From assembly GCF_026559675.1 (NCBI RefSeq), contig NZ_CP092891.1, positions 2,542,001 through 2,606,000 of the forward strand: a stretch of DNA of 64,000 nt, in the 5' to 3' direction. Positions 1 through 64,000 of the stretch are shown piece after piece. Within the stretch, counting starts at the first letter, position 1. Each line of letters starts with the position of its first letter. The DNA comes from Microbacterium oxydans (GTDB lineage Bacteria > Actinomycetota > Actinomycetes > Actinomycetales > Microbacteriaceae). The notes under the pieces were generated by a model. The model had not been told where the DNA came from and did not search any database. It saw only the letters and a list, made by a program, of their open reading frames with translations. The position numbers and the translations under genes were made by a program.

Positions 1-1031
1 AGGACCGTGCCGGCGCGGAGGTAGGAGAACGGACCGACCGTGGCCCCGGCGCCGATCACGGCGAGGGTCGCATCGGTGCGACGGACCACGGCGTCCTCGC
101 CCACCTCGCAGTCGACCAGCGTCGTGTCGGGGCCGATGATCGCTCCGGGGGCGACGACGGTGGTGCGCAGGATCTGCGTGTTCGGCAGGAGGGTGACGTC
201 GGGCGCGAGCTTCGCGTCGTCGTCGATCCAGGTGGTCGCCGGGTCGATGACGGTGACGCCCTCGAGCTGCCAGCGACGGACGATGCGCTGGTTGAGCAGT
301 CGGCCGACCTCGGCCAGCTGCGCGCGGTCGTTGACGCCGAAGGTCACCGAGATGTCGGAGACGACGGACGCCGCCACCCGGTCGCCGTCGCGACGGAGCA
401 GACCGGGCACGTCGGTCAGGTACATCTCGCCCTGCGCGTTGTCGACGCCGACCCGGGGCAGGTAGGCCCGAAGCGTCGCGGCGCGGAACACGTACATGCC
501 GGCGTTGATCTCGCGGACGGCCGCCTCCTCGGCGCTCGCGTCCTTCTGCTCGACGATGCGGTCGACACCGCCGTCGGCGTCGCGCACGACGCGCCCGTAG
601 CCCGTCGGGTCGTCGACCAGCGCGGTCATCAGCGTGGCCGGCGCTCCCGAGGCGCGGTGCTCCGCGAGGAAGGCGGACAGGGTGTCGACGTCGGCCAGCG
701 GGCAGTCGCCGGAGAGGACGAGCACGTCGCCGTCGAAGTCGTCGGGAAGAGCCTCGACCGCGACCTGCACCGCACGCCCGGTGCCGGGGACGTCGTCCTG
801 ATCGACGAACACCGCGTCGGGGTAGTCCTCTGCGAGCGCCGCGACGACCTGGTCGCGCTCGTGACGCACGACAACCTCGACGTGCGCGGCCTGCAGCCGC
901 CCCGCCGTGGTGAGCACGTGGCCCACCAGCGGACGCCCGCCGATCGGATGCAGCACCTTCGGCAGGCGCGACTTCATGCGGGTGCCCTGGCCTGCAGCGA
1001 GGACGATGATGGCGAGATTGTTCCCAGTCAT
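1..1031 (-). CDS. glmU: GlmU, bifunctional UDP-GlcNAc pyrophosphorylase / GlcN-1-P acetyltransferase (3' truncated by window edge)
   Basis: Cytoplasmic enzyme that acetylates glucosamine-1-phosphate and uridylates it to UDP-GlcNAc, the precursor of peptidoglycan. About 343 residues are visible. The N-terminal nucleotidyltransferase signature LAAGQGTRMKS lies near residues 11-21, followed by PKVLHPIGG and later VLSGDCPL and INAGMYVF. The left-handed beta-helix acetyltransferase domain begins around residue 250 (TTWIDDDAKL, then GPFSYLRAGT near the cut), so the C-terminal third is outside the window. The ATG at 1031 is two bases after the tRNA-Gln gene, so the two are probably co-transcribed. 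The glmU location beside the ispE/ksgA neighbourhood matches other actinobacteria. Identification is secure. Confidence 0.96.
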   Translation of the reverse strand, partial: MTGNNLAIIVLAAGQGTRMKSRLPKVLHPIGGRPLVGHVLTTAGRLQAAHVEVVVRHERDQVVAALAEDYPDAVFVDQDDVPGTGRAVQVAVEALPDDFDGDVLVLSGDCPLADVDTLSAFLAEHRASGAPATLMTALVDDPTGYGRVVRDADGGVDRIVEQKDASAEEAAVREINAGMYVFRAATLRAYLPRVGVDNAQGEMYLTDVPGLLRRDGDRVAASVVSDISVTFGVNDRAQLAEVGRLLNQRIVRRWQLEGVTVIDPATTWIDDDAKLAPDVTLLPNTQILRTTVVAPGAIIGPDTTLVDCEVGEDAVVRRTDATLAVIGAGATVGPFSYLRAGTV

Positions 1032-1032
1032 G

Positions 1033-1104
1033 CTCCGCCGCCAGGACTCGAACCTAGACCTCACAGCTCCAAAGGCTGTCGTGCTGCCATTACACCACGG
1101 CGGA
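1033..1104 (-). tRNA. tRNA-Gln (anticodon TTG)
   Basis: On the minus strand a 72-nt cloverleaf can be folded: acceptor TCCGCCG pairs with CGGCGGA, followed by discriminator G. The anticodon stem ACAGC/GCTGT encloses the loop CTTTGGA, which gives anticodon TTG. The T arm is CTAGG/CCTGG around TTCGAGT. No CCA is encoded. The gene sits one base before the glmU start codon. Confidence 0.95.
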
Positions 1105-1227
1105 CCGCGACGCCCGAGGGCACCGCGGGGACAAGTCTGCCATGATCCGGCCGGTGTTCCGGTGTGTGCGGATGACGCGTGCTCGCGCCGTCATCCGTCG
1201 GAAACACGGCTCTGCGATGCTGACGCC

Positions 1228-1725
1228 ATGAGCATCGTGATCGACCGGGTCGAGTCCGCCACCCCGGAGCTCGCCTCCTTCCTGCAGGCCCATCATGCGG
1301 AGATGGAGCACACCGCGCCGGCGGAGAGCCGCCACGCCCTCATGCTCGAGCGCCTGCTGACGCCGCGCGTGCGTCTGTTCGCCGGCCACCTCGACGGGAG
1401 CCCCGTCGCCACCGGTGCCCTCGCGACGGTCGAGGACGGGCACGAGGAGCTCAAGTCGATGCGGACGGATCCGGCCGTGCGCGGCCGCGGGCTGGGGAGG
1501 TCGATGCTGGCGTTCCTCCTCGCGGACGCCCGGGTGCGCGGCATCCGCCGGGTCTCGCTCGAGACCGGCAGCGCGGAGTTCTTCGTCCCGGCCCGCGCGA
1601 TGTACGCGGCGGCGGGCTTCGTCGAGTGCGGCCCGTTCGGCGGCTACCTCCCCGACCCGCACAGCACGTTCATGACGCTCGACCTGCTCGCGGTGTCCGG
1701 CACCCCGGCCCCGCGCACGCGATAA
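1228..1725 (+). CDS. GNAT family N-acetyltransferase
   Basis: A 165-residue single-domain acetyltransferase that would transfer an acyl group from acyl-CoA to an unknown amine. The acetyl-CoA-binding motif A is visible as VRGRGLGRSMLAFLL (around residues 90-105), preceded by ELKSMRTDP. It continues through VSLETGSAEFF and YAAAGF, a typical GNAT C-terminal half. The ATG at 1228 is chosen because it starts the fold directly; the frame stays open upstream but overlaps the tRNA and glmU on the other strand. The MarR gene follows 7 bases later. The substrate cannot be read from sequence. Confidence 0.85.
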   Translation: MSIVIDRVESATPELASFLQAHHAEMEHTAPAESRHALMLERLLTPRVRLFAGHLDGSPVATGALATVEDGHEELKSMRTDPAVRGRGLGRSMLAFLLADARVRGIRRVSLETGSAEFFVPARAMYAAAGFVECGPFGGYLPDPHSTFMTLDLLAVSGTPAPRTR

Positions 1726-1726
1726 T
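1721..1726 (+). promoter_or_regulatory. -10 element of the MarR gene (leaderless)
   Basis: GATAAT ends six bases before the ATG at 1733, so transcription should start at the initiation codon itself. It also overlaps the end of the upstream GNAT gene, giving the MarR gene its own promoter. The -35 is not convincing. Confidence 0.5.
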
Positions 1727-1732
1727 GGGCGG

Positions 1733-2227
1733 ATGAGCGAGGCTGATGAGGTCGACCGGATCGTCGGCGCATGGAACACCCAGCGTCCCGACCTCGACTT
1801 CTCCCCCCTCGAGGTGCTGTCGCGGATGGACCGGCTCTCGCGACATCTCGATCGCGCCCGTCGCGACGTCTTCCGCCGCAGCGACCTGGAGCACTGGGAG
1901 TGGGACGTGCTCTCCGCGCTGCGCCGGGCGGGCGCACCGTTCCAGCTCTCCCCCAAGCAGCTGCTGCAGCAGACGCTGGTCTCCAGCGGCACCATGACCA
2001 ACCGGATCGACCGGCTCGTCGGCCGCCGCTTCGTGCGCCGCGAGGCCGATCCCGGCGACGGACGCAGCGTGCTGGTGACGCTCACGGATGACGGCCGCAT
2101 CCGCGTGGACGCGGCGATTACGCGCCTCGTCGACGTGGAGGCCGATCTGCTGCAGGCCCTCTCCCGCTCGGACCGCGATCGCCTCGCCGGGCTCCTGCGC
2201 AAGCTGAGCCTGAGCTTCGACGCCTGA
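1733..2227 (+). CDS. MarR family transcriptional regulator
   Basis: A 164-residue winged-helix regulator. The DNA-binding region covers roughly residues 45-110: LSPKQLLQQTLVSSGTMTNR is the recognition-helix segment, and the wing contains RREADPGDGRSVLVTLTDDG, a hallmark of the family. The C-terminal helices (LLQALSRSDRDRLAGLLRKL) would form the dimer interface. MarR proteins usually repress neighbouring efflux or catabolic genes and are released by small aromatic ligands. No such target is adjacent here, since the upstream neighbour is a GNAT protein and downstream lies a convergent Rrf2 gene, so the regulon is unknown. Confidence 0.9.
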   Translation: MSEADEVDRIVGAWNTQRPDLDFSPLEVLSRMDRLSRHLDRARRDVFRRSDLEHWEWDVLSALRRAGAPFQLSPKQLLQQTLVSSGTMTNRIDRLVGRRFVRREADPGDGRSVLVTLTDDGRIRVDAAITRLVDVEADLLQALSRSDRDRLAGLLRKLSLSFDA

Positions 2228-2266
2228 GCTTCGACGCGTGAACTTCGACGCCTGACGTCGTGCCCC

Positions 2267-2743
2267 TCAGCCCGCGGGTTCGAGGAGCAGTCTGCGATTC
2301 TTCTCCGGGACTCCCGCCGGTAGGCCCGCGACGATCTCGGCGACCGTGACGCCGGCGAGGGATTCGCGCCAGGCCTCGTGCGCGCGCCGCATGACAGCGG
2401 CCAGTGCGCACGGCCGCGTGCAGTCCTCCGGGCGGGCTGCTCCGCGCCCCTGCTGACGCAGCTCCCGGCACACGTACGGGTCGGCGGCGCCGTCGACGGC
2501 GATCACCAGGTCGAGGATGCTGATCCGCTCCGGGCCCGAGGCCAGCCGGAACCCGCCGCGCGGCCCGGTGCTCCCGGTGAGGATGCCCGCGCGCACGAGC
2601 TTGGCGAGCTGCTTGGAGAGATACGGGCCGGGAACCCCGAAGTGCTCCGCGAGCTGCGCGCCGGAGACGGTCGATCCCGCAGGGAGCTGGGCGATCACGG
2701 CGACCGTGTGCAGCACCCACTCGGAGGTCTCCGGAAGTTTCAT
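2267..2743 (-). CDS. Rrf2 family transcriptional regulator with three Cys
   Basis: A 158-residue winged-helix repressor-type protein. The helix-turn-helix is near residues 26-50 (VSGAQLAEHFGVPGPYLSKQ), followed by the family wing TGPRGGFRLA (59-68) and the dimerisation helix ISILDLVIAVDG. Three cysteines, C92, C108 and C112, lie where IscR-type members bind an Fe-S cluster, though the spacing (15 and 3) differs from IscR; thiol or metal/Fe-S sensing is therefore possible but unproven. It is transcribed divergently from an NmrA-like NAD(P)-binding protein, a common arrangement for thiol- and redox-sensing Rrf2 members. The start at 2743 has a -10 box 6 bases upstream. Confidence 0.88.
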   Translation of the reverse strand: MKLPETSEWVLHTVAVIAQLPAGSTVSGAQLAEHFGVPGPYLSKQLAKLVRAGILTGSTGPRGGFRLASGPERISILDLVIAVDGAADPYVCRELRQQGRGAARPEDCTRPCALAAVMRRAHEAWRESLAGVTVAEIVAGLPAGVPEKNRRLLLEPAG

Positions 2744-2749
2744 TTGCCC

Positions 2750-2755
2750 AGCCTA
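2750..2755 (-). promoter_or_regulatory. -10 element of the Rrf2 gene (leaderless)
   Basis: On the minus strand TAGGCT is followed by six bases and then the ATG at 2743. No Shine-Dalgarno sequence fits in this gap, so a leaderless transcript is expected. Confidence 0.55.
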
Positions 2756-2772
2756 CCGCCCAGACTCTATTG

Positions 2773-2789
2773 TGGACACGTAATATCCA
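2773..2789. promoter_or_regulatory. Candidate Rrf2 operator over the -10 of the divergent oxidoreductase
   Basis: TGGACACGTAATATCCA has outer arms TGGA/TCCA and contains TAATAT (2781-2786), a plausible -10 for the + strand gene. It lies in the 62-bp gap between the two divergent genes. The symmetry is imperfect, so this is only a candidate. Confidence 0.35.
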
Positions 2790-2805
2790 TGATTAAGGAG
2801 TGAGC

Positions 2806-3555
2806 ATGCGCATCGCAGTGGCTGGTGGTACGGGACGAATCGGGCGTCTGGTCGTGGCGGAGCTGGAGCGGACCGGCCAGGAGGCGGTCTCGCTGAGTCG
2901 CGGCGAGGGGGTCGATCTCCTCACCGGTGTCGGACTCCGCCAGCGCCTGGAGGGGGCGGATGCCGTGATCGACGCCACGAACCCTCCGGTCGCCGACATC
3001 GCGGAGGCCGAGCACGCCTTCGCCACGATCACCCGCAACCTCCTCACCGCCGAGACCGAGGCCGGAGTCGGGCACCACGTCGCGCTGTCGATCGCCGCGC
3101 TCGACGCCGTCGCCGGAAACCCGCACTACTACGGCAAGCGGGCGCAGGAGCGCGAGGTCACCGCGGGGACGGTGCCCTTCACGATCATGCGGGCCACCCA
3201 GTTCCACGACTTCCCGGCGATGATCGCCGAGTGGACGGTCGTCGACGGCGAGGCGATCGTGCCGCCGCTGCTGATGCAGCCCATCGCCCCGGCCGACGTC
3301 GCCGCCGCGCTGGTGGCCACGGCCGTGGGGACCCCGCTCTCCGGGTCCTTCGACATCGCGGGCCCGCGCACCGAGGACGCGGTCGACATGGCCCGACGCA
3401 CCCTCGCCGTCCGCGGCCGCGACCTTCCCCTGCGGGCGGCATGGCGCGATGCCGCGCTGGGCGTGGAGTTCGCCGGCGAGGTGCTCATCCCCGGACCGGA
3501 CGCCCGGCTCGCACCGACCTCGTTCGACGACTGGCTCGCGGCCGGAGCGCGCTGA
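2806..3555 (+). CDS. NAD(P)-binding protein, NmrA-like / atypical SDR
   Basis: A 249-residue Rossmann-fold protein beginning MRIAVAGGTGRIGRLV, the GxxGxxG dinucleotide-binding motif of atypical short-chain dehydrogenases and NmrA-like proteins. It lacks the Tyr-x-x-x-Lys pair of classical SDRs; NPHYYGKRAQE (near residues 105-115) is where a YxxxK would fall (Y-Y-G-K-R). The ATG at 2806 is preferred over the GTG at 2800 because AAGGAG (2795-2800) stands five bases before the ATG and overlaps the GTG. It probably acts as a redox-linked oxidoreductase or NAD(P)H sensor under the divergent Rrf2 regulator. Substrate unknown. Confidence 0.85.
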   Translation: MRIAVAGGTGRIGRLVVAELERTGQEAVSLSRGEGVDLLTGVGLRQRLEGADAVIDATNPPVADIAEAEHAFATITRNLLTAETEAGVGHHVALSIAALDAVAGNPHYYGKRAQEREVTAGTVPFTIMRATQFHDFPAMIAEWTVVDGEAIVPPLLMQPIAPADVAAALVATAVGTPLSGSFDIAGPRTEDAVDMARRTLAVRGRDLPLRAAWRDAALGVEFAGEVLIPGPDARLAPTSFDDWLAAGAR

Positions 3556-3577
3556 CAGCCGCTCCCCGGAAGGAGCC

Positions 3578-3627
3578 GAGGTCGCGGGTCGCCTAGGGTG
3601 GGAACATCCCGCTCGCGACCCGCGACC
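3578..3627. repeat. 13-bp inverted repeat in the oxidoreductase/pseudouridine-synthase gap
   Basis: GGTCGCGGGTCGC (3578-3590) and its exact complement GCGACCCGCGACC (3615-3627) surround a 24-nt loop. It may be a terminator for the upstream gene or a 5'-leader structure of the downstream one. TAGGGT (3593-3598) in the loop could be a -10 box. A GTG at 3598 that extends the next gene lies inside this element and is unlikely to be the start. Confidence 0.5.
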
Positions 3628-3648
3628 CTGCTCCCCGGAGGCCGACTG

Positions 3649-4593
3649 ATGGGCATGCCCTCACCCCTCCCGATGCGCGACGGCGTGGGAGCCACTCGCC
3701 TGCACGTGCCCCGCACCGGCCCGTGGCCGACCGTGTCGGCGTACATGGTCGAGCGCTTCTTCCACCTGGACCCCGAGCGACTGCTCACGCGGTTCGACCT
3801 CGGCGATATCGTGACGGCCTCCGGTGCGCCCGTCCCCCGCGACGCTCCGCTCGGGAGCGTGGAGTTCGTCTGGTACTACCGCGAGCCCGCCGTCGAGACG
3901 CGGATCCCGTTCGAGATCGAGATCCTGCACCAGGACGACCATCTCGTGGTCGTCGACAAGCCGCACTTCCTGCCGACGACCCCGGGCGGCAAGTTCCTGC
4001 AGAACTCGGCGCTGGTGCGACTGCGCAACCTGCTCGACAATCCCGACCTCGCGCCGATCCACCGCCTGGATCGCGCGACCGCGGGGCTGCTGATGTTCTC
4101 GTCGCGCCCCGCCACCCGCGGCGCGTACCAGCTGCTGTTCGAGAACCGCGAGGTGCAGAAGGTGTACGAGGCGGTGTCCGCCCTCCCTCGACACGGCGAC
4201 CTCCCCGCCTTCCCGCTCGTGTACCGCAATCGGATCGACAAGCCCCGCGGCCAGCTGCGCGTGGAGGTCGACGACACCAGGGAGCCGAACGCCGAGACCC
4301 TCGTCGAGCTGATCGGCAGCGACGACCGCGTGGTGCACACGCTGCTGCGGCCGCACAGCGGCAAGATGCACCAGCTGCGCGTGCACCTCGCCGCGCTCGG
4401 CATCGGCATCCTGAACGACCGGTTCTACCCGGACCTGCTCGACGACCTGCCGGACGACTTCGACCGCCCGCTGCAGCTGCTCGCGCGGGAGCTGCGTTTC
4501 GCGGACCCGCTCAGCGGGAAGGAGCGCGTGTTCACCACCCGGCGCACCCTCCAGGATGCGCCGGCCGGCGGGACTGCCGTCAGCGGCGCATGA
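3649..4593 (+). CDS. RluA family pseudouridine synthase
   Basis: A 314-residue enzyme that isomerises uridine to pseudouridine in rRNA or tRNA. The catalytic motif HRLDRATAGLL carries the conserved Asp, and upstream are ILHQDDHLVVVDKPHFLPT and later GKMHQLRVHLAALG, the RluA-type motifs II and III (K-x-H-Q-I/L-R-x-H). There is no clear S4 domain at the N-terminus. ATG 3649 is selected because GGAGG (3637-3641) precedes it by seven bases; the open frame extends to a GTG at 3598, but that lies in a hairpin. The 3' end overlaps the convergent metI by 14 bp. The target nucleotide cannot be assigned. Confidence 0.92.
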   Translation: MGMPSPLPMRDGVGATRLHVPRTGPWPTVSAYMVERFFHLDPERLLTRFDLGDIVTASGAPVPRDAPLGSVEFVWYYREPAVETRIPFEIEILHQDDHLVVVDKPHFLPTTPGGKFLQNSALVRLRNLLDNPDLAPIHRLDRATAGLLMFSSRPATRGAYQLLFENREVQKVYEAVSALPRHGDLPAFPLVYRNRIDKPRGQLRVEVDDTREPNAETLVELIGSDDRVVHTLLRPHSGKMHQLRVHLAALGIGILNDRFYPDLLDDLPDDFDRPLQLLARELRFADPLSGKERVFTTRRTLQDAPAGGTAVSGA

Positions 4594-5239
4594 CCTTGCG
4601 TGCGAGGCGCGTGCCGAGCATCTGCACGAAGTGCACGAACACCACGATCAGGACGATCGCCGTCCACATCACGACCGGCTCGAACTGCCGGAATCCGTAG
4701 ACCTGGGCGAAGGCGCCGAGACCGCCGCCGCCGATGAGCCCGGCCATCGCCGTCATGTCGATGAGCGCCACGACGATGAAGGTGTAGCCGAGGATCAGCG
4801 GCCCGAGGGATTCGGGGATCGCGACCGTGAAGAGGATGCGCCACGGGCCCGCGCCCATCGCGCGCGCCGCCTCGATCACGCCGGACGGGACCGAGACGAG
4901 GTGCTGTTCGACGATGCGGCCGATCGCGAAGGCTGCCGCGATACCGATGATGAACGCCCCGGCCGTCGTGCCGATGCCGATGCCCACCACGAGGCGTGCG
5001 AACGGCTGGGCCACCGCCACGAAGAGCACGAACGGGATCGGGCGGAAGAAGTTCACCCCGAGGTTCGCGATGAACGCGACGGTCCTGTTCTCCAGGAGCC
5101 CACCGGGGCGGGTGACGTAGAGGATGACACCGATCGCGAGTCCCAGCACACCGCCGAGGACGAACGCGAACGTCGTCATGTACAGGGTCTCGAGCGCGGC
5201 CTTCAGCAGTTCCGGCCACAGCTGGATCAGACGGTCCAT
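4580..5239 (-). CDS. metI: Methionine ABC transporter permease MetI
   Basis: A 219-residue integral membrane protein with about five transmembrane helices, the small permease size typical of MetI. The coupling-helix EAA-type segment is IEAARAMGAGPWRILFTVAIPESLGPLI (approximately residues 122-150; key residues E-A-A-x-x-x-G). Near the end lies DMTAMAGLIGGGGLG, characteristic of MetI. It forms the membrane pore for D/L-methionine uptake with MetN and MetQ. Its start codon overlaps the metN stop by one base (TGATG), indicating translational coupling. It is the last gene of metQNI and its 3' end overlaps the convergent pseudouridine synthase gene. Confidence 0.93.
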   Translation of the reverse strand: MDRLIQLWPELLKAALETLYMTTFAFVLGGVLGLAIGVILYVTRPGGLLENRTVAFIANLGVNFFRPIPFVLFVAVAQPFARLVVGIGIGTTAGAFIIGIAAAFAIGRIVEQHLVSVPSGVIEAARAMGAGPWRILFTVAIPESLGPLILGYTFIVVALIDMTAMAGLIGGGGLGAFAQVYGFRQFEPVVMWTAIVLIVVFVHFVQMLGTRLARKVMRR

Positions 5240-6282
5240 CAGCGGGCCTCCTCTCCGGCGATCTCGGTCACTTCGACGCGTCGCGCGATGTCGGCGAGCG
5301 TGCGGTCGATGGCCGCGCTCTCGCCGCGGATCGCGAGGGTGAGGTGCCCGAACGCGCGCCCGCGGATGTCGTTGATGCCGCCGAAGACGAGCTCGAAGTC
5401 GAGACCGGCGCCGGCGAGGTCGAGGAACACCTGCGCCTGCGAGGAGTCGCCGTCCCGGAACGAGAACGTGACCAGCCGCCCCCGGTGGCGCTCGCGGAGC
5501 ACGGCCAGCTCGGCAGGCGAGGGGATCCCCTTCACGACCGTGCCGACGAAGCGCTGCGAGGCGGGATTCTGCGGCGCGGAGAAGACGTCGAACACGTCGC
5601 CCCTCTCGATGACGCGGCCGTTCTCCATCACGGCGACCTTGGTCGCGATCGTCTGGATGACATCCATCTCGTGCGTGATGACGACGATCGTGACGCCCTG
5701 CTCCCGGTTGACCCGCTTGAGCAGATCGAGCACCTCGTGCGTCGTCTGCGGATCGAGCGCGCTCGTCGCCTCGTCGGCCAGCAGGATCGCGGGGCCGGTG
5801 GCGAGTGCTCGGGCGATGCCGACGCGCTGCTTCTGCCCGCCGGACAGCTGCTCCGGATAGGCCGTCGCCTTGTCGGACAGGCCGACGAAGCTGAGCAGCT
5901 CGGCGACCCGCTCCTCGATGTCGGGCTTGGACCAGCCGGCGAGCTTGAGGGGGTAGGCGATGTTCGCCTTGACGCTTCGGGACGAGAACAGGTTGAACTG
6001 CTGGAAGATCATCCCGATGCCGCCGCGCACCCGACGCAGCTCGCTCTCCTTGAGCGCGGTGATGTCGACACCGTCGACGGTGATCGTGCCGCTCGTCGCG
6101 GGCTCCAGGGCGTTGATCAGCCGCACGAGCGTGGACTTGCCCGCGCCGGAGTATCCGATGATCCCGAAGACGTCGCCCTTCTCGATCGAGAGGGTGACGT
6201 CGTCGACGGCCACGATCTCGGACTCGTCGCCGTTGCGGGAGGGGTAGGTCTTGGAGACGTTCGTCAGGGTGACGATCGGCAT
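5239..6282 (-). CDS. metN: Methionine ABC transporter ATP-binding protein MetN
   Basis: A 347-residue ATPase driving methionine import. Walker A is GYSGAGKS (43-50), the signature is LSGGQKQRVGIARAL, and Walker B is ILLADEATSALD. After the ATPase core, from about residue 265, a C-terminal NIL domain follows (GRLVTFSFRDGDSSQAQVFLDL...), which in MetN binds methionine and causes trans-inhibition of transport. The family and order metQ-metN-metI agree. It is separated from metQ by a strong hairpin at 6311-6346. Confidence 0.95.
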   Translation of the reverse strand: MPIVTLTNVSKTYPSRNGDESEIVAVDDVTLSIEKGDVFGIIGYSGAGKSTLVRLINALEPATSGTITVDGVDITALKESELRRVRGGIGMIFQQFNLFSSRSVKANIAYPLKLAGWSKPDIEERVAELLSFVGLSDKATAYPEQLSGGQKQRVGIARALATGPAILLADEATSALDPQTTHEVLDLLKRVNREQGVTIVVITHEMDVIQTIATKVAVMENGRVIERGDVFDVFSAPQNPASQRFVGTVVKGIPSPAELAVLRERHRGRLVTFSFRDGDSSQAQVFLDLAGAGLDFELVFGGINDIRGRAFGHLTLAIRGESAAIDRTLADIARRVEVTEIAGEEAR

Positions 6283-6310
6283 GTGCTGCTCCGGTCTGCT
6301 TCGGGAACGA

Positions 6311-6346
6311 AGAATCGGGTGACGCGTTTTCGCGCCACCCGATTCT
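6311..6346 (-). terminator. Strong hairpin between metQ and metN (attenuator or mRNA-stability element)
   Basis: On the minus strand a 16-bp stem closes over an AAAA loop. Outer arms AGAATCGGGTG/CACCCGATTCT, then a G-U pair, then CGCG/CGCG. The G-U position is an A-C mismatch in the opposite transcript, so the fold is best formed in the metQNI mRNA. No long U tract follows, so read-through or 3'-end protection of metQ mRNA is likely. Confidence 0.7.
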
Positions 6347-6378
6347 CCCTCATCGGACGGGGTGGAATCCCCCGCGTC

Positions 6379-7290
6379 CTACTTGTTCGCGTCGGCGTCC
6401 TTCTGGACCTTCGCGAGGGAGGAGACCAGATCCTCCACCGGCGTCTGCAGCGCCACGGCGGTGCCGCCGGACGACTCCAGCAGGCCCTTCTGGACGGCCT
6501 CGTTGGTCTGGAAGATCTCGACGAGCTTGAGGTACGTCTCGTTGTCCGCGTCTTCCGCGCGGGCGGCGAAGATGTTGACGTACGGCAGCGCGCTGGCGTC
6601 TTCGGGGTCGTCCTGAGCGATCGCGTCCTCGAACGTGAGGCCGGCGTCCTGCACGAAGTCGTTGTTGATGATCGCGGCGGCGACGTCGGGCAGCGAGGTC
6701 GGGATCAGCGCCGCCTCCAGCGCGGTGACCTTGACCTTCGACTTCTCGGTGTCGACGTCCGCGAGGTCGGAGTACGGCGTGCCGCCGCTCTTCAGCTCGA
6801 CCAGACCGGCCTGCTGAAGGACGTTGAGGGCACGGGCCTGGTTCGAGGCATCGTCCGGGACGGCGACGCTCTCCCCCTTGGGGATGCTGTCGACGTCGTC
6901 GTACTTCGTCGAGTACAGACCCAGCGGGTAGATCGCGGTGGAGCCGATCGGCGTGAGGTCGGAACCCGAGGCGTTGTTGTACTCGGCGAGGTACACGATG
7001 TGCTGGAACTGGTTCAGGTCGATCTCGCCCTCGGTGAGCGCGGGGTTCGGCTGCTCGTAGGAGCCGAAGTCGACCAGCTCGACCGTGATGCCCTCGTCGG
7101 CTGCGGCCTCGACGAAGGCCGGCCACTGGGCGTCGCCCTTGCCGACGACGCCGATCTTGACGACCTCGTCCTCGGTCGAGCCCTCGCTGCCGGAGCCGGC
7201 GTTCGAGGATGCGGTGGCGCAGCCCGTGAGCGCGACGAAGAGCGGGACCGCGACGAGCGCGGCGAGGATGGAAGTGGTGCGGCGTGACAT
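6379..7290 (-). CDS. metQ: Methionine ABC transporter substrate-binding lipoprotein MetQ
   Basis: A 303-residue NlpA/MetQ-family lipoprotein that binds methionine outside the membrane. The signal peptide MSRRTTSILAALVAVPLF is followed by lipobox LTGC with acylated C24, then an acidic linker. The family motifs ELVDFGSYEQPNPALTEGEID and NQFQHIVYLAEYN are present. The ATG at 7290 is chosen because it begins the signal peptide and is preceded by AGAGGA; the frame extends upstream 25 codons without a plausible leader. It is first in the metQNI operon, so it should be made in excess over the membrane components, which fits the hairpin placed after it. Confidence 0.94.
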   Translation of the reverse strand: MSRRTTSILAALVAVPLFVALTGCATASSNAGSGSEGSTEDEVVKIGVVGKGDAQWPAFVEAAADEGITVELVDFGSYEQPNPALTEGEIDLNQFQHIVYLAEYNNASGSDLTPIGSTAIYPLGLYSTKYDDVDSIPKGESVAVPDDASNQARALNVLQQAGLVELKSGGTPYSDLADVDTEKSKVKVTALEAALIPTSLPDVAAAIINNDFVQDAGLTFEDAIAQDDPEDASALPYVNIFAARAEDADNETYLKLVEIFQTNEAVQKGLLESSGGTAVALQTPVEDLVSSLAKVQKDADANK

Positions 7291-7322
7291 GTGAAGGGGT
7301 TCCTCTCTTGGGGGACTCGAAT

Positions 7323-7328
7323 ACGTTA
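7323..7328 (-). promoter_or_regulatory. Candidate -10 of the metQNI promoter
   Basis: TAACGT on the minus strand lies 32 bases before the metQ start. It would give a 5' leader of about 26 nt including the Shine-Dalgarno AGAGGA. No good -35 is visible. Confidence 0.4.
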
Positions 7329-7354
7329 GGCAGGCTCGACCGCGCGCGCGGAAT

Positions 7355-7371
7355 CGTCGTGTCACACGACG
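7355..7371. promoter_or_regulatory. Perfect 17-bp palindrome upstream of metQ, candidate operator
   Basis: CGTCGTGTCACACGACG has 8-bp arms around a single central base. It stands about 26 bp upstream of the probable -10 of metQNI and 24 bp beyond the stop of the antiporter gene. The one-base centre suits a dimeric protein site better than a hairpin. Confidence 0.5.
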
Positions 7372-7393
7372 TCACAGCCGAGCGGCGGTCCGC

Positions 7394-9169
7394 TCAGTCG
7401 AACTCTTCGATCCCCTGCAGGCGCACCTGCTCCAGGTCGAGGCGGGCGGAGATGCGACGCACGACGATGTCGTCCACCGTGCCGGCTCCGCGCAGCCCCA
7501 ACAGCACCTCGCGCTTGCGGTCGATGAGGGCGAGCTTGAGTCGCGTGTGCTCCTCATGCCGGATGAGGGGCGACCGCTGCGCGAGGTCGACATCGGTCGA
7601 GGTGGCGATGATCTGCAGGACCGAGCCGTCGATGGCATCCGTCTCCGCGATCCGCTCTGCGCCTCCGCTCGGCGCCGGATCGACCTCGGAGCCATCGGTC
7701 CCGGCGGTGCCCGCGCTCAGCGGATCCGGTTCGCCGAGCATCTCGTCGAGCGCGTCGGCCTCGGCGTCGACGAGCGCCTGCTCGCGCGCCAGCGATCGTG
7801 CGTTCGCGAACTCCAGCATCTGGTAGCCCTCGGAGCGCACGCGGTCGCGGACCTCCTGTCCGATCCCGTGCTCGGCGGCGAGGTCGTCCAGCGCCGCGAG
7901 CGCCGCACCGGAGATCGCGCGCTCCGCGAGCTCGTACTCCTCGTCCTCGACATGATCGGCCGGGAACCGCGCCCAGCGCACGATGGCCGGCAGCAGCATG
8001 CCCTGCACGAGCAGGCTCAGCATGATGACGCCCGCGGTGACGAACACGATCTCGTCGCGTCCGTTGATCTCTCCACCCTCGGTGATGGTCGTGGGGACGG
8101 AGAGCGCGATCGCGAGGGACACCGCGCCGCGCATCCCGGCGACGGTCGACACGGCGCGGGCGCGGGCTCGTGCGCCCGGCGCCGGCCGCGGACCGGTCTG
8201 GCGCTGGAACGGCACGTTGAGCAGCTGGAACAGGTAGCGCACGACCAGCAGGGTCGCCCAGACCGAGAGCGTGATGAGGACCAGACGCCCGATCGCCGCC
8301 GCCGAGATCTCGTGCACGACGTACTGCACCTCGAGGCCGATCAGCACGAACAGGGCGCCGTTGAGCAGGAAGACGCCGAACGGCCAGGCCGCATCCGCCT
8401 GCCTCCGGGAGGACGCGGTCGTCACCCGAGGGGACACGTACGCCACGATGAGTCCGGCCACGACGACCGCGAGCACACCGGACGCGTGCACCATCTCGGC
8501 GACGAGGAACGCCGTGAACGGGATCAGCAGCAGCGCGACGTTGATCACGATCGTCGACGAGGTGCGACGCAGCAGCAGGTAGCCGAGCGCCGCGATGACG
8601 ACACCGGCCGCGATGCCGCCCACGTAGGAGATCAGCACGTCGAGCGTGACCGACAGCGGGGTGATCTGGCCGCCGAGGGCGAGCGACACGGCGATGGCGT
8701 AGAGCACCAGGGCGGTGCCGTCGTTCGTCAGACTCTCGGCCTTGAGCTTCATGAACATGCGGCGCGGCAGCAGGCGGCCGAGGGCGGCCACAGCTGTGGC
8801 GTCCGGCGGGGCGACGGCCGCACCGAGGATGAGGGCGATCTCCCACGGCATCCCGAACAGCACGCCGATGCCGGCCACGGCGAACGCCGAGGCGACGACG
8901 AGGACCGTGCTCATCGGGAGGATGTAGCGGAAATCGCGGCGGATCGAGCGCAGCGACGTCGTCAGGCTCTCCCAGAACAGCATCACCGGGAGGAACAGCA
9001 GCAGGACCGTCTCCGGTGGCAGCTGCACCTCGCGCAGCTGCGGCACGAAGCCGAGCAGCAGCCCGAAGACGACGAGTACGAGCGGGAGCGCGAGGCGCAC
9101 GCGCGGGGCGATCAGGGTTCCGACGAGGATCGTGAGTCCGAGCAGGACGGTTACTTCGAGGCCTTCCAT
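7394..9169 (-). CDS. Na+/H+ antiporter, CPA1 (NhaP/NHE-like) family
   Basis: A 591-residue membrane protein exchanging cytoplasmic Na+ (or K+) for H+. About twelve hydrophobic segments occupy residues 1-400. Key CPA1 signatures are AVAPPDATAV (PPD at 121-123) and ESLTNDGTALVLY (ND at 149-150), the ion-binding Asp region. Later RGAVSLAIALSVP resembles the conserved Arg-containing helix. A hydrophilic C-terminal tail of about 180 residues, rich in Glu and Arg (ISGAALAALDDLAAEHG...), should be cytoplasmic and regulatory, as in other long bacterial NhaP proteins. GGGAGG lies just before the ATG. Transcribed toward metQ but probably a separate unit. Confidence 0.9.
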   Translation of the reverse strand: MEGLEVTVLLGLTILVGTLIAPRVRLALPLVLVVFGLLLGFVPQLREVQLPPETVLLLFLPVMLFWESLTTSLRSIRRDFRYILPMSTVLVVASAFAVAGIGVLFGMPWEIALILGAAVAPPDATAVAALGRLLPRRMFMKLKAESLTNDGTALVLYAIAVSLALGGQITPLSVTLDVLISYVGGIAAGVVIAALGYLLLRRTSSTIVINVALLLIPFTAFLVAEMVHASGVLAVVVAGLIVAYVSPRVTTASSRRQADAAWPFGVFLLNGALFVLIGLEVQYVVHEISAAAIGRLVLITLSVWATLLVVRYLFQLLNVPFQRQTGPRPAPGARARARAVSTVAGMRGAVSLAIALSVPTTITEGGEINGRDEIVFVTAGVIMLSLLVQGMLLPAIVRWARFPADHVEDEEYELAERAISGAALAALDDLAAEHGIGQEVRDRVRSEGYQMLEFANARSLAREQALVDAEADALDEMLGEPDPLSAGTAGTDGSEVDPAPSGGAERIAETDAIDGSVLQIIATSTDVDLAQRSPLIRHEEHTRLKLALIDRKREVLLGLRGAGTVDDIVVRRISARLDLEQVRLQGIEEFD

Positions 9170-9248
9170 CCTTACCTCCCAACAGCGATGAGAGAAGGAT
9201 ATTCCTCCGTCAGCCGATCTCGTCCGCGGAGTTGGTTCCGGTCATCGC

Positions 9249-9278
9249 TGGACACACTTTCCCATATGGGTATATGTT
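9249..9278 (+). promoter_or_regulatory. Promoter of the ArsR operon (leaderless)
   Basis: TGGACA (9249-9254), an 18-bp spacer and TATGTT (9273-9278) form a good -35/-10 pair. Six bases then separate it from the ATG at 9285, so the mRNA should begin at the start codon. Confidence 0.65.
9261..9270. promoter_or_regulatory. Candidate ArsR autorepression operator
   Basis: CCCATATGGG is a perfect 10-bp palindrome lying in the spacer between the -35 and -10 elements, a position where bound repressor would block RNA polymerase. Confidence 0.5.
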
Positions 9279-9284
9279 GCTTCC

Positions 9285-9623
9285 ATGGCACGAGCAGCGA
9301 CGACATCGGATGTGTTCAATGCGATCGCCGAGCCTCGGCGTCGGCAGATCCTGACGCTGCTGCGCGACGGCGAACGACCGGCGACCACACTGTCGGAGGA
9401 GTTGGGGTTGTCCCAGCCCGGCACGTCGAAGCATCTTCGCGTGCTCCGAGAAGTGGGCCTGGTCCGGGACCGCAGAGCGGGCAAGCAGCGCCTCTACGCT
9501 CTGGACGCCCGGGGCCTGCGATCGGTGCACGAGTGGTCAGGCGGATTCGAGCGGTTCTGGAGCGAGAGCTTCGACCGACTCGACGCGTATGTGCAGGAAC
9601 TCAAGAACGAGAGGCAGGACTAG
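9285..9623 (+). CDS. ArsR family transcriptional regulator
   Basis: A 112-residue winged-helix protein: FNAIAEPRRRQILTLLRDGE, then the HTH TTLSEELGLSQPGTSKHLRVL (around 38-58) and the wing RDRRAGKQRLYALDA. It lacks the ELCVC-type metal site of ArsR/SmtB metal sensors, so it belongs to the group found beside SRPBCC (AHSA1) genes. It is first of three close genes, with the SRPBCC gene starting 3 bp after its stop. It probably represses this operon through the palindrome in its own promoter. Confidence 0.92.
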   Translation: MARAATTSDVFNAIAEPRRRQILTLLRDGERPATTLSEELGLSQPGTSKHLRVLREVGLVRDRRAGKQRLYALDARGLRSVHEWSGGFERFWSESFDRLDAYVQELKNERQD

Positions 9624-9626
9624 CGG

Positions 9627-10121
9627 ATGCAGAAAGCACGAGGAGAGACACCGACCGCCGACCGGGAGATCGTGATCTCGAGGGTGATCGACGCTCCGCG
9701 AGAGCTGGTGTTCGAGGCGTTCACGGAGGTGCGGCACCTCTCGCAGTGGTGGGGGCCCACCGGCTTCACCACCACCACGCGATCGTTCGAGTTCCGTGTC
9801 GGCAGCGAATGGGTGTTCGTGATGCACGGCCCCGACGGCACCGACTACCCCGAGTGGATCGCGTGGACGGCGATCGAGCCTCCGTCCCGGATCGCCCTGC
9901 GGCACGGCGAGCATCGCGACGACCCCGAGGCATTCGAGTCGATCCTCACGTTCACGGCCGACGGGGAGACGACCCGGATCGAGATGATCACCGTTTTCGC
10001 GACCCCGGAGCTGCGTGACGCGGCGATCGAGAAGCACGGCGCGATCGAGGGTGGACGGCAGACGCTGGCGAGTCTCGCCGCCTACGTCGGCGAGCTCGTG
10101 CGGAAAGGACACCGGGGCTGA
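9627..10121 (+). CDS. SRPBCC (AHSA1/START-like) domain protein
   Basis: A 164-residue single SRPBCC domain, a ligand-binding helix-grip fold. Typical motifs are ISRVIDAPRELVFEAFTEVRHLSQWWGP (residues 13-40), WVFVMHGPDGTDYPEWIAWTAIEPPSRI and the C-terminal helix GGRQTLASLAAYV. It is coupled to an ArsR regulator upstream and its stop overlaps the ATG of the next gene by one base. Members of this group are often found in ArsR-SRPBCC pairs; the ligand is unknown. Confidence 0.9.
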   Translation: MQKARGETPTADREIVISRVIDAPRELVFEAFTEVRHLSQWWGPTGFTTTTRSFEFRVGSEWVFVMHGPDGTDYPEWIAWTAIEPPSRIALRHGEHRDDPEAFESILTFTADGETTRIEMITVFATPELRDAAIEKHGAIEGGRQTLASLAAYVGELVRKGHRG

Positions 10122-10727
10122 TGGCGGGCACAGTGTTCTTCAGCGTCTCGATGTCGCTGGACGGCTACATCGCCCCCGACTCCCCCGACGAGCTGATGGG
10201 GAAGCAGTGGATGGAGCTGCAGAAATGGGTGTTCCGGCAGCGGCACTTCCGGGAGAACCTGAAGCTCGGCGACGGCGGGGAGGAAGGACGCGACAACGAC
10301 ATCGTGCGCGAGACCTTCGAGCGCACCGGCGCGAGCGTGATGGGCAAGCGCATGTTCGACGCCGGCGAGCACGCCTGGCCGGACGATCCCCCGTTCCACA
10401 CTCCGGTCTTCGTCGTGACGCACGAGGAGCGCGCTCCATGGGAGCGACAGGGGGGAACCACGTTCCACTTCGTGAACGACGGCATCGAATCGGCAGTGGA
10501 ACGCGCGCGGGCAGCCGCGGGCGCGCGCGACGTGCGTATCGCGGGCGGCGCCGCGACGATCGTGCAGTGTCTCGACGCCGGCCTGGTGGACGAGTTCCAT
10601 GTCGCCGTCTCGCCCGTGCTGTTCGGCAGCGGCATCCGCCTCTTCGACGGCGTGGATGCGGAACGGGTGGCGCTGGAGCTGAAGAGCGCGGAGCCTTCGC
10701 CGAACACCACGCACCTTCGCTATAGGG

Positions 10728-10747
<20 letters not shown>
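10121..10747 (+). CDS. Dihydrofolate reductase-like (RibD C-terminal) family protein
   Basis: A 208-residue protein of the DHFR/RibD-C fold. It begins with VFFSVSMSLDGYIAPDSPDELMG, continues with GASVMGKRMFDAGEHAWPDDPPFHTPVFVVTHE and the NADPH-binding stretch VRIAGGAATIVQCLDAGLVDEFHV, then SPVLFGSGIRLFDG. These are standard for the small DHFR-like reductases common in actinobacteria; they are not the essential FolA. Third gene of the ArsR operon, coupled by a 1-bp overlap. Its last 20 bp overlap the convergent ABC-F gene. Substrate unknown. Confidence 0.9.
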
Positions 10748-12551
<1,804 letters not shown>

Positions 12552-12611
12552 GTTCCCTCCAGGGTAGCCGCGCGCGGTGGGCGCCACGGCCGTCCTCGGC
12601 TCCACCCGACC

Positions 12612-12617
12612 TAAGAT
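12612..12617 (+). promoter_or_regulatory. -10 element of the spermidine-synthase-like gene (leaderless)
   Basis: TAAGAT followed by six bases and the GTG at 12624; no Shine-Dalgarno sequence can fit. Confidence 0.55.
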
Positions 12618-12623
12618 CGACTG

Positions 12624-13565
12624 GTGCCAAGGAATCGCCGGGTGTTCTCGCTCATGCTCGATGACCGCAGGGCGAAGCTGATGCAGTCGAAACGGCGACC
12701 CGGTCGCTACGAACTCAGCGTCGACGGGATTCCGCAGTCCGTCGTCTCGATGACGGAGCCCACCGACCTCGAATACGCGTACATCCAGCACATCGCCCGG
12801 GCGATGGATGCCGCGGCGGAGCCCGGTGCGCCGCTGTTCACCGTGCATCTGGGCGCCGGAGCCCTCACGCTGGCGCGCTATGTCGAGGCCACGCGCACCG
12901 GATCGCCTCAACTCGTCGTCGAGTTCGAACCCGCTCTCTACGAAGCGGTGATCGCCGCGCTGCCGCTGCCCGCCGGCACGGATCTGCGGGTCATCTTCGG
13001 CGACGCACGAGCGGTGGCGGACGCGGAACTTCCGGGCGAGGAGCTTCCGGGCGAGGAGCGATCGCCCCTGCCGTCCTCCCCGTCCCCCGCGCTCGGCGCC
13101 GCAGCCACCGGTCGCACCGCGGTCGACACCGACTGGGTGGATGCGCGCTTCACCGTCGTCGATCTCTGGGACGCCGCCGTCATCCGGCATCGCGTGGCCA
13201 GCCAGGAGTTCTACCGCCGCGTCGCCGCGCGCTCGGCAGCAGACGGCGTCGTGGCGGTGAACCTGCTCGATGGGCATCCGTTCGAGTACTCACGACGGCA
13301 GGCGGCCACCCTGAGCACCGTGTTCGATCACCTCGCCGTCGTCCTCGACGCCGAGCCGAACGATGATGAAGGACCCCTCGGCAACGTCGTCATCTTCGCG
13401 AGCGACGAGCCGCTGCCCGTCGTGACGACCCCGGAGCTCCTCGGCACACCGCAGCCCCACATGCTCCACGGCGATTCGCTGCGGTCGTGGATCGGCGAGG
13501 CGCGCATCATGACCGACGCCGACGGCACCGACTCCCCCGACCCCGACGACCCGATCTGGAACTAG
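12624..13565 (+). CDS. Spermidine-synthase-like methyltransferase-fold protein
   Basis: A 313-residue protein with a SpeE-like Rossmann core. Seen: LEYAYIQHIARAMDA, the glycine-rich loop TVHLGAGALTLARYV (around residues 73-87), VVEFEPALYEAV where an acidic residue would contact the cofactor, and LRVIFGDARAV. The two active-site Asp of genuine spermidine synthases are not obvious, so polyamine synthesis is doubtful. Many actinobacteria carry such a protein of unknown role. An insertion after residue 135 contains a 15-bp tandem duplication giving ELPGEELPGEE. The GTG start is supported by its adjacent -10. Confidence 0.8.
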   Translation: MPRNRRVFSLMLDDRRAKLMQSKRRPGRYELSVDGIPQSVVSMTEPTDLEYAYIQHIARAMDAAAEPGAPLFTVHLGAGALTLARYVEATRTGSPQLVVEFEPALYEAVIAALPLPAGTDLRVIFGDARAVADAELPGEELPGEERSPLPSSPSPALGAAATGRTAVDTDWVDARFTVVDLWDAAVIRHRVASQEFYRRVAARSAADGVVAVNLLDGHPFEYSRRQAATLSTVFDHLAVVLDAEPNDDEGPLGNVVIFASDEPLPVVTTPELLGTPQPHMLHGDSLRSWIGEARIMTDADGTDSPDPDDPIWN

Positions 13566-13631
13566 CGCTCAGCTCGCGGGAGCCCTTCCCTCGGATCGGC
13601 GGGCCGGTGTCGATCGGATGCCGGAATCCCG

Positions 13632-13647
13632 GTGAACATAGTTTCGA
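13632..13647. promoter_or_regulatory. Candidate LexA (SOS) box upstream of the DUF222-HNH gene
   Basis: GTGAACATAGTTTCGA agrees at 9 of 12 defined positions with the actinobacterial box TCGAAC-N4-GTTCGA. It lies 29 bp before the ATG and overlaps a possible -10 (TAGTTT, 13639-13644). The match is degenerate. Confidence 0.35.
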
Positions 13648-13676
13648 ATGTCGGTGGTCCGTGATGGACTGAAGTC

Positions 13677-15050
13677 ATGACAGCACTGCTCGACGCGACG
13701 GATTCCCAGATGGCGATGCTCGCCGATCTGGTGGCGTCGCTCGAGGCGGCGAAATCGACGTTGAGCAGCATGCAGGCGGCCCGCGACGGCATGCTCGCGA
13801 TGGCCGGGCGCCTCGCGGTCGACATCGCTCGTGAGGCCGCGCATCCTGACCATGGCGACATGGCGATCCGCACGGTCGCCGCCGAGATCGGTGCGGCGCA
13901 GCATGTGAGCGACCGCACGATCGAGCGGAGGATGGCCGAGGCTTCCTGGCTGGTCGAGCGGTTCCCGACGGTGTGGGAGGCGCAGGGCGAAGGACGGATC
14001 AGCGCGGCGCATTCGCGGGTGATCGTCGACGCGGGAGCGCATCTCGACGATGCCGAGGATCGCGCCGCGTATGCCGCGGAAGTGGTGGAGCTCGCCGCGA
14101 CGGAGTCTCCGAATCGTCTGCGCCGGATCGCACGGCGGCTTGCCGAACGGTTCCAGGAACGCAGCATCACCGAGCGGCATCTCGATGCGCGCGCCCAGCG
14201 GCGGGTGTGGGTGAAAGACCTCGACGACGGGATGGCCGAGCTCGGAGCGCGGGGACCCGCCGTCCTCCTGCACGGGATGCTCGACCGTCTGTCGCAGATG
14301 GCGCATGCGGTGAAGGAGGAGAACGGCAGGGCGGCGAAGCATGCCGGCGCCGATCCCGGTGCCGATCCCGGTGCTGATCCCCGCGCCGCTGCCGGCACCG
14401 CTGCTGGCACCGCACAGCCTCCCGTGGATGAGCGGACGATCGACCAGCTGCGCGCCGACCTGCTCGCCGATCTCGTGCTCACCGGAACCCCTGTGGGGCA
14501 TGACACGACGGACGGACTGCTGAGCGAGATCCGCGCCAGGGTCGAGGTCACGGTGCCGGTGCTCACCCTGATGGACGATGGCTCCTCGCCGACGTCTCCT
14601 CCTGCCGAGCTCGACGGCGTGACACCGATCGATACGGCGACCGCTCGGACGCTCGCGGGCTCGGCGACGGGCTGGGAGCGCGTGCTGACGCATCCGATCT
14701 CGGGCGGGCTGCTCGCGGTAGACCGCTACCGTCCGGGTGAGCAGCTACGACGGCACCTCCGCGCGCGAGACCAGCGCTGCCGGTTCCCCGGATGCGGGAT
14801 CGCGGCGCGGAAGTGCGACCTCGACCACAATCATGCGGCATCGGCAGGCGGTGCCACCGCGGATGGGAACCTCTCCGCGTTCTGTCGACGACATCACATG
14901 CTCAAGCACCACTCCCCCTGGCACGTCGAACAGCGCCCGGGCGGCGTGCTGGCGTGGACGAGTCCGACGGGTCGCGCGTACATCGACCGCCCGCCACCGC
15001 AGCACACGGTGACCTTCACGAGCGCCGACGAGATGCCCGTTCCGTTCTGA
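13677..15050 (+). CDS. DUF222 / HNH endonuclease domain protein (13E12 type)
   Basis: A 457-residue protein with an N-terminal alpha-helical DUF222 region (about 20-330) and a C-terminal HNH nuclease domain. The HNH part shows C368-x4-C373, then D383-H384, N398, and C403-x2-H406, a zinc-finger-supported beta-beta-alpha metal site. Between the domains is a low-complexity linker with repeated GADP (12-bp units) and AGTA units. In M. tuberculosis the related 13E12 repeat proteins are multi-copy and some belong to the LexA regulon. No intron, intein or toxin-type partner is visible. Whether this copy cuts DNA is unknown. Confidence 0.9.
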   Translation: MTALLDATDSQMAMLADLVASLEAAKSTLSSMQAARDGMLAMAGRLAVDIAREAAHPDHGDMAIRTVAAEIGAAQHVSDRTIERRMAEASWLVERFPTVWEAQGEGRISAAHSRVIVDAGAHLDDAEDRAAYAAEVVELAATESPNRLRRIARRLAERFQERSITERHLDARAQRRVWVKDLDDGMAELGARGPAVLLHGMLDRLSQMAHAVKEENGRAAKHAGADPGADPGADPRAAAGTAAGTAQPPVDERTIDQLRADLLADLVLTGTPVGHDTTDGLLSEIRARVEVTVPVLTLMDDGSSPTSPPAELDGVTPIDTATARTLAGSATGWERVLTHPISGGLLAVDRYRPGEQLRRHLRARDQRCRFPGCGIAARKCDLDHNHAASAGGATADGNLSAFCRRHHMLKHHSPWHVEQRPGGVLAWTSPTGRAYIDRPPPQHTVTFTSADEMPVPF

Positions 15051-15130
15051 GCAGCGCCTGGAGTCGGCGCATCATCCGGGTTCCGGAATCACCGGCAGAC
15101 GGCGAATAGGGTGTGAGCCGGGGGGATTCG

Positions 15131-15727
15131 ATGGACCACGACCACACAGCAGAGGCCGGAGCTCCGGTGAGGACGGAAGGCGGCTGCTGCATCTTCGTCA
15201 ACGGCCTCCCCGGATCCGGCAAGTCCACCTACGCACGGAAGTTCGTCAACGCCCGGCGCGGATGGCTCAACCTCGACGTCGATCTGTTGCGCGGACTCCT
15301 GGGTACGGCCTCGGTGGACTTCGTTCAGGCCGGTGCCGAGGTCCAGCCGCTCGCCCTGGCCGTCCTCAGGGAGCAGATCGCCTCCGGAGGCAACGTGATC
15401 TTCCCACAGCTCTTCTTCATCCCCGCGGAGGCCTCCGCGTTCGAGGACGCGGTCCTGGCGAGCGGCGGAAGGATACGACGCACGCTGCTCCGCGAGGATG
15501 TCGACGAGTGCTGGCGCCGCGTCGAGGCGCGGGCACGACAGGCTCCCACCGACTCCGTGGAGCGCGGGATCCTCGCCCTGCTCACGGACGCCGGCGGCGT
15601 CGCCGAGCTGGAGCGGATGGAGCGGCAGCTGTCCGCGTGGTCGGACCTCGCCGATCCACTCGTCCTCATCACCGCGGCGACGCCCCACGAAGAGCTCGCG
15701 GCGCTCGCGACCACCCCTCATCCCTGA
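15131..15727 (+). CDS. P-loop kinase / AAA-type ATPase
   Basis: A 198-residue small P-loop protein. Walker A is NGLPGSGKST (near residues 24-33) directly after GGCCIFV. LNLDVDLLRGLLG resembles the acceptor-binding DxD/DxxR segment of nucleoside- or sugar-kinase-like P-loop proteins, and RRTLLREDVDECWRRVEAR resembles a lid. The ATG at 15131 is preferred over the in-frame GTG at 15113 because GGGGGG (15120-15125) precedes it and TAGGGT (15107-15112) immediately before the GTG looks like a -10 box. Substrate unknown; chloramphenicol-phosphotransferase- or zeta-toxin-like folds are alternatives. Confidence 0.75.
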   Translation: MDHDHTAEAGAPVRTEGGCCIFVNGLPGSGKSTYARKFVNARRGWLNLDVDLLRGLLGTASVDFVQAGAEVQPLALAVLREQIASGGNVIFPQLFFIPAEASAFEDAVLASGGRIRRTLLREDVDECWRRVEARARQAPTDSVERGILALLTDAGGVAELERMERQLSAWSDLADPLVLITAATPHEELAALATTPHP

Positions 15728-15731
15728 CACG

Positions 15732-15767
15732 ACGAACCGCCCGGACCCGAAGGCCCGGACGGTTCGT
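15732..15767. terminator. Convergent terminator with UUCG tetraloop
   Basis: A 16-bp stem begins and ends with ACGAACCG/CGGTTCGT and closes on a UUCG tetraloop in the minus-strand transcript, with two G-U pairs. It follows the stop of the sugar-binding protein gene by 43 bp and also lies 5 bp after the stop of the + strand kinase gene, so it can serve both. No U tract is present, as is usual in high-GC actinobacteria. Next to it is a 15-bp tandem duplication (15769-15800). Confidence 0.75.
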
Positions 15768-15809
15768 GTGTCCGCGTGGACGGTGTCCGCGTGGACGGTG
15801 TCGTGAGAC

Positions 15810-16928
15810 TTACTGGTACGACTTCACGATCTCGAGGAGGCTCGGGACGTTGGCGTAAGCCTCGGCCGCGTTCTCCTTCGTGACGATGATCGGGTCGAGC
15901 AGGTAGGCCGGAACGACCTTCACGCCGTTGTCGTACTGCTCGGTGTCGTTGACGTCGACCTTCTCGCCCTTCTGGAGCTGGCCGACCATCTTGATGGACT
16001 GCTCGACGAGGAGCGTGGTGTCCTTGTTGATCGTGGAGTACTGGATGCCCTCCATGATCGACTTGACCGACTCGACCTCGGAGTCCTGACCGGTGACGAC
16101 CGGGACATCCTTGCCGGCGCCCTGCACCGAGGTGATGATGGCGCGAGCGAGCGTGTCGTTCGGGGACAGGACGCCGTCCAGCGTCGCCGAGCTGTAGGTC
16201 GACGTGAGGAGCGAGTCCATGCGGCGCTGTGCGTTCTCCGCCTTCCAGCCCTCGGTCGCCGTCTGGGCGATCTCGGTCTGGCCGGAGACGACCTTCAGCG
16301 TGCCGTCGTCGATCTTCGGCTGCAGCACGTCCATCGCACCGTTGAAGAACACGGCGGAGTTCGCGTCATCCGGAGAACCCGAGAACAGCTCGATGTTGTA
16401 CGGAGCCTCGTGGCCCGCGCGCTCGGCGAGGCCGTCGAGCAGAGCCTGGCCCTGCAGCTGACCGACCTTGAAGTTGTCGAACGCGACGTAGTAGTCGACG
16501 GCCTCCGTGTTCTCGATCAGACGGTCGTAGGCGATGACGGTGACGCCGGCGTCGCGGGCTGCCTCGACCTGCGTCGCGAGCTGCTTGCCGTCCTTGGCAC
16601 CGATGATGATGACCTTGGCGCCACCGGTGACCATCGCCTGGATCTGGTTCTGCTGCTCGGCGACCGTGTTGCTGGCGGGCGCGTACTGCACGTCCGGCTT
16701 GAATCCGGCCTTGGTCAGGCCGTCCGTGAACAGCTGACCGGCGAGGACCCAGTTCTCCGAGGTCTTGTCCGGGAGGGCGACACCGATCGTGGCGTCGGCG
16801 GCGAAGCCCTTGGCGGTCTCCTCCCCCGCTCCGGATCCGGTGTCACCGCCGCGCTCCGAGGAGCAGCCGGTGAGGGCGAAGGCGCCCGCGACGACAAGCG
16901 CTGTCGCCGACAGAAGAATCTTCTTCAT
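15810..16928 (-). CDS. chvE: Multiple-monosaccharide ABC transporter substrate-binding lipoprotein (ChvE type)
   Basis: A 372-residue periplasmic-binding-protein-1 family lipoprotein. Signal MKKILLSATALVVAGAFA is followed by lipobox LTGC with C22. Mature motifs include IGVALPDKTSENWVLAG, QNQIQAMVTGGAKVIIIGAKDG and VIAYDRLIENTEAVDYYVAFDN, typical of the ChvE/XylF group binding arabinose, galactose, glucose or xylose. The operon partners (MmsA-like ATPase, MmsB-like permease) support this group over ribose RbsB. It is the last gene of the operon and is preceded by a small hairpin, 16964-16978. Confidence 0.88.
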   Translation of the reverse strand: MKKILLSATALVVAGAFALTGCSSERGGDTGSGAGEETAKGFAADATIGVALPDKTSENWVLAGQLFTDGLTKAGFKPDVQYAPASNTVAEQQNQIQAMVTGGAKVIIIGAKDGKQLATQVEAARDAGVTVIAYDRLIENTEAVDYYVAFDNFKVGQLQGQALLDGLAERAGHEAPYNIELFSGSPDDANSAVFFNGAMDVLQPKIDDGTLKVVSGQTEIAQTATEGWKAENAQRRMDSLLTSTYSSATLDGVLSPNDTLARAIITSVQGAGKDVPVVTGQDSEVESVKSIMEGIQYSTINKDTTLLVEQSIKMVGQLQKGEKVDVNDTEQYDNGVKVVPAYLLDPIIVTKENAAEAYANVPSLLEIVKSYQ

Positions 16929-16963
16929 GTGATCTCTTTCTCTGGTGTGTGAAGGTCTCGTCA

Positions 16964-16978
16964 CGCGTGCGGCACGCG
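16964..16978. repeat. Hairpin between the permease and sugar-binding protein genes
   Basis: CGCGTGCGGCACGCG has 7-bp arms. It may protect the chvE mRNA 5' side after processing, raising binding-protein output over the permease. Confidence 0.4.
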
Positions 16979-16987
16979 ATTCGACCC

Positions 16988-18357
16988 CTACTTTCCGCGC
17001 GTCTCGTCGACGGCGGGGGCTTCGTACTTCTGGCTGGTGGGGTAGTTCGTCTTCGTCGGATCGAAGGTGTCGGTCGCGGGGTCCTGCTTGCGACCGAAGC
17101 GACGGGTCAGGAACCCGGTGATCGACGGGCGGCCCTGCTGCTTGTTCCAGACGTCGACGCCGACGGCGAAGAGCAGCACGAGACCCTTGATCATCGAGAC
17201 CACGTCGGCACCGGCACCCAGCAGCGCCAGACCGTTGTTCAGGAACGCCATCACGAGACCACCGATGATCGAGCCGATCACGGTGCCGATGCCGCCCGAG
17301 ACGGCCGCGCCACCGATGAACACCGAGGCGATCGCGTCGAGCTCCCACCCGTTGCCGTCCTGAGGGCCGGAGGCGGTGGCGCGTGCGACATAGATCATGC
17401 CGGCGAGCGAGGCGAGGACCGACATGTTCATCATCACGAAGAAGTCGACCCAGCGGTCCTTCACACCCGAGAGGCGGGCGGCCTGGCGGTTGCCACCGAC
17501 CGCGTAGATGTGCCGGCCGAAGACCGTGTTGTTCGTGATGAACGAGTACAGGATGACGAGGGCGAGCAGGATGATGCCCGAGATCGGGAAGCTGGTGCCC
17601 TCACGACCGGTCGCGAACAGCCAGCCGGCGACGAGGATCACGACGGAGATCAGCACGACCTTGGTGACGCTCACCCAGAGCGGCGCCATGTCGGCCCCCA
17701 TCTTGTGCTGGATGCGACGGGTGCGGATCTCCCAGAACACGATCCAGGCGACGCCGAGGAGGGCGAGGAGCATGGTGAGCACGTTGAAGGGCACCGGGAT
17801 GAACGACAGCTCCGGAAGATACCCGGCGCCGATGACCTTGAAGCCCTGCGGCACCGGAATCGACTGCGAGTCGCCGACCCACTGGTTCGCCCCGCGGAAG
17901 AACAGCATGCCGGCCAGCGTCACGATGAACGCGGGTACTCCGACGTACGCGACCCAGAAGCCCTGCCAGGCGCCCACGAGCACGCCGACACCGAGGCCGA
18001 GCAGGACACCGAGCGGCCAGGGGAGGTTCCAGTCCGCCATCGCCTTCGCGACCACGATGCCCGTGAACGCGGCGACCGAGCCGACCGACAGGTCGATGTG
18101 CCCCATGATGATGACCATCACCATGCCGATCGCGAGGATCAGGATGTAGGAGTACTGGTTGACGACGTTGATCAGGTTGCCCGAGGAGAGCGTGAGGCCG
18201 GTGCCCTTGAAGATCCAGGTCAGCACCTGGAAGACGACGAGGATCACGACGAGGCTGCCGAGGATGCCGAACTGGCGGAGGGTCGACTGCCCGCCGCCGA
18301 ACATCTTCGTGATGTCCTTGAAGTGGAAGCCGCGCTTCGTTGCGGTGGTGTCGGTGG

Positions 18358-18361
<4 letters not shown>
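16988..18361 (-). CDS. mmsB: Multiple-monosaccharide ABC transporter permease (MmsB/GguB type)
   Basis: A 457-residue integral membrane permease with about ten hydrophobic segments. Family marks are [25 protein letters not shown] (near 80-104; the I-D-L-S-V-G motif is shared by sugar permeases), [16 protein letters not shown] and [19 protein letters not shown]. It is longer than RbsC or XylH because of an extra loop region around residues 170-260, as in MmsB/GguB. Its ATG overlaps the ATPase stop by 4 bp (ATGA), so the two are coupled. It provides the membrane channel for monosaccharide import. Confidence 0.88.
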
Positions 18362-19926
<1,565 letters not shown>

Positions 19927-19958
19927 GGATCTTTCCTCGCGACGTGCGGTCACCTTCG

Positions 19959-19974
19959 ATGTGACCGTTCACAT
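19959..19974. promoter_or_regulatory. LacI-type operator upstream of the sugar transporter
   Basis: ATGTGACCGTTCACAT, perfect 6-bp arms with a CCGT centre. It lies just downstream of a TGTAAT -10-like hexamer (19978-19983, minus strand). A near-identical site precedes the lacI gene at 21185-21200, which strongly suggests that regulator. Confidence 0.7.
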
Positions 19975-19977
19975 TGG

Positions 19978-19983
19978 ATTACA
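19978..19983 (-). promoter_or_regulatory. Candidate -10 of the mmsA-mmsB-chvE promoter
   Basis: TGTAAT on the minus strand, 5 of 6 matches to TATAAT, 52 bp before the GTG start and directly upstream of the operator. Confidence 0.4.
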
Positions 19984-20074
19984 TCGTCCACTCACGACGA
20001 ACCGCTGTCAAGTCCGGGGGCGGATTTCGTGTCGCTACCGTGATGCGACGGGCGGGCGAGCCCGATCTCGGGCC

Positions 20075-20118
20075 GTCGCGCGACGGTCGCGCGCGGGTCG
20101 CGCGCCGGTCGCGCGCCG
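20075..20118. repeat. Four GTCGCGCG copies at exact 11-bp period
   Basis: Copies start at 20075, 20086, 20097 and 20108. The array lies between the lacI 3' hairpin and the transporter promoter. No function is known; see findings. Confidence 0.6.
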
Positions 20119-20122
20119 GTCA

Positions 20123-20138
20123 CCGGGCATTCGCCCGG
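20123..20138. terminator. Hairpin after lacI
   Basis: CCGGGCATTCGCCCGG, a 6-bp GC stem with a 4-nt loop, begins 17 bases beyond the lacI stop. Likely terminator of lacI, which would isolate it from the transporter operon on the same strand. Confidence 0.55.
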
Positions 20139-20155
20139 CCCCGTCCGCCACCGGC

Positions 20156-21169
20156 TCAGCGGGCTGCGGCCGACTCGCGGGCGCGCAGAATCGTCTTCAG
20201 GGGGCCGAACTCCGGCACCTGCTCCCCACGGATCTGCGCGAGGAGGATGCGGACCGCACGCCGTCCGAGTTCCGGGAAGTCCTGGTGCACGGTGCTGAGG
20301 GTGGGCGCCACGTGGGCCGCGACCGGGATGTCGTCGAACCCGATCACGCTCACGTCGTGCGGCACGCGCAGGCCGGAATCCCGGAAGCCGTGCAGCAGTC
20401 CGATCGCCATCAGGTCGTTCGCGGCGAACACGGCCGTGAAGTCCCGGCGCAGCGCGAGCTCCTTGCCGGCGAAGTAGCCGAAGTCCGCGGTCCAGTCACC
20501 GCGGATCGGCGGGAACGTGGGCAGATCCGCCTCGCGCAGGCCGTCCAGATAGCCGCGCATGCGCGACTCCGCCTCGATCCAGTCCTGCGGCCCGGCGAGG
20601 TGCAGGATGTCGCTGTGGCCGAGCGAGATCAGGTGCTCCGTGGCGGCTCGCGCGCCGGCCACCTGGTCGGCGGACAGGCTCACGCCGTCCGACCCCGACG
20701 CCGTCTGCAGCGTGACGAAGGGCATGGCGACGGACATGCCGCGCAGGACATGGAACACGCGCACCTGCGGGGCGAGCACGACGATGCCGTCGACCTGCTC
20801 CCGGGAGAGCTGGCGCACCGCATTGCCGATCGCCTCCGGAGTGGTGTCCGCGAGGTTCAGGGTCGAGACCGAATACCCCTCCTCGCGCGCCGCGTCCTCG
20901 ATGCCGGCGATAGACGAAGTCGGGCCGAACTCCCCGATCGTCGCGGAGAGGATCCCCAGCATGTTCGACTTGCTGGTCACCAGCGCGCGGGCGGCGAGGT
21001 TCGGACGGTAGTCGAGCACCGCGATGGCGTCGAGGACCTTGGCCTTGGTCTCCGGACGGATGCTCGGATGATCGTTGAGCACCCGAGACACGGTCTGATG
21101 GGACACACCGGCGAGTCGAGCGACGTCGCGGATACTCGGCAACCGCGCACGCTCGGAGGCGGTGGACAT
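20156..21169 (-). CDS. LacI family transcriptional regulator of the monosaccharide transporter
   Basis: A 337-residue repressor. HTH IRDVARLAGVSHQTVSRVLNDHP is at residues 12-34, followed by the hinge helix YRPNLAARALVTSKS. The effector-binding domain carries LGILSATIGEFGPTSSIAGIED, FAANDLMAIGLLHGFRDSGLRVP and VIGFDDIPVAAHVAPTLSTV. ATG 21169 has an ideal Shine-Dalgarno (GGAGG, 6 bp); the open frame extends further but across the operator. Two matching operators, one before its own gene and one before mmsA, indicate autoregulation and local control. The inducer is probably the imported sugar. Confidence 0.9.
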   Translation of the reverse strand: MSTASERARLPSIRDVARLAGVSHQTVSRVLNDHPSIRPETKAKVLDAIAVLDYRPNLAARALVTSKSNMLGILSATIGEFGPTSSIAGIEDAAREEGYSVSTLNLADTTPEAIGNAVRQLSREQVDGIVVLAPQVRVFHVLRGMSVAMPFVTLQTASGSDGVSLSADQVAGARAATEHLISLGHSDILHLAGPQDWIEAESRMRGYLDGLREADLPTFPPIRGDWTADFGYFAGKELALRRDFTAVFAANDLMAIGLLHGFRDSGLRVPHDVSVIGFDDIPVAAHVAPTLSTVHQDFPELGRRAVRILLAQIRGEQVPEFGPLKTILRARESAAAR

Positions 21170-21184
21170 CACTTGCCTCCTTGC

Positions 21185-21200
21185 GTGTGCACGGTCACAT
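21185..21200. promoter_or_regulatory. LacI-type operator upstream of lacI
   Basis: On the minus strand ATGTGACCGTGCACAC, 14 of 16 bases identical to the site at 19959-19974, 15 bp before the lacI start. As the gap is divergent it could also affect the + strand amidohydrolase gene. Confidence 0.65.
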
Positions 21201-21348
21201 CGTAGATACATTATGTCTGTCCGGGCGCGTGCGTGCACCTCGCAGGGCCACTACCGGGCATGACGAGTTGTCCGCGGGCACCGGATCGACGCCACGGTTT
21301 CGTCGAGCCGCACCGGAACGGCCCCCTTCAGCATGGCAGGGTGGCGAC

Positions 21349-22833
21349 GTGGACACTCTGCTGCGCGGCGGGCGCGTCATCGACCCGAACACGGAAACCG
21401 ACCGGGTCGCCGACCTCCTGATCGCGGGCGGACGCGTCGCCGCGATCGGTGACGGACTCGCGGCCCCGACGGGTGCGGACGTCGTCGACGCGGCGGGCCT
21501 CATCGTCGGCCCGGGGTTCGTCGACCTGCACAGTCACGTCCATTCGATCGCGGGACAGCGACTGCAGGCGATGGACGGCGTCACCACGGCGCTCGATCTG
21601 GAGGCGGGCCTGATGCCCATCGCGGAGGCGTTCGCCCGAGCCACCGCCGACGGGCGCCCCCTGAACTACGGCTTCTCGGCGTCCTGGTCGCAGGCGCGGG
21701 CGTACGCGCACCTCGACCGCGTGCCCGTCGCCGACTTCACCGCGTCGATGGACCTGCTCGGCACGCCCGACTGGCAGCGCTCCTCCTCCCCCGTCGAACG
21801 CCGCCGCTGGCTGGGGCTGCTGGAGGACGAACTCGGTGCCGGCGCCCTCGGCATCGGCGTGCTCATGGGCTACGCGCCGCGCTCCGACCCGGACGAGTAC
21901 CTGGATCTCGCGCGCCTCGCGGCCGCCGCGCACGCTCCGACCTTCACCCACGTGCGCGAGCTGATCGAGGCCGATCCGCGCACCCCGATCGACGGCTCGG
22001 AGGAGCTCGTCCGCGCCGCCGCCGAGACGGGGGCGGCGATGCACCACTGCCACGTGAACAGCACCTCGCTGCGTCACGTCGACCGCGTGCTGGCCCTGCT
22101 CGACCGCAGCCGCGCCGCCGGCTCCCGCGTCACCGTCGAGGCGTACCCCTACGGCGCCGGGAGCACGGCGATCGGGGCGTTCTTCCTCGCACCCGAGAAG
22201 CTCGCGGGCCTCGGCATCACCCCCTCCTCCCTCGTGCTGGTCGAGACCGGCGAGCGCATCGCCGACGAGGCCCGGCTGCGCGAGGTGCGCGCGGCCGACC
22301 CCGGCGCCACCTGCATCGTGACGTTCCTCGACGAGGCCGACCCCTTCGACCGGGCGCACCTGCACCGTGCGCTCGCCTATCCGGACTCGATCGTCGCGAG
22401 CGACGCGATGCCGATCTCGTGGACCGGAGCCGACGGCCGGGCGATCCACGAGCAGCGCGAATGGCCGCTCCCGGCGGGCGGACATACGCATCCCCGCACC
22501 GCCGGTACGTTCACGAAGTCGCTGCGCCTGATGGTCCTGGAGAGCGGGACCTGGAGCTGGCTGGAGGCCTTCCGCCGCTGCTCCCATCTGCCCGCGCGCG
22601 TGCTCGACGAGGTCGCCTCCGGCATGCGGGCCAAGGGGCACCTGGGGATCGGAGCCGACGCCGACATCGTGGTGATCGACCCCACGACCCTGACCGATCG
22701 CGCGACCTACGCCGACCCGACCCGCCCGTCGCAGGGCATCCGCGCGCTCTACGTGAACGGCACGCCGGTCGTGCGGGCCGGGGGGATCGTCGCCGACGCC
22801 CTTCCGGGGCGCCCCGTGCGCGGAGACGCCTGA
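21349..22833 (+). CDS. Amidohydrolase family protein, N-acyl-D-amino-acid deacylase-like
   Basis: A 494-residue metal-dependent hydrolase of the amidohydrolase superfamily (urease/dihydroorotase fold). Visible features: N-terminal beta-sandwich DTLLRGGRVIDPNTETDRVADLLIAGGRVAAIGDG, metal-binding GPGFVDLHSHVHS (near 56-68), HHCHVNSTS, YPYGAGSTAIGAFFL, and SDAMPISW supplying a likely catalytic Asp. The C-terminal sandwich closes with GADADIVVIDPTTLTDRATY, shared with D-aminoacylases and N-acyl-D-glutamate deacylases. No signal peptide. GTG 21349 starts the fold; the frame runs upstream through the promoter region. As first gene of the D-peptide cluster it may deacylate N-acyl-D-amino acids; exact substrate uncertain. 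Confidence 0.8.
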   Translation: MDTLLRGGRVIDPNTETDRVADLLIAGGRVAAIGDGLAAPTGADVVDAAGLIVGPGFVDLHSHVHSIAGQRLQAMDGVTTALDLEAGLMPIAEAFARATADGRPLNYGFSASWSQARAYAHLDRVPVADFTASMDLLGTPDWQRSSSPVERRRWLGLLEDELGAGALGIGVLMGYAPRSDPDEYLDLARLAAAAHAPTFTHVRELIEADPRTPIDGSEELVRAAAETGAAMHHCHVNSTSLRHVDRVLALLDRSRAAGSRVTVEAYPYGAGSTAIGAFFLAPEKLAGLGITPSSLVLVETGERIADEARLREVRAADPGATCIVTFLDEADPFDRAHLHRALAYPDSIVASDAMPISWTGADGRAIHEQREWPLPAGGHTHPRTAGTFTKSLRLMVLESGTWSWLEAFRRCSHLPARVLDEVASGMRAKGHLGIGADADIVVIDPTTLTDRATYADPTRPSQGIRALYVNGTPVVRAGGIVADALPGRPVRGDA

Positions 22834-22975
22834 GCAGGGATCCTTCGTCGGCGCGAACCAAGGTCCGCACAAGTCTCGTCGCCCGGCACCAACGGGCCGG
22901 CCGAGCACGCGAATAGTCTCGGCCCATCGCCGTCGCCCCGAACGACGACGGCCCACTCGACGAAGAGGAGCGCAC

Positions 22976-24364
22976 GTGTCCGACCTGAACGAAATCGGCA
23001 GCTGGGTGCGGGAGAGCCTTCCCGCGATGCTGGCCGACGCGCACATCCCCGCGGCATCCGTCGCGATCCTGGCCGACGGCGAGATCTTCACCACCGCCGC
23101 CGGCATCCTGAACCGCAACACGGGCGTCGAGGCCGATGAGGACTCGGTCTTCCAGATCGGCTCCATCACGAAGACCTGGACCGCGACGCTCATCATGCAG
23201 CTCGTCGACGAGGGGCTGCTCGACATCGACGCCCCGGTGCGCGACACCGTCCCCGCCTTCGCGATCGGCGACGACGCGGCAGCGAGCACGATCACCGCCC
23301 GGCAGCTGCTGAGCCACGTCAGCGGGTTCGAGGGCGACCTGTTCAACGACACCGGGGTCGGCGACGACGCGGTGGAGAAGTACCTCGCGACGATCGCCGA
23401 CGCCCCGCAGCTCTTCACCCCCGGCGAGCGCTTCTCGTACAACAACGCCGCGTTCGTGGTGCTCGGCCGCATCGTCGAGGTGCTGCGCGGCATGTCGTAC
23501 GACCAGGCGCTGCGCACCTACCTGGCCACCCCGCTCGGGCTGACGCACGTCGCCACCTCGGCATCCGAGGCGATCATGTTCCGCGCCGCGCTCGGGCACA
23601 TCCCGGGCGAGAGCGGTGACGAGCCCGTGCCCGCTCCGGTGTGGAGTCTCGTGCGCTCCAACGTGCCGGCCGGCTCGATGCTCGCGATGACTGCCCGCGA
23701 CCTGGTCACCTACGGGCGCATGCACCTGGACGGCGGGGTCGCCGCCGACGGGACGAGGGTGCTCTCCGAGCAGAGCGTCCGCGCGATGCAGGAGCGACAG
23801 GTCGAGCTGCCCGAGCTCGGAGTCATGGGCGACGCCTGGGGCCTCGGATGGGAGATCTTCGACTGGGACGGCGGCCCCGTGATCGGCCACGACGGCGGCA
23901 CGATCGGCCAGAACGCGTTCCTGCGCATGGTGCCGTCGGCGGGCGTCGCCGTCGCGGTGCTGACGAACGGCGGGCAGACCGTCGACGCCTTCCAGGCGAT
24001 CACGTCGAAGGTGCTGAAGGCCCTCGCCGACGTGACGATGCCCGCACTGCCCGCGCTCCCCGAGACGCCGGTCGCGGTCGACGTCGAGCGGATCCTCGGC
24101 ACCTACTCCTCCTCCGTGTCGGATTCGACCGTGCGGGTGGATGACGACGGCCGCATCTGGCTCGAGCGCACCATGAAGGGCATCTTCGCCGAGCTCGGAC
24201 CCGCCCCCGAGCCCGTCGAGCTGGTCGGCTGGTCGGGCGACACCCTGCTCCCCCGCGAGCGGCAGCACGGCATGCACATGCCGCACGCGTTCGTGGGCGA
24301 CGACGGCAGCGGACGGGCCCTGTACCTGCACACCGGCCGCGCCGACCGCCGGGTGGGCGCGTGA
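22976..24364 (+). CDS. Serine hydrolase, class C beta-lactamase / S12 D-aminopeptidase-like, cytoplasmic
   Basis: A 462-residue beta-lactamase-fold serine hydrolase. Catalytic S63-I-T-K66 (in QIGSITKTWT), the Y155-N156-N157 motif (FSYNNAAF) and a C-terminal HDG motif (IGHDGGTIGQ) are all present. A beta-barrel-like domain follows from about residue 370. No signal peptide is present, unlike secreted beta-lactamases and DD-peptidases, so a cytoplasmic peptidase or esterase is likelier; family S12 includes D-aminopeptidases. GTG 22976 is preceded by GAGGAG. It overlaps the next gene by 4 bp. Its catalytic domain closely resembles the C-terminal half of the fusion protein at 31081-34413. Confidence 0.85.
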   Translation: MSDLNEIGSWVRESLPAMLADAHIPAASVAILADGEIFTTAAGILNRNTGVEADEDSVFQIGSITKTWTATLIMQLVDEGLLDIDAPVRDTVPAFAIGDDAAASTITARQLLSHVSGFEGDLFNDTGVGDDAVEKYLATIADAPQLFTPGERFSYNNAAFVVLGRIVEVLRGMSYDQALRTYLATPLGLTHVATSASEAIMFRAALGHIPGESGDEPVPAPVWSLVRSNVPAGSMLAMTARDLVTYGRMHLDGGVAADGTRVLSEQSVRAMQERQVELPELGVMGDAWGLGWEIFDWDGGPVIGHDGGTIGQNAFLRMVPSAGVAVAVLTNGGQTVDAFQAITSKVLKALADVTMPALPALPETPVAVDVERILGTYSSSVSDSTVRVDDDGRIWLERTMKGIFAELGPAPEPVELVGWSGDTLLPRERQHGMHMPHAFVGDDGSGRALYLHTGRADRRVGA

Positions 24365-25269
24365 CCACCGCGGCGCTCCCGCAGGACACCGCGGTGACCA
24401 TCGCCGAGATCTTCACGGCGGCCGGCGCCGAGGGCTTCCTGCACGCGCGGGAGGTCGGTGTGGACGGCGGAGCGGAGGTGAGCGTCGGCGCCGACGAGCC
24501 CGTGGTGCTCGCCTCGGTGTTCAAGATCCTCGTGCTCACGGCCTACGTGCGCGCGGTCGCCGCCGGTGAACTCGACCCGACCGAGCGGGCCACCGTGACC
24601 GCGCGCTACCGCATCGGCGGCGTGGGCACCGCCGGGTTCTCGGACGACGTCGAGGCCAGCTGGCGCGACCTCGCGCAGAACATGATGACCATGAGCGACA
24701 ACGCCGCGACCGACGTCGTGTATCACCGGCTCGGGAGCGCTGCCGTGAACCGGGTCATCAGCGACCTGGGGCTGCGGCAGACGCGGCTCGTGGGGTGCTG
24801 CGAAGACCTGTTCGCCTCGGTCGTCTCCGATCTCGGCGGCACACCCGACAGCGATCTCGACGAGCTGTTCGAGGGGGCGAGCGCCGCGCAGATCCTCGCT
24901 CTCGACGCGGTGCATCCGGTCAAGACCTCGCACTCCACTCCGCGTGATGTCACGACGCTGCTGAACGCCCTGTGGACCGACACGGCGGCACCGGCCGAGG
25001 CCTGCCGCCAGGCACGCGACATCATGGCGCAGCAGATCTGGCCGCATCGGCTGAGCTCCGGCTTCCCCTCCGGTGTGCGCATCGCGGCGAAGACCGGCAC
25101 GCTGCCCACCTGGCGCAACGAGGCCGGGGTCGTGACCTATCCGGACGGCCGCCGGTACGCCGTGGCCGTCTTCACCCGCGCCGCGTCGCTGGCCGAACGG
25201 CAGCCGCTCGTCGACGCCTCGATCGGTCATGCGGGCTTCGCCGCCGTCGAGCACCTGCGCGCCGGCTGA
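24361..25269 (+). CDS. Serine hydrolase, class A beta-lactamase fold, cytoplasmic
   Basis: A 302-residue protein with the class A motif set: S52-V-F-K55, S112-D113-N114 (MSDNAATDVV) and KTGTLP near residue 245. The Glu166-containing omega-loop motif ExxLN of true class A beta-lactamases is not evident; the region contains CCEDLFASVVSD instead. There is also no signal peptide. These features argue against penicillin resistance and for an intracellular hydrolase acting on peptides or acyl-amino acids. GTG start overlaps the upstream stop (GTGA), so it is translationally coupled to the S12-type gene. Confidence 0.82.
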   Translation: MTTAALPQDTAVTIAEIFTAAGAEGFLHAREVGVDGGAEVSVGADEPVVLASVFKILVLTAYVRAVAAGELDPTERATVTARYRIGGVGTAGFSDDVEASWRDLAQNMMTMSDNAATDVVYHRLGSAAVNRVISDLGLRQTRLVGCCEDLFASVVSDLGGTPDSDLDELFEGASAAQILALDAVHPVKTSHSTPRDVTTLLNALWTDTAAPAEACRQARDIMAQQIWPHRLSSGFPSGVRIAAKTGTLPTWRNEAGVVTYPDGRRYAVAVFTRAASLAERQPLVDASIGHAGFAAVEHLRAG

Positions 25270-25288
25270 CCCGCACCCGTCTCACCCC

Positions 25289-25402
25289 TGCACGATCCAC
25301 TTGCTGCACCATCCACCTGCACCATCCCGAACACTGCACCATCCACCACTGCACGACCCACCTGCACCATCCCGAACACTGCACCATCCACCTGCACCAT
25401 CC
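25289..25402 (+). repeat. Repeat array of eight TGCACSATCC-type 10-mers before the peptide-binding protein
   Basis: TGCACCATCC or a one-to-two-base variant starts at 25289, 25305, 25318, 25335, 25350, 25363, 25380 and 25393. Spacing alternates 13/17, forming a 30-bp unit (with CCGAACAC between units), plus one 15-bp half unit. The array ends 11 bp before the Shine-Dalgarno GGAGG of the downstream lipoprotein gene. It lies in the 155-bp gap of one apparent operon and is probably transcribed. Function unknown. Confidence 0.85.
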
Positions 25403-25424
25403 CGAACACTGCTGGAGGCTTCTG

Positions 25425-27020
25425 ATGCGTTCTCGTACCCCGCTGATCGCGCTGCTGGGCGCTGCGGCGCTCGCCCTGACATCCTGCGCGGCCGGCGCCC
25501 CTCCCGGAGGCAAGGACGGCGCCGAAGGCGTCCTCGCCGACGGCAAGACCTTCACCGCCGTGACGGCGACCGACCCGGGCACGCTCGACCCGTTCACCAC
25601 GGTCATGGGCTCGGCCCGACAGATCGACCGCTACCTGTACGGTCGCCTCGTGGAGGTGCAGAACGACGGCGAGGTGCTCTCCGGCCTCGCGACCAGCTGG
25701 GAGGCCGACACCGCGACGGCGACCTTCACCCTGCGCGACGGGCTGACCTGCGAGGACGGCTCGCCGCTCACCGCATCCGACGTCGCCGCCAACATCACCT
25801 TCATCGGCGACCCGGCCAACGCCTCGCCCCTGGCCGGCCTGCAGGTGCAGCCGGGCACGACGGCCGTCGGCGACGACGACGCCGGCACCGTCACCGTCAC
25901 GAGCGGCAGGCCCGACGCGTTCCTGCTGCAGAACATCGGCAGCATCTCGATCGTCTGCGGCACGGTCGTGGACGATGCGGACGCGCGCGCGGCGGGCAAG
26001 GGCGCGACGGGGATGTTCACCCTCACCGAGATCGCGCCGAACAGCCAGTACACGCTGACCCGACGCGACGACTTCACCTGGGGACCCGGGGACTGGGATC
26101 CCGAGCAGCCGGGCCTGCCGGCCAAGGTCGTCTACCGTGTGATCCCGAACGAGACCACCGCAGCGAACCTGGTGCTGTCCGGCGAGGTGAACGCGGCACT
26201 CGTCCTCGGCCCCGACCGCCAGCGACTGCGCGACGCCGGCCTCTTCTCCACGGAGCTGCCCCTGGCCGCCGGTCAGCTGTTCTTCAACCAGGGCGACGGT
26301 CGCCCGACGGCCGACCAGGCCGTCCGCGAGGCACTCACCCAGGCGCTCGACCTCGACCAGCTCGGGCAGGTGCTCACGAGCGGCGAAGGCACCGAGGCGA
26401 AGAGCCTCGTGACCATCGCACCGAACCCCTGCCAGGCCGACGTCGTCGACGGACTCCTCCCGGAGTTCGACGCGAAGGCCGCAGCGGCGAGTCTCGACGA
26501 TGCCGGCTGGAAGGTCGGCTCCGACGGGATCCGCGAGAAGGACGGCGTCGCGATGGAGCTCACGCTCGTGACCCCGACCACGCTCGGCAACGGCGGCAGC
26601 GCGGCCGCGGAGCTCATGCAGTCGACCTGGAAGGCGCTCGGCGTCTCCGCGACCGTCAAGACGCTCGACTCCCCCGCCCTGAGCGAGGCCCTGTTCGCCA
26701 CGGGCGACTGGGACATCTCGGCCGCACCGCTCGGCGTCTCCCTGCCCAGCATGCTCGTGCCGTTCTACTCCGGACCCACACCGCCGAACGGATCGAACTT
26801 CGCGTCCGTCACCGACGACGCGTACACCGCCGCAGTCACGGCGGCGGCGTCGAAGCCGGGCACCGACGGATGCGCGGACTGGAACGCCGCGGAGGAGGCC
26901 CTGTTCACCTCGGTCTCGGTCGTCCCCTACGTCAACAACGTCCTCACGACGTTCGGCAACAAGGCGACCTTCACCGAGGGCGACGGGATCGACCCCGCCT
27001 CGATCCGGATGTACGAGTAG
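25425..27020 (+). CDS. Peptide ABC transporter substrate-binding lipoprotein (SBP_bac_5 / DppA-OppA type)
   Basis: A 531-residue extracytoplasmic solute-binding lipoprotein. Signal MRSRTPLIALLGAAALA with lipobox LTSC, acylated C21. Family-5 features: ATDPGTLDPFTTVMGSARQIDRYLY near the mature N-terminus, LATSWEADTATATFTLRDGLTCEDGSPLTASDV, and GATGMFTLTEIAPNSQYTLTRRDDF. Only one binding-protein gene accompanies the transporter. GGAGG at 25414-25418 fixes the ATG. Family 5 proteins bind peptides, nickel or oligosaccharides; the surrounding peptidases favour peptides. Confidence 0.9.
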   Translation: MRSRTPLIALLGAAALALTSCAAGAPPGGKDGAEGVLADGKTFTAVTATDPGTLDPFTTVMGSARQIDRYLYGRLVEVQNDGEVLSGLATSWEADTATATFTLRDGLTCEDGSPLTASDVAANITFIGDPANASPLAGLQVQPGTTAVGDDDAGTVTVTSGRPDAFLLQNIGSISIVCGTVVDDADARAAGKGATGMFTLTEIAPNSQYTLTRRDDFTWGPGDWDPEQPGLPAKVVYRVIPNETTAANLVLSGEVNAALVLGPDRQRLRDAGLFSTELPLAAGQLFFNQGDGRPTADQAVREALTQALDLDQLGQVLTSGEGTEAKSLVTIAPNPCQADVVDGLLPEFDAKAAAASLDDAGWKVGSDGIREKDGVAMELTLVTPTTLGNGGSAAAELMQSTWKALGVSATVKTLDSPALSEALFATGDWDISAAPLGVSLPSMLVPFYSGPTPPNGSNFASVTDDAYTAAVTAAASKPGTDGCADWNAAEEALFTSVSVVPYVNNVLTTFGNKATFTEGDGIDPASIRMYE

Positions 27021-27040
27021 TCGAAGACCGGAGGCAGCCG

Positions 27041-28039
27041 ATGGCCAGCACCACCGCCACGCAGGCGATACTGATCAGATCCGCACGGTCGGACAACCCC
27101 TGGGTGTCCTTCCTGGTCCGTCGCGGAGGGCAGTTCCTGCTCTCGGTGTGGGTGCTGGTCACGGCTGCCTTCCTCATGATCCACCTGGTGCCGGGCGACC
27201 CGGTGCGGGCGGCGCTCGGCATGAATGCACCGGTCGAGCTCGTCGAATCGCGTCGGATCGCCCTCGGGCTCGATCAGCCCCTCCTCGCGCAGTATCTGCG
27301 CTACGTCGGCGGTCTGTTCACCGGCGACATGGGCACCTCGATGATCACCGGCCAACCGGTCTCCGAGATCATCGCGACCCGGCTCCCCGCGACCCTGCAG
27401 CTCGCGCTGCTGGCCGTCCTGCTGGTCCTGCTGGTCTCCATCCCGCTCGGCGTGACGATGGCCGTCGCCACGCGCGGCGGACGGCGACGGGGCCTCGAGC
27501 TGGGGTTCGCCACCGGATCCGTGATCCTCGCCGCGATCCCCGAGTTCCTCCTCGCCGTCGGACTCGTCTCCGTGTTCGCCGTCTCGCTGGGCTGGTTCCC
27601 CGTGGCGGGCAACACCGCGCCGTTCTCCCTCGTCCTGCCGGTGGTGGCGCTCGCCGTCGGACCGATCGCGGTGTTCTCGCGCATCATCCGGGTCGAGGTG
27701 CTGTCGGTGCTGGGGCAGGACTTCATCCGCACCGCCCGGGCCAAGCGCCTCGCGCCGCGCCGGATCTACACCCGCCACGCGCTGCCGAACGCCATGACGG
27801 CGACGCTCACGCTCACCGGTCTGCTCCTGACGGGCATGGTCGCCGGCACGGTGCTGGTCGAGAACGTGTTCGCCTGGCCGGGCCTGGGCACCATGATCGT
27901 GCAGTCGATCCTGACCAAGGACTACTCGGTCGTGCAGGGCATCGTCCTCGTCTACGGGGTCGCGGTGCTCGTCGTGAACCTCGCGATCGACGTGATCCTC
28001 GCCCTCCTCGACCCTCGATCCACCATCCGGGAGGCATGA
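27041..28039 (+). CDS. Peptide ABC transporter permease (DppB type)
   Basis: A 332-residue membrane permease with six transmembrane segments. Characteristic pieces: FLMIHLVPGDPVRAALGMNAP near residues 45-65, LGLDQPLLAQYLRYVGGLFTGDMGTS, and the EAA-like coupling helix FIRTARAKRLAPRRIYTRHALPNA (about 228-251). It ends with VFAWPGLGTMIVQSILTKDYSVVQG, standard for DppB. A 36-residue N-terminal cytoplasmic extension precedes the first helix. It starts 20 bp after the lipoprotein gene with GGAGG six bases before the ATG. Confidence 0.92.
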   Translation: MASTTATQAILIRSARSDNPWVSFLVRRGGQFLLSVWVLVTAAFLMIHLVPGDPVRAALGMNAPVELVESRRIALGLDQPLLAQYLRYVGGLFTGDMGTSMITGQPVSEIIATRLPATLQLALLAVLLVLLVSIPLGVTMAVATRGGRRRGLELGFATGSVILAAIPEFLLAVGLVSVFAVSLGWFPVAGNTAPFSLVLPVVALAVGPIAVFSRIIRVEVLSVLGQDFIRTARAKRLAPRRIYTRHALPNAMTATLTLTGLLLTGMVAGTVLVENVFAWPGLGTMIVQSILTKDYSVVQGIVLVYGVAVLVVNLAIDVILALLDPRSTIREA

Positions 28040-30021
28040 TGTCGGGACGTACGGCCTGGTCGGGCATCGTCCGGTCCCCGCTCGGGATCACGGCGCTCTG
28101 TCTCATGACGCTCGTCACCCTCGCCGCGATCTTCGCCCCGGTCATCTGGGGCGCGCAGGCCGAGCTCGTGAATCCGGCCGCGATCTCGCAGGGGCCGAGC
28201 GCCGCGCACCTCCTGGGCACCGACGCCCTCGGTCGCGACGTCCTCGCCCGCGTCCTGGTCGCCACCCGGCTGTCCGTGGTCCTCGCCGTGATCGCCGTGA
28301 TCATCGGCGTGGTCGCAGGCACCCTGCTCGGCACGGCGCCGTCGGTGCTCCCACGCTGGCTCGGACGGCCCATCGTCGGCTTCGTGAACATCGCGGTGGC
28401 GTTCCCCGGGCTCCTGCTCGCGCTGTTCTTCGCGGTCATCTTCGGTGTCGGGTCCACCGGCGCCGTGCTCGCGATCGGCTTCGCGATGGCGCCGCAGTTC
28501 GCCCGGCTGACGCAGACCCTGTCGGCCGCGATCGCCGGACGCGACTTCATCGACGCGGCCCGGGTCGCCGGGGTCTCGCGGTTCCGCATCCTGATCCGGC
28601 ACATCCTCCCGAACGTCGGCGAGCCCCTCATCGTGAACGCCACCGTGGCCGCGGGCTCCGCACTCCTCGCCTTCGCTGGCCTGTCGTTCCTCGGCCTCGG
28701 CGTGCAGGTGCCCGAGTACGACTGGGGCCGTCTGCTCGGCGAGGGCCTGAACCGCATCTACCTGAATCCGGCCGCCGCCGTCGGCCCGGCCGTGGCCGTG
28801 GTGATCGCGGGGCTGGCCTTCAACCTGCTCGGTGAGACCGCCGCAGCCGCCCTCGGTGGACGATCCGGCCGCCGTCGCCACCGCCTGCCGGCGATCGCCC
28901 TGCCCGGCGCTGCCCAGCCCGTGTCGGCCGACGACGAGGCCCCGGTGCTCCTCGTCGACGACCTGCGCGTCTCGTTCCCGACCCCCGGCGGATGGGTCAC
29001 CCCGGTGCGCGGCGTCTCGTTCACGGTGTCCCGCGGAGAGGCGATCGGCGTGGTCGGCGAATCGGGATCCGGCAAGAGCCTCACCGCCCTGGCCGCCGCC
29101 CGACTCATCGAGCGCCCGGGCCACGTGGCCGCGGCACGCCTGGACTTCTGCGGCACCCCGCTGCTGACCACGTCCGACCGCGCGGTGCGGAGCCTGCTCG
29201 GCACCTCGCTCGCCATGGTCTTCCAGGACCCGATGACCTCGTTCAACCCGACCAGGAGGATCGGCTCGCAGCTCGCCGAGGCCGCGTCCGAGCACCAGGA
29301 CGTCACGCGGAAGCAGGCGATGGACCGGGCGATCGAACGCCTGCAGTCGGTGCGGGTTCCCGCCGCGGCACGACGGGCCCGCCAGTACCCGCACGAGTTC
29401 TCCGGCGGCATGCGGCAGCGGGCGATGATCGCCATGGGGCTCATGAACCATCCGCGCCTCATCATCGCGGACGAGCCGACCACGGCTCTCGACGTGACCG
29501 TGCAGCGGCAGGTGCTGCAGCTCCTGGCCGGGGTGCGCCGTGACACCGACGCCGCGATCCTGCTCATCAGCCACGACATCGCCGTGGTCGCGCAGACCTG
29601 CGACCGGGTGCTGGTCATGTACGCGGGGCGGATCGTCGAGGACCTGCCCGCAGCGACCCTCCACACCGGCGCCCGGCACCCGTACACCCGTGCCCTGCTC
29701 GAGGTCGTGCCCGAGCTCGACGCCGACCGCAGCGAGCCGCTGAAGATGATCCCGGGCCGTCCCCCGGCACCGGGCGCGTTCCCCGCGGGCTGCGCGTACG
29801 CCGCCCGCTGTCCGCTCGCCACCGAGCTCTGCCGGGAGACCGATCCCGAGCTCGTGGCGGATGTCGAAGGCCATCGGGTCGCGTGCTGGCATCCGGTCAG
29901 CGGCGAGGCGGCGGTGCCGGTGACCATCGCCACGTCCGCGGAGATCGCCACGTCAGCGGAGATCGTCACGACCGCGGAGGCGGCCCCGACCATGGACGAG
30001 GAAGAGACGGTGCGGCGATGA
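28039..30021 (+). CDS. Fused peptide ABC transporter permease (DppC) - ATPase (DppD)
   Basis: A 660-residue two-part protein. Residues 1-285 are a DppC-type permease: LLGTDALGRDVLARVLVATRLS, the coupling helix DFIDAARVAGVSRFRILIRHILPN and LSFLGLGVQVPEYDWG. After a linker (about 275-300) comes a DppD-type ATPase: GESGSGKSLTALAAA, FSGGMRQRAMIAMGL, LIIADEPTTALDV and a C-terminal cysteine-bearing region CAYAARCPLATELC as in oligopeptide ATPases. Two ATGs overlap (28036, 28039); 28039 is preferred as it leaves 4 bp after GGGAGG. The C-terminus has TSAEI-type short repeats. This fusion is seen in other actinobacteria. Confidence 0.92.
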   Translation: MSGRTAWSGIVRSPLGITALCLMTLVTLAAIFAPVIWGAQAELVNPAAISQGPSAAHLLGTDALGRDVLARVLVATRLSVVLAVIAVIIGVVAGTLLGTAPSVLPRWLGRPIVGFVNIAVAFPGLLLALFFAVIFGVGSTGAVLAIGFAMAPQFARLTQTLSAAIAGRDFIDAARVAGVSRFRILIRHILPNVGEPLIVNATVAAGSALLAFAGLSFLGLGVQVPEYDWGRLLGEGLNRIYLNPAAAVGPAVAVVIAGLAFNLLGETAAAALGGRSGRRRHRLPAIALPGAAQPVSADDEAPVLLVDDLRVSFPTPGGWVTPVRGVSFTVSRGEAIGVVGESGSGKSLTALAAARLIERPGHVAAARLDFCGTPLLTTSDRAVRSLLGTSLAMVFQDPMTSFNPTRRIGSQLAEAASEHQDVTRKQAMDRAIERLQSVRVPAAARRARQYPHEFSGGMRQRAMIAMGLMNHPRLIIADEPTTALDVTVQRQVLQLLAGVRRDTDAAILLISHDIAVVAQTCDRVLVMYAGRIVEDLPAATLHTGARHPYTRALLEVVPELDADRSEPLKMIPGRPPAPGAFPAGCAYAARCPLATELCRETDPELVADVEGHRVACWHPVSGEAAVPVTIATSAEIATSAEIVTTAEAAPTMDEEETVRR

Positions 30022-31061
30022 GCGAACTGCGCTTCGACCGGGTCAGCGTGCGTTACGGCACGCACCGCGCAGGTCTCACGGCCGTCGACGACGTGAGCCT
30101 CACGGTCCCGTCGGGATCGGTCGTGGGACTCGTGGGAGAGTCGGGTTCCGGTAAATCCACGCTCGCCCGCGCGGCGATCGGCCTCGCGCCCATCAGCGAG
30201 GGCTCGATCACCCTCGACGGCGTGGACGTGCGCAGCTTCCGCCGCCGACGCCCCATCCAGATGGTGTTCCAGGACCCGTTCTCCTCGCTCGATCCGCGCA
30301 TGACGATCGGCGAGTCCATCGCCGAAGCGCTCCCGCGCGGCATCCGCGGTGCGACTGCCCGCCGTGCCGAGGTCGCCCGTCTGCTCGACCTGGTGAGCCT
30401 CGACGCCGACCGTGCGCAGTCGCTCCCGGCAGCGCTCTCGGGCGGACAGCGTCAGCGCATCGCCCTGGCCCGGGCCCTCGCCGCCCGCCCCGAGGTCGTG
30501 ATCGCCGACGAGATCACCTCCGCGCTCGACGTCTCGGTGCAGGGCTCGGTGCTCAACCTCGTGCGGGAGCTGTGCGGCGAGCTCGACCTCACGATGCTGT
30601 TCATCTCGCACAACCTCTCGGTCGTGCGCTACCTGAGCGATCACATCGCCGTGATGTACCTCGGCCGCATCGTCGAGTTCGGTCCGACCGAGCAGGTGCT
30701 CGCCGACCCGCAGCACCCGTACACGCGGGACCTGCTCCAGGCGGCGCCGACCCGGCACGGGAACCTGCTGGCGGTCGACCCGCTGGCCCCCGTCGACGTG
30801 GAGCCCGCCGATCCGCACGCGCCGCCGAGCGGATGCCGCTTCCACCCGCGGTGCCCGATCGGTCCGGCGGCCCGCCCCGACCGGCAGCTCTGCGTGATCG
30901 CGGAGCCTCCGCTGCCCACGGGCGCAGCGGGCGCGGCCTGTCATTTCGCGGGACTGCCGGCCGATGCGCCGATCGGGACTGTGCCCGTCTCCCAAAGCAT
31001 CCCCCTGGTTTCGGCCGCGCCCACAACACCGACCCCGCTCTCAGCGGACACAGTGAACTGA
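30018..31061 (+). CDS. Peptide ABC transporter ATP-binding protein (DppF type)
   Basis: A 347-residue ATPase, partner of the fused DppD domain. Walker A GESGSGKSTLARAAIG is near residues 40-55, Q-loop MVFQDPFSSLDPRMTIGES, signature LSGGQRQRIALARAL and Walker B EVVIADEITSALDVSVQ. The oligopeptide C-terminal extension with cysteines (CRFHPRCPIGPAARPDRQLC) is present. ATG overlaps the previous stop (ATGA). With the two permease parts and the lipoprotein it completes a full Dpp-type importer. Confidence 0.93.
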   Translation: MSELRFDRVSVRYGTHRAGLTAVDDVSLTVPSGSVVGLVGESGSGKSTLARAAIGLAPISEGSITLDGVDVRSFRRRRPIQMVFQDPFSSLDPRMTIGESIAEALPRGIRGATARRAEVARLLDLVSLDADRAQSLPAALSGGQRQRIALARALAARPEVVIADEITSALDVSVQGSVLNLVRELCGELDLTMLFISHNLSVVRYLSDHIAVMYLGRIVEFGPTEQVLADPQHPYTRDLLQAAPTRHGNLLAVDPLAPVDVEPADPHAPPSGCRFHPRCPIGPAARPDRQLCVIAEPPLPTGAAGAACHFAGLPADAPIGTVPVSQSIPLVSAAPTTPTPLSADTVN

Positions 31062-31080
31062 CCATCCGATTGGAGCTCCC

Positions 31081-34000
31081 ATGAACCGCGTCACCGTCGA
31101 CGAGCTGCTCGCCGTCCGCACCCCCGAGCAACCGGCACTGTCACCGGACGGCGCCCGCATCGCCTTCGTGCTGCGGACGACGGATCGCGACGGCGACCGG
31201 GACACGCGCGCCCTGTGGCAGGTGCCGGCCACCGGCGGCGACCCCGCCCCGCTCACGCACGCGACGGCCGACTCCACCCCGGTGTGGAGCCCCGACGGCA
31301 CCCAGCTGGCGTTCCTGCGTGCGCAGGACGGCCCCGCGCAGATCTGGCTCCTCCCGACGGCGGGCGGCGAGGCGCGCGGTCTCACGACCCTTCCGCTCGG
31401 CGCGGGCGCTCCGGCCTGGAGCCCCGACGGCGAGCGCATCGCCTTCACGGCCCCGGTCGACAGCGCGGCGCTTCCCGGCGAGACCGCGGAGACCATCCTC
31501 GCCCGACGCTCGGCGCCGGCCAGCACCGACCGCCTGGGCTACAAGGCGGACGGCGCGGGCAACCTCGGAACGCTCGTGCAGCAGCTGCATGTGCTCGACG
31601 TCGCCTCCGGGAAGGTCACGGCGCTCACCCACGGGCGCTCCCACGCCTCCGACCCGTTCTGGTCGCCGGACGGCACACTCCTGGCCTATTCCACGAGCGT
31701 CGAGGACGACGCGGACCTGACCATGCGGATCCCCGTGTTCGTGCGCTCCTCCACCGACCCGAACAGCGAGGCGGTGCGGGTGAGCGCCGCCGACGTGCAG
31801 GCGACGGCCGTGGGCTGGACGCCGGACGGCCGCCATGTCGTCGCCGCCGGACGCCTCGACACGGAGGTCGGCAACGCCGACATCCTGCTGTTCCCGGTCG
31901 ACGGCGGCGAACCGCGGAACATCACGGGGAGCCTCGACCGCAACGTCATGCCGGGCGGTCCCGGCTATCCCGGTGGCATGCCGCAGTTCACGGCCGGCGG
32001 GGACCTCGTGTTCTGCCTCCGCGACAACGGCTACACGCACGTGTACCGCGTGGCGCAGGACGGCACGGGCGCCACGGCGCTCGTGGACGGCACCGCGAAC
32101 GTGTCGGGGCTGTCAGTGGCGGGATCCTCCGCCGCCATCGTGCTCGCGACACCGGAATCGTTCGGCGATGTCGCGTTCCTCGACCTCGCCGGCGGCACGA
32201 CACGGGTGCTCACCGACGACGGCACGCCCGACCTCGACCTCATCCCCGCCGAGGAGCGTCGCTTCACGATCTCGGACGGCACGGTCATCACGGGATGGCT
32301 GCGCCGCGACCCCGCTGCCACGGGCCCGCTGCCCCTGCTGCTCGACATCCACGGCGGTCCGCACAACTCCTGGAACGGCGCCGCCGACCTCATCCACCCG
32401 TACCACCAGGTGCTCGCGCGCCGCGGCTGGGCGATCCTCACCCTGAACCCCCGGGGCAGCGACGGCTACGGCGACGCGTTCTTCTCCGCCGTGACCGGCG
32501 GCTGGGGCGTCAACGACGCGAACGACTTCCTCGAGCCGCTCGACCAGCTCGTGGCCGAGGGCATCGCCGACCCGACGCGGCTGACCGTCACCGGCTACAG
32601 CTACGGCGGATTCATGACCTGCTTCCTCACCTCGCGCGACGACCGCTTCGCCGCGGCCGTGGGCGGAGGCGTGGTCACCGATCTCCTCTCGATGGGCGGC
32701 ACCTCCGACTTCGGGCACTACCTCTCGGCGAAGGAGAACGGCGGACTCCCCTGGCGCGATGCGGAGCGCATCTCGGCGCAGTCGCCGTTCACCCGGGTCG
32801 ACCGGGTCACCACCCCGACGCTGATCCTGCAGGGTGCGGCGGATGAGCGCTGCCCCGTCGGTCAGGCCGAGCAGTGGTTCACGGCGCTGCGCGAGCGCGA
32901 CGTGCCCACGCGTCTGGTCCTGTATCCCGGTGGCTCGCACCTGTTCCTGCTCTCCGGCCCTCCGTCGCACCGCGCCGACTACTCGCAGCGCGTGATCGAC
33001 TGGGTCGAGCAGTACGCCCCGCCGGCCGGGAAGCCGGTGCGCGCGCGCCTCGACGCGCGGCACTGGCAGCAGCGACTGAGCGCGCTGGCCGAGGCGCACA
33101 AGGTCCCGGGCGCGACCCTCGGCATGCTCCGCCTCGGCGAGGAACCGGTATATGCGCATCACGGCATACTCAACGTCCGCACGGGCATCGAGACCACCGA
33201 CGACTCGGTGTTCCAGATCGGCTCGATGGGCAAGGTGTGGACGACGACCGCGATCATGCGCCTCGTCGATCAGGGCGTCCTCGACCTCGATGCCCCGGTC
33301 GTCTCATACGTGCCGGAGTTCTCGTCCTCCGACCCGGAGATCACCCGGACCGTGACGCTGCGTCACCTCCTGAATCACACCAGTGGGATCGACGGCGACG
33401 TCTTCACCGACACCGGCCGCGGCGACGAGACACTCGAGAAGTACGTCGCGCTCCTGGACGGCGTCGCGCAGAACCACCCGCTCGGTGCGACGATGTCGTA
33501 CTGCAACTCCGGATTCTCGCTGGCCGGGCGCGTGATCGAGAAGGTCACCGGAACGACCTGGGACCAGGCCATGCGCGACCTCGTGTTCACGCCCCTCGGA
33601 CTCACTCACTCCTCGACCCTCCCGGAGGAGGCGATCATGTTCCGGGCGGCCAGCGGGCACACCGTGGTCGACGAAGATGGTCCGCACCTCGCACCCGCCT
33701 GGATGCTCCCGCGATCGATGGGCCCGGCCGGACTCATCAACTCCACCACCGCCGACGTGCTCGCCTTCGCCCGCATGCACCTGGCAGGCGGACTGGCCGC
33801 CGATGGGACGCGCGTGCTGTCCGAGGCCGCCGTGGCGCGGATGCAGGAGCGTGAGGTGGACATGCCCGACCCGTACACGCTCGGAGACGCGTGGGGCGTG
33901 GGCTGGATCCTGTTCGACTGGGACGGCCACCGCCTCATCGGGCACGACGGGAACACGATCGGGCAGGCGTCGTTCCTGCGCATCCTCCCCGAGGAGGGCC

Positions 34001-34413
34001 TCGCGGTGACGCTGCTGACCAACGGCGGCAACACCCACGATCTCTACGTCGAGCTGTTCGGGGAGATCTTCCGCGAGCTGGCGGCGCTGGAGCTGCCGGC
34101 CGGCCTCACTCCGCCCGAGGAGCCGTTCACCGATGACTTCTCCGAGTTCGAGGGCGTCTACGACCGCTCGGGCGTGCGCACCGAGATCTTCCGTGACGAG
34201 GACGGGCTGCGCATGCGCACGACCCTGAACGGACCGCTCGCCGCCATGCTCCCCGACCCGGTGCAGGAGCATCCGCTGGTGCCCGTGCGTCCCGGCGAGT
34301 TCGTGATGCGTCCGGAGGGCGAGCAGGCCTGGCATGCCGTGATCTTCTACTCCCTGCCCGGCGGCGAGCGCTATCTGCACCACGGCGTCCGCGCGGCGCC
34401 GAAGGTGTCCTGA
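31081..34413 (+). CDS. Fusion: S9 prolyl-oligopeptidase-type peptidase + S12 beta-lactamase-like hydrolase
   Basis: A 1110-residue protein with two complete serine-hydrolase modules. Residues 1-390 form a WD40/TolB-like propeller with repeated SPDG motifs (PVWSPDGTQLAF, PAWSPDGERIAF, PFWSPDGTLLAY). Residues 390-650 are an alpha/beta-hydrolase domain: S507 in GYSYGGF, D588 (QGAADERC) and H620 (GGSHLFL) form the triad of acylaminoacyl-peptidases. From about 661 a class C-like domain follows: S715-M-G-K718, Y807-C-N809 and a late HDG motif. No signal peptide. The second module is a near relative of the protein at 22976-24364. The frame is continuous with no stop between modules, so a real fusion is likely. 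Confidence 0.9.
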   Translation: MNRVTVDELLAVRTPEQPALSPDGARIAFVLRTTDRDGDRDTRALWQVPATGGDPAPLTHATADSTPVWSPDGTQLAFLRAQDGPAQIWLLPTAGGEARGLTTLPLGAGAPAWSPDGERIAFTAPVDSAALPGETAETILARRSAPASTDRLGYKADGAGNLGTLVQQLHVLDVASGKVTALTHGRSHASDPFWSPDGTLLAYSTSVEDDADLTMRIPVFVRSSTDPNSEAVRVSAADVQATAVGWTPDGRHVVAAGRLDTEVGNADILLFPVDGGEPRNITGSLDRNVMPGGPGYPGGMPQFTAGGDLVFCLRDNGYTHVYRVAQDGTGATALVDGTANVSGLSVAGSSAAIVLATPESFGDVAFLDLAGGTTRVLTDDGTPDLDLIPAEERRFTISDGTVITGWLRRDPAATGPLPLLLDIHGGPHNSWNGAADLIHPYHQVLARRGWAILTLNPRGSDGYGDAFFSAVTGGWGVNDANDFLEPLDQLVAEGIADPTRLTVTGYSYGGFMTCFLTSRDDRFAAAVGGGVVTDLLSMGGTSDFGHYLSAKENGGLPWRDAERISAQSPFTRVDRVTTPTLILQGAADERCPVGQAEQWFTALRERDVPTRLVLYPGGSHLFLLSGPPSHRADYSQRVIDWVEQYAPPAGKPVRARLDARHWQQRLSALAEAHKVPGATLGMLRLGEEPVYAHHGILNVRTGIETTDDSVFQIGSMGKVWTTTAIMRLVDQGVLDLDAPVVSYVPEFSSSDPEITRTVTLRHLLNHTSGIDGDVFTDTGRGDETLEKYVALLDGVAQNHPLGATMSYCNSGFSLAGRVIEKVTGTTWDQAMRDLVFTPLGLTHSSTLPEEAIMFRAASGHTVVDEDGPHLAPAWMLPRSMGPAGLINSTTADVLAFARMHLAGGLAADGTRVLSEAAVARMQEREVDMPDPYTLGDAWGVGWILFDWDGHRLIGHDGNTIGQASFLRILPEEGLAVTLLTNGGNTHDLYVELFGEIFRELAALELPAGLTPPEEPFTDDFSEFEGVYDRSGVRTEIFRDEDGLRMRTTLNGPLAAMLPDPVQEHPLVPVRPGEFVMRPEGEQAWHAVIFYSLPGGERYLHHGVRAAPKVS

Positions 34414-35546
34414 TGACCGTGCAGGCGGACGTGGATCTCGATCTGATCCTCGCCGACATCGAGACCCTCGTCTCCTGCGAGTCGCCCTCCGACGACCTCG
34501 ATGCCGTCGCCCGCAGCGCGGAGGTCGTCGCCGCCCTCGGTGAGCGCCTGCTGGGCGTCGCGCCGGAGCGCATCGTGATCGACGGCCGCACCCACCTGCG
34601 CTGGCGGTTCGGCGAGCCGACCGTGCTGCTGCTCGGTCACCACGACACGGTGTGGCCGCTCGGTTCGCTGCTGCGGCTCCCGTTCCGTATCGAGGACGGC
34701 GTGCTCCGCGGTCCCGGGTGCTTCGACATGAAGACCGGGGTGGTGATGGCCCTGCACGCCGTGGCGTCGCTGCCGGACCGCACGGGCGTCAGCATCCTGA
34801 TCACGGGCGACGAGGAGCTCGGCTCCCCCAGCTCGCGCGCGCTGATCGAGCGGGAGGCACGCGGCTGCGCCGCCGTGTTCGTCCTGGAGGCCGCGGCCGA
34901 GGGCGGTGCCGTGAAGATCGCGCGCAAAGGCGTCTCGCTCTATCGCGTGCACGTCGTGGGGCTCGCCGCCCATGCGGGACTGGAGCCGGAGCGCGGTGTG
35001 AACGCCGCGGTGGAGGCCGCGCACCTGCTCCTGGCGGTCGCCGAACTCGGTGACGCGGCCGCGGGGACCAGCGTGACACCGACGCTCGTGCGCGCCGGCA
35101 GCACCACGAACACCGTGCCCGCCGCCGCCGAGTTCGCGGTCGATGCGCGGGTGCGCACCGTCGCGGAGCAGGACCGGGTGGATGCCGCGCTGCGCGCACT
35201 CCCGGTGACGCTGCCCGGAGCAGACGTGCGCGTCGAGGGCGGCCCCAACCGCCGCCCGATGGAGCCCGAATCCTCGGCGGGACTGTTCGCGCAGGCCGTC
35301 GCGATCGCCGAGAAGGCCGGTCTGACGCCGTTCGACGGTGTCGCGGTCGGCGGGGCGTCGGACGGCAACTTCACCGCGGGTCTCGGCGTGCCGACCCTCG
35401 ACGGCCTGGGCGCCGTGGGGGGCGGGGCGCACGCCGACGATGAGCATGTGCTCGTCGCGATGATCCCGGAGCGCCTCCTGCTGCTGCAGGAACTGGTCGC
35501 CGGGGCACTGACCGGACACGGAACATCGGCCGGAGGAAGGGCATGA
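34413..35546 (+). CDS. M20 family metallohydrolase (candidate N-acyl-L-amino-acid deacylase)
   Basis: A 377-residue zinc hydrolase of the M20/ArgE-DapE-CPG2 family. Metal ligands and catalytic residues are visible: H76-x-D78 (GHHDTVW), D105 (CFDMKTG), E134-E135 (GDEELGS) and a final His in GGGAHADDEH. A dimerisation lid domain (about 170-280) begins KGVSLYRVHVVGLAAHAG. Glutamate-carboxypeptidase-like by sequence pattern. The gene overlaps its upstream neighbour by one base and the acyltransferase downstream by four. In the known three-step D-to-L conversion an M20 enzyme removes the N-succinyl group from the L-product, and that is the inferred role here. Confidence 0.87.
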   Translation: MTVQADVDLDLILADIETLVSCESPSDDLDAVARSAEVVAALGERLLGVAPERIVIDGRTHLRWRFGEPTVLLLGHHDTVWPLGSLLRLPFRIEDGVLRGPGCFDMKTGVVMALHAVASLPDRTGVSILITGDEELGSPSSRALIEREARGCAAVFVLEAAAEGGAVKIARKGVSLYRVHVVGLAAHAGLEPERGVNAAVEAAHLLLAVAELGDAAAGTSVTPTLVRAGSTTNTVPAAAEFAVDARVRTVAEQDRVDAALRALPVTLPGADVRVEGGPNRRPMEPESSAGLFAQAVAIAEKAGLTPFDGVAVGGASDGNFTAGLGVPTLDGLGAVGGGAHADDEHVLVAMIPERLLLLQELVAGALTGHGTSAGGRA

Positions 35547-36412
35547 GCATGACGGATGCCACGGCGTACAGCGCCTCGCCGGAGGAGGCCGCCGACGCCG
35601 CGAGCGCCGCCGCCTCCCGAGCCGGGGTCGAGATCCGCCTGCTCGGCGACGTGGACGAGTTCACCCGCGTCGCCGACCTGTTCCAGAGCATCTGGACCAA
35701 GCAGGGCGAGGCCTCCCCCGTGAACGTCGAGACGCTGCGCGCCCTGTCGAAAGCCGGAAGCTACGTGGGCGGCGCGTTCGAGCACGACGAGCTGGTCGGG
35801 GCCTGCTTCGGATTCTTCGCGGCTCCGGATCAGCGCGCCCTGCACAGCCACATCGCCGGTGTCTCGGCGCGGATGCGCGGTCGCAGCGTCGGCTTCGCGC
35901 TCAAGGTGCATCAGCGTGCCTGGGCGCTGGAGGAGGGACTCGACGAGATCTCGTGGACGTTCGATCCGCTGATCAGCCGCAATGCCCACTTCAACCTCGT
36001 GAAGCTGGCCGCGACGCCGACGTCGTACCACCGCAACTTCTACGGGCACATGGCCGATGCGCTCAACGGCGCGGACGACACCGATCGGATGCTGGTGACC
36101 TGGTACGTGCGGGATCCGCGCGTCGTCGCCGCCTGCCACGGGGAACCTGCATCCGCGGGCGAACACGATGCCGCACCCCTGCTCAGCGTGGGCGAGGACC
36201 TCGGGCCGCTCCGGCACCGCACCGACGCCCGACTCGTGCGGGTGGCGCTGCCGCGGGACATCGAGTCCCTGCGCCTCGCCGAGCCCGCCCGGGCGACCGC
36301 GTGGCGCCTGGCCCTGCGGGAGACACTCGGATCCGCGCTGGAGGGCGGAGGGCGCGTGCTCTCCTTCGACCGCTCCGGCGCGTACACCATCGACAGAGGA
36401 GAACAGGGATGA
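35543..36412 (+). CDS. GNAT-type acyltransferase (COG3375-like), candidate D-amino-acid N-succinyltransferase
   Basis: A 289-residue GNAT-superfamily protein longer than average. VADLFQSIWTKQGEASPVNVETLRALSKAGSYVGGAF opens the fold; the CoA-binding region is GVSARMRGRSVGFALKVHQRAWALEEG (about 110-136), then WTFDPLISRNAHFNLVKLAATPTSYHRNFYG. This WTFDPL...N.HFN..KLGA pattern marks the COG3375 group. Tightly overlapped on both sides (4 bp each) by the M20 hydrolase and the racemase. In Geobacillus a GNAT enzyme beside NSAR succinylates D-amino acids from succinyl-CoA; that role is inferred by context. Confidence 0.82.
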   Translation: MSMTDATAYSASPEEAADAASAAASRAGVEIRLLGDVDEFTRVADLFQSIWTKQGEASPVNVETLRALSKAGSYVGGAFEHDELVGACFGFFAAPDQRALHSHIAGVSARMRGRSVGFALKVHQRAWALEEGLDEISWTFDPLISRNAHFNLVKLAATPTSYHRNFYGHMADALNGADDTDRMLVTWYVRDPRVVAACHGEPASAGEHDAAPLLSVGEDLGPLRHRTDARLVRVALPRDIESLRLAEPARATAWRLALRETLGSALEGGGRVLSFDRSGAYTIDRGEQG

Positions 36413-37515
36413 AGCTCACCGGATTCGAGCTGCGTGTGATCGAGATGCCGCTGGTGTCGCCGTTCCGCACGTCGTTCGGCGTGCAGACCGTACGCGAGGC
36501 GCTGATCGTGCGCGCCGTCACCGACGAGGCCGAGGGCTGGGGCGAGGGCGTCGCGATGAACGACCCGCTGTACTCCTCCGAGTACGTCGAGGCGAGCGTG
36601 GACGTCATCACCCGGTTCCTGCTGCCCGCGCTCGCGCAGGGGAAGGATCTCGACGCCGCCGGTGTCGCTCCGGCCCTCGCGAAGTTCAAGGGGCATCGCA
36701 TGTCGAAGGCCGCCGTCGAGCTGGCCGTGCTCGACGCCGAGCTGCGCGCCGCGGGGGTCCCGCTCTCGCGTGAGCTCGGCGCCGTGCGCGACCGTGTCGA
36801 CTGCGGTGTCTCGGTCGGCATCATGGACTCGATCCCCGAGCTGCTGGACGCGGTCGGCGGCTACCTCGACGAGGGGTACGTGCGCATCAAGCTCAAGATC
36901 GAGCCGGGGTGGGACATCGACCCCGTGCGCGCCGTGCGCGAACGCTTCGGCGACGACGTGCTGCTGCAGGTCGACGCGAACACCGCGTACCATCGCGGCG
37001 ACGCCCGACACCTCGCCAAGCTCGACCCGTTCGACCTGCTCCTGATCGAGCAGCCGCTCGACGAGGAGGACCTGCTCGGTCACGCGCAGCTGGCGAAGGC
37101 CATCACGACACCCGTGTGCCTGGATGAGTCGATCGTGTCGGCCCGGGCCGCCGCCGACGCCATCGCGCTGGGGGCGTGCTCGATCGTGAACATCAAGCCG
37201 GGACGCGTCGGCGGGTACCTCGAAGCCCGTCGCATCCACGACGTGTGCGTCGCCAACGACATCCCGGTCTGGTGCGGCGGGATGCTGGAGACCGGGATCG
37301 GACGCGCGGCGAACGTCGCCCTGGCCGCTCTCCCCGGCTTCACGCTCCCCGGTGACACCTCCGGCTCGGGGCGCTACTACGCCCGCGACATCACCGAACC
37401 GTTCGTGGTGGAGGACGGCACGCTCACGGTGCCGACGGGTCCGGGCATCGGCGTGACCCCGGATGCCGACGCGCTCGACGCCGTCACGGTGCGCACCGAG
37501 TGGATCACGTTCTGA
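36409..37515 (+). CDS. N-succinylamino acid racemase / o-succinylbenzoate synthase family (NSAR/OSBS)
   Basis: A 368-residue enolase-superfamily enzyme. The catalytic set is complete and at the positions known from the Amycolatopsis enzyme: K161 and K163 (IKLKIEPGW), metal ligands D189 (QVDANTAY), E214 (LLIEQPL) and D239 (CLDES), and K263 (NIKPGRVGG). N-terminal capping motifs MPLVSPFRTSFG and FKGHRMSKAAVELAVLDAELR also match. The family either makes o-succinylbenzoate for menaquinone or racemises N-succinylamino acids, and many members do both. No men genes are adjacent, while an acyltransferase and M20 hydrolase overlap it, so the racemase role is favoured. ATG with GAGGAG upstream. Confidence 0.92.
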   Translation: MKLTGFELRVIEMPLVSPFRTSFGVQTVREALIVRAVTDEAEGWGEGVAMNDPLYSSEYVEASVDVITRFLLPALAQGKDLDAAGVAPALAKFKGHRMSKAAVELAVLDAELRAAGVPLSRELGAVRDRVDCGVSVGIMDSIPELLDAVGGYLDEGYVRIKLKIEPGWDIDPVRAVRERFGDDVLLQVDANTAYHRGDARHLAKLDPFDLLLIEQPLDEEDLLGHAQLAKAITTPVCLDESIVSARAAADAIALGACSIVNIKPGRVGGYLEARRIHDVCVANDIPVWCGGMLETGIGRAANVALAALPGFTLPGDTSGSGRYYARDITEPFVVEDGTLTVPTGPGIGVTPDADALDAVTVRTEWITF

Positions 37516-37553
37516 GCGCGGACTGACGTCCCTCACGGGGGCACGATGATCCT

Positions 37554-37576
37554 GTCGAGATCGACCAAGAGTCGAT
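37554..37576. promoter_or_regulatory. Candidate PucR operator
   Basis: Three half-sites are clustered: GTCGAGATCGAC (5-bp arms) overlaps ATCGAC-CAAGA-GTCGAT (6-bp arms). They lie 46-68 bp upstream of the -10 of the PucR gene, in the 119-bp gap after the racemase. Confidence 0.35.
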
Positions 37577-37621
37577 ACGATTTCGTCGTGCCCCACAGCT
37601 CCCCCACCGGCGGTCGCGCCC

Positions 37622-37627
37622 TAGCCT
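37622..37627 (+). promoter_or_regulatory. -10 element of the PucR gene (leaderless)
   Basis: TAGCCT followed by seven bases and the GTG at 37635. This gives the regulator its own promoter, apart from the racemase operon. Confidence 0.5.
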
Positions 37628-37634
37628 GGGCCCT

Positions 37635-39311
37635 GTGCTCATGTCCGTGACGACCAGGCCCCGCGCCAGCCTCGGCCGGGTCATCGAAGACCTCGGCAAC
37701 ACCCTGCTCGAGGTGGTGAGCGGTGCGGCCGACGACGACGCCGAGATCGAGACGGTCGTCATCCACGACGTGCTCGATGACGCGATGCCGATGCGCGGGG
37801 CACTCGTGCTCGGTGTCGGGCTGAGCGATCCCGACGAGATCGCCGAGCTCCTGCACACCCTCGCCACCCAGCAGGCGACCGCCCTCGTGCTGCGCGCACC
37901 CGTGCGCACCGAGCAGCCGTTCCGTGATGCGGCCGAGGCCACCGGCATCCCGGTCCTCGCCCTGACTCGCGGCGCGTCCTGGGCGCAGCTGGCGGCCATG
38001 CTGCGGTCGCTCATCGCGGAGGGCGATGTCGGCGAGCAGGGGGCGACGACTCTCGGCGGCATGCCCTCGGGCGATCTGTTCGCCCTCGCCAATGCCATCG
38101 CGACCCTGCTGAACGCACCGGTGACGATCGAGGATCGCAACTCCCGCGTCGTCGCCTTCTCCGGGCGGCAGCATGAGGCCGATCCCGCGCGCATCGAGAC
38201 CGTGCTCGGCCGACAGGTGCCCGAGCGCTTCGCCCGACAGCTGGAGGAGCGCGGGGTCTTCCAGGAGCTGTACCGCAGCGCGGATCCGATCGACGTCGGT
38301 CCGGTGCACAACACCGAGGGGCTGCCCTCCTTCCCGCGCGTCGCCCTGGCCGTGCGCGCCGGTGACGAGATCCTCGGGTCGATCTGGGCCGCGGTCCAGG
38401 AGCCCCTCTCCCCCGACCGCGTGCGCGCGCTGAAGGACTCCGCCGGGCTGGTGGCCCTGCACATGCTGCGGCTGCGCGCCGGCGCCGACGTCGAGCGGCG
38501 CCTGCGGGCCGACCTGCTCGCGACGATCCTCGAGGGCGGGCCCGGGGCGGCGGACGCCACGGCCCGACTGCGCCTGAGCGACCACCGCTGCGTCGTGCTC
38601 GCCCTGTCCGCCGCGGAGGACAGCGACGACGAGCCCTCCGCCGGTGCTCGCGGCATCGCCGAGCGGCAGCGCATCGCCGACGCCTTCGCCGTGCACCTCG
38701 GCGCCGTCTACCTGCGCTCCGCGGTCGCCGTGATCGGCAACGTCGTGTACGCCGTCGTCGGCATCCGTCCGGAGCAGGGCGAGGCCGAGTCCGGAGCGGG
38801 GCACAGCGACGCCGACAGCCGTGCCGCGCGTGTCGCGACCGACTTCCTCGGCCGCCTCGGGGCGACCAGCGAGATCCGCATCGGCGTCGGCACCGTGGCG
38901 GACGATGCGGCCGGCATCCCCTCGTCCCGGGCGAACGCCGACCGTGCGCTCCGTGTGGTCCGCCAGGCGCCGGGGCGGGAGCCCGTCGCCCGGTTCACGG
39001 CGGTGCAGATGGAGGCGCTGCTGGTCGAGCTCGGCGACCTCGTCCGGGCGCGGGGCGACCAGCCGACCGGTCCCGTCGCGCAGCTGCTGGCACAGGACCG
39101 GGAGCGGGGCACGCACCTGGTCGAGACGCTGCGGGCCTGGCTCGACGCGTTCGGGGACGTGGCGGTGGCGGCGGGACGCGTGTACACCCACCCCAACACG
39201 TTCCGATACCGCCTGCGCCGGCTGTCGGAGATCAGCGGACTCGACCTCACCGATCCGGAGGCGCGGTTCTCGGCCATGGTGCAGCTGCGCCTGCTCGTCC
39301 CCGGCGACTGA
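37635..39311 (+). CDS. PucR/CdaR family transcriptional regulator
   Basis: A 558-residue regulator. The N-terminal PucR domain (about 1-130) starts after SLGRVIEDLGNTLLEVVSG; the middle GAF-like/GGDEF-like region follows (SGDLFALANAIATLLNAPVTIEDRNSRVVAFSG). The C-terminal HTH is AAGRVYTHPNTFRYRLRRLSEISGLDL (around 510-540), the PucR signature. Such proteins activate purine, sugar-diacid or amino-acid-derivative catabolism upon sensing a metabolite. Lying on the same strand just after the cluster, it is the best candidate regulator. Start uncertain: GTG 37635 fits the leaderless spacing, ATG 37641 is two codons later. Confidence 0.87.
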   Translation: MLMSVTTRPRASLGRVIEDLGNTLLEVVSGAADDDAEIETVVIHDVLDDAMPMRGALVLGVGLSDPDEIAELLHTLATQQATALVLRAPVRTEQPFRDAAEATGIPVLALTRGASWAQLAAMLRSLIAEGDVGEQGATTLGGMPSGDLFALANAIATLLNAPVTIEDRNSRVVAFSGRQHEADPARIETVLGRQVPERFARQLEERGVFQELYRSADPIDVGPVHNTEGLPSFPRVALAVRAGDEILGSIWAAVQEPLSPDRVRALKDSAGLVALHMLRLRAGADVERRLRADLLATILEGGPGAADATARLRLSDHRCVVLALSAAEDSDDEPSAGARGIAERQRIADAFAVHLGAVYLRSAVAVIGNVVYAVVGIRPEQGEAESGAGHSDADSRAARVATDFLGRLGATSEIRIGVGTVADDAAGIPSSRANADRALRVVRQAPGREPVARFTAVQMEALLVELGDLVRARGDQPTGPVAQLLAQDRERGTHLVETLRAWLDAFGDVAVAAGRVYTHPNTFRYRLRRLSEISGLDLTDPEARFSAMVQLRLLVPGD

Positions 39312-39380
39312 CGCCCACGACGGACAGCGCCCGCCCCGCCCCTCGGCGACGAGGCAGCTGAGGAGACGGGGCCGGCTGAG

Positions 39381-39462
39381 GCTCGTGGCCCGTCGCCGTC
39401 GACACCCGGCGCGTGCGGCTCGTGGCCTCTCCGTCGAGTGCGCGTGATGCCCGCTCGTGGCC
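39381..39462 (+). repeat. Three copies of GCTCGTGGCC
   Basis: Exact 10-mers start at 39381, 39418 and 39453 (spacing 37 and 35) in the 257-bp gap between the PucR and Lrp genes. No function is apparent. Nothing else is seen in 39312-39480. Confidence 0.5.
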
Positions 39463-39514
39463 GACATCCTGCGTATCTGATACTCATTGCATCATGCACA
39501 GGTCATTCAGACCA

Positions 39515-39520
39515 TAGAGT
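39515..39520 (+). promoter_or_regulatory. -10 element of the Lrp/AsnC gene
   Basis: TAGAGT, predicting a transcription start near 39527. A TGCATCATGCA palindrome (39488-39498) covers the expected -35 region. Confidence 0.45.
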
Positions 39521-39527
39521 GAGTTTC

Positions 39528-39548
39528 GATTGATCGATCCGATCAATC
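39528..39548. promoter_or_regulatory. Perfect 21-bp palindromic operator at the Lrp/AsnC transcription start
   Basis: 9-bp arms GATTGATCG and CGATCAATC around a central ATC. It covers the predicted start site, an ideal autorepression position. An in-frame TTG at 39530 lies inside it and is therefore not the likely start codon. Confidence 0.65.
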
Positions 39549-39568
39549 TGAGTGAGACGAAGAAGGCG

Positions 39569-40042
39569 ATGGTGATCGAAATGGCCAACCTCGACGAGAC
39601 CGACCGGAGGATCCTCACGGTCCTCGACGGCGACCCCCGCCGACCCGTCGCGCTGATCGCCCAGGATCTGGGCCTCGCCCGCGGCACCGTGCACGCGCGC
39701 CTCGACCGCCTCGAGTCCGGCGGATACCTGCGCGCGCACAGCTCGCGCATCCTCCCGCAGGCACTGGGCCGAGGTGTTGCGGCCTCGATCCTCGTCGAGC
39801 TCGATCAGCACAAGATCACCGCCGCGATCGATGCGCTCAGCCGCGTTCCCGAGGTGCTGGAGTGCTTCGCGCCGGCCGGCGACACCGACCTGCTGCTGCG
39901 CGTCGTCGCGAAGGACCCCGACGACCTCTACCGCGTCGCCGAGGTGGTCCGCCTGTGCCCCGGCATCCTGCGCACCTCGACGAGCCTGTTCCTGCGCGAG
40001 GTGATCCCCTACCGCGTGAGCGCACTCCTGAACGCGGAGTGA
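39569..40042 (+). CDS. Lrp/AsnC family transcriptional regulator
   Basis: About 157 residues. The HTH is within NLDETDRRILTVLDGDPRRPVALIAQDLGLARGTVHARLDRLESGGYL. The C-terminal RAM ligand-binding domain spans VAASILVELDQHKITAAIDAL to the end, with ECFAPAGDTDLLLRVVAKDPDDLYRV. These proteins sense amino acids and control their metabolism, often including their own gene. AGAAGG (39561-39566) precedes ATG 39569 closely and GTG 39572 at five bases; ATG 39581 would give the common MANLDETD start. The start is therefore uncertain by up to four codons. Given the D-amino-acid cluster immediately upstream, it may help control it. Confidence 0.88.
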   Translation: MVIEMANLDETDRRILTVLDGDPRRPVALIAQDLGLARGTVHARLDRLESGGYLRAHSSRILPQALGRGVAASILVELDQHKITAAIDALSRVPEVLECFAPAGDTDLLLRVVAKDPDDLYRVAEVVRLCPGILRTSTSLFLREVIPYRVSALLNAE

Positions 40043-40064
40043 GGCCGGATCCCGTCGAAACGGC
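40043..40064 (+). repeat. 22-bp direct repeat, copy 1
   Basis: Runs from GGCCGGATCCCG to CGAAACGGC with a T at position 13. Lies between the Lrp stop and the membrane-protein gene. Copy 2 at 41268-41289 differs by one base. Confidence 0.7.
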
Positions 40065-40133
40065 AGGGGCGTCATCACGGACGGCCGTGGTGGACATATC
40101 CCCTGTGACGGCCCTTCACGACAGGAGCGAGAC

Positions 40134-40760
40134 ATGGACACCCCCGACCGACTGGATCTTCTTCTCGAGCGCACCGCACCCGATGCGGTGCACATCGACG
40201 ATGCCCTCACCCGCGACATGGATGCCGTGGCGGCGCTGGCACGCGCACAGGTCGCCGCCGAGCGTCGGCCCGTGCGGCGCATCCCCCGGGTGACCGCGGG
40301 CCTGGGACTCGCCGCGCTGCTCTGCGGCGGGGCCGGAGCCGCCGTCGCCGCCGGCGGATTCGACTGGCTCCCGTGGGCGCAGGATCCCGATGTCGCCTAT
40401 GCCTTCACGCTGCCCAGCGGCCGCGAGTGCGAGGCGCGCATCGTCCTGGAGCAGACGGAGCCGGAGGGCGACTGGGACGCGTTCGTCGCCGACGTCGGTG
40501 CCCTCACGATCGACCCGGCGGTCGTCGACCGACGTGCGGACGAGATCCGTTCCGACCCGCATGCCATCATCCAGGTGCTCGGCGCGGACGGCTCGTGGCA
40601 GGATCCGCAGCCGGGCGTCGAGCCGACCGACGACGACTGGTCCGCGACCGCGCACTACGTCGTGCTGGGGGAGGCGACGAACCGGCTCTCGGCGGCGGCC
40701 GGGATCGACGGCTGGTGGACCTCGGATGCTCAGCTGCTGTGCGAGGCCGTGACCCCGTGA
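40134..40760 (+). CDS. Membrane protein upstream of an ECF sigma factor (possible anti-sigma or sensor)
   Basis: A 208-residue protein of unknown family. Residues 1-52 are polar and probably cytoplasmic, 53-75 form one transmembrane helix (VTAGLGLAALLCGGAGAAVAAGG), and 76-208 an acidic extracytoplasmic domain with two Cys (REC and LLC). There is no HxxxCxxC zinc anti-sigma motif. Its stop overlaps the GTG of the sigma factor gene by 4 bp, so the two are coupled. This context and topology suggest an anti-sigma factor or sensor for that sigma, but the order (membrane protein first) is reverse to the usual one. Inference only. Confidence 0.7.
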   Translation: MDTPDRLDLLLERTAPDAVHIDDALTRDMDAVAALARAQVAAERRPVRRIPRVTAGLGLAALLCGGAGAAVAAGGFDWLPWAQDPDVAYAFTLPSGRECEARIVLEQTEPEGDWDAFVADVGALTIDPAVVDRRADEIRSDPHAIIQVLGADGSWQDPQPGVEPTDDDWSATAHYVVLGEATNRLSAAAGIDGWWTSDAQLLCEAVTP

Positions 40761-41257
40761 ACGCGTCCATCCGCACACAGAAGCTCCTGACCGCGGCGCT
40801 GCGGGAGTCCAACGGCGACATCCTTCGCTATCTGCAGCGCCGCGTCGGACCCGTCGACGCTCCCGACCTGTTCGGCGAGACGCTCCTGATCGCGTGGCGC
40901 CGCGTCGACGACCTGCCCGAGAATCCGCTCGAGACGCGGATGTGGCTGTTCGGACTCGCCCGAGGCACGCTGCAGAACCACGCGCGGGGCGAGCGTCGGC
41001 GCGCGGCCCTGGCCGACCGGATCCGTGCCCACATGCCGCGGGTGTCGGACACCCCCGCGGCCGACGAGGGCGACGAGGTGCGCGACGCGCTCAGCCGCCT
41101 CCGCCCGGAGCTCGCGGAGATCGTCCAGCTCGTGCATTGGGACGGGTTCCGGATCGGAGAGGCCGCCGAGATCGTCGGCGTTCCCGCCGCGACGGCACGC
41201 TCGCGCTACGCCCGCGCCAAGCAGGAGTTGCGGGCGGCACTCGGCGCGCTCGCCTGA
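40757..41257 (+). CDS. ECF-type RNA polymerase sigma factor
   Basis: A 166-residue sigma-70-family protein with only regions 2 and 4. Region 2 resembles ILRYLQRRVGPVDAPDLFGETLLIAWRRVDDLPENPLETRMWLFGLARGTLQNHARGERRR (residues 22-82). Region 4 is LSRLRPELAEIVQLVHWDGFRIGEAAEIVGVPAATARSRYARAKQELR, where the HTH recognition helix is AATARSRYARAK. GTG at 40757 overlaps the upstream stop (GTGA). It directs RNA polymerase to a stress or envelope regulon not identifiable here. Confidence 0.88.
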   Translation: MNASIRTQKLLTAALRESNGDILRYLQRRVGPVDAPDLFGETLLIAWRRVDDLPENPLETRMWLFGLARGTLQNHARGERRRAALADRIRAHMPRVSDTPAADEGDEVRDALSRLRPELAEIVQLVHWDGFRIGEAAEIVGVPAATARSRYARAKQELRAALGALA

Positions 41258-41267
41258 GCGCGCCGAC

Positions 41268-41289
41268 GGCCGGATCCCGCCGAAACGGC
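41268..41289 (+). repeat. 22-bp direct repeat, copy 2
   Basis: Same sequence as 40043-40064 except C at position 13. Lies between the sigma stop (41257) and the ispE stop (41297). May fold weakly and could act in termination. Confidence 0.7.
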
Positions 41290-41296
41290 GTCCGCG

Positions 41297-42229
41297 TCAG
41301 CCGATGATGCGGGCGCCGGGGACGGGACCGTGCACGTGCAGCGGGTCGAGTCCGGTCTCCCGCAGCGAGGACTGCACGTCCTGCGCCGTCTCGGGGTCGG
41401 GACACAGCAGCGCCACCGTGGGGCCGGAACCGGAGACGATGCCCTGGAGCGCGCCGGCAGCGACGCCCTGGGCGATCGTCTGGGCGAGGTCGGGCCGCTC
41501 GTACAGGGCCGCGGCCTGCAGGTCGTTGAACAGCGTCTCCGCGAGCTGCACCGGGTCGCCCGACCGGAGCGCCTGCAGCACCGGGATCGGCACGTCGAGC
41601 GACAGCGGCGGGTCGTCGGCGAGGGCGCCCTCCTCCTCGCGCAGCAGGTCGAGGCGCTCGTAGACCACGGGCGTCGACAGGCCCTGATCGCTGGGCACGA
41701 GGATCCAGTCGAAGCGCCCCCGCGCGAGCGCCGGGTTGAGCTGATCCCCGCGGCCGGTGCCGACCGCCGTGCCGCCGTGCAGCGCGAACGGCACATCGGC
41801 GCCGAGGCGCGCGGCGAGGTCGTGCAGGCGCGCCGGCGAGAGGCCCGTCCCCCACAGCGCGTCGCAGGCGACCAGGGCGGCCGCGGCATCCGCCGACCCT
41901 CCGCCCATGCCGCCCGCCACGGGGACGCTCTTGCGGATCTCGAGCGCGACGCCGCCCCGGTGGTCGGCGGCCACCGCGAGCAGCTTGGCCGCGCGCATCG
42001 CGAGGTTGCGATCATCGAGCGGGACCGAGCCGATGTCCTCCACCCCGGAGACGGTCACGGAGAAGTCGTCGGCCGGGCGCGCGATCACGTCCTCGTAGAG
42101 GGACACCGCCTGGAAGACCGTGGCCAGCGCGTGATAGCCGTCGTCGTGCCGCCCGCCGACCCCGAGGAAGACGTTGATCTTCCCCGGGGCGCGCACGTGC
42201 ACGGAGTCGGTGAACGCGGCATGGCTCAT
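41297..42229 (-). CDS. ispE: 4-(cytidine-5'-diphospho)-2-C-methyl-D-erythritol kinase IspE
   Basis: A 310-residue GHMP kinase of the MEP isoprenoid pathway, phosphorylating CDP-methylerythritol in the cytoplasm. N-terminal VHVRAPGKINVFLGVGGRHDDGYHAL is typical, the ATP-binding GHMP motif is SVPVAGGMGGGSADAAAAL (about 103-122), and the C-terminal GIVSGSGPTVALLC closes the fold. It lies downstream of ksgA as in most actinobacteria, separated here by an aldo/keto reductase gene 7 bp upstream. Essential housekeeping gene. Confidence 0.95.
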   Translation of the reverse strand: MSHAAFTDSVHVRAPGKINVFLGVGGRHDDGYHALATVFQAVSLYEDVIARPADDFSVTVSGVEDIGSVPLDDRNLAMRAAKLLAVAADHRGGVALEIRKSVPVAGGMGGGSADAAAALVACDALWGTGLSPARLHDLAARLGADVPFALHGGTAVGTGRGDQLNPALARGRFDWILVPSDQGLSTPVVYERLDLLREEEGALADDPPLSLDVPIPVLQALRSGDPVQLAETLFNDLQAAALYERPDLAQTIAQGVAAGALQGIVSGSGPTVALLCPDPETAQDVQSSLRETGLDPLHVHGPVPGARIIG

Positions 42230-42236
42230 GATCGGG

Positions 42237-43304
42237 TCACAGCTCCGAGGACTTCGCCCACAGGTTCACGTCGATGGCACCCGCGAGCTCGTCGATGCGG
42301 GCGAGCTCCTCGGAGGTGAAGTCGGGACCGTTCACGGCGGCGATGTTCTCGTCCAGCTGCTCCGGGCGCGAGGCCCCGATCAGCGCGGATGCGACCACGG
42401 GGTTGCGCAGCGTCCACTGCAGCGCCAGCTGCGCCAGCGACTGACCGCGGCCCTGCGCGACCTCGTTCAGCGAACGCAGGGTCTGCACGGCCTCATCCGT
42501 GAGGCGGCCGTCCGGCAGCGAGCCGCGCTTCTGCGCGCGCTCGGCCGTGCCGTCGCCGAGGTACTTGTCGGTCAGCAGGCCCTGTGCCAGCGGGGTGAAG
42601 GCGATGGCACCCAGGCCGGACTGCTCGAGGGTGTCGGTCAGGCCGTCCTCGACCCAGCGGTTCAGGATCGAGTAGGCCGGCTGGTGGATGACGAGCGGCG
42701 TGCAGAGATCCTTCGCGACGGCCACGGCCTCCGCGGTGCGCTCGGCGCTGTAGGAGGAGATGCCGACGTAGAGGGCCTTGCCCTGACGCACGAGCGTGTC
42801 GAGCGCGCCGACCGTCTCGGCGATCGGGGTGACCGGGTCGACCCGGTGCGAGTAGAAGATGTCGACGTAGTCGAGGCCCATCCGCGTCAGCGACTGCTCG
42901 GCGCTGGCGAGGATGTACTTGCGGCTCGCGAAGTCGCCGTAGGGGCCGGGCCACATGTCCCAGCCGGCCTTCGACGAGATGATCAGCTCGTCGCGGTACG
43001 GACGGAGGTCCTCGGCGAAGATGCGCCCGAAGTTCTTCTCGGCCGAGCCGTAGGGCGGGCCGTAGTTGTTCGCCAGGTCGAAGTGGGTGATGCCGCGGTC
43101 GAACGCGTGGCGCAGCAGTGCGCGCTGGTTGTCGAGCGGGATGTTGTCGCCGAAGTTCCACCACAGCCCGAGCGAGATCGGGGGCAGGTAGAGGCCGGAC
43201 GTGCCGACCTGGCGGTAGGCGAACTGCTGATAGCGGCTCTCGTCCGCCGCATACGGACGGTGCAGCTCGGGGACATCGGGGCGGAAGCGGGGGGACTCGG
43301 TCAC
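42237..43304 (-). CDS. Aldo/keto reductase, YghZ/GprA-like (L-glyceraldehyde 3-phosphate reductase type)
   Basis: A 355-residue NADPH-dependent oxidoreductase with a TIM-barrel fold. Family marks: YRQVGTSGLYLPPISLGLWWNFGD, FDLANNYGPPYGSAEKNFG (with catalytic Asp and Tyr), YVDIFYSHRVDP, and the cofactor region IGASRPEQLDENIAAV. The long N-terminal DESRYQQFAYR is characteristic of the YghZ/AKR14 group, which detoxifies aldehydes such as methylglyoxal. The GTG start has a -10 six bases upstream. Inserted between ksgA and ispE. Confidence 0.9.
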   Translation of the reverse strand: MTESPRFRPDVPELHRPYAADESRYQQFAYRQVGTSGLYLPPISLGLWWNFGDNIPLDNQRALLRHAFDRGITHFDLANNYGPPYGSAEKNFGRIFAEDLRPYRDELIISSKAGWDMWPGPYGDFASRKYILASAEQSLTRMGLDYVDIFYSHRVDPVTPIAETVGALDTLVRQGKALYVGISSYSAERTAEAVAVAKDLCTPLVIHQPAYSILNRWVEDGLTDTLEQSGLGAIAFTPLAQGLLTDKYLGDGTAERAQKRGSLPDGRLTDEAVQTLRSLNEVAQGRGQSLAQLALQWTLRNPVVASALIGASRPEQLDENIAAVNGPDFTSEELARIDELAGAIDVNLWAKSSEL

Positions 43305-43310
43305 GGTGCC

Positions 43311-43316
43311 AGGTTA
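43311..43316 (-). promoter_or_regulatory. -10 element of the aldo/keto reductase gene (leaderless)
   Basis: TAACCT on the minus strand, six bases from the GTG at 43304. Its TAA is also the ksgA stop codon. Confidence 0.55.
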
Positions 43317-44201
43317 CTGGGTGGGAGCGACGTCGTCGGTGAGTGCGTCGGCTGCGGCCACGGCCGCGTGCTGGGCGATGCGCTGGTAGTCGTCGACCGT
43401 GAGGTCCTCACCCCGGGCCGTCGGGGCGACGCCGGCGGCGATCAGCACCGCGGAGGCCGCGGCGGAGCTGCCGAAGATGCCGGACAGCGCCTGACGGAGC
43501 ATCTTGCGGCGCTGGTTGAACGCCGCGTCGACGATCTGGAAGGTGCGACGCCGCTCCTCCTCCGTGCCGCGCTCCCCCTCGGAGCGGTCGAAGCCGACGA
43601 GCAGGCTGTCGACGTTCGGGACCGGCCAGAACACCTGGCGGGACACGGTGCCGGAGAGCTTCCACTCCCCGTACCAGGCGGCCTTGACGCTGGGCGAGCC
43701 GTAGATCTTCGAGCCGGGCTTCGCGGCCAGCCGCTCGGCGACCTCGGCCTGGACCATCACGACGCCGCGCTGCAGGTACGCGAAGTTCTCCAGGAAGTGC
43801 AGCAGCACCGGCACCGAGACGTTGTAGGGCAGGTTCGCCACCAGCACGGTGGGCTCACCCGGGAGCTCGGTGATGCGCAGCGCATCCGCGTCGACGACCG
43901 TGAGCCGGTCGGCCTCGACGCCGTGCTCCGCGGCGGTCTGCGCCAGGCGGGCGGCGAGTCGGTGATCGATCTCGACGGCGGTGACGGACGCCCCGGTCTC
44001 GAGGATCGCGAGGGTCAGGGAACCGAGCCCGGGACCGACCTCGACCACGCGCTCGCTCGGCTGCACGCGGGCGGCCTGCACGATCTTGCGGACGGTGTTC
44101 GCGTCCGTGACGAAGTTCTGGCCGAGCTTCTTCGTGGGGGTGACGTCGAGCTCGGCGGCGAGGCGGCGGATCTCGGTGGCGCCGAGCAGGGTGACGGTCA
44201 T
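43314..44201 (-). CDS. rsmA: 16S rRNA (A1518/A1519) dimethyltransferase RsmA
   Basis: A 295-residue SAM-dependent enzyme dimethylating two adjacent adenosines of the 3' 16S rRNA helix. KKLGQNFVTDANTVRKIV opens the protein; the SAM loop is VEVGPGLGSLTLAI (near 53-66), AVEIDHRLAARL follows, and the catalytic motif IV is ANLPYNVSVP. The C-terminal domain includes VDAAFNQRRKMLRQAL. ATG 44201 is directly preceded by GGGGGG. Also named ksgA. It is divergent to an MFS gene, with 54 bp between them. Confidence 0.95.
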   Translation of the reverse strand: MTVTLLGATEIRRLAAELDVTPTKKLGQNFVTDANTVRKIVQAARVQPSERVVEVGPGLGSLTLAILETGASVTAVEIDHRLAARLAQTAAEHGVEADRLTVVDADALRITELPGEPTVLVANLPYNVSVPVLLHFLENFAYLQRGVVMVQAEVAERLAAKPGSKIYGSPSVKAAWYGEWKLSGTVSRQVFWPVPNVDSLLVGFDRSEGERGTEEERRRTFQIVDAAFNQRRKMLRQALSGIFGSSAAASAVLIAAGVAPTARGEDLTVDDYQRIAQHAAVAAADALTDDVAPTQ

Positions 44202-44243
44202 CCCCCCATTCTCCCCCACTCCTCCGATGTCCCCCGCCGTCAG

Positions 44244-44249
44244 TAGTCT
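44244..44249 (+). promoter_or_regulatory. -10 element of the MFS gene (leaderless)
   Basis: TAGTCT followed by six bases and the GTG at 44256. Confidence 0.55.
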
Positions 44250-44255
44250 TCTCTG

Positions 44256-45542
44256 GTGCCCTCCCTCGGTGAACTCGTCGCGCCCCGCCGTCTGGGCCGT
44301 GACTTCCGCTGGCTGCTCGCGTCGTCGTGGACGAGCAACGTGGGTGACGGCGTCGCACTCGCGGCCGCTCCCCTGCTGATCGCCTCGATGACCTCGTCGC
44401 CGATCCTGGTGGCCGCCGGCGCGATCCTGCAGTTCCTCCCCTGGCTGCTCTTCGGACTGCATGCGGGCGCGATCGCCGATCGGTTCGACCGTCGGAGACT
44501 CGTCATGTTCGCGAACGCGGCGCGGGCCGTCGTCCTCATCGCGCTCTGCGTGTTCCTCGTGACGGGCGTCGCCAACATCTGGATCGTGCTCGCGGTCGCC
44601 TTCCTCTACGGCACGGCGGAGGTGTTCGTCGACACGGCGGGCAGCACGCTGCTGCCGATGCTCGTGAAGCCGGCCGACCTCGGCCTCGGCAACGCCCGCC
44701 TGCAGGCCGGCTACCTGGTGGCGAACCAGTTCGCCGGTCCGCCCCTGGGCGCGTTCCTGTTCGCGGCCGGCACCGCCTGGCCGTTCCTGCTCGAGGTCGT
44801 GTGCGTGAGCTTCGCCGTGGTGCTGATCTCGCGCATGGCGAAGACGCCCGTCCCGCCTCGGGAGACCGATGCGCACGCGCCCGTGCACACCGACATCGCC
44901 GAGGGCCTCCGCTGGCTGTGGCGCAACCCGCCGGTGCGGATGCTCGTGCTCATCATCCTGGTGTTCAACGTGACCTGGGCGGCGCCGTGGGGTGTGCTCG
45001 TCCTGTATGCGACCGAGCACCTGCACATGGGCGCTGTCGGGTACGGGGCTCTCACCACGGCGTCGGCGGCGGGCGGCATCCTCGCCACGTTCAGCTTCGG
45101 CTGGCTGGAGCGGCACGTGTCGTTCGCGACGCTGATGCGCATCGTCCTGTCGCTCGAAGTGCTCATGCACCTGTCGTTCGCGCTCACCACCACGGGCTGG
45201 GTCGCCCTGGTGATCATGTTCTTCTTCGGCGCGTACGCGTTCGTGTGGGGCACGATCTCCACGACCGTGCGGCAGCGACTCGTCCCCGCCGAGCTGCAGG
45301 GCCGCGTCGCGTCCGTGAACATGGTCGGGGTCTTCGGCGGCATGGTGATCGGGCAGGCGCTCGGCGGCGTGATCGCCCAGGTGTGGGGGCTCACCGCGCC
45401 GTGGTGGTTCGCCTTCGTAGGCGCGGCGCTCACCCTGCTGCTGGTGTGGAAGCCGATCTCGCAGATCGTGTCGGCCAAGCCGGTCGCCGAGACCGGGCCG
45501 GAAGACGTGCAACCCGAGAGTCAGTCGGCGAACGAACCGTAG
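44256..45542 (+). CDS. MFS transporter (EntS-like exporter)
   Basis: A 428-residue major-facilitator protein with about twelve transmembrane helices. The motif A-like loop between helices 2 and 3 is GAIADRFDRRRLVMFANAA. SWTSNVGDGVALAAAPLLIASMT begins helix 1, typical of the EntS/MFS_3 group of small-molecule exporters. The central cytoplasmic loop is about 190-225. Substrate unknown. GTG 44256 fits the leaderless promoter. The last 22 bp overlap the convergent tatD. It occupies the place where rpfB stands in mycobacteria. Confidence 0.88.
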   Translation: MPSLGELVAPRRLGRDFRWLLASSWTSNVGDGVALAAAPLLIASMTSSPILVAAGAILQFLPWLLFGLHAGAIADRFDRRRLVMFANAARAVVLIALCVFLVTGVANIWIVLAVAFLYGTAEVFVDTAGSTLLPMLVKPADLGLGNARLQAGYLVANQFAGPPLGAFLFAAGTAWPFLLEVVCVSFAVVLISRMAKTPVPPRETDAHAPVHTDIAEGLRWLWRNPPVRMLVLIILVFNVTWAAPWGVLVLYATEHLHMGAVGYGALTTASAAGGILATFSFGWLERHVSFATLMRIVLSLEVLMHLSFALTTTGWVALVIMFFFGAYAFVWGTISTTVRQRLVPAELQGRVASVNMVGVFGGMVIGQALGGVIAQVWGLTAPWWFAFVGAALTLLLVWKPISQIVSAKPVAETGPEDVQPESQSANEP

Positions 45543-46399
45543 ACCCGCAGGGTGTTCTCGGCCAGCTGCGCGCACAGCTCGTCGACGTCGATGCCGAGCT
45601 CGGCCGCCATGAAGCGCACCGTGATGGGCACGAGATAGGGCGCGTTCGGGCGCCCGCGCAGCGGCACCGGGGTGAGGAACGGCGCATCCGTCTCGACGAG
45701 GATGCGGTCGAGCGGGATGACGTTGAGCGCATCGCGCAGGTTCTGGGCGTTCTTGAACGTGACGTTCCCGGCGAAGGACAGGTGGTAGCCGGCATCCGCG
45801 CAGACGCGCGCCATCGCGTCGTCGCCCGAGAAGCAGTGGAACACCGTGCGCTCCGGGGCGCCGACGCGGGTCAGCGTCTCCAGCACCGCGTCGTGCGCGT
45901 CACGGTCGTGGATCTGCATCGCGATGCCGTGCTTCTTGGCGAGCGCGATGTGCGCCTCGAACGACGCGAACTGCGGACCCCGGCGGTCGGGCTCGGTGCG
46001 GAAGAAGTCGAGCCCGGTCTCGCCGATCGCCCGGGTGCGCGGATGCGCGGCGAGCTCGTCGATCACCGCGAGAGCCTCATCGAGGAGCCCCTCCTCCGCG
46101 TACGTCGGGGCGTCGTTCGGGTGGATGGCGACGGCGGCCAGCACGCGAGGATCGGATGCCGCGGCCTCGACCGCCCACCGCGACGACTCGATGTCGCCCG
46201 AGGCCTGGACGACGCCGGCGATGCCGACGGCCTCGGCCCGGTCGAGCTGCTCGGTCAGCGACAGCGGGTCATCCCCGTCGACGATCTCCAGGTGCGCGTG
46301 GTTGTCGTACACGGGAACGGCGAGCGGTTCGGGGGCCGCCGGATACTTCAGATCCTTGCGTCCGTCGCCCGAACGCTCACGCACGTAGGTCTCGGCCAC
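45521..46399 (-). CDS. tatD: TatD family hydrolase / DNase
   Basis: A 292-residue metal-dependent hydrolase with 3'-5' nuclease activity in characterised members. Metal-site motifs: DNHAHLEI (31-38), IGETGLDFFR (the Glu-containing motif), MQIHDRDAHDAVLETL, VFHCFSGDDAMA and ILVETDAPFLTPVP. The GTG start at 46399 is preceded by GAGGAG seven bases upstream; that ribosome-binding site lies within an intergenic inverted repeat and is formed by a CTC insertion into its arm. It follows metG in the same direction. Confidence 0.93.
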   Translation of the reverse strand: MAETYVRERSGDGRKDLKYPAAPEPLAVPVYDNHAHLEIVDGDDPLSLTEQLDRAEAVGIAGVVQASGDIESSRWAVEAAASDPRVLAAVAIHPNDAPTYAEEGLLDEALAVIDELAAHPRTRAIGETGLDFFRTEPDRRGPQFASFEAHIALAKKHGIAMQIHDRDAHDAVLETLTRVGAPERTVFHCFSGDDAMARVCADAGYHLSFAGNVTFKNAQNLRDALNVIPLDRILVETDAPFLTPVPLRGRPNAPYLVPITVRFMAAELGIDVDELCAQLAENTLRVYGSFAD

Positions 46400-46485
46400 G
46401 TTTCGTCTCCTCGCTTCGCTCGTCGCTCAACGACCGGTGAGCTGTGTCCGTCCCGGTCGTTGAGCGAGCGAAGCGAGACGAAACG
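46399..46485. repeat. Large imperfect inverted repeat between metG and tatD
   Basis: Left arm 46399-46437 and right arm 46453-46485 are complementary except for two 3-base insertions (CTC, TCG) in the left arm. Shared segments are CGTTTCGTCTC, GCTTCGCTCG and CTCAACGACCGG. The loop is 15 nt. This appears to be the dispersed intergenic repeat common in Microbacteriaceae genomes. Here it can terminate or stabilise metG mRNA and carries the tatD Shine-Dalgarno. Confidence 0.85.
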
Positions 46486-46490
46486 CCGTG

Positions 46491-48083
46491 TCAGGCCGTG
46501 GACTCCACCCGCGGGAACAGCGGCGCGAGGCCGTTGACGCTGGTGCCGGGGCGCAGCACGCCCCAGGCGCCGGCCTCGCGGATCGGCTGGTCCTGCAGAC
46601 GGCCCAGCGTCTCCGCGGCGCCGAGGGCGATCCAGAGCTTCTCCGTCGACTGCGGCATCACGGGCGAGAGCAGCACCGCGAGGGCGCGCAGGCCCTCGGC
46701 GCAAGTGTACAGCACGGTGCCGAGGCGCGCGCGCTGGTCCTCGTCTCCGCTGTTCGCCTGCTTGGCCAGTGCCCACGGCTCGTTCGCGGTGATGTAGCCG
46801 TTGAGCGCGTCGACGATGGTCCAGATCGACGAGATCGCCTCGTCGATGCGGAACTGCGCGACGGCGGCATCCGCGTTCGCCGCGGCATCCGCCACGATCT
46901 TCTGGATCGCGAGGTCCTTCTCGGTGTACTCGGCCGCGGGCGGCACGACGCCCTCGAAGTACTTCTCGATCATCGCCGTGGTGCGCGAGGCGAGGTTGCC
47001 GAAGCCGTTCGCGAGCTCGGCCTGGTAGCGGGCCGAGAGGTCTTCCCACGAGAACGAGCCGTCCTGCCCGAACGCGATCGCGGAGAGGAAGTAGAAGCGG
47101 TATGCGTCGGAGCCGAAGACGTCGGTGATCTCGGTCGGCGCGATGCCGGTGAGCTTCGACTTCGACATCTTCTCGCCGCCGACCAGCAGCCAGCCGTGCG
47201 CGAAGACGCCCTTGGGCACGTCGAGACCGGCCGCCATCAGCAGCGCGGGCCAGATCACGGCGTGGAAGCGCAGGATGTCCTTGCCGACCACGTGGTAGGC
47301 GGGCCAGCGGCGCGCGAACGTCTCCTCGTCGGAGCCGTAGCCGACGGCGGTGGCGTAGTTCAGCAGGGCGTCGACCCACACGTAGATGACGTGCGACTCA
47401 TCCCACGGCAGCGGGATGCCCCAGTCGAAGGTCGAGCGCGAGATCGACAGGTCCTTGAGGCCCTGGCTCACGAACGACACCACCTCGTTGCGCGCCGAGT
47501 CGGGGCGCACGAAGTCGGGCTCGGTCTTGTAGAGCTCGAGCAGGCGGTCCTGGAACTCGCTGAGCTTGAAGAAGTAGTTCTTCTCCTGCAGCAGCTCCAG
47601 CGGCTTCGAGTGGATCGCGCAGACCTTCAGCCCCTCGAAGGGACCGGTGCCGTCGACGATCTCCGACTCGGGCTTGAACTCCTCACAGCCCACGCAGTAG
47701 AGCGCCTCGTACTCGCCCGCGTAAATGTAGCCGCGGTCGTACAGGCGCTGGAAGAACGTCTGCACGTTCGTCTCGTGGCGCTCCTGCGTGGTGCGGATGA
47801 AGTCGTCGTTGGCGACGTCGAGCGTCGTCAGCAGCGGGAACCAGCTCTCGCTGACGAGCTTGTCGACCCACTCCTGCGGCGTGACGTTGTTGGCCGCAGC
47901 GGCGCGCAGCATCTTCTGGCCGTGCTCGTCGGTGCCGGTGAGCATCCAGGTGTCATCCCCCGCCTGGCGGTGCCACCGTGCGAGCGTGTCGACGGCCACC
48001 GTCGTGTACCCGTGACCGATGTGAGGCACGTCGGACGGGTAGTAGATGGGCGTGGTGATGTAGAAGGATTCGCCTGCGGGCAT
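46491..48083 (-). CDS. metG: Methionyl-tRNA synthetase
   Basis: A 530-residue class I aminoacyl-tRNA synthetase charging tRNA-Met. The HIGH-type motif is PHIGHGYTT (near residues 20-28), the KMSKS motif is GGEKMSKSKLTG, and a zinc-knuckle segment contains ALYCVGCEEF. No C-terminal dimerisation (EMAP-II-like) domain is present; the length fits the monomeric actinobacterial type. ATG 48083 has a -10 six bases upstream. The hairpin repeat follows its stop. Confidence 0.96.
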   Translation of the reverse strand: MPAGESFYITTPIYYPSDVPHIGHGYTTVAVDTLARWHRQAGDDTWMLTGTDEHGQKMLRAAAANNVTPQEWVDKLVSESWFPLLTTLDVANDDFIRTTQERHETNVQTFFQRLYDRGYIYAGEYEALYCVGCEEFKPESEIVDGTGPFEGLKVCAIHSKPLELLQEKNYFFKLSEFQDRLLELYKTEPDFVRPDSARNEVVSFVSQGLKDLSISRSTFDWGIPLPWDESHVIYVWVDALLNYATAVGYGSDEETFARRWPAYHVVGKDILRFHAVIWPALLMAAGLDVPKGVFAHGWLLVGGEKMSKSKLTGIAPTEITDVFGSDAYRFYFLSAIAFGQDGSFSWEDLSARYQAELANGFGNLASRTTAMIEKYFEGVVPPAAEYTEKDLAIQKIVADAAANADAAVAQFRIDEAISSIWTIVDALNGYITANEPWALAKQANSGDEDQRARLGTVLYTCAEGLRALAVLLSPVMPQSTEKLWIALGAAETLGRLQDQPIREAGAWGVLRPGTSVNGLAPLFPRVESTA

Positions 48084-48089
48084 GGAGCA

Positions 48090-48095
48090 ATTCTA
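48090..48095 (-). promoter_or_regulatory. -10 element of metG (leaderless)
   Basis: TAGAAT on the minus strand followed by six bases and the ATG at 48083. Confidence 0.6.
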
Positions 48096-48114
48096 GGTGG
48101 GATGGCGTGGGTGG

Positions 48115-48702
48115 TTACGCGCGGTCCCCGGCCGCCCTTCCGCTGCGGGCGGAAGCCCCGGACGGCCGAAGTCGCACGCGCAGGAGAGCGATGACGCCGC
48201 CCGCCCCGACGACCACGCGCGAGGTCGCCTCCGCCGTGACCACGGTCCCGCGCGGCAGAGGATCCGCTCCGGCGGACACCCTCCCGCCCAGCACCACGAG
48301 GGCGTCGACATCCGCGTCGATCGATCCGGTCGCGCGGCGGATCTCGCATCGCATCCGTCCGCTCGATCGCCGCGACATGAGGTTCACCACCGACACCCGG
48401 CGCCCCTCCGTCTCGGCGACCACGCGGTCCTCGCCGCGAAAGGCGACGCCGGAGTGCGGCGGCACGCGCATCTCCACCCCCGCGACCTCCAGCGTCACCC
48501 CGGCGGGGTCGAGCGGGATCAGCACGCGGTCGGCGCCCGGGAAGGACGAGAACGGCATCCGCCCCTCGATCTCGGCGAGGCTGATCCGCCAGGCCGGACG
48601 CGCGGCGAGCACCCGCGTGACCCCCAGGCCATTGGCCCATGGCTCCGGATCGACGTCGCCGGGGCGGACGATCTGGAGGTCGGCGCGGGTGCGGTACCGC
48701 AT
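48115..48702 (-). CDS. HutD/Ves family protein
   Basis: A 195-residue cupin-like protein of the HutD (Ves) family. The family features are WANGLGVTRVLAA (near 23-35), RISLAEIEGRMPFSSFPGADRVLIPLDPAGVTLEV, and PHSGVAFRGED. HutD occurs in histidine-utilisation and other nitrogen operons and is thought to limit pathway flux, perhaps by binding an intermediate. It starts 5 bp after glnK, so it probably ends the amine/ammonium operon. The last 40 residues are low in complexity. Confidence 0.82.
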   Translation of the reverse strand: MRYRTRADLQIVRPGDVDPEPWANGLGVTRVLAARPAWRISLAEIEGRMPFSSFPGADRVLIPLDPAGVTLEVAGVEMRVPPHSGVAFRGEDRVVAETEGRRVSVVNLMSRRSSGRMRCEIRRATGSIDADVDALVVLGGRVSAGADPLPRGTVVTAEATSRVVVGAGGVIALLRVRLRPSGASARSGRAAGDRA

Positions 48703-48707
48703 GTGCG

Positions 48708-49049
48708 TCAGCGGATCGCGGTCGGGCCGGTCTCGCCGGTGCGGACGCGGATGACCTGGAGCACCTCGGTGACCCAGATCTTGCCGTCGCCGATCGCCCC
48801 GGTGCGGGCCGCCTCCTGGATGGCGTCGAGCGCGGCGTCGAGCACCTCGTCGGTGACGACCGTCTCGATGTAGATCTTCGGCAGGAAGTCGACCTTGATC
48901 CGCTGGGACCGGTACACCTCGACCTTGCCGGTCTGAGTGCCGTGGCCCTTGGCGTCGAGGATCGTCATCCCGGCGACGCCGATCTCGGCGAGGGCGGTCT
49001 TCACGGGTTCCAGGGCACTGGGCTGCACGACGGCGCTGATGAGCTTCAT
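48708..49049 (-). CDS. glnK: PII nitrogen regulatory protein GlnK, without Tyr51
   Basis: A 113-residue PII signal protein. Family patterns: MKLISAVVQPSALEPVKTALAEIGVAGMTILDAKGHG and the C-terminal GAIGDGKIWVTEVLQVIRVRTGETG (ATP/2-oxoglutarate site). In the T-loop the sequence is VEVYRSQRIKVDFLPK: position 51, the Tyr that is uridylylated in E. coli and adenylylated in Corynebacterium, is Ile here. Y46 is retained. Control is therefore probably by ligands only. Directly follows amtB, whose gating PII proteins perform. AAAGGA precedes the ATG. Confidence 0.94.
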   Translation of the reverse strand: MKLISAVVQPSALEPVKTALAEIGVAGMTILDAKGHGTQTGKVEVYRSQRIKVDFLPKIYIETVVTDEVLDAALDAIQEAARTGAIGDGKIWVTEVLQVIRVRTGETGPTAIR

Positions 49050-49077
49050 GATCTTGTCCTTTCTCGGGGAACGGCGC

Positions 49078-50349
49078 TCAGGAGCGCACATCGTCCAGGT
49101 CGTACGCGGTCTCGGCGTGGAGGGTGGTGTCGAGACCGGCGATCTCGGCGGTGTCGGGGACGCGCAGGCCGATCGTGATCTTCATGAGCCAGGCGATGAG
49201 CGCGGTCACGACGAAGGTGTACACGAAGACCGACGCGGTCGCGAGCGCCTGCGTGCCGAGGAGCTCCCCGCCGCCGCCGAAGAAGATCCCCGCCGCACCG
49301 GCCGGCGAGGCCGGGTCGGCCAGGAAGCCGATCGCGAGGGTGCCGAAGATGCCGGGGAACATGTGGATCGCCACGGCGTCGAGCGCGTCGTCGTAGCCCA
49401 GCTTCTCCTTGAGGCCGAGAGCGGCGAAGGCCACGATGCCGGCGAGGAAGCCGATGATGATCGCGCCGATCGGCGAGACCGAGTTCGCCGCCGGGGTGAT
49501 GCCGACGAGTCCGCCGAGGACGCCCGAGATGGCACCGAGCGAGGTGGCCGCCTTGCGGATCGTGCGCTCGACGACGAGCCAGCCGAGCAGGCCGGCGCAC
49601 GCGGCGATGAGCGTGTTGGTGACGGCCACCCCCGCGCTGTCGTTGATCCCGCCGGAGGATCCGCCGTTGAAGCCGTACCATCCCACCAGCAGGAGGCCGC
49701 CACCGACGATCGCGATCGGAAGGTTGCCCGGGCGGCCCACGTGCGGGAAGTCCCGCCGCCGGCCGAGGAAGAAGGCGAGCACGAGGGCCGCGACGCCGGC
49801 GTTCATGTGCACGGCCGTCCCGCCCGCGAAGTCGATCGCGTGCAGGTTGTTCGCGATCCACCCGCCGATGGTCGAGCCGTCCGCGGAGTCGAAGGCGAAG
49901 ACCCAGTGCGCGACGGGGAAGTACACCAGCGTCGCCCAGAGGCCGCTGAAGATCAGCCAGCTCGAGAACTTCATCCGCCCCTCGACCGCCCCGCCGATGA
50001 TGCCGACGGTGAGTCCGGCGAAGATCAGCTGGAACACGGCGATGAGGATCGCGGGCACGGTGCCCTCCGGCGTCTCGGCGCCGAGCAGCGACTGGATCCC
50101 GAACAACCCCGCCGGGTCTCCGATGATGCCGGCGCCACCGACCGAGTTCCCGAGGGTGAGTCCGTAGCCGAACAGGACCCAGAGCATCGCCGTGACGGCG
50201 AATCCTCCGAACACGATCATCATCGTGTTGAGGATGTTCTTCGTGCGCGACAAACCGCCGTAGTACAGCGCGAGTCCGGGCAGCATGAGGGTGACGGCGA
50301 CGGTGGCCGTCAGCATCCATCCCGTGTTCACCTGGGAGGTGATGTCCAT
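49078..50349 (-). CDS. amtB: Ammonium transporter
   Basis: A 423-residue Amt/Rh channel protein with about eleven transmembrane helices. The twin pore histidines are in FAGGTAVHMNAGVAALVLAFFLG and LDAVAIHMFPGIFGTLAIGF. The ammonium-transporter stretch DPAGLFGIQSLLG...FQLIFAGLTVGIIGGAVEGRMKFSSW is present. The C-terminal cytoplasmic tail after residue 390 should contact GlnK, encoded 28 bp downstream. AAGGAG precedes the start. It imports NH4+, fitting the upstream amine- and ureide-degrading enzymes that release ammonia. Confidence 0.95.
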   Translation of the reverse strand: MDITSQVNTGWMLTATVAVTLMLPGLALYYGGLSRTKNILNTMMIVFGGFAVTAMLWVLFGYGLTLGNSVGGAGIIGDPAGLFGIQSLLGAETPEGTVPAILIAVFQLIFAGLTVGIIGGAVEGRMKFSSWLIFSGLWATLVYFPVAHWVFAFDSADGSTIGGWIANNLHAIDFAGGTAVHMNAGVAALVLAFFLGRRRDFPHVGRPGNLPIAIVGGGLLLVGWYGFNGGSSGGINDSAGVAVTNTLIAACAGLLGWLVVERTIRKAATSLGAISGVLGGLVGITPAANSVSPIGAIIIGFLAGIVAFAALGLKEKLGYDDALDAVAIHMFPGIFGTLAIGFLADPASPAGAAGIFFGGGGELLGTQALATASVFVYTFVVTALIAWLMKITIGLRVPDTAEIAGLDTTLHAETAYDLDDVRS

Positions 50350-50400
50350 GTCGATCTCCTTTCGGGTAGGGGGTCTTGCGGATCGTGCAGGTCTGGCGGA

Positions 50401-51633
50401 TCAGCGGGTGAGCAGGTGCTCCAGGACGTCGGCGAGCGCCTCGACCCCGGCGGCGACGTCCTCCGGCTCCGCGCTCTCCGCCGGGGTGTGGGAGGCGCCG
50501 CTCGGATTCCGGACGAACAGCATCCCGGTGGGCACGGCGCCGGCCAGGACGCCCGCGTCGTGCCCGGCCCCGGTGTCGAGCACCGGGGCGTCCGGGAGCA
50601 CCGCCTGCATCACGGCGCGCAGCCCGGGGTCGAACGCCACGGTCGGCGAGAACGACTGCTCGGTCACCGTGACCACGCAGCCCTCGGCGGCCGCGGCCCT
50701 CTCGGTCCCGGCCGTGACCTCGCTGACGATGCGCCGCACCGCCTCCTCGGACCGATGCCGCACATCCATCCAGAGGTCGACGGCCGAGGCGATGACGTTG
50801 GTACCGCCCGGCGTCACCTTCACCCGCCCGACGGTGCCGCGCGCGTCGTCGACGACGAGCGTGTGCACGCGCAGGCTGCGGATGGTCTCGGCCGCGACCA
50901 CCACGGGGTCCTGCCGGTCGGCCATCCTCGTCGCACCGGCATGGTCGCCGCGTCCCTCGATCCGCACGTGCCAGCGCCCGTGGGCGATGATCGCCCCGGC
51001 GAGCGCGACGGGACGGTCCAGGTCGATGAGCCCGCGCCCCTGCTCCACGTGCAGCTCGACGAAGGCCGCGATGCCCGCGAGTCGCTCCGGATCGGCACCG
51101 AGGGTCGAGGGGTCGAAACCGGCATCGGCCGACGCCTCCGCGAAGGACCGTCCGGCGTCGTCCCGGAGGGCGCGCACGCGGTCGGGCTCCACGGCGCCCG
51201 TCAGAAGGCGTGAGCCCAGGCAGGCGATGCCGAACCGGGAGCCCTCCTCCTCGGGGAAGACCGCGACGGCCAGCGGACGGATCGGCGCGATCCCGCGGTC
51301 GCGCAGGAGGTCGACGGCCACGAGCGCGCTCGCGACGCCGAGCGGCCCGTCGAAGTTCCCTCCGCCGGGCACGGAGTCGAGGTGCGACCCCGTCACGATG
51401 GCGTCGTGGCGCGGCGCGCTGTCGTCGGTCGCGACGTCCCACCACGCCCAGAGGATGCCGTTGCCGTCGGTCTCGACCCGCAGCCCCCGCGCGGCCGCGT
51501 TCCTCGCGAACCAGGCCCGGAGCTCGAGCTCGGCCGGCGAGAAGACCGGACGCGAGTAGCCGCCGCGCTCGGGGTCTGCGCCGATCGTCGCGATCTCGGC
51601 GAGGAGGGTGTTGGCATCAGCGGATGTCGGCAT
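50401..51633 (-). CDS. Allantoate amidohydrolase / N-carbamoyl-amino-acid hydrolase family (M20)
   Basis: A 410-residue dinuclear zinc hydrolase. Ligands are visible in TGSHLDSVPGGGNFDGPLGV (His and Asp), PEEEGSRFG (Glu pair) and ELHVEQG (His), with a final GAGHDAGV and NPSGASHTPAE. R and N residues for substrate carboxylate recognition occur in VRIEGRGDHAG. The family hydrolyses allantoate, ureidoglycolate-type compounds or N-carbamoyl-L-amino acids, each releasing NH3 and CO2 or a free amino acid. No allantoinase or uricase is adjacent, so the substrate remains open. It starts one base after the oxidase stop. Confidence 0.87.
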   Translation of the reverse strand: MPTSADANTLLAEIATIGADPERGGYSRPVFSPAELELRAWFARNAAARGLRVETDGNGILWAWWDVATDDSAPRHDAIVTGSHLDSVPGGGNFDGPLGVASALVAVDLLRDRGIAPIRPLAVAVFPEEEGSRFGIACLGSRLLTGAVEPDRVRALRDDAGRSFAEASADAGFDPSTLGADPERLAGIAAFVELHVEQGRGLIDLDRPVALAGAIIAHGRWHVRIEGRGDHAGATRMADRQDPVVVAAETIRSLRVHTLVVDDARGTVGRVKVTPGGTNVIASAVDLWMDVRHRSEEAVRRIVSEVTAGTERAAAAEGCVVTVTEQSFSPTVAFDPGLRAVMQAVLPDAPVLDTGAGHDAGVLAGAVPTGMLFVRNPSGASHTPAESAEPEDVAAGVEALADVLEHLLTR

Positions 51634-51634
51634 C

Positions 51635-52828
51635 TCAGACCCCCGCGAATCTCTGGCCGGCGGCGCGGAAGCGCTCCACCGCCCGCTCGGAACCGGACAC
51701 GAGGTCGAGCACCAGCTCGCCGAGCAGCGGGGCGAACTTCGCGCCCTGCCCCGAGCACGGCGACAGGATGGTGATGCCCTCGGCCCGATCGATGATCATG
51801 TCCTCGCGCGGCACGTTCGTGAAGAGGCACGTGGTCTCCGCGTAGGGGGTCGGGAGCAGGCCCGGGGTGAAGTGCTCGACGAACCCGACGACGCGCTTCC
51901 GGTTCTGCGGATCGATCCGTCCGTCCTGCGCCCGCGCGGAGGGGATCACCCGTCCGCCGTTGTACTCGGCGACCTTCTGTCCGCGGAACTGCGCGTCCCG
52001 ACCGCCGGGCAGGCTGTACGCCTGGATGTGCTCGCCCTTGTAGATGACGGTCGGCCACGTGGTGGCCGCGTCGTCCGGAGTCTCCCCGCAGTCCGCAGTG
52101 TCGCGGTAGAGGAAGTGGAACGCGTTCTCCTGACGCACCTCGAACTGCGGGAGGGCATCGACGAAGGCCGACGGCAGGTCGAGTCCGCCCAGCAGCGCGG
52201 GCAGCCATCCCCCGGCGGCGACGATCACCTGCTCCGCGTGCACGGTGTCGCCGTTCGTCGAGGTGAGGAGGTAGCCCGAGGACGCCCGGCGGACGGACTC
52301 GACATCCCACCCGAGGTGCACACGGGCTCCGGCGACCTGCGCGAGGTCGATCATCGCCTCGACGGAGGACTCGGCGTCGATCACACCGGCTCCCGGGTGC
52401 CAGAGCACCTCGCCGTCGAAGTTGATCTGCGGCCACCGCGCCTTCGCGTCGCCCGCGGTGAGCAGCTCGTGCTCCACGGCTTCGCTCGCGAGCGCCGCGG
52501 CCAGCCCCCGCGGGTCGCGGACCACGCCGCAGTCGAGGGAGCCGCTCGGGGTGATGAGCCGCTGTCCGCTCGCGGCCTCGAGCTCGTCCCATCCGCCCTT
52601 CGCCCGCACGACGAGGCCGACGGAGAACGGGTCGGGGTAGGCGTACCGGAAGATGCGGGCCGACCCGTGCGAGCTGCCGAGGGCGGAAGCCGGCTCATCG
52701 CGCTCGAGCACGATCACCTCCTCGCCCGACTGCGCCAGCCGCCAGGCCGCGGCCGCACCGCTCAGCCCGGCACCGATGACCGCGAATCTCGCCGAGTCGT
52801 GCACCGGGAGTCCTTCGCTCGTGCCCAT
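51635..52828 (-). CDS. FAD-dependent amine oxidase, sarcosine / N-methyltryptophan oxidase-like
   Basis: A 397-residue flavoprotein of the DAO family. The dinucleotide-binding motif is FAVIGAGLSGAAAAWRLAQSGEEVIVLERD (residues 13-42). VIVAAGGWLPALLGGL and the C-terminal CLFTNVPREDMIIDRAEGITILSPCSGQGAKFAP match monomeric sarcosine oxidase/MSOX-type enzymes, including a Cys in SPCSGQG at the position that covalently anchors FAD there. It would oxidise a secondary or primary amine to an imine with release of H2O2. Lies 3 bp after the ornithine-cyclodeaminase-like gene. Confidence 0.87.
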   Translation of the reverse strand: MGTSEGLPVHDSARFAVIGAGLSGAAAAWRLAQSGEEVIVLERDEPASALGSSHGSARIFRYAYPDPFSVGLVVRAKGGWDELEAASGQRLITPSGSLDCGVVRDPRGLAAALASEAVEHELLTAGDAKARWPQINFDGEVLWHPGAGVIDAESSVEAMIDLAQVAGARVHLGWDVESVRRASSGYLLTSTNGDTVHAEQVIVAAGGWLPALLGGLDLPSAFVDALPQFEVRQENAFHFLYRDTADCGETPDDAATTWPTVIYKGEHIQAYSLPGGRDAQFRGQKVAEYNGGRVIPSARAQDGRIDPQNRKRVVGFVEHFTPGLLPTPYAETTCLFTNVPREDMIIDRAEGITILSPCSGQGAKFAPLLGELVLDLVSGSERAVERFRAAGQRFAGV

Positions 52829-52831
52829 GGC

Positions 52832-53986
52832 TCAGGCCAGGTCCGGGGCGTTCCAGAGGTTCAGCGTCGTGCCGATCCCTTTCTCGACCGCGTTCTCGTA
52901 GACGGTCTTCGCCCACGCGACATCCTCCACGCCCATGCCGCCGACGCTGAACAGCACCGGCTGCTCGTCGAACTCCCGCCCGGGCACGGTGCCTTCGAAC
53001 ACGTCGCCGATGTTCACCACGCGGGACTCGTCGAGTTCGCCGGCGTCGATCAGGTCCTGCCAGTACAGGCCGATCATCCCGAAAGCGGTCTCGTGCGAGG
53101 GGGCGGGGTACTCCTCCGCCCACGCCTCGTAGATCTTCTTGGCGTCGGCGATGAGCCGCGCCTTCCCCGACAGCGTGTACTCCCTGTCCATGCGCAGGTT
53201 CGCTGGCAGGCTCAGGAACGCGCCGGGCTTGATCCAGTCGCCGTCGATGTACGGGTAGTTCTCCGAGCCGACCAGTCCGGTCACGGCCTCCGAGACGATG
53301 TCGGAGTCGCGGACGGCCGCCTCGACCGTGTCGGCGATCTCGATCGTCGTGAACTGGGGGTAGTGCTCACGGACGTAGTCCGCGAAGGCGTCGGAGGTCG
53401 ATCGACGACGCCCGTTGATGCGGATCGTGTGGAGGGTCGGGCGTGCCGCCGTCATCGCGTGCAGGGCGCTCTTGTTCATCGCGCCGGGGCCGATGATGCC
53501 GAGCGAGGTCGCGTTCACCGGGGCGAGCTTCTTCGCCGCGGCGCCGGGGACGGCCGCGGTGCGATAGGCGCTCTCGAGGTTGCCCGACATGATCGCGAAG
53601 GGCGCCCCGGTCTCCTTGTCGTTCAGCACGATGAGGTGGATGGAGCGCGGCAGTCCCTGCTCGCGGTTGTCGATGTTGGAGCCGTACCACTTGACCCCTG
53701 CGGTGTCGAAGCGTCCGCCGAGGTACGCGGCCATCGCCATGAAGCGGCGGTCGGCGGCATCCAGCGGCATGGTCGGGAACGGGGATGACGACGGGAAGCT
53801 GATCTGCGCACCGTGCGAGTTCGCCGAGTTGCCGGCCATCCGGTAGTCGCCCTTGGCGACCAGGATCAGCACCTCCTCCATGACCTCCATGCAGCGCTCC
53901 ATGTCCTTCACGCCGGCGGCGATGACGTCGGGCTCGCTGAGGTAGAGCATGTCGATCCGGGTGCGGGTCGCGGTGTCTGCAGTCAT
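52832..53986 (-). CDS. Ornithine cyclodeaminase / mu-crystallin family protein (tyramine-oxidase-subunit-B-like)
   Basis: A 384-residue NAD(P)-binding protein. DMLYLSEPDVIAAGVKDMERCMEVMEEVLILVAKGDYRMAGNSANSHGA forms the N-terminal domain; the Rossmann motif is LGIIGPGAMNKSALHAM (near 165-181). The family includes ornithine cyclodeaminase, ketimine reductases and a protein annotated as tyramine oxidase subunit B in Arthrobacter relatives. The long C-terminal part (YIDGDWIKPGAFLSLP...) fits the latter type. ATG 53986 follows GGAGG by 8 bases. First gene of the six-gene operon and divergent to LysR. Its role with the amine oxidase may be imine or ketimine reduction. Confidence 0.82.
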   Translation of the reverse strand: MTADTATRTRIDMLYLSEPDVIAAGVKDMERCMEVMEEVLILVAKGDYRMAGNSANSHGAQISFPSSSPFPTMPLDAADRRFMAMAAYLGGRFDTAGVKWYGSNIDNREQGLPRSIHLIVLNDKETGAPFAIMSGNLESAYRTAAVPGAAAKKLAPVNATSLGIIGPGAMNKSALHAMTAARPTLHTIRINGRRRSTSDAFADYVREHYPQFTTIEIADTVEAAVRDSDIVSEAVTGLVGSENYPYIDGDWIKPGAFLSLPANLRMDREYTLSGKARLIADAKKIYEAWAEEYPAPSHETAFGMIGLYWQDLIDAGELDESRVVNIGDVFEGTVPGREFDEQPVLFSVGGMGVEDVAWAKTVYENAVEKGIGTTLNLWNAPDLA

Positions 53987-54110
53987 AGTCGGGTCCTCCG
54001 TGTCGGGTGCTTCGACATCAGATAACCGGCGCAGGCAACCCCAGGTCAAATACGATTTCCGCGACTGATTGATAGCGTTTCGCTCGCAATGCGCCCGTAA
54101 CGGCGCGGTA

Positions 54111-54125
54111 ATACGAAGCCCGTAT
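54111..54125. promoter_or_regulatory. LysR-type T-N11-A box
   Basis: ATACGAAGCCCGTAT has 5-bp arms and the T-N11-A core. It overlaps the -10 (TATCGT, 54123-54128) of the lysR gene, so LysR bound here should repress itself and may activate the divergent operon. Confidence 0.55.
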
Positions 54126-54128
54126 CGT
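54123..54128 (+). promoter_or_regulatory. -10 element of the lysR gene (leaderless)
   Basis: TATCGT followed by six bases and the ATG at 54135. Confidence 0.55.
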
Positions 54129-54134
54129 GCCCGC

Positions 54135-55058
54135 ATGGAACTCCGTCAACTGCGCTACTTCCTCGCCGTGGCGGACGAGCTCCACTTCGGTCGCGCCGCG
54201 CAGAAGCTGCACATGTCGCAGCCGCCGCTGAGCGTGCAGGTGGGCCGTCTGGAGCGCGAGGCCGGGGTGGCGCTGTTCGAGCGGACCACACGCCGAGTCA
54301 CGCTCACGCCCGCCGGAAGGCACCTGCAGGAGAGGGCTCGGCGGATCATCGACGAGGTCGACGACGTCCGCGCCGAGATGCGCGCCTACGTCGACGGGCT
54401 CGCGGGACAGCTGACGGCCGGATTCGTCAGCTCCGCGAACTACACGGTGCTGCCCGAGGTCGCGCAGCTCTTCCGCGCGCGACGCCCGAACGTCGCCCTC
54501 TCCCTCGTGCCGCTCACCTCGGGCGAGCAGTTCGCCCGGCTGCGGGAGGGCTCGCTCGACGTCGGGATCGTGCGCGACGAGGACCCCCGCGGCGACTCAT
54601 CGTCTCCGCGTCTCTCCACGCAGGTGGTGTTCGAGGAGCGTCTGGTCGCGTGCCTCCCTATCGGCCATCCCCTCGCCGGTCGCACCGAGGTGACCCCCGA
54701 GGAGATCATCGAGGTGCCGATGATCGCCTATCCGCGCTCGCTCATGCCGGGATACGTCGATCGGGTGACCGCGACGCTGGGGGCGGCGGGGACCATGCGC
54801 GTGGTCGAGGAGGTCGTGCACCAGGAGACCGCGCTGGGGTTCGTCGCTGCGGGTCTCGGCACGAGCATCCTGCCGGAGTCGGTCAGGATGCTCGTGCCGC
54901 CCTCGATCGCGATCGTCCCGCTGGCCGGATCGCCGACCACGCGGCTCCTCGCCGCCCATCAGGTCCGCGACGACGTGAGCGCGGTCGTCGCGGCCTTCAT
55001 CGCCTGCCTGCACGACGCCGCCGACGCCCTGTCGACGCGACGGGACGTCAGCGCCTGA
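54135..55058 (+). CDS. LysR family transcriptional regulator
   Basis: A 307-residue LTTR. The winged HTH is in MELRQLRYFLAVADELHFGRAAQKLHMSQPPLSVQVGRLEREAGVALFERTTRRVTLTPAG (key residues A-A-x-x-L-x-x-S-Q-P-P-L-S). The effector domain starts with LTAGFVSSANYTVLPEV. It is divergent to the amine/ammonium operon (148 bp gap), a usual LTTR arrangement, so it probably senses an amine-related inducer. The ATG begins the HTH; the frame extends upstream over the operator. Confidence 0.92.
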   Translation: MELRQLRYFLAVADELHFGRAAQKLHMSQPPLSVQVGRLEREAGVALFERTTRRVTLTPAGRHLQERARRIIDEVDDVRAEMRAYVDGLAGQLTAGFVSSANYTVLPEVAQLFRARRPNVALSLVPLTSGEQFARLREGSLDVGIVRDEDPRGDSSSPRLSTQVVFEERLVACLPIGHPLAGRTEVTPEEIIEVPMIAYPRSLMPGYVDRVTATLGAAGTMRVVEEVVHQETALGFVAAGLGTSILPESVRMLVPPSIAIVPLAGSPTTRLLAAHQVRDDVSAVVAAFIACLHDAADALSTRRDVSA

Positions 55059-55070
55059 AGCCGTGGAGCG

Positions 55071-56240
55071 TCACAGCGCGTTGCGACGGGCGACCTCGCC
55101 GAGCCACGCGAGCGAGGGCTTCGGCGAGCGCGCGAACGTCTCGTGGTCGAAGCCGATGAGGCCGAACGTGGGCGCGAATCCGCTGGCCCACTCGTAGTTG
55201 TCCAGCGCGCTCCAGTGCTGGTAGGCGCGGACGTCGATGCCGTCGGCGATCGCGCGGTGCAGTCCCTCCAGCGCCCCCTGCGTGTAGGCGATGCGACGGG
55301 TGTCGTCGGCGGTCGCGATGCCGTTCTCGGTCACGAGCACCGGCACGCCGCCGCTCCGCTCCCACGCACTGCGCACGCCCATCTCGAGCGCCTCCGGGAA
55401 GAACTCCCAGCCGGTCAGCGTCGTCTCCACGTCGGACGACACCGGACGGGGGCCCTCCGGCCCGATGAACGTGCGGGTGTAGGCCTGCACGCCGACGAAG
55501 TCGTCGCCCGCGGACTGGTCGAGGTACCAGTGGTCGCGCGGGTCGCCGTACTCCGCGAGCATCTCGTCGGCGCCCGGCTCTCCGGTGGAGTGGAACGCCT
55601 GCGTGGCGATGGTCCATCCGGCCTTGACCCCCGGCACCGAGTGCAGGATCTCGGTGGCACGGTGGTGTGCCTCGAGCAGCGTGTCGGCGACGGCGAGGTC
55701 GGGGTTCGGGAGACCGTAGGCGACGAGGTTCGCCGCGTCCTCTCCCCCGGCCAGCATCGCGGCGATGTTCGGCTCGTTGATCGTGCACACGTAGTCGATG
55801 CCGTCGAGGATCGGCAGCACGGTCTCGACGTAGCGGGAGAACAGATCGACCGCGTCATCGGCGCGCCAGAAGCCGTCCTTCTGGAACCACTGCGGCACCG
55901 TGAAGTGCATGAGCGTGACCGTGGGGTCGAGCCCGTTCTCGCGCGCCGTGTCGATCATGCGGCGGTAGTGGTCGAGCATCGCCCGCGAGACGAAGCCGCG
56001 CTCGGGCTCGATCCGCGCCCATTCCACCGAGAACCGGTAGGAGTTCAGCCCGGCCGCGGCGAGCAGCCGCATGTCCTCCGGGTAGCGGTGGAAGTGGTCG
56101 GCGGCGTCACCGGAGGGCTCCACCATGGGCGAGCCGGGCGCATGTTCCATCGCCCACCAGTTGCTCGTGGTGTTGTTGCCCTCCACCTGGTGGGCCGCTG
56201 TCGCGGCGCCCCACAGGAAGCCGTCGGGGAATGCGAGCAC
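55071..56240 (-). CDS. Glycoside hydrolase family 1 (beta-glucosidase)
   Basis: A 389-residue TIM-barrel retaining beta-glycosidase. Acid/base E156 lies in CTINEPNI and nucleophile E305 in VLVTENGIAT. The N-terminal signature FLWGAATAAHQVEGN and YRFSVEWARIEPERG are present, and YEWASGFAPTFGLIGFD closes the active site. It is about 50 residues shorter than most GH1 enzymes, mainly in loops. No signal peptide, so it acts on imported sugars. GTG start with GAGGAG-type site. Last gene of the LacI/Dpp-type operon, 37 bp after the ATPase gene. Confidence 0.93.
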   Translation of the reverse strand: MLAFPDGFLWGAATAAHQVEGNNTTSNWWAMEHAPGSPMVEPSGDAADHFHRYPEDMRLLAAAGLNSYRFSVEWARIEPERGFVSRAMLDHYRRMIDTARENGLDPTVTLMHFTVPQWFQKDGFWRADDAVDLFSRYVETVLPILDGIDYVCTINEPNIAAMLAGGEDAANLVAYGLPNPDLAVADTLLEAHHRATEILHSVPGVKAGWTIATQAFHSTGEPGADEMLAEYGDPRDHWYLDQSAGDDFVGVQAYTRTFIGPEGPRPVSSDVETTLTGWEFFPEALEMGVRSAWERSGGVPVLVTENGIATADDTRRIAYTQGALEGLHRAIADGIDVRAYQHWSALDNYEWASGFAPTFGLIGFDHETFARSPKPSLAWLGEVARRNAL

Positions 56241-56277
56241 GAGTGCTCTCCTCTCTCTTGGGTTGAAGTCGTGACGG

Positions 56278-57987
56278 TCAGTGAAGACGTGCGGGGTTGG
56301 GCACGGCGTCCAGCAGCTGGATCGTGTACGGATCCTCCGGATGCTGCAGCACCTCCGAGGTCTCGCCGCGCTCGACGACCCGGCCGCGGTTGAGCACCAG
56401 GATGTTCTGCGTCACCAGTCGCGCGCTCAGCAGGTCGTGCGTGATGTAGAGCATGCTGATGCCCCAGCGCTCGCGGAGGTCCTCCAGCAGCGCCAGCACT
56501 CCGGCCCGGAGCGAGACGTCGAGCATCGACACCGGCTCGTCGGCGATCAGCACCTGCGGGTCGCTCGCGAGCGCCCGGGCGATGACCACGCGCTGCCGCT
56601 GCCCACCCGAGAGCTGATGCGGCAGCTTGGCCGCGAACTGCTCGACGGGTGTGAGACCGACCGTCTCCAGCAGCTCGAGGACCCGGGCCCTGGCCTCCGG
56701 TCCGCGCAGCTTCGTGTAGTTCATGACCGGACGCGTGAGGGCGTACTCGACCGTGTGCAGCGGGTTCAGCGCCGCGTACGGATCCTGGAACACCATCTGC
56801 ACGTCCTTGCGCAGGTCGCGCAGACCCCGCCGCTTGAGCGTGGCCACGTCGACGTCGCCGAAGCGCACTGTGCCCGAGGTGGGCTTCTCGACCCCGGTGA
56901 GCATCTTGGCGATGGTCGACTTGCCCGATCCCGAGGCGCCGACCAGGGCGAGCGACTCCCCCGGCTCGAGCCGGAACGAGACATCGTCGACCGCGGTCAC
57001 GGCGTCCTGTCCCCGGCGCGGGGCCGGGTAGTGCTTCGAGACGCCGTCCACCACGATCGCCGCGTCCGCACGGCGCGCGTCACGCGGCGAGACCGTCGGC
57101 ACCGTCTCGGTGACATCGGTGCGGGACCGTCCTTCGCGGCGCCGCGTCCCGAGGTCGACGAAGCCCGGGATCGAGAGGGTCTCCGCGCGCGGGTCGGCGT
57201 AGTGGCTGAGCAGCATCCGTGTGTACTCGTCCTGCGGACGCTGGAGGATGTCGATGCTCGGAGCATCCTCGACGATGTGCCCCTCGTGCATGACCATCAC
57301 CCGGTCCGTGGCCTCGAGCACGATGCCGAGGTCGTGGCTGATGAGGATCGCGGTGAAGTGCTCCGCCCGCTGCAGCTCCTTGATCGTGTCCATGACCGCG
57401 TGCTGCACGAGCACGTCGAGCGCCGTGGTGGGCTCGTCGAACACCATCAGCTGCGGCTCCAGCGACAGCGCGAGGGCGATCGAGGCGCGCTGGCGCATAC
57501 CGCCGGAGAGCTCGCCCGGATAGCGCGCCAGCACCGTCTCGTCGAGCCCGACCTTGCCGATCAGCTCACGAGCCCGGGCATCGCGCTCCTCGCGCGGCAC
57601 GTGACCGTGCGCGGCGAAGATGTCGCGGAAGTGGTTGCCCACGGTCCGCACCGGGTTGAGCGCGTTCATGCCCGACTGCAGCACCATCGCGAAGCCGCCC
57701 TGGCGCTGACGCCGCAGCTCCTCGGCGTCCAGCTCGCGGATGTCGCGTCCACCGAAGAGGATGCGTCCGCCGCTGATGCGCGCCGGCGGCTTCTGCAGCC
57801 GGGTCAGTGCGAAGCCGAGCGTGGACTTGCCCGACCCGGACTCGCCGACCAGGCCGACGAACTCCCCGCGACGCAGCGAGAACGAGACGTCCTCGACCGC
57901 CGTGACGGGTGTCGTGCCGGGCGAGGCGTACTGGACGGACAGCCCCTGCACGTCGAGCAGGATCTCGGTGGAGTCCATGGCGGTCAT
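56278..57987 (-). CDS. Dpp/Opp-type ABC transporter, two ATPase domains in one chain (DppD-DppF fusion)
   Basis: A 569-residue protein. Domain 1 (about 8-265): GESGSGKSTLGFALTR, LSGGMRQRASIALAL, LMVFDEPTTALDV. Domain 2 (about 320-565): GASGSGKSTIAKMLTG, LSGGQRQRVVIARAL, VLIADEPVSMLDV. A 50-residue linker rich in Arg joins them. The cysteine-containing C-terminal extensions usual in peptide ATPases are absent, as often in oligosaccharide importers. The ATG overlaps the permease stop by 4 bp. It powers the transporter encoded by the three genes upstream. Confidence 0.92.
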   Translation of the reverse strand: MTAMDSTEILLDVQGLSVQYASPGTTPVTAVEDVSFSLRRGEFVGLVGESGSGKSTLGFALTRLQKPPARISGGRILFGGRDIRELDAEELRRQRQGGFAMVLQSGMNALNPVRTVGNHFRDIFAAHGHVPREERDARARELIGKVGLDETVLARYPGELSGGMRQRASIALALSLEPQLMVFDEPTTALDVLVQHAVMDTIKELQRAEHFTAILISHDLGIVLEATDRVMVMHEGHIVEDAPSIDILQRPQDEYTRMLLSHYADPRAETLSIPGFVDLGTRRREGRSRTDVTETVPTVSPRDARRADAAIVVDGVSKHYPAPRRGQDAVTAVDDVSFRLEPGESLALVGASGSGKSTIAKMLTGVEKPTSGTVRFGDVDVATLKRRGLRDLRKDVQMVFQDPYAALNPLHTVEYALTRPVMNYTKLRGPEARARVLELLETVGLTPVEQFAAKLPHQLSGGQRQRVVIARALASDPQVLIADEPVSMLDVSLRAGVLALLEDLRERWGISMLYITHDLLSARLVTQNILVLNRGRVVERGETSEVLQHPEDPYTIQLLDAVPNPARLH

Positions 57988-58898
57988 CGGCCCTTCCCCT
58001 CTCGCAGGCGCGGATTGGAGATGCCGTCCACGCCGAAGTTGATCAGTGTCAGGCTCAGCGCCAGCAGTGCGATGCACAGACCGGGGGCGAACAGCAGCAG
58101 CCACTGCCCGGTGAGCAGGGAGTTGGAGTTCTGCGCCCAGTAAAGCATCGTGCCCCAGCTGACGATGCTGGAGTCGCCGAGGCCCAGGAACTCCAGCCCG
58201 GCCTCCGCGAGGATCGCCGCCGTCGCCGCCCCGAAGAGCGTGCCGGCGATGATCGACGTCATGTTCGGCAGTATCTCGCGGAACACGATGCGCGTCCTGC
58301 TGTCCCCCGAGAACTGCGCCGAGGTGACGAAGTCGTTCCCGCGCAGCGACTGGGTCTGGCTGCGGAGCACGCGAGCACCCCACGCCCAACCGGTCACCAC
58401 GATCACGGCGATGATCATGAGGATGCCGCCGTTCTGCAGGTACGCGGCGATCACGATCATCAGCGGGAGCCCCGGGATCACCAGGAACAGGTTGACGATG
58501 AAGCCGACGACCTCGCCGGCGAAACCGCGCATGTAGCCCCAGCTGAGCCCGATGAGCACGGCCACGATGGTGGACAGGATGCCGGCCGCGAAGCCGACCA
58601 GGAGGCTGATCTGCGCGCCGTAGATGAGCTGGCTGAGCACGTCCTCCCCCGCGGCGGTCGTGCCGAGCCAGTGCGCCCAGGACGCGTCGGCGTTGCGCTC
58701 GAAGGTGTTGTCCTTCGCGCCGTACGGGGCGAGGACGGGGGCGAACACCGCCACCAGCACGAAGAAGGCGAGGATGCACAGCCCGAGTCGCGCCTTGCCG
58801 TTGCTCCAGAGCGTGGCGACCATGCGCCCGAAGGCGCGCCAGGGGCTCGGCGCGGCGATGCGCTCGGCGGGGATCTTGACGTTCATGGTGGAGGTCAT
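57984..58898 (-). CDS. Dpp/Opp-type ABC transporter permease (DppC type)
   Basis: A 304-residue permease with six transmembrane helices. HWLGTTAAGEDVLSQLIYGAQISL and the coupling helix DFVTSAQFSGDSRTRIVFREILPN (about 200-224), then LEFLGLGDSSIVSWGTMLYWAQ, are standard. It overlaps the neighbours on both sides by 4 bp (ATGA). The substrate is likely an oligosaccharide, judging by the GH1 enzyme and LacI. Confidence 0.92.
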   Translation of the reverse strand: MTSTMNVKIPAERIAAPSPWRAFGRMVATLWSNGKARLGLCILAFFVLVAVFAPVLAPYGAKDNTFERNADASWAHWLGTTAAGEDVLSQLIYGAQISLLVGFAAGILSTIVAVLIGLSWGYMRGFAGEVVGFIVNLFLVIPGLPLMIVIAAYLQNGGILMIIAVIVVTGWAWGARVLRSQTQSLRGNDFVTSAQFSGDSRTRIVFREILPNMTSIIAGTLFGAATAAILAEAGLEFLGLGDSSIVSWGTMLYWAQNSNSLLTGQWLLLFAPGLCIALLALSLTLINFGVDGISNPRLREGKGR

Positions 58899-59875
58899 CG
58901 GCGAGTCCTCGGGTCGAGAACCCCGTAGAGGATGTCTACGAGGAAGTTGGCGATGAGCACGCTCACGGTGATCATCAGGAAGAGCGCCTGCATGAGCGGA
59001 TAGTCCTGTCCGATCACGGCGTTGAAGAGCAGATACCCGATGCCGGGATATCCGAAGACCTGCTCCACGAGGATCGATCCGCCGACCACGCCTCCGAGCG
59101 TGAGCCCGAAGCCGGTGAGGTTCGGCAGGATCGCGTTGCGTGCGGCGTAGCGGAGGGCGATCGTGCGGCCGTGCAGGCCGTTCGCCTCGCCGAACGTGAT
59201 GTAGTCCTCGCCGAGCGTGTTGATCATGGCGTTGCGCATCCCGATGATCCAGCCGCCCAGCGAGGTGAGCAGGATCGTCAGGGCGGGGAGGAACGCGTGG
59301 CTGAGCAGATCCCCGAGGAAGTCCCAGGTGAAGCCGGGAGTCGTCGTCGCGGAGTAGGCGCCCGTCGTCGGGAACCAGTGCAGCACGTAGCCGAAGAAGA
59401 ACAGCAGCAGCAGCGCGGTCCAGAAGTACGGGAACGTGCTGAGGAACGACCCGGTCAGCGTCGGCAGCGAGTCCAGCCAGGTGCCGCGGCGCCAGGCGGC
59501 CGCGACGCCGATGAGGGTGCCGATCACGAACGCGAGGACCGTGACGATCCCGACGAGCCCGATCGTGTACGGCAGCGCCGTGGAGACCATGCTCGACACC
59601 GACTGCGGGTAGAACGTGTACGAGACGCCGAAGTCGAGCCGGACGACCTGGCCGAGGTAGGCGATGTACTGATCCCACAGCGACCCGGTCGGGACACCGA
59701 GCTGCGCCTCGATGGCGGCGCGCGTGGCGTCGGACACCGGTCCGTTCTGGGACAGCTTGGCGATCGCGGCATCCGCCGGGGAGCCCGGCATCATGCGCGG
59801 GAGGAAGAAGTTCAGGGTGACCGCGGCCCACAGCGTGAGCACGAACAGGCCGAACTTCTGGAGCGCGTACTTCAT
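58895..59875 (-). CDS. Dpp/Opp-type ABC transporter permease (DppB type)
   Basis: A 326-residue permease with six transmembrane helices. It opens with FFLPRMMPGSPADAAIAKLSQNGP, the periplasmic loop motif of DppB permeases, then LRLDFGVSYTFYPQSV and a coupling segment around ITFGEANGLHGRTIALRYAARNAILPN. It ends with VFGYPGIGYLLFNAVIGQDYPLMQ. Its ATG overlaps the binding-protein stop by 4 bp. Together with the next gene it forms the channel. Confidence 0.92.
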   Translation of the reverse strand: MKYALQKFGLFVLTLWAAVTLNFFLPRMMPGSPADAAIAKLSQNGPVSDATRAAIEAQLGVPTGSLWDQYIAYLGQVVRLDFGVSYTFYPQSVSSMVSTALPYTIGLVGIVTVLAFVIGTLIGVAAAWRRGTWLDSLPTLTGSFLSTFPYFWTALLLLFFFGYVLHWFPTTGAYSATTTPGFTWDFLGDLLSHAFLPALTILLTSLGGWIIGMRNAMINTLGEDYITFGEANGLHGRTIALRYAARNAILPNLTGFGLTLGGVVGGSILVEQVFGYPGIGYLLFNAVIGQDYPLMQALFLMITVSVLIANFLVDILYGVLDPRTRR

Positions 59876-61563
59876 CGGTCGTCCCCCTTGACGCGCTTGA
59901 GGTGCGTGAAGATCCCCAGCGGCGCGGAGTCGTAGTTCTGCGGGATCATGTACGGGTCTTCCTCACTCGGCCAGCCGGTGAACTTGGCGTCGCTGAACAG
60001 GCCCCAGATGCCGCCGTAGTAGAGGCCGATCACGGGCAGCTCGTCGTAGACGATGCCCTGCAGCTCCTTCACGATCTCGGCCTGGCGGGCGGGGTCGACG
60101 GTCTCGCGGTACTCGGCGAGCAGCGCGTCGACCTCGTCGGACCTGTAGCGCTCGAAGTTGTTCGCGGTCGCTTCTCCCGACGGCACGTAGAACTCGCTGG
60201 AGAGCAGGTTGTTGTAGGCCTGGTAGACGTCGCCGTTGCCCATGCCGCCGATCGCCATCTCGAAGTCGCCGTTGCTGATCGCGCTCTGATACCCCGCCGG
60301 CTGCGGGAGCTTGAGAGTGACCTTCACACCGACGTCGGCGAGCTGGCTGCGCACGGTCTGCGCCGCCCTGGTCCAGTCGGTGAAGCCGTTGGCCGTGGTG
60401 AGGGCGAACTCGAGCTGCTCGCCGTCGGCGTTCACAAGCCGGTCGCCGTCGAGGGTGTAACCGGCCTTCTCGAAGGCCGCGAGCGCCGCATCCCTGTCCT
60501 GCGTGATCATGCCCTGGTCGGGGATGCTGGGGTCGAGGTACTGCTCCTGGTTGGGGAGGATGAGCCCGGTCTGACCGGCCGGCTTCATGTATCCCTCGGA
60601 GGCGGTCTCGGCGATCTCCTCGCGGTCGAGGGAGAGCGCGATGCCACGACGCACGTTCACGTCGTCGAACGGCGCGACCTCGAGGTTCGGCATCAGCGCG
60701 ATCACGCCGCCCGGCGGGAACCACCACGAGTTGTGGTCGCTCGCCGCACCCCAGGTGCCCTCGACGTCGGAGATGAAGGCGTAGGCCCAGTCGTACCCGC
60801 GGCTGACGGTGTCGAGCTGCGAGTTCGTGGCGGGGAGGACGATGTGCTCGATCTCGATGGAGTCGGCCTGCCAGTAGTCGGGGTTCTTGTCCATCGAGTA
60901 CTGCTGGTCGTTGTAGTTGCCGAGCACGAAGGGCCCGGTGCCGACCGGCTTCTCGTTGCGGTAGGTGTCGGGGTTCTTCACGTCGGCCCAGAGGTGCTCG
61001 GGCACGATCATGGTCTGCCCGAGGATCGACAGCGACGGGGCGTCTTCGGTCTTCAGGTGCAGGACCACGTCCTGCCCGTCGGTCTCGACGCTGTCGAGGT
61101 GCTGCCAGGCGCCCTTGATGTCGAGGGAGGGGTTGTCCTTCAGGAGCTGGAACGTGAAGGCCACGTCGTCGGGCGTGAGGTCCTCGCCGTCGCTCCACTT
61201 CACGTCATCGCGGATCGTCATCACGATCGTGCGCGCGTCGGGCTGGGACCACTCGGAGGCGAGCCAGGGGTTCTGCGCACCGTCGAGCGGGTTGATCAGG
61301 ATCAGCGGCTCGTAGATCCACCGCGACGCCGTGCGCGTGTTGGTGAGATACGGGTTGAAGTTCCTGGTGAAGAACGGGTTGCCGTGATCGGCGTTGATCA
61401 GCATCGTGTCGTCGCCGATCGATGGATCGGGCTGGGATGTGATCTGGATGCTGCAGCCGCTCAGTGCGACCGCGGCTGCCGCGAGTCCCACGATCGCCGC
61501 CCTGCGCCAGCGCCGGATCAAGCGCCCTCTCGGTGTTCTGCCACCTGACATCTGCCACCTCAT
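59872..61563 (-). CDS. ABC transporter substrate-binding lipoprotein, family 5 (oligosaccharide/peptide)
   Basis: A 563-residue solute-binding lipoprotein. A basic N-region (RGRLIRRWRRAAIVGL) leads to lipobox LSGC with C37. Mature features: NPFFTRNFNPYLTNTRTASRWIYEPLILIN, WSDGEDLTPDDVAFTFQLLKDN, and GTGPFVLGNYNDQQYSMDKNPDYW. Family-5 proteins linked to beta-glycosidases bind cello- or other beta-oligosaccharides in several bacteria and Thermotoga. Two starts are possible: ATG 61563 or ATG 61551 (with AGGTGG three bases upstream). First gene of the operon, behind a promoter with two operators. Confidence 0.88.
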   Translation of the reverse strand: MRWQMSGGRTPRGRLIRRWRRAAIVGLAAAAVALSGCSIQITSQPDPSIGDDTMLINADHGNPFFTRNFNPYLTNTRTASRWIYEPLILINPLDGAQNPWLASEWSQPDARTIVMTIRDDVKWSDGEDLTPDDVAFTFQLLKDNPSLDIKGAWQHLDSVETDGQDVVLHLKTEDAPSLSILGQTMIVPEHLWADVKNPDTYRNEKPVGTGPFVLGNYNDQQYSMDKNPDYWQADSIEIEHIVLPATNSQLDTVSRGYDWAYAFISDVEGTWGAASDHNSWWFPPGGVIALMPNLEVAPFDDVNVRRGIALSLDREEIAETASEGYMKPAGQTGLILPNQEQYLDPSIPDQGMITQDRDAALAAFEKAGYTLDGDRLVNADGEQLEFALTTANGFTDWTRAAQTVRSQLADVGVKVTLKLPQPAGYQSAISNGDFEMAIGGMGNGDVYQAYNNLLSSEFYVPSGEATANNFERYRSDEVDALLAEYRETVDPARQAEIVKELQGIVYDELPVIGLYYGGIWGLFSDAKFTGWPSEEDPYMIPQNYDSAPLGIFTHLKRVKGDDR

Positions 61564-61603
61564 GTCGTCTCTGTCATGACCGACGGCCTGCGCCGCCTCA
61601 GCG

Positions 61604-61633
61604 AGTGTAAGCGCATACATTTTGCGATCGCAA
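61604..61633 (-). promoter_or_regulatory. LacI-controlled promoter of the oligosaccharide operon
   Basis: Minus strand: TTGCGA (61628-61633), 18 bp, TACACT (61604-61609). TGTAAGCGCATACA (61606-61619), a classic LacI/GalR-type operator, overlaps the -10, and the perfect palindrome TTGCGATCGCAA (61622-61633) covers the -35. The adjacent LacI gene is the likely repressor. Confidence 0.65.
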
Positions 61634-61670
61634 CCCCTTGACACCGACGCCGGGTCATGCGTCGCGCCGA

Positions 61671-62768
61671 TCAGGAAGGGCGCAGAGAGCTTTCCCGCAG
61701 CAGGATCCGCACGGGCAGCCGGGCCATGATCGGCTCGGCCTCGGGGTGCTCCAGGCGGCGCGCGAGGACCTGCACCGCCGCCCGCCCCAGCTCGATCATC
61801 GGCTGCCTGATCGTGGTCAGCGGCGGCTGCGAGAGGACCGCCGCCTCGATGCCGTCGAACCCCGTGACCAGCACGTCCTCCGGCACGCGCACGCCCGCGG
61901 TGCGGAACGCGTCCAGCGCCCCGAGAGCCATCTGGTCGTTCGCGGCGATCAGCGCCGCCGGCGGCCCGGAGCGCAGCAGCTCCTCCGCCGCGCGACGCCC
62001 CGAGGCGCGGGTGAAGTCGCCGCGGACGACACGGACCTCCTCCACCGGGCGCCCGGCGCCCGCCACGGCATCGGCGAAGCCCTCCCACCGCTGGGCTCCG
62101 TCGGGCGAGTCCGTCGGCCCCGCCAGGAACGCGAGCGGCGCGTCCTCCACCTGGGCGAGCACGTGGCGGGTCAGCTCCGCCATCGCCTCGGCGTTGCTCA
62201 CCGTCACGTGGTCGTAGTGGTCACCGCGCGGCGGGCCGGACAGCACCACGACGGGGATGCGCCGAGCCAGCCGGGCGAGCACCTCGTCCGGCACGCTGCT
62301 CGCGAGGACCATGAGGCCGTCGACGCGGCCGGCCATGTCGCGCACCGTCGCACGGTCCGGATCGTCGCGCCCGACGCCGACCATGAGCACGAAGCCCTGC
62401 TTCCACGCCTCCAGCTCCGCCCCCCGGAGCACCTCGTCGAGGAACAGCATCGCCGCGTGATCCTCGTCGTCCGCGCCGCTCTGCACGACCGTGAACGGCG
62501 GGGACTCCTCGCCGGAGAGCGCATCGAGGGCCGGTGCCTCGTCGGCCGCGTCGAACCCGGGGAAGTACAGCCCGAGCACCCCGGTGCGACGCTCGGCGAG
62601 TCCGCGGGCGCTGCCGCTCGGGACATACCCCAGGGCGGCCACGGCATCGAGCACGCGCTCCCGGGTGACCGGACGCACGGCATCCGGCGAGCGCAGCACA
62701 CGGGAGACCGTGGCGATCGAGACGCCGGCCCGGTCGGCCACGTCGTACACGGTCGCCGCTTTGCTCAC
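61671..62768 (-). CDS. LacI family transcriptional regulator of the oligosaccharide operon
   Basis: A 365-residue repressor. HTH TVYDVADRAGVSIATVSRVLRSPDAVRP (about 6-33) and hinge VPSGSARGLAERRTG are followed by a type-1 periplasmic-binding-protein-like domain with LAFLAGPTDSPDGAQRWEGF and LIAANDQMALGALDAFRTAGVRVPEDVLVTGFDG. GTG 62768 lies one base past the rsmI stop with GGAGGAG upstream, so it may be co-transcribed with rsmI. Its operators probably lie before the binding-protein gene 43 bp downstream of its stop. Inducer likely a beta-gluco-oligosaccharide. Confidence 0.9.
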   Translation of the reverse strand: MSKAATVYDVADRAGVSIATVSRVLRSPDAVRPVTRERVLDAVAALGYVPSGSARGLAERRTGVLGLYFPGFDAADEAPALDALSGEESPPFTVVQSGADDEDHAAMLFLDEVLRGAELEAWKQGFVLMVGVGRDDPDRATVRDMAGRVDGLMVLASSVPDEVLARLARRIPVVVLSGPPRGDHYDHVTVSNAEAMAELTRHVLAQVEDAPLAFLAGPTDSPDGAQRWEGFADAVAGAGRPVEEVRVVRGDFTRASGRRAAEELLRSGPPAALIAANDQMALGALDAFRTAGVRVPEDVLVTGFDGIEAAVLSQPPLTTIRQPMIELGRAAVQVLARRLEHPEAEPIMARLPVRILLRESSLRPS

Positions 62769-62769
62769 G

Positions 62770-63597
62770 TCACGCTCCTCCGGAGCGGGCGGCGAGTGCG
62801 GCCTGATAGAGGTCTCGCGAGGAGAGCCCGGTGAGCGCCGCGACCTCGGACGCGGCGTCCTTCAGCCGGATGCCGTCGGCGACGAGCTGCTGCACCTGGG
62901 CGAGGGCGTCCTCCGGCGAGGCGTCGCGGCGGGCCGCCCCCTCGACGACCACCACGATCTCGCCCTTCACGCCGTTCTCCGCCCAGGCGACGAGCTCGGA
63001 TGCCGTGCCGCGACGGACCTCTTCGTAGAGTTTCGTGAGCTCGCGGCACACCGCGATCCGCCGCTCGTCGCCGAAGGCCGCGCCCATGTCGGCGAGGGCG
63101 CTCGCGAGGCGGGCGGGAGACTCGAAGAAGACCATGGTGCGGGGCTCCGCCGCGAGCGCGCGCAGGGTCGAGCGCCGCTCCCCCGGCTTGCGCGGGAGGA
63201 AGCCCTCGAACGTGAAGCGGTCGGTGGGCAGACCCGAGATCGCGAGGGCCATCAGCACCGCGCTCGGCCCGGGGATCGCGGTGACGGTGACGCCCTGGGC
63301 GACCGCCTCGGCGACCAGTCCGTAGCCGGGGTCGCTCACGGTGGGCATCCCGGCATCGCTCATCACCACGATGTCGGTCTCCGCCGCGAGGGCCGCGAGC
63401 TCGGCGGCCTTCTGCTTCTCGTTGTGGTCGTGCAGCGCGATCAGACGCGGGCGGTTGTCGATGTGCAGGGCCTTCAGCAGGCGCTGCGTCGTCCGGGTGT
63501 CCTCCGCGACGACGACCTCCGCGTTCTCCAGCACCTCCACGAGGCGGCGGGACGCGTCGCCGAGATTTCCGATCGGAGTGGCGGCGAGGATGATCAC
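62770..63597 (-). CDS. rsmI: 16S rRNA (cytidine1402-2'-O)-methyltransferase RsmI
   Basis: A 275-residue tetrapyrrole-methylase-fold enzyme modifying C1402 of 16S rRNA. Hallmarks: LAATPIGNLGDASRRLVEVLENAEVVVAEDTRTT, ALHDHNEK, MSDAGMPTVSDPGYGLV (SAM site), IPGPSAVLMAL, and FEGFLPRKPGERRSTL. GTG start with its own -10 six bases upstream. It faces pmt, as in mycobacteria (Rv1002c/Rv1003). The LacI gene follows at one base. Confidence 0.95.
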   Translation of the reverse strand: MIILAATPIGNLGDASRRLVEVLENAEVVVAEDTRTTQRLLKALHIDNRPRLIALHDHNEKQKAAELAALAAETDIVVMSDAGMPTVSDPGYGLVAEAVAQGVTVTAIPGPSAVLMALAISGLPTDRFTFEGFLPRKPGERRSTLRALAAEPRTMVFFESPARLASALADMGAAFGDERRIAVCRELTKLYEEVRRGTASELVAWAENGVKGEIVVVVEGAARRDASPEDALAQVQQLVADGIRLKDAASEVAALTGLSSRDLYQAALAARSGGA

Positions 63598-63603
63598 CCG
63601 CCC

Positions 63604-63609
63604 AGCTTA
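63604..63609 (-). promoter_or_regulatory. -10 element of rsmI (leaderless)
   Basis: TAAGCT on the minus strand, six bases from the GTG at 63597. Confidence 0.55.
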
Positions 63610-63647
63610 GGCGGGCAGGATGCAGCCGGCGGAGAACACCCGTTGTC

Positions 63648-63653
63648 TAGGCT
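63648..63653 (+). promoter_or_regulatory. -10 element of the Pmt gene (leaderless)
   Basis: TAGGCT followed by six bases and the GTG at 63660. Confidence 0.55.
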
Positions 63654-63659
63654 GGAGCG

Positions 63660-64000
63660 GTGACCGCGCCCGTGCCCCTGCTTCCCGCTCCCGAGGAGCG
63701 GCTGACGCGCTACGGGCGCCTCCGCGATCGGGTGCTGCACGCCCCGGACTGGGGACGGGCGATCCGGTGGCTCGCCCCGCTCGTCATCACCGCCCTGGCC
63801 GCGCTGCTGCGCCTGATCGGCGTCGCCCATCCGCACCAGCTCGCGTTCGACGAGACCTACTACGTGAAGGACGCCTGGTCGCTGTGGACCCTCGGCTACG
63901 AGGGCACCTGGGGCGAGAACGCCAACGAGGCGTTCCTCACGATGAAGGACCTGCCGCTCTCGGACGTGGGCTCGTTCATCGTGCACCCGCCACTCGGCAA
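63660..64000 (+). CDS. Pmt-type protein O-mannosyltransferase, N-terminal part (cut by window edge)
   Basis: Membrane GT-C glycosyltransferase that transfers mannose from polyprenyl-phosphate-mannose to exported proteins. Only 113 residues are visible. After a cytoplasmic start, WLAPLVITALAALLRLIGVAHP is the first transmembrane helix, followed by the external loop LAFDETYYVKDAWSLWTLGYEGTW. Here the D-E motif (FDE) is the family's catalytic acidic pair. Later HPPLGK is a second conserved Pmt motif. Divergent from rsmI as in other actinobacteria. The C-terminal part lies outside the window. Confidence 0.92.
   Translation, partial: MTAPVPLLPAPEERLTRYGRLRDRVLHAPDWGRAIRWLAPLVITALAALLRLIGVAHPHQLAFDETYYVKDAWSLWTLGYEGTWGENANEAFLTMKDLPLSDVGSFIVHPPLG

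Follow-up and report, generated by a model that had tools for sequence, protein, structure and literature searches.

A conserved actinobacterial gene cluster with an Amycolatopsis-type N-acylamino acid racemase, probably for the catabolism of D-amino acid-containing peptides

Introduction

The physiological role of the N-acylamino acid racemase of the Amycolatopsis type is unsettled, the candidates being racemase or, according to the part of PMC4215206 considered here, o-succinylbenzoate synthase (OSBS). A gene for such an enzyme is found among peptide transport and hydrolase genes at positions 21349-39311 of a 64,000-nt stretch of Microbacterium oxydans DNA (the window; contig NZ_CP092891.1, assembly GCF_026559675.1). 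What does this group of genes do, and what does the racemase do within it? On the evidence below, the cluster is probably a catabolic system that converts D-amino-acid-containing peptides into L-amino acids. No recognised description of this actinobacterial cluster was found in the literature, which is weak evidence of novelty as most subscription journals lay outside the coverage of the search.

Results

Gene content and organization of the locus

The locus consists of eleven catabolic or transport genes and a PucR-type regulator, all on the same strand. The following assignments are backed by Pfam/NCBIfam matches:

21349..22833, + strand: AHY, amidohydrolase of the N-acyl-D-amino acid deacylase/D-aminoacylase group (PRK09061 subfamily), accessory; NF006560, 626 bits
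22976..24364, + strand: S12, penicillin-recognising-fold serine hydrolase with a C-terminal extension, apparently cytoplasmic, accessory; PF00144, 220 bits
24361..25269, + strand: BLA2, class-A-beta-lactamase-fold hydrolase without export signal, accessory; PF13354, 186 bits
25425..27020, + strand: SBP, family 5 peptide-binding lipoprotein; PF00496, 178 bits, lipobox LTSC
27041..28039, + strand: DppB permease; PF00528, PF19300
28036..30021, + strand: DppC-DppD fusion, permease plus ATPase; PF00528, PF00005, PF08352
30018..31061, + strand: DppF ATPase; PF00005, PF08352
31081..34413, + strand: S9-S12 fusion peptidase; Pfam domains and structure model
34413..35546, + strand: M20 amidohydrolase, carboxypeptidase G2-like, candidate N-acyl-L-amino acid deacylase; PF01546, 1cg2 at E 7.6e-40
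35543..36412, + strand: GNAT, candidate D-amino acid N-acyl (succinyl) transferase; GNAT fold, 30% identity to a Priestia GNAT
36409..37515, + strand: NSAR, N-succinyl/N-acylamino acid racemase of the Amycolatopsis type; 1sja, 583 bits over 366 residues
37635..39311, + strand: PucR-family transcriptional regulator, probable regulator of the cluster; PF13556, PF17853, with PF07905 under its cut-off

Each of the eleven catabolic and transport genes lies where the preliminary description, made from the sequence alone, had placed it. At eight of the ten junctions among them, neighbouring genes share 1-4 bp or are separated by 19-20 bp, in agreement with its account of genes mostly overlapping or within 21 bp, and the remaining two gaps measure 142 and 155 bp. 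All components of the proposed full Dpp importer are present, with the refinement that DppC and DppD form a single protein in this cluster. Among the soluble proteins, the binding protein was the only one in which a hydropathy scan detected a hydrophobic, lipobox-bearing (LTSC) N-terminus, in line with the view that it alone is exported and that the hydrolases lack signal peptides. The cluster hydrolases therefore look cytoplasmic.

Conservation of the cluster in other genomes

The grouping of these genes is real and above chance, and they constitute one conserved unit. A search for co-occurrence in other genomes, which had been suggested as a check, located the racemase within 10 kb and on the same strand for 25 of 26 full-length S9-S12 fusions (class-wide sample, own genome excluded) and the twelve genes in identical order in Actinocatenispora; a second order of the twelve genes is seen in Amycolatopsis as well as on a linear Streptomyces plasmid. 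GNAT lies directly upstream of NSAR at 37 of 40 GNAT places in a phylum sample (1e-40), and 79 of the 80 loci have a GNAT gene on the same strand. The PucR regulator is encoded on that strand in 68 of the 80, not always in the adjacent position.

Among the 73 loci with enough flank, 42 contain all nine core partners together and the other 31 do not. Examples among the latter are L058, L065, L069, L082, L094 and L116, where M20-GNAT-NSAR is retained but no Dpp importer of this type lies on the same strand, and L059, L061 and L105, which have a more distant Dpp-type importer; the triad is therefore separable. It had been argued beforehand that finding transporter and triad apart in related genomes would speak against a common function: the majority of these loci hold the complete core, and some keep the triad without this importer. 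AHY at ≥60% identity is linked in just 12 of 47 carriers. By a simple GC3 rule, 124 ORFs were counted in nine variant loci, and nine of them (from L065, L082, L094, L105 and L111) were scanned. These nine included protein/histidine kinases, a lectin, an MFS transporter, a TauD dioxygenase, an aldose epimerase, a regulator and one ORF without a match, with no D-amino-acid enzyme among them.

Mirror-tree distance correlations, in which shared ancestry is uncontrolled, ranged from 0.65 to 0.82 in 65 rows (permuting the labels gave no more than 0.12) and dropped to 0.32-0.62 when restricted to the 44 non-Microbacterium rows; because of the uncontrolled ancestry, they are not used as main evidence.

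The racemase and menaquinone synthesis

NSAR matches the Amycolatopsis racemase 1sja over its full length. Of 95 rows (some genomes counted twice), at least 95% have each of the residues K163, D189, E214, D239, K263 and R266; we take D189, E214 and D239 to be metal ligands, K163 and K263 to be the Lys pair, and R266 to be a second-shell residue of NSARs. The Lys pair of NSARs is described in PMC8142540. By its sequence, the enolase-family member of the cluster is an NSAR of the Amycolatopsis type, for which racemase activity is predicted.

Relatives of this protein are annotated as menC/OSBS in databases, and NSAR itself exceeds the cut-off of the TIGR01928 OSBS model (294 vs 201 bits). However, a second gene in its own genome exceeds the cut-off of the actinobacterial MenC model (475 vs 288 bits) and is located approximately 5 kb from a MenE-like gene (289 bits, under the curated cut-off of 345); of the 19 ORFs in the stretch around this menC, 10 were scanned and none proved to be MenD. 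The menaquinone check was extended to the genomes of 47 of the 80 loci. A separate MenC over the cut-off was found in 37 of these carriers, and nine of the ten others have MqnA/D-family (futalosine-pathway) genes, so that another menaquinone route exists in 46 of 47 carriers. The exception is G587 (L116), which has neither a separate MenC nor MqnA/D-family genes at the thresholds used. Menaquinone synthesis is therefore unlikely to be the role of NSAR, and OSBS/MenC was rejected as its physiological function in the carriers searched, G587 apart; genome content supports the conclusion that NSAR is not a menaquinone enzyme.

The GNAT and M20 partners

The Pfam match of GNAT is weak (PF13480, 24.7 bits, cut-off 22), and its AlphaFold model (pLDDT 91.4) matches GNAT folds. 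It aligns with the NSAR-linked GNAT of Priestia over 259 columns (E 1e-32) and matches a Lysinibacillus GNAT by profile (E 1.1e-21). These similarities support homology to the NSAR-linked GNATs of Bacillota, with acyltransferase as the candidate role. In M20, residues H77, D105, E134, E135, E159 and H340 are kept at the 95% level in 81 rows. No match to the Lysinibacillus NSAR-linked M20 was obtained (BLASTP E 0.093), nor did tblastn find M20 in the Priestia and Lysinibacillus loci at 1e-4, and the Geobacillus analogy is therefore incomplete. Of the D-to-L triad that had been proposed on that model, the NSAR type and a homologous GNAT were retained, whereas the M20 proved unlike the Lysinibacillus one.

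Features of the hydrolases

The S9-S12 fusion comprises a beta-propeller and S9 part (residues ~1-650) and an S12 part with C-terminal beta-strands (~655-1110). Of 71 loci, with some genomes counted twice, 68 have both the S9 and the S12 domain in open frames of at least 1000 residues, and 54 of 80 loci pass a stricter in-frame, stop-free test. S507 and S715 are the presumed active-site residues of the fusion. In the structure model, the nearest fold of the S12 half is an esterase, and D-specific relatives are also near. The stand-alone S12 has SxxK at 63, YxN at 155 and HxG at 305, conserved at the 95% level in a 76-row alignment made up mostly of S12 halves of the fusion. The CubicO motifs YAEAF/L and FFYLN are absent from both S12 units, and ERY occurs in the fused S12 only.

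BLA2, whose nearest PDB sequence is tll2115, has SxxK at 52, SDN at 112 and KTG at 244, again at the 95% level (12 rows with duplicates). Class A beta-lactamases have Glu166 as general base; in an ungapped reading by eye, its place would correspond to Cys147 in 12 of 12 rows, and the neighbouring Glu148 is present in 10 of 12 (some duplicates).

The best PDB matches of AHY are N-acyl-D-glutamate deacylase (3gip) and D-aminoacylase (1m7j). HxH (H61, H63), H201, H233/H235 and D352 are found in 9 of 9 rows (window included, two genomes counted twice), and we take the HxH, two further His and the Asp to be metal ligands. D-aminoacylase also has a Cys metal ligand. This Cys is missing in AHY, which has Ala86 after Glu85 in 9 of 9 rows where 3gip has Asn-Cys. 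From such family relationships we infer that the cluster hydrolases may be D-specific.

Discussion

Proposed pathway

In the proposed system, the SBP lipoprotein and the DppB/DppCD/DppF components, whose genes are observed, would import short peptides. Judging from their families, the S9 half of the fusion would then cut ordinary L-bonds in the cytoplasm, the S12 half, the stand-alone S12 and BLA2 may cut bonds beside D-residues, and AHY would strip N-acyl groups off N-acyl-D-amino acids. If the relay resembles the Bacillota-type pathway as we understand it, GNAT would N-acylate the freed D-amino acid, probably with succinyl, NSAR would equilibrate the N-acyl-D and N-acyl-L forms, and M20 would deacylate the L-form only, pulling the reaction towards the L-amino acid. 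From its position, PucR may control the operon. The earlier idea that imported D-residue peptides are degraded and rescued as L-amino acids has the conserved unit, the cytoplasmic-looking hydrolases, the NSAR type and the homologous GNAT on its side, while the separable triad, the different M20 and the esterase as nearest fold of the S12 half weigh against it. A stronger version can be offered only tentatively, at somewhat below even chances: a self-contained, stereochemically complete peptide-degrading island, spread over many actinobacterial families and a linear plasmid, that would combine the importer, a fused S9-S12 enzyme for the L- and D-bonds of one peptide, accessory hydrolases with D-specificity, and a relay of acylation, racemisation and deacylation from D to L.

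Alternative explanations

The same genes might form an operon that scavenges oligopeptides in general, acting on L-peptides or esters, with an o-succinylbenzoate synthase present by chance. The menC/OSBS labels of NSAR relatives and the TIGR01928 score would agree with this, as would the S9 and S12 folds, which also include L-peptidases and esterases; but we regard it as very unlikely given the separate MenC near the MenE-like gene, the MenC or MqnA/D-family genes of 46 of the 47 carriers searched, and the nearly invariant same-strand GNAT.

Detoxification rather than nutrition, with S12 and BLA2 inactivating D-residue antibiotics such as nonribosomal peptides or beta-lactams once these are imported, has in its favour the S12 and class-A folds and the many carriers in antibiotic-producing genera. 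A D-stereospecific peptidase hydrolysing gramicidin A is also on record (PMC9541196, in the part considered). Against it, an importer is encoded alongside hydrolases that appear to stay in the cytoplasm, BLA2 shows no evident Glu at position 166 of the class A numbering, and detoxification should have no need for NSAR, GNAT, M20 or an N-acyl-D deacylase, so this explanation appears improbable. A similarly small chance is given to scavenging of N-acylated amino acids, with AHY and M20 deacylating D-/L-forms, NSAR racemising them and the peptidases secondary: both AHY and M20 belong to N-acyl hydrolase types and N-acyl-amino acids are NSAR substrates (PMC8142540), yet the conserved GNAT, the S9-S12 fusion and the peptide importer would be left unexplained, and AHY is linked in a minority of carriers.

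If D-peptide catabolism by such an island is true, the N-acylamino acid racemase of the Amycolatopsis type would have its physiological role there, and the menC (vitamin K enzyme) labels on relatives of this long-studied racemase would be wrong. The place of NSAR in a peptide-import and hydrolase cluster, together with another menaquinone route, makes the question of its role directly testable and puts the common annotation in doubt. The cluster also offers an S9-S12 peptidase that may be bifunctional, together with candidate D-stereospecific hydrolases; both could help to explain the possible recycling of cell-wall peptides and nonribosomal peptides by actinobacteria in soil.

Comparison with known systems

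The Pyrococcus abyssi Pab87 (CubicO) locus, in which an S12 D-peptidase lies beside a D-aminoacylase and a dipeptide ABC transporter and for which processing of environmental D-peptides was proposed (PMC2651629, in the part considered), is a published precedent for the D-peptide reading. It shares with the cluster an S12 peptidase with C-terminal extension, a D-aminoacylase-type amidohydrolase and a Dpp importer, whereas the NSAR/GNAT/M20 triad of the cluster does not figure in that part of its description. Conversely, the cluster lacks the Pab87-type motifs YAEAF/L and FFYLN, and one of its S12 units is fused to S9.

Geobacillus and Bacillus possess an NSAR/succinyltransferase/M20 pathway from D- to L-amino acids, reportedly described by Sakai et al. 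in 2006. Both systems have an M20 hydrolase together with adjacent genes for NSAR and a homologous GNAT; the cluster M20 is carboxypeptidase G2-like and, in the comparison with the Lysinibacillus and Priestia loci, does not match the Lysinibacillus NSAR-linked M20, and the cluster adds a peptide importer and four further hydrolase proteins. The dppA-E/ykfABCD operon of Bacillus subtilis combines a peptide importer with a D-aminopeptidase, an epimerase and cell-wall peptide hydrolases; its enzymes belong to other families, with a dipeptide epimerase in place of the NSAR triad. The cluster NSAR has the same catalytic residues as the Amycolatopsis N-acylamino acid racemase/OSBS (1sja), and the two sequenced Amycolatopsis species compared (L102 and L114), like the M. 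oxydans genome, have NSAR inside the cluster and a separate MenC in the genome.

Organization of the gene cluster

In the window (2542001-2606000 of the 3.78-Mb source genome), the eleven genes previously described as closely spaced on one strand were all confirmed on the plus strand, with eight of their ten junctions overlapping or no longer than 20 bp and larger gaps at AHY-S12 (142 bp) and BLA2-SBP (155 bp). The gene families were borne out by Pfam and NCBIfam. Hydropathy analysis also agreed with the claim that only the binding protein is exported, since it is the sole soluble protein with an export signal and lipobox.

Features of the cluster and its surroundings
21349-39311, plus strand: genes for a deacylase-like amidohydrolase (AHY), S12, a class A beta-lactamase-fold hydrolase (BLA2), a peptide-binding protein (SBP), DppB, a DppC-DppD fusion, DppF, an S9-S12 fusion, M20, GNAT and an N-acylamino acid racemase (NSAR), and a PucR regulator
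15810-21238, minus strand: sugar-type ABC transporter, divergent from the cluster
25288-25412, in the BLA2-SBP gap: tandem array of 30/45-bp units (CTGCACCATCC...)
29926-29979: three 18-bp repeats close to the 3' end of the DppC-DppD fusion gene
39530-40042: Lrp/AsnC-type regulator directly downstream of PucR

The divergent transporter, whose periplasmic binding protein was recognized by Pfam and whose permease, double ATPase and LacI-like regulator were recognized by eye, looks like a system apart from the cluster.

Conservation and distribution of the cluster

A scan of GTDB genomes with NSAR yielded 422 relatives, and the best 80 were retained, a sample skewed to close relatives and with a few possible duplicates. 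Carriers among these best 80 of 422 include Streptomyces, Amycolatopsis, Lentzea, Kibdelosporangium, Kribbella, Nocardioides, Actinoplanes relatives, Actinomadura, Streptosporangium and Flexivirga. Counted over all 80 loci, including those truncated by contig ends, same-strand partners with at least 40% identity were GNAT (79), M20 (72), PucR (68), the S12 domain (66), the S9 domain (63), DppF (59) and DppB (51). The expectation that transporter and M20-GNAT-NSAR triad stay together held in part: all nine core partners were present at 42 of the 73 loci for which 9.9 kb or more of upstream sequence was available, but the set was incomplete at 31, several of which keep the triad without a cluster-type importer. 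A more distant type of Dpp importer is present at loci L059, L061 and L105.

At 68 of 71 loci, with some genomes represented twice, the best S9 and S12 hits both fell in open frames of 1000 residues or more. The three that deviate are L048 (many frame breaks), L101 (S9 frame long enough, best S12 hit in a different frame) and L115 (truncated by the contig end). Under a stricter requirement for an in-frame fusion free of stops, 54 of the 80 loci qualified. The several frame shifts breaking the cluster at L048 (Microbacterium sp. Se63.02b) are probably sequencing errors. Locus L062, labelled Rhodococcus rhodnii, carries a Kibdelosporangium-like cluster with gene spacing nearly identical to that of L060; this assembly is perhaps mislabelled or contaminated.

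Because AHY, S12 and BLA2 lie beyond the 10-kb flank of most loci, BLA2 (1e-20) and AHY (1e-60) were used as queries against 47 of the 80 genomes. BLA2 was matched in 34 genomes, and in 17 of the 47 a match of at least 60% identity lay no more than 15 kb from NSAR, in 16 cases on its strand. AHY was matched in 20 genomes and has 18 places with at least 60% identity, of which 12 are no more than 17 kb from NSAR (11 of them on its strand) and six are elsewhere, a shared contig being deduced from coordinates. AHY, S12 and BLA2 are thus accessory members, as BLA2 and AHY are NSAR-linked in only part of these genomes. Actinocatenispora (L135) has the full set of twelve genes arranged as in the window; Amycolatopsis (L137 with L138) and a linear plasmid of Streptomyces (L149) also have all twelve, in a single alternative arrangement. 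Such co-localization despite rearrangement argues for a shared function. An M19 dipeptidase and at least two S12-type serine hydrolases are part of the version on an Arthrobacter plasmid (L148).

Within the genus the cluster is patchy, since GNAT with at least 60% identity was found in just 13 of 149 genomes, the source genome included; some GNAT match at 1e-3 occurred in 136 of the 149. One congener has a second, more distant GNAT-NSAR pair (G045:C1:3527380-3529586; 43% and 64% identity).

In a phylum-wide sample of 396 genomes, NSAR relatives (1e-60 or better) occurred in 72 genomes at 74 places and GNAT (1e-40 or better) in 39 genomes at 40 places. NSAR lay directly downstream on the same strand at 37 of the 40 GNAT places, and the remaining three had no NSAR at that threshold on the same contig; no GNAT reached 1e-40 at the other half of the 74 NSAR places. 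The S9-S12 fusion, searched in 394 genomes of the class with two candidates scored per genome, was matched in 52, full-length in 27 (including the source genome) and in one domain only in 25. Besides the source genome there are 26 full-length carriers, which represent seven genera and four families and not 26 independent events. In 25 of them a same-strand NSAR lies no more than 10 kb away (median gap 2.3 kb), and the one that lacks it is an assembly of 440 contigs. Among three single-domain carriers searched, two (G937 and G822) have an NSAR nearby that shares the contig and strand of the match, and one (G931) has no NSAR of the cluster type.

NSAR and the menaquinone pathway

The closest solved relatives of NSAR are the Amycolatopsis N-acylamino acid racemases (1sja, 583 bits), and it retains K163, D189, E214, D239, K263 and R266. 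The protein also exceeds the TIGR01928 OSBS cut-off. The source genome has a separate gene above the actinobacterial MenC cut-off (475 vs 288 bits); a MenE-like gene, below its own cut-off, lies roughly 5 kb away, and CcsB is found in the same stretch. A separate MenC is present in 37 of the 47 carrier genomes, none of which has MqnA/MqnD-family genes at 1e-15, and such futalosine-route genes occur in nine of the other ten; only Streptosporangium carneum (L116) has neither at the thresholds used. Another menaquinone route is therefore available in 46 of 47 carriers, and NSAR is unlikely to be their MenC.

Proposed pathway and comparison with known systems

The most economical reading is that the importer would take up D-residue peptides, which paired L- and D-acting enzymes would hydrolyse, and that the D-residues would then undergo acylation, racemization and L-specific deacylation by M20, with the cluster under putative PucR control. 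Gene content, conservation, linkage and catalytic residues were observed here together with the alternative menaquinone route, and the conversion of D-peptides to L-amino acids proposed in the preliminary description is partly supported; the importer's ligand, D-specificity, the acyl group and the M20 reaction are predicted, and the M20 is unlike that of Lysinibacillus. AHY matches D-glutamate deacylase and D-aminoacylase and retains the His/Asp ligands, with Glu-Ala in place of the Asn-Cys in 3gip, and BLA2 has all three class A motifs, with an ambiguous general-base position.

The catabolic cluster is real, conserved and patchily distributed, and its parts are of known kinds; a literature search of partial coverage found no description of their combination. 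GNAT (model pLDDT 91.4, GNAT fold across residues 27-193) is homologous over nearly its full length to the NSAR-linked GNATs of Priestia and Lysinibacillus, which also have M20 neighbors and, in Lysinibacillus, a peptide transporter. MurR/RpiR-family regulators adjoin NSAR-GNAT in Priestia and Sulfitobacter, only a hint as to whether the peptides might come from cell walls or nonribosomal synthesis. M20 itself did not match the Lysinibacillus M20 significantly and resembles carboxypeptidase G2, an enzyme that cleaves L-glutamate off N-acyl groups; should M20 be the L-deacylase, another subfamily of M20 enzymes would have been recruited here.
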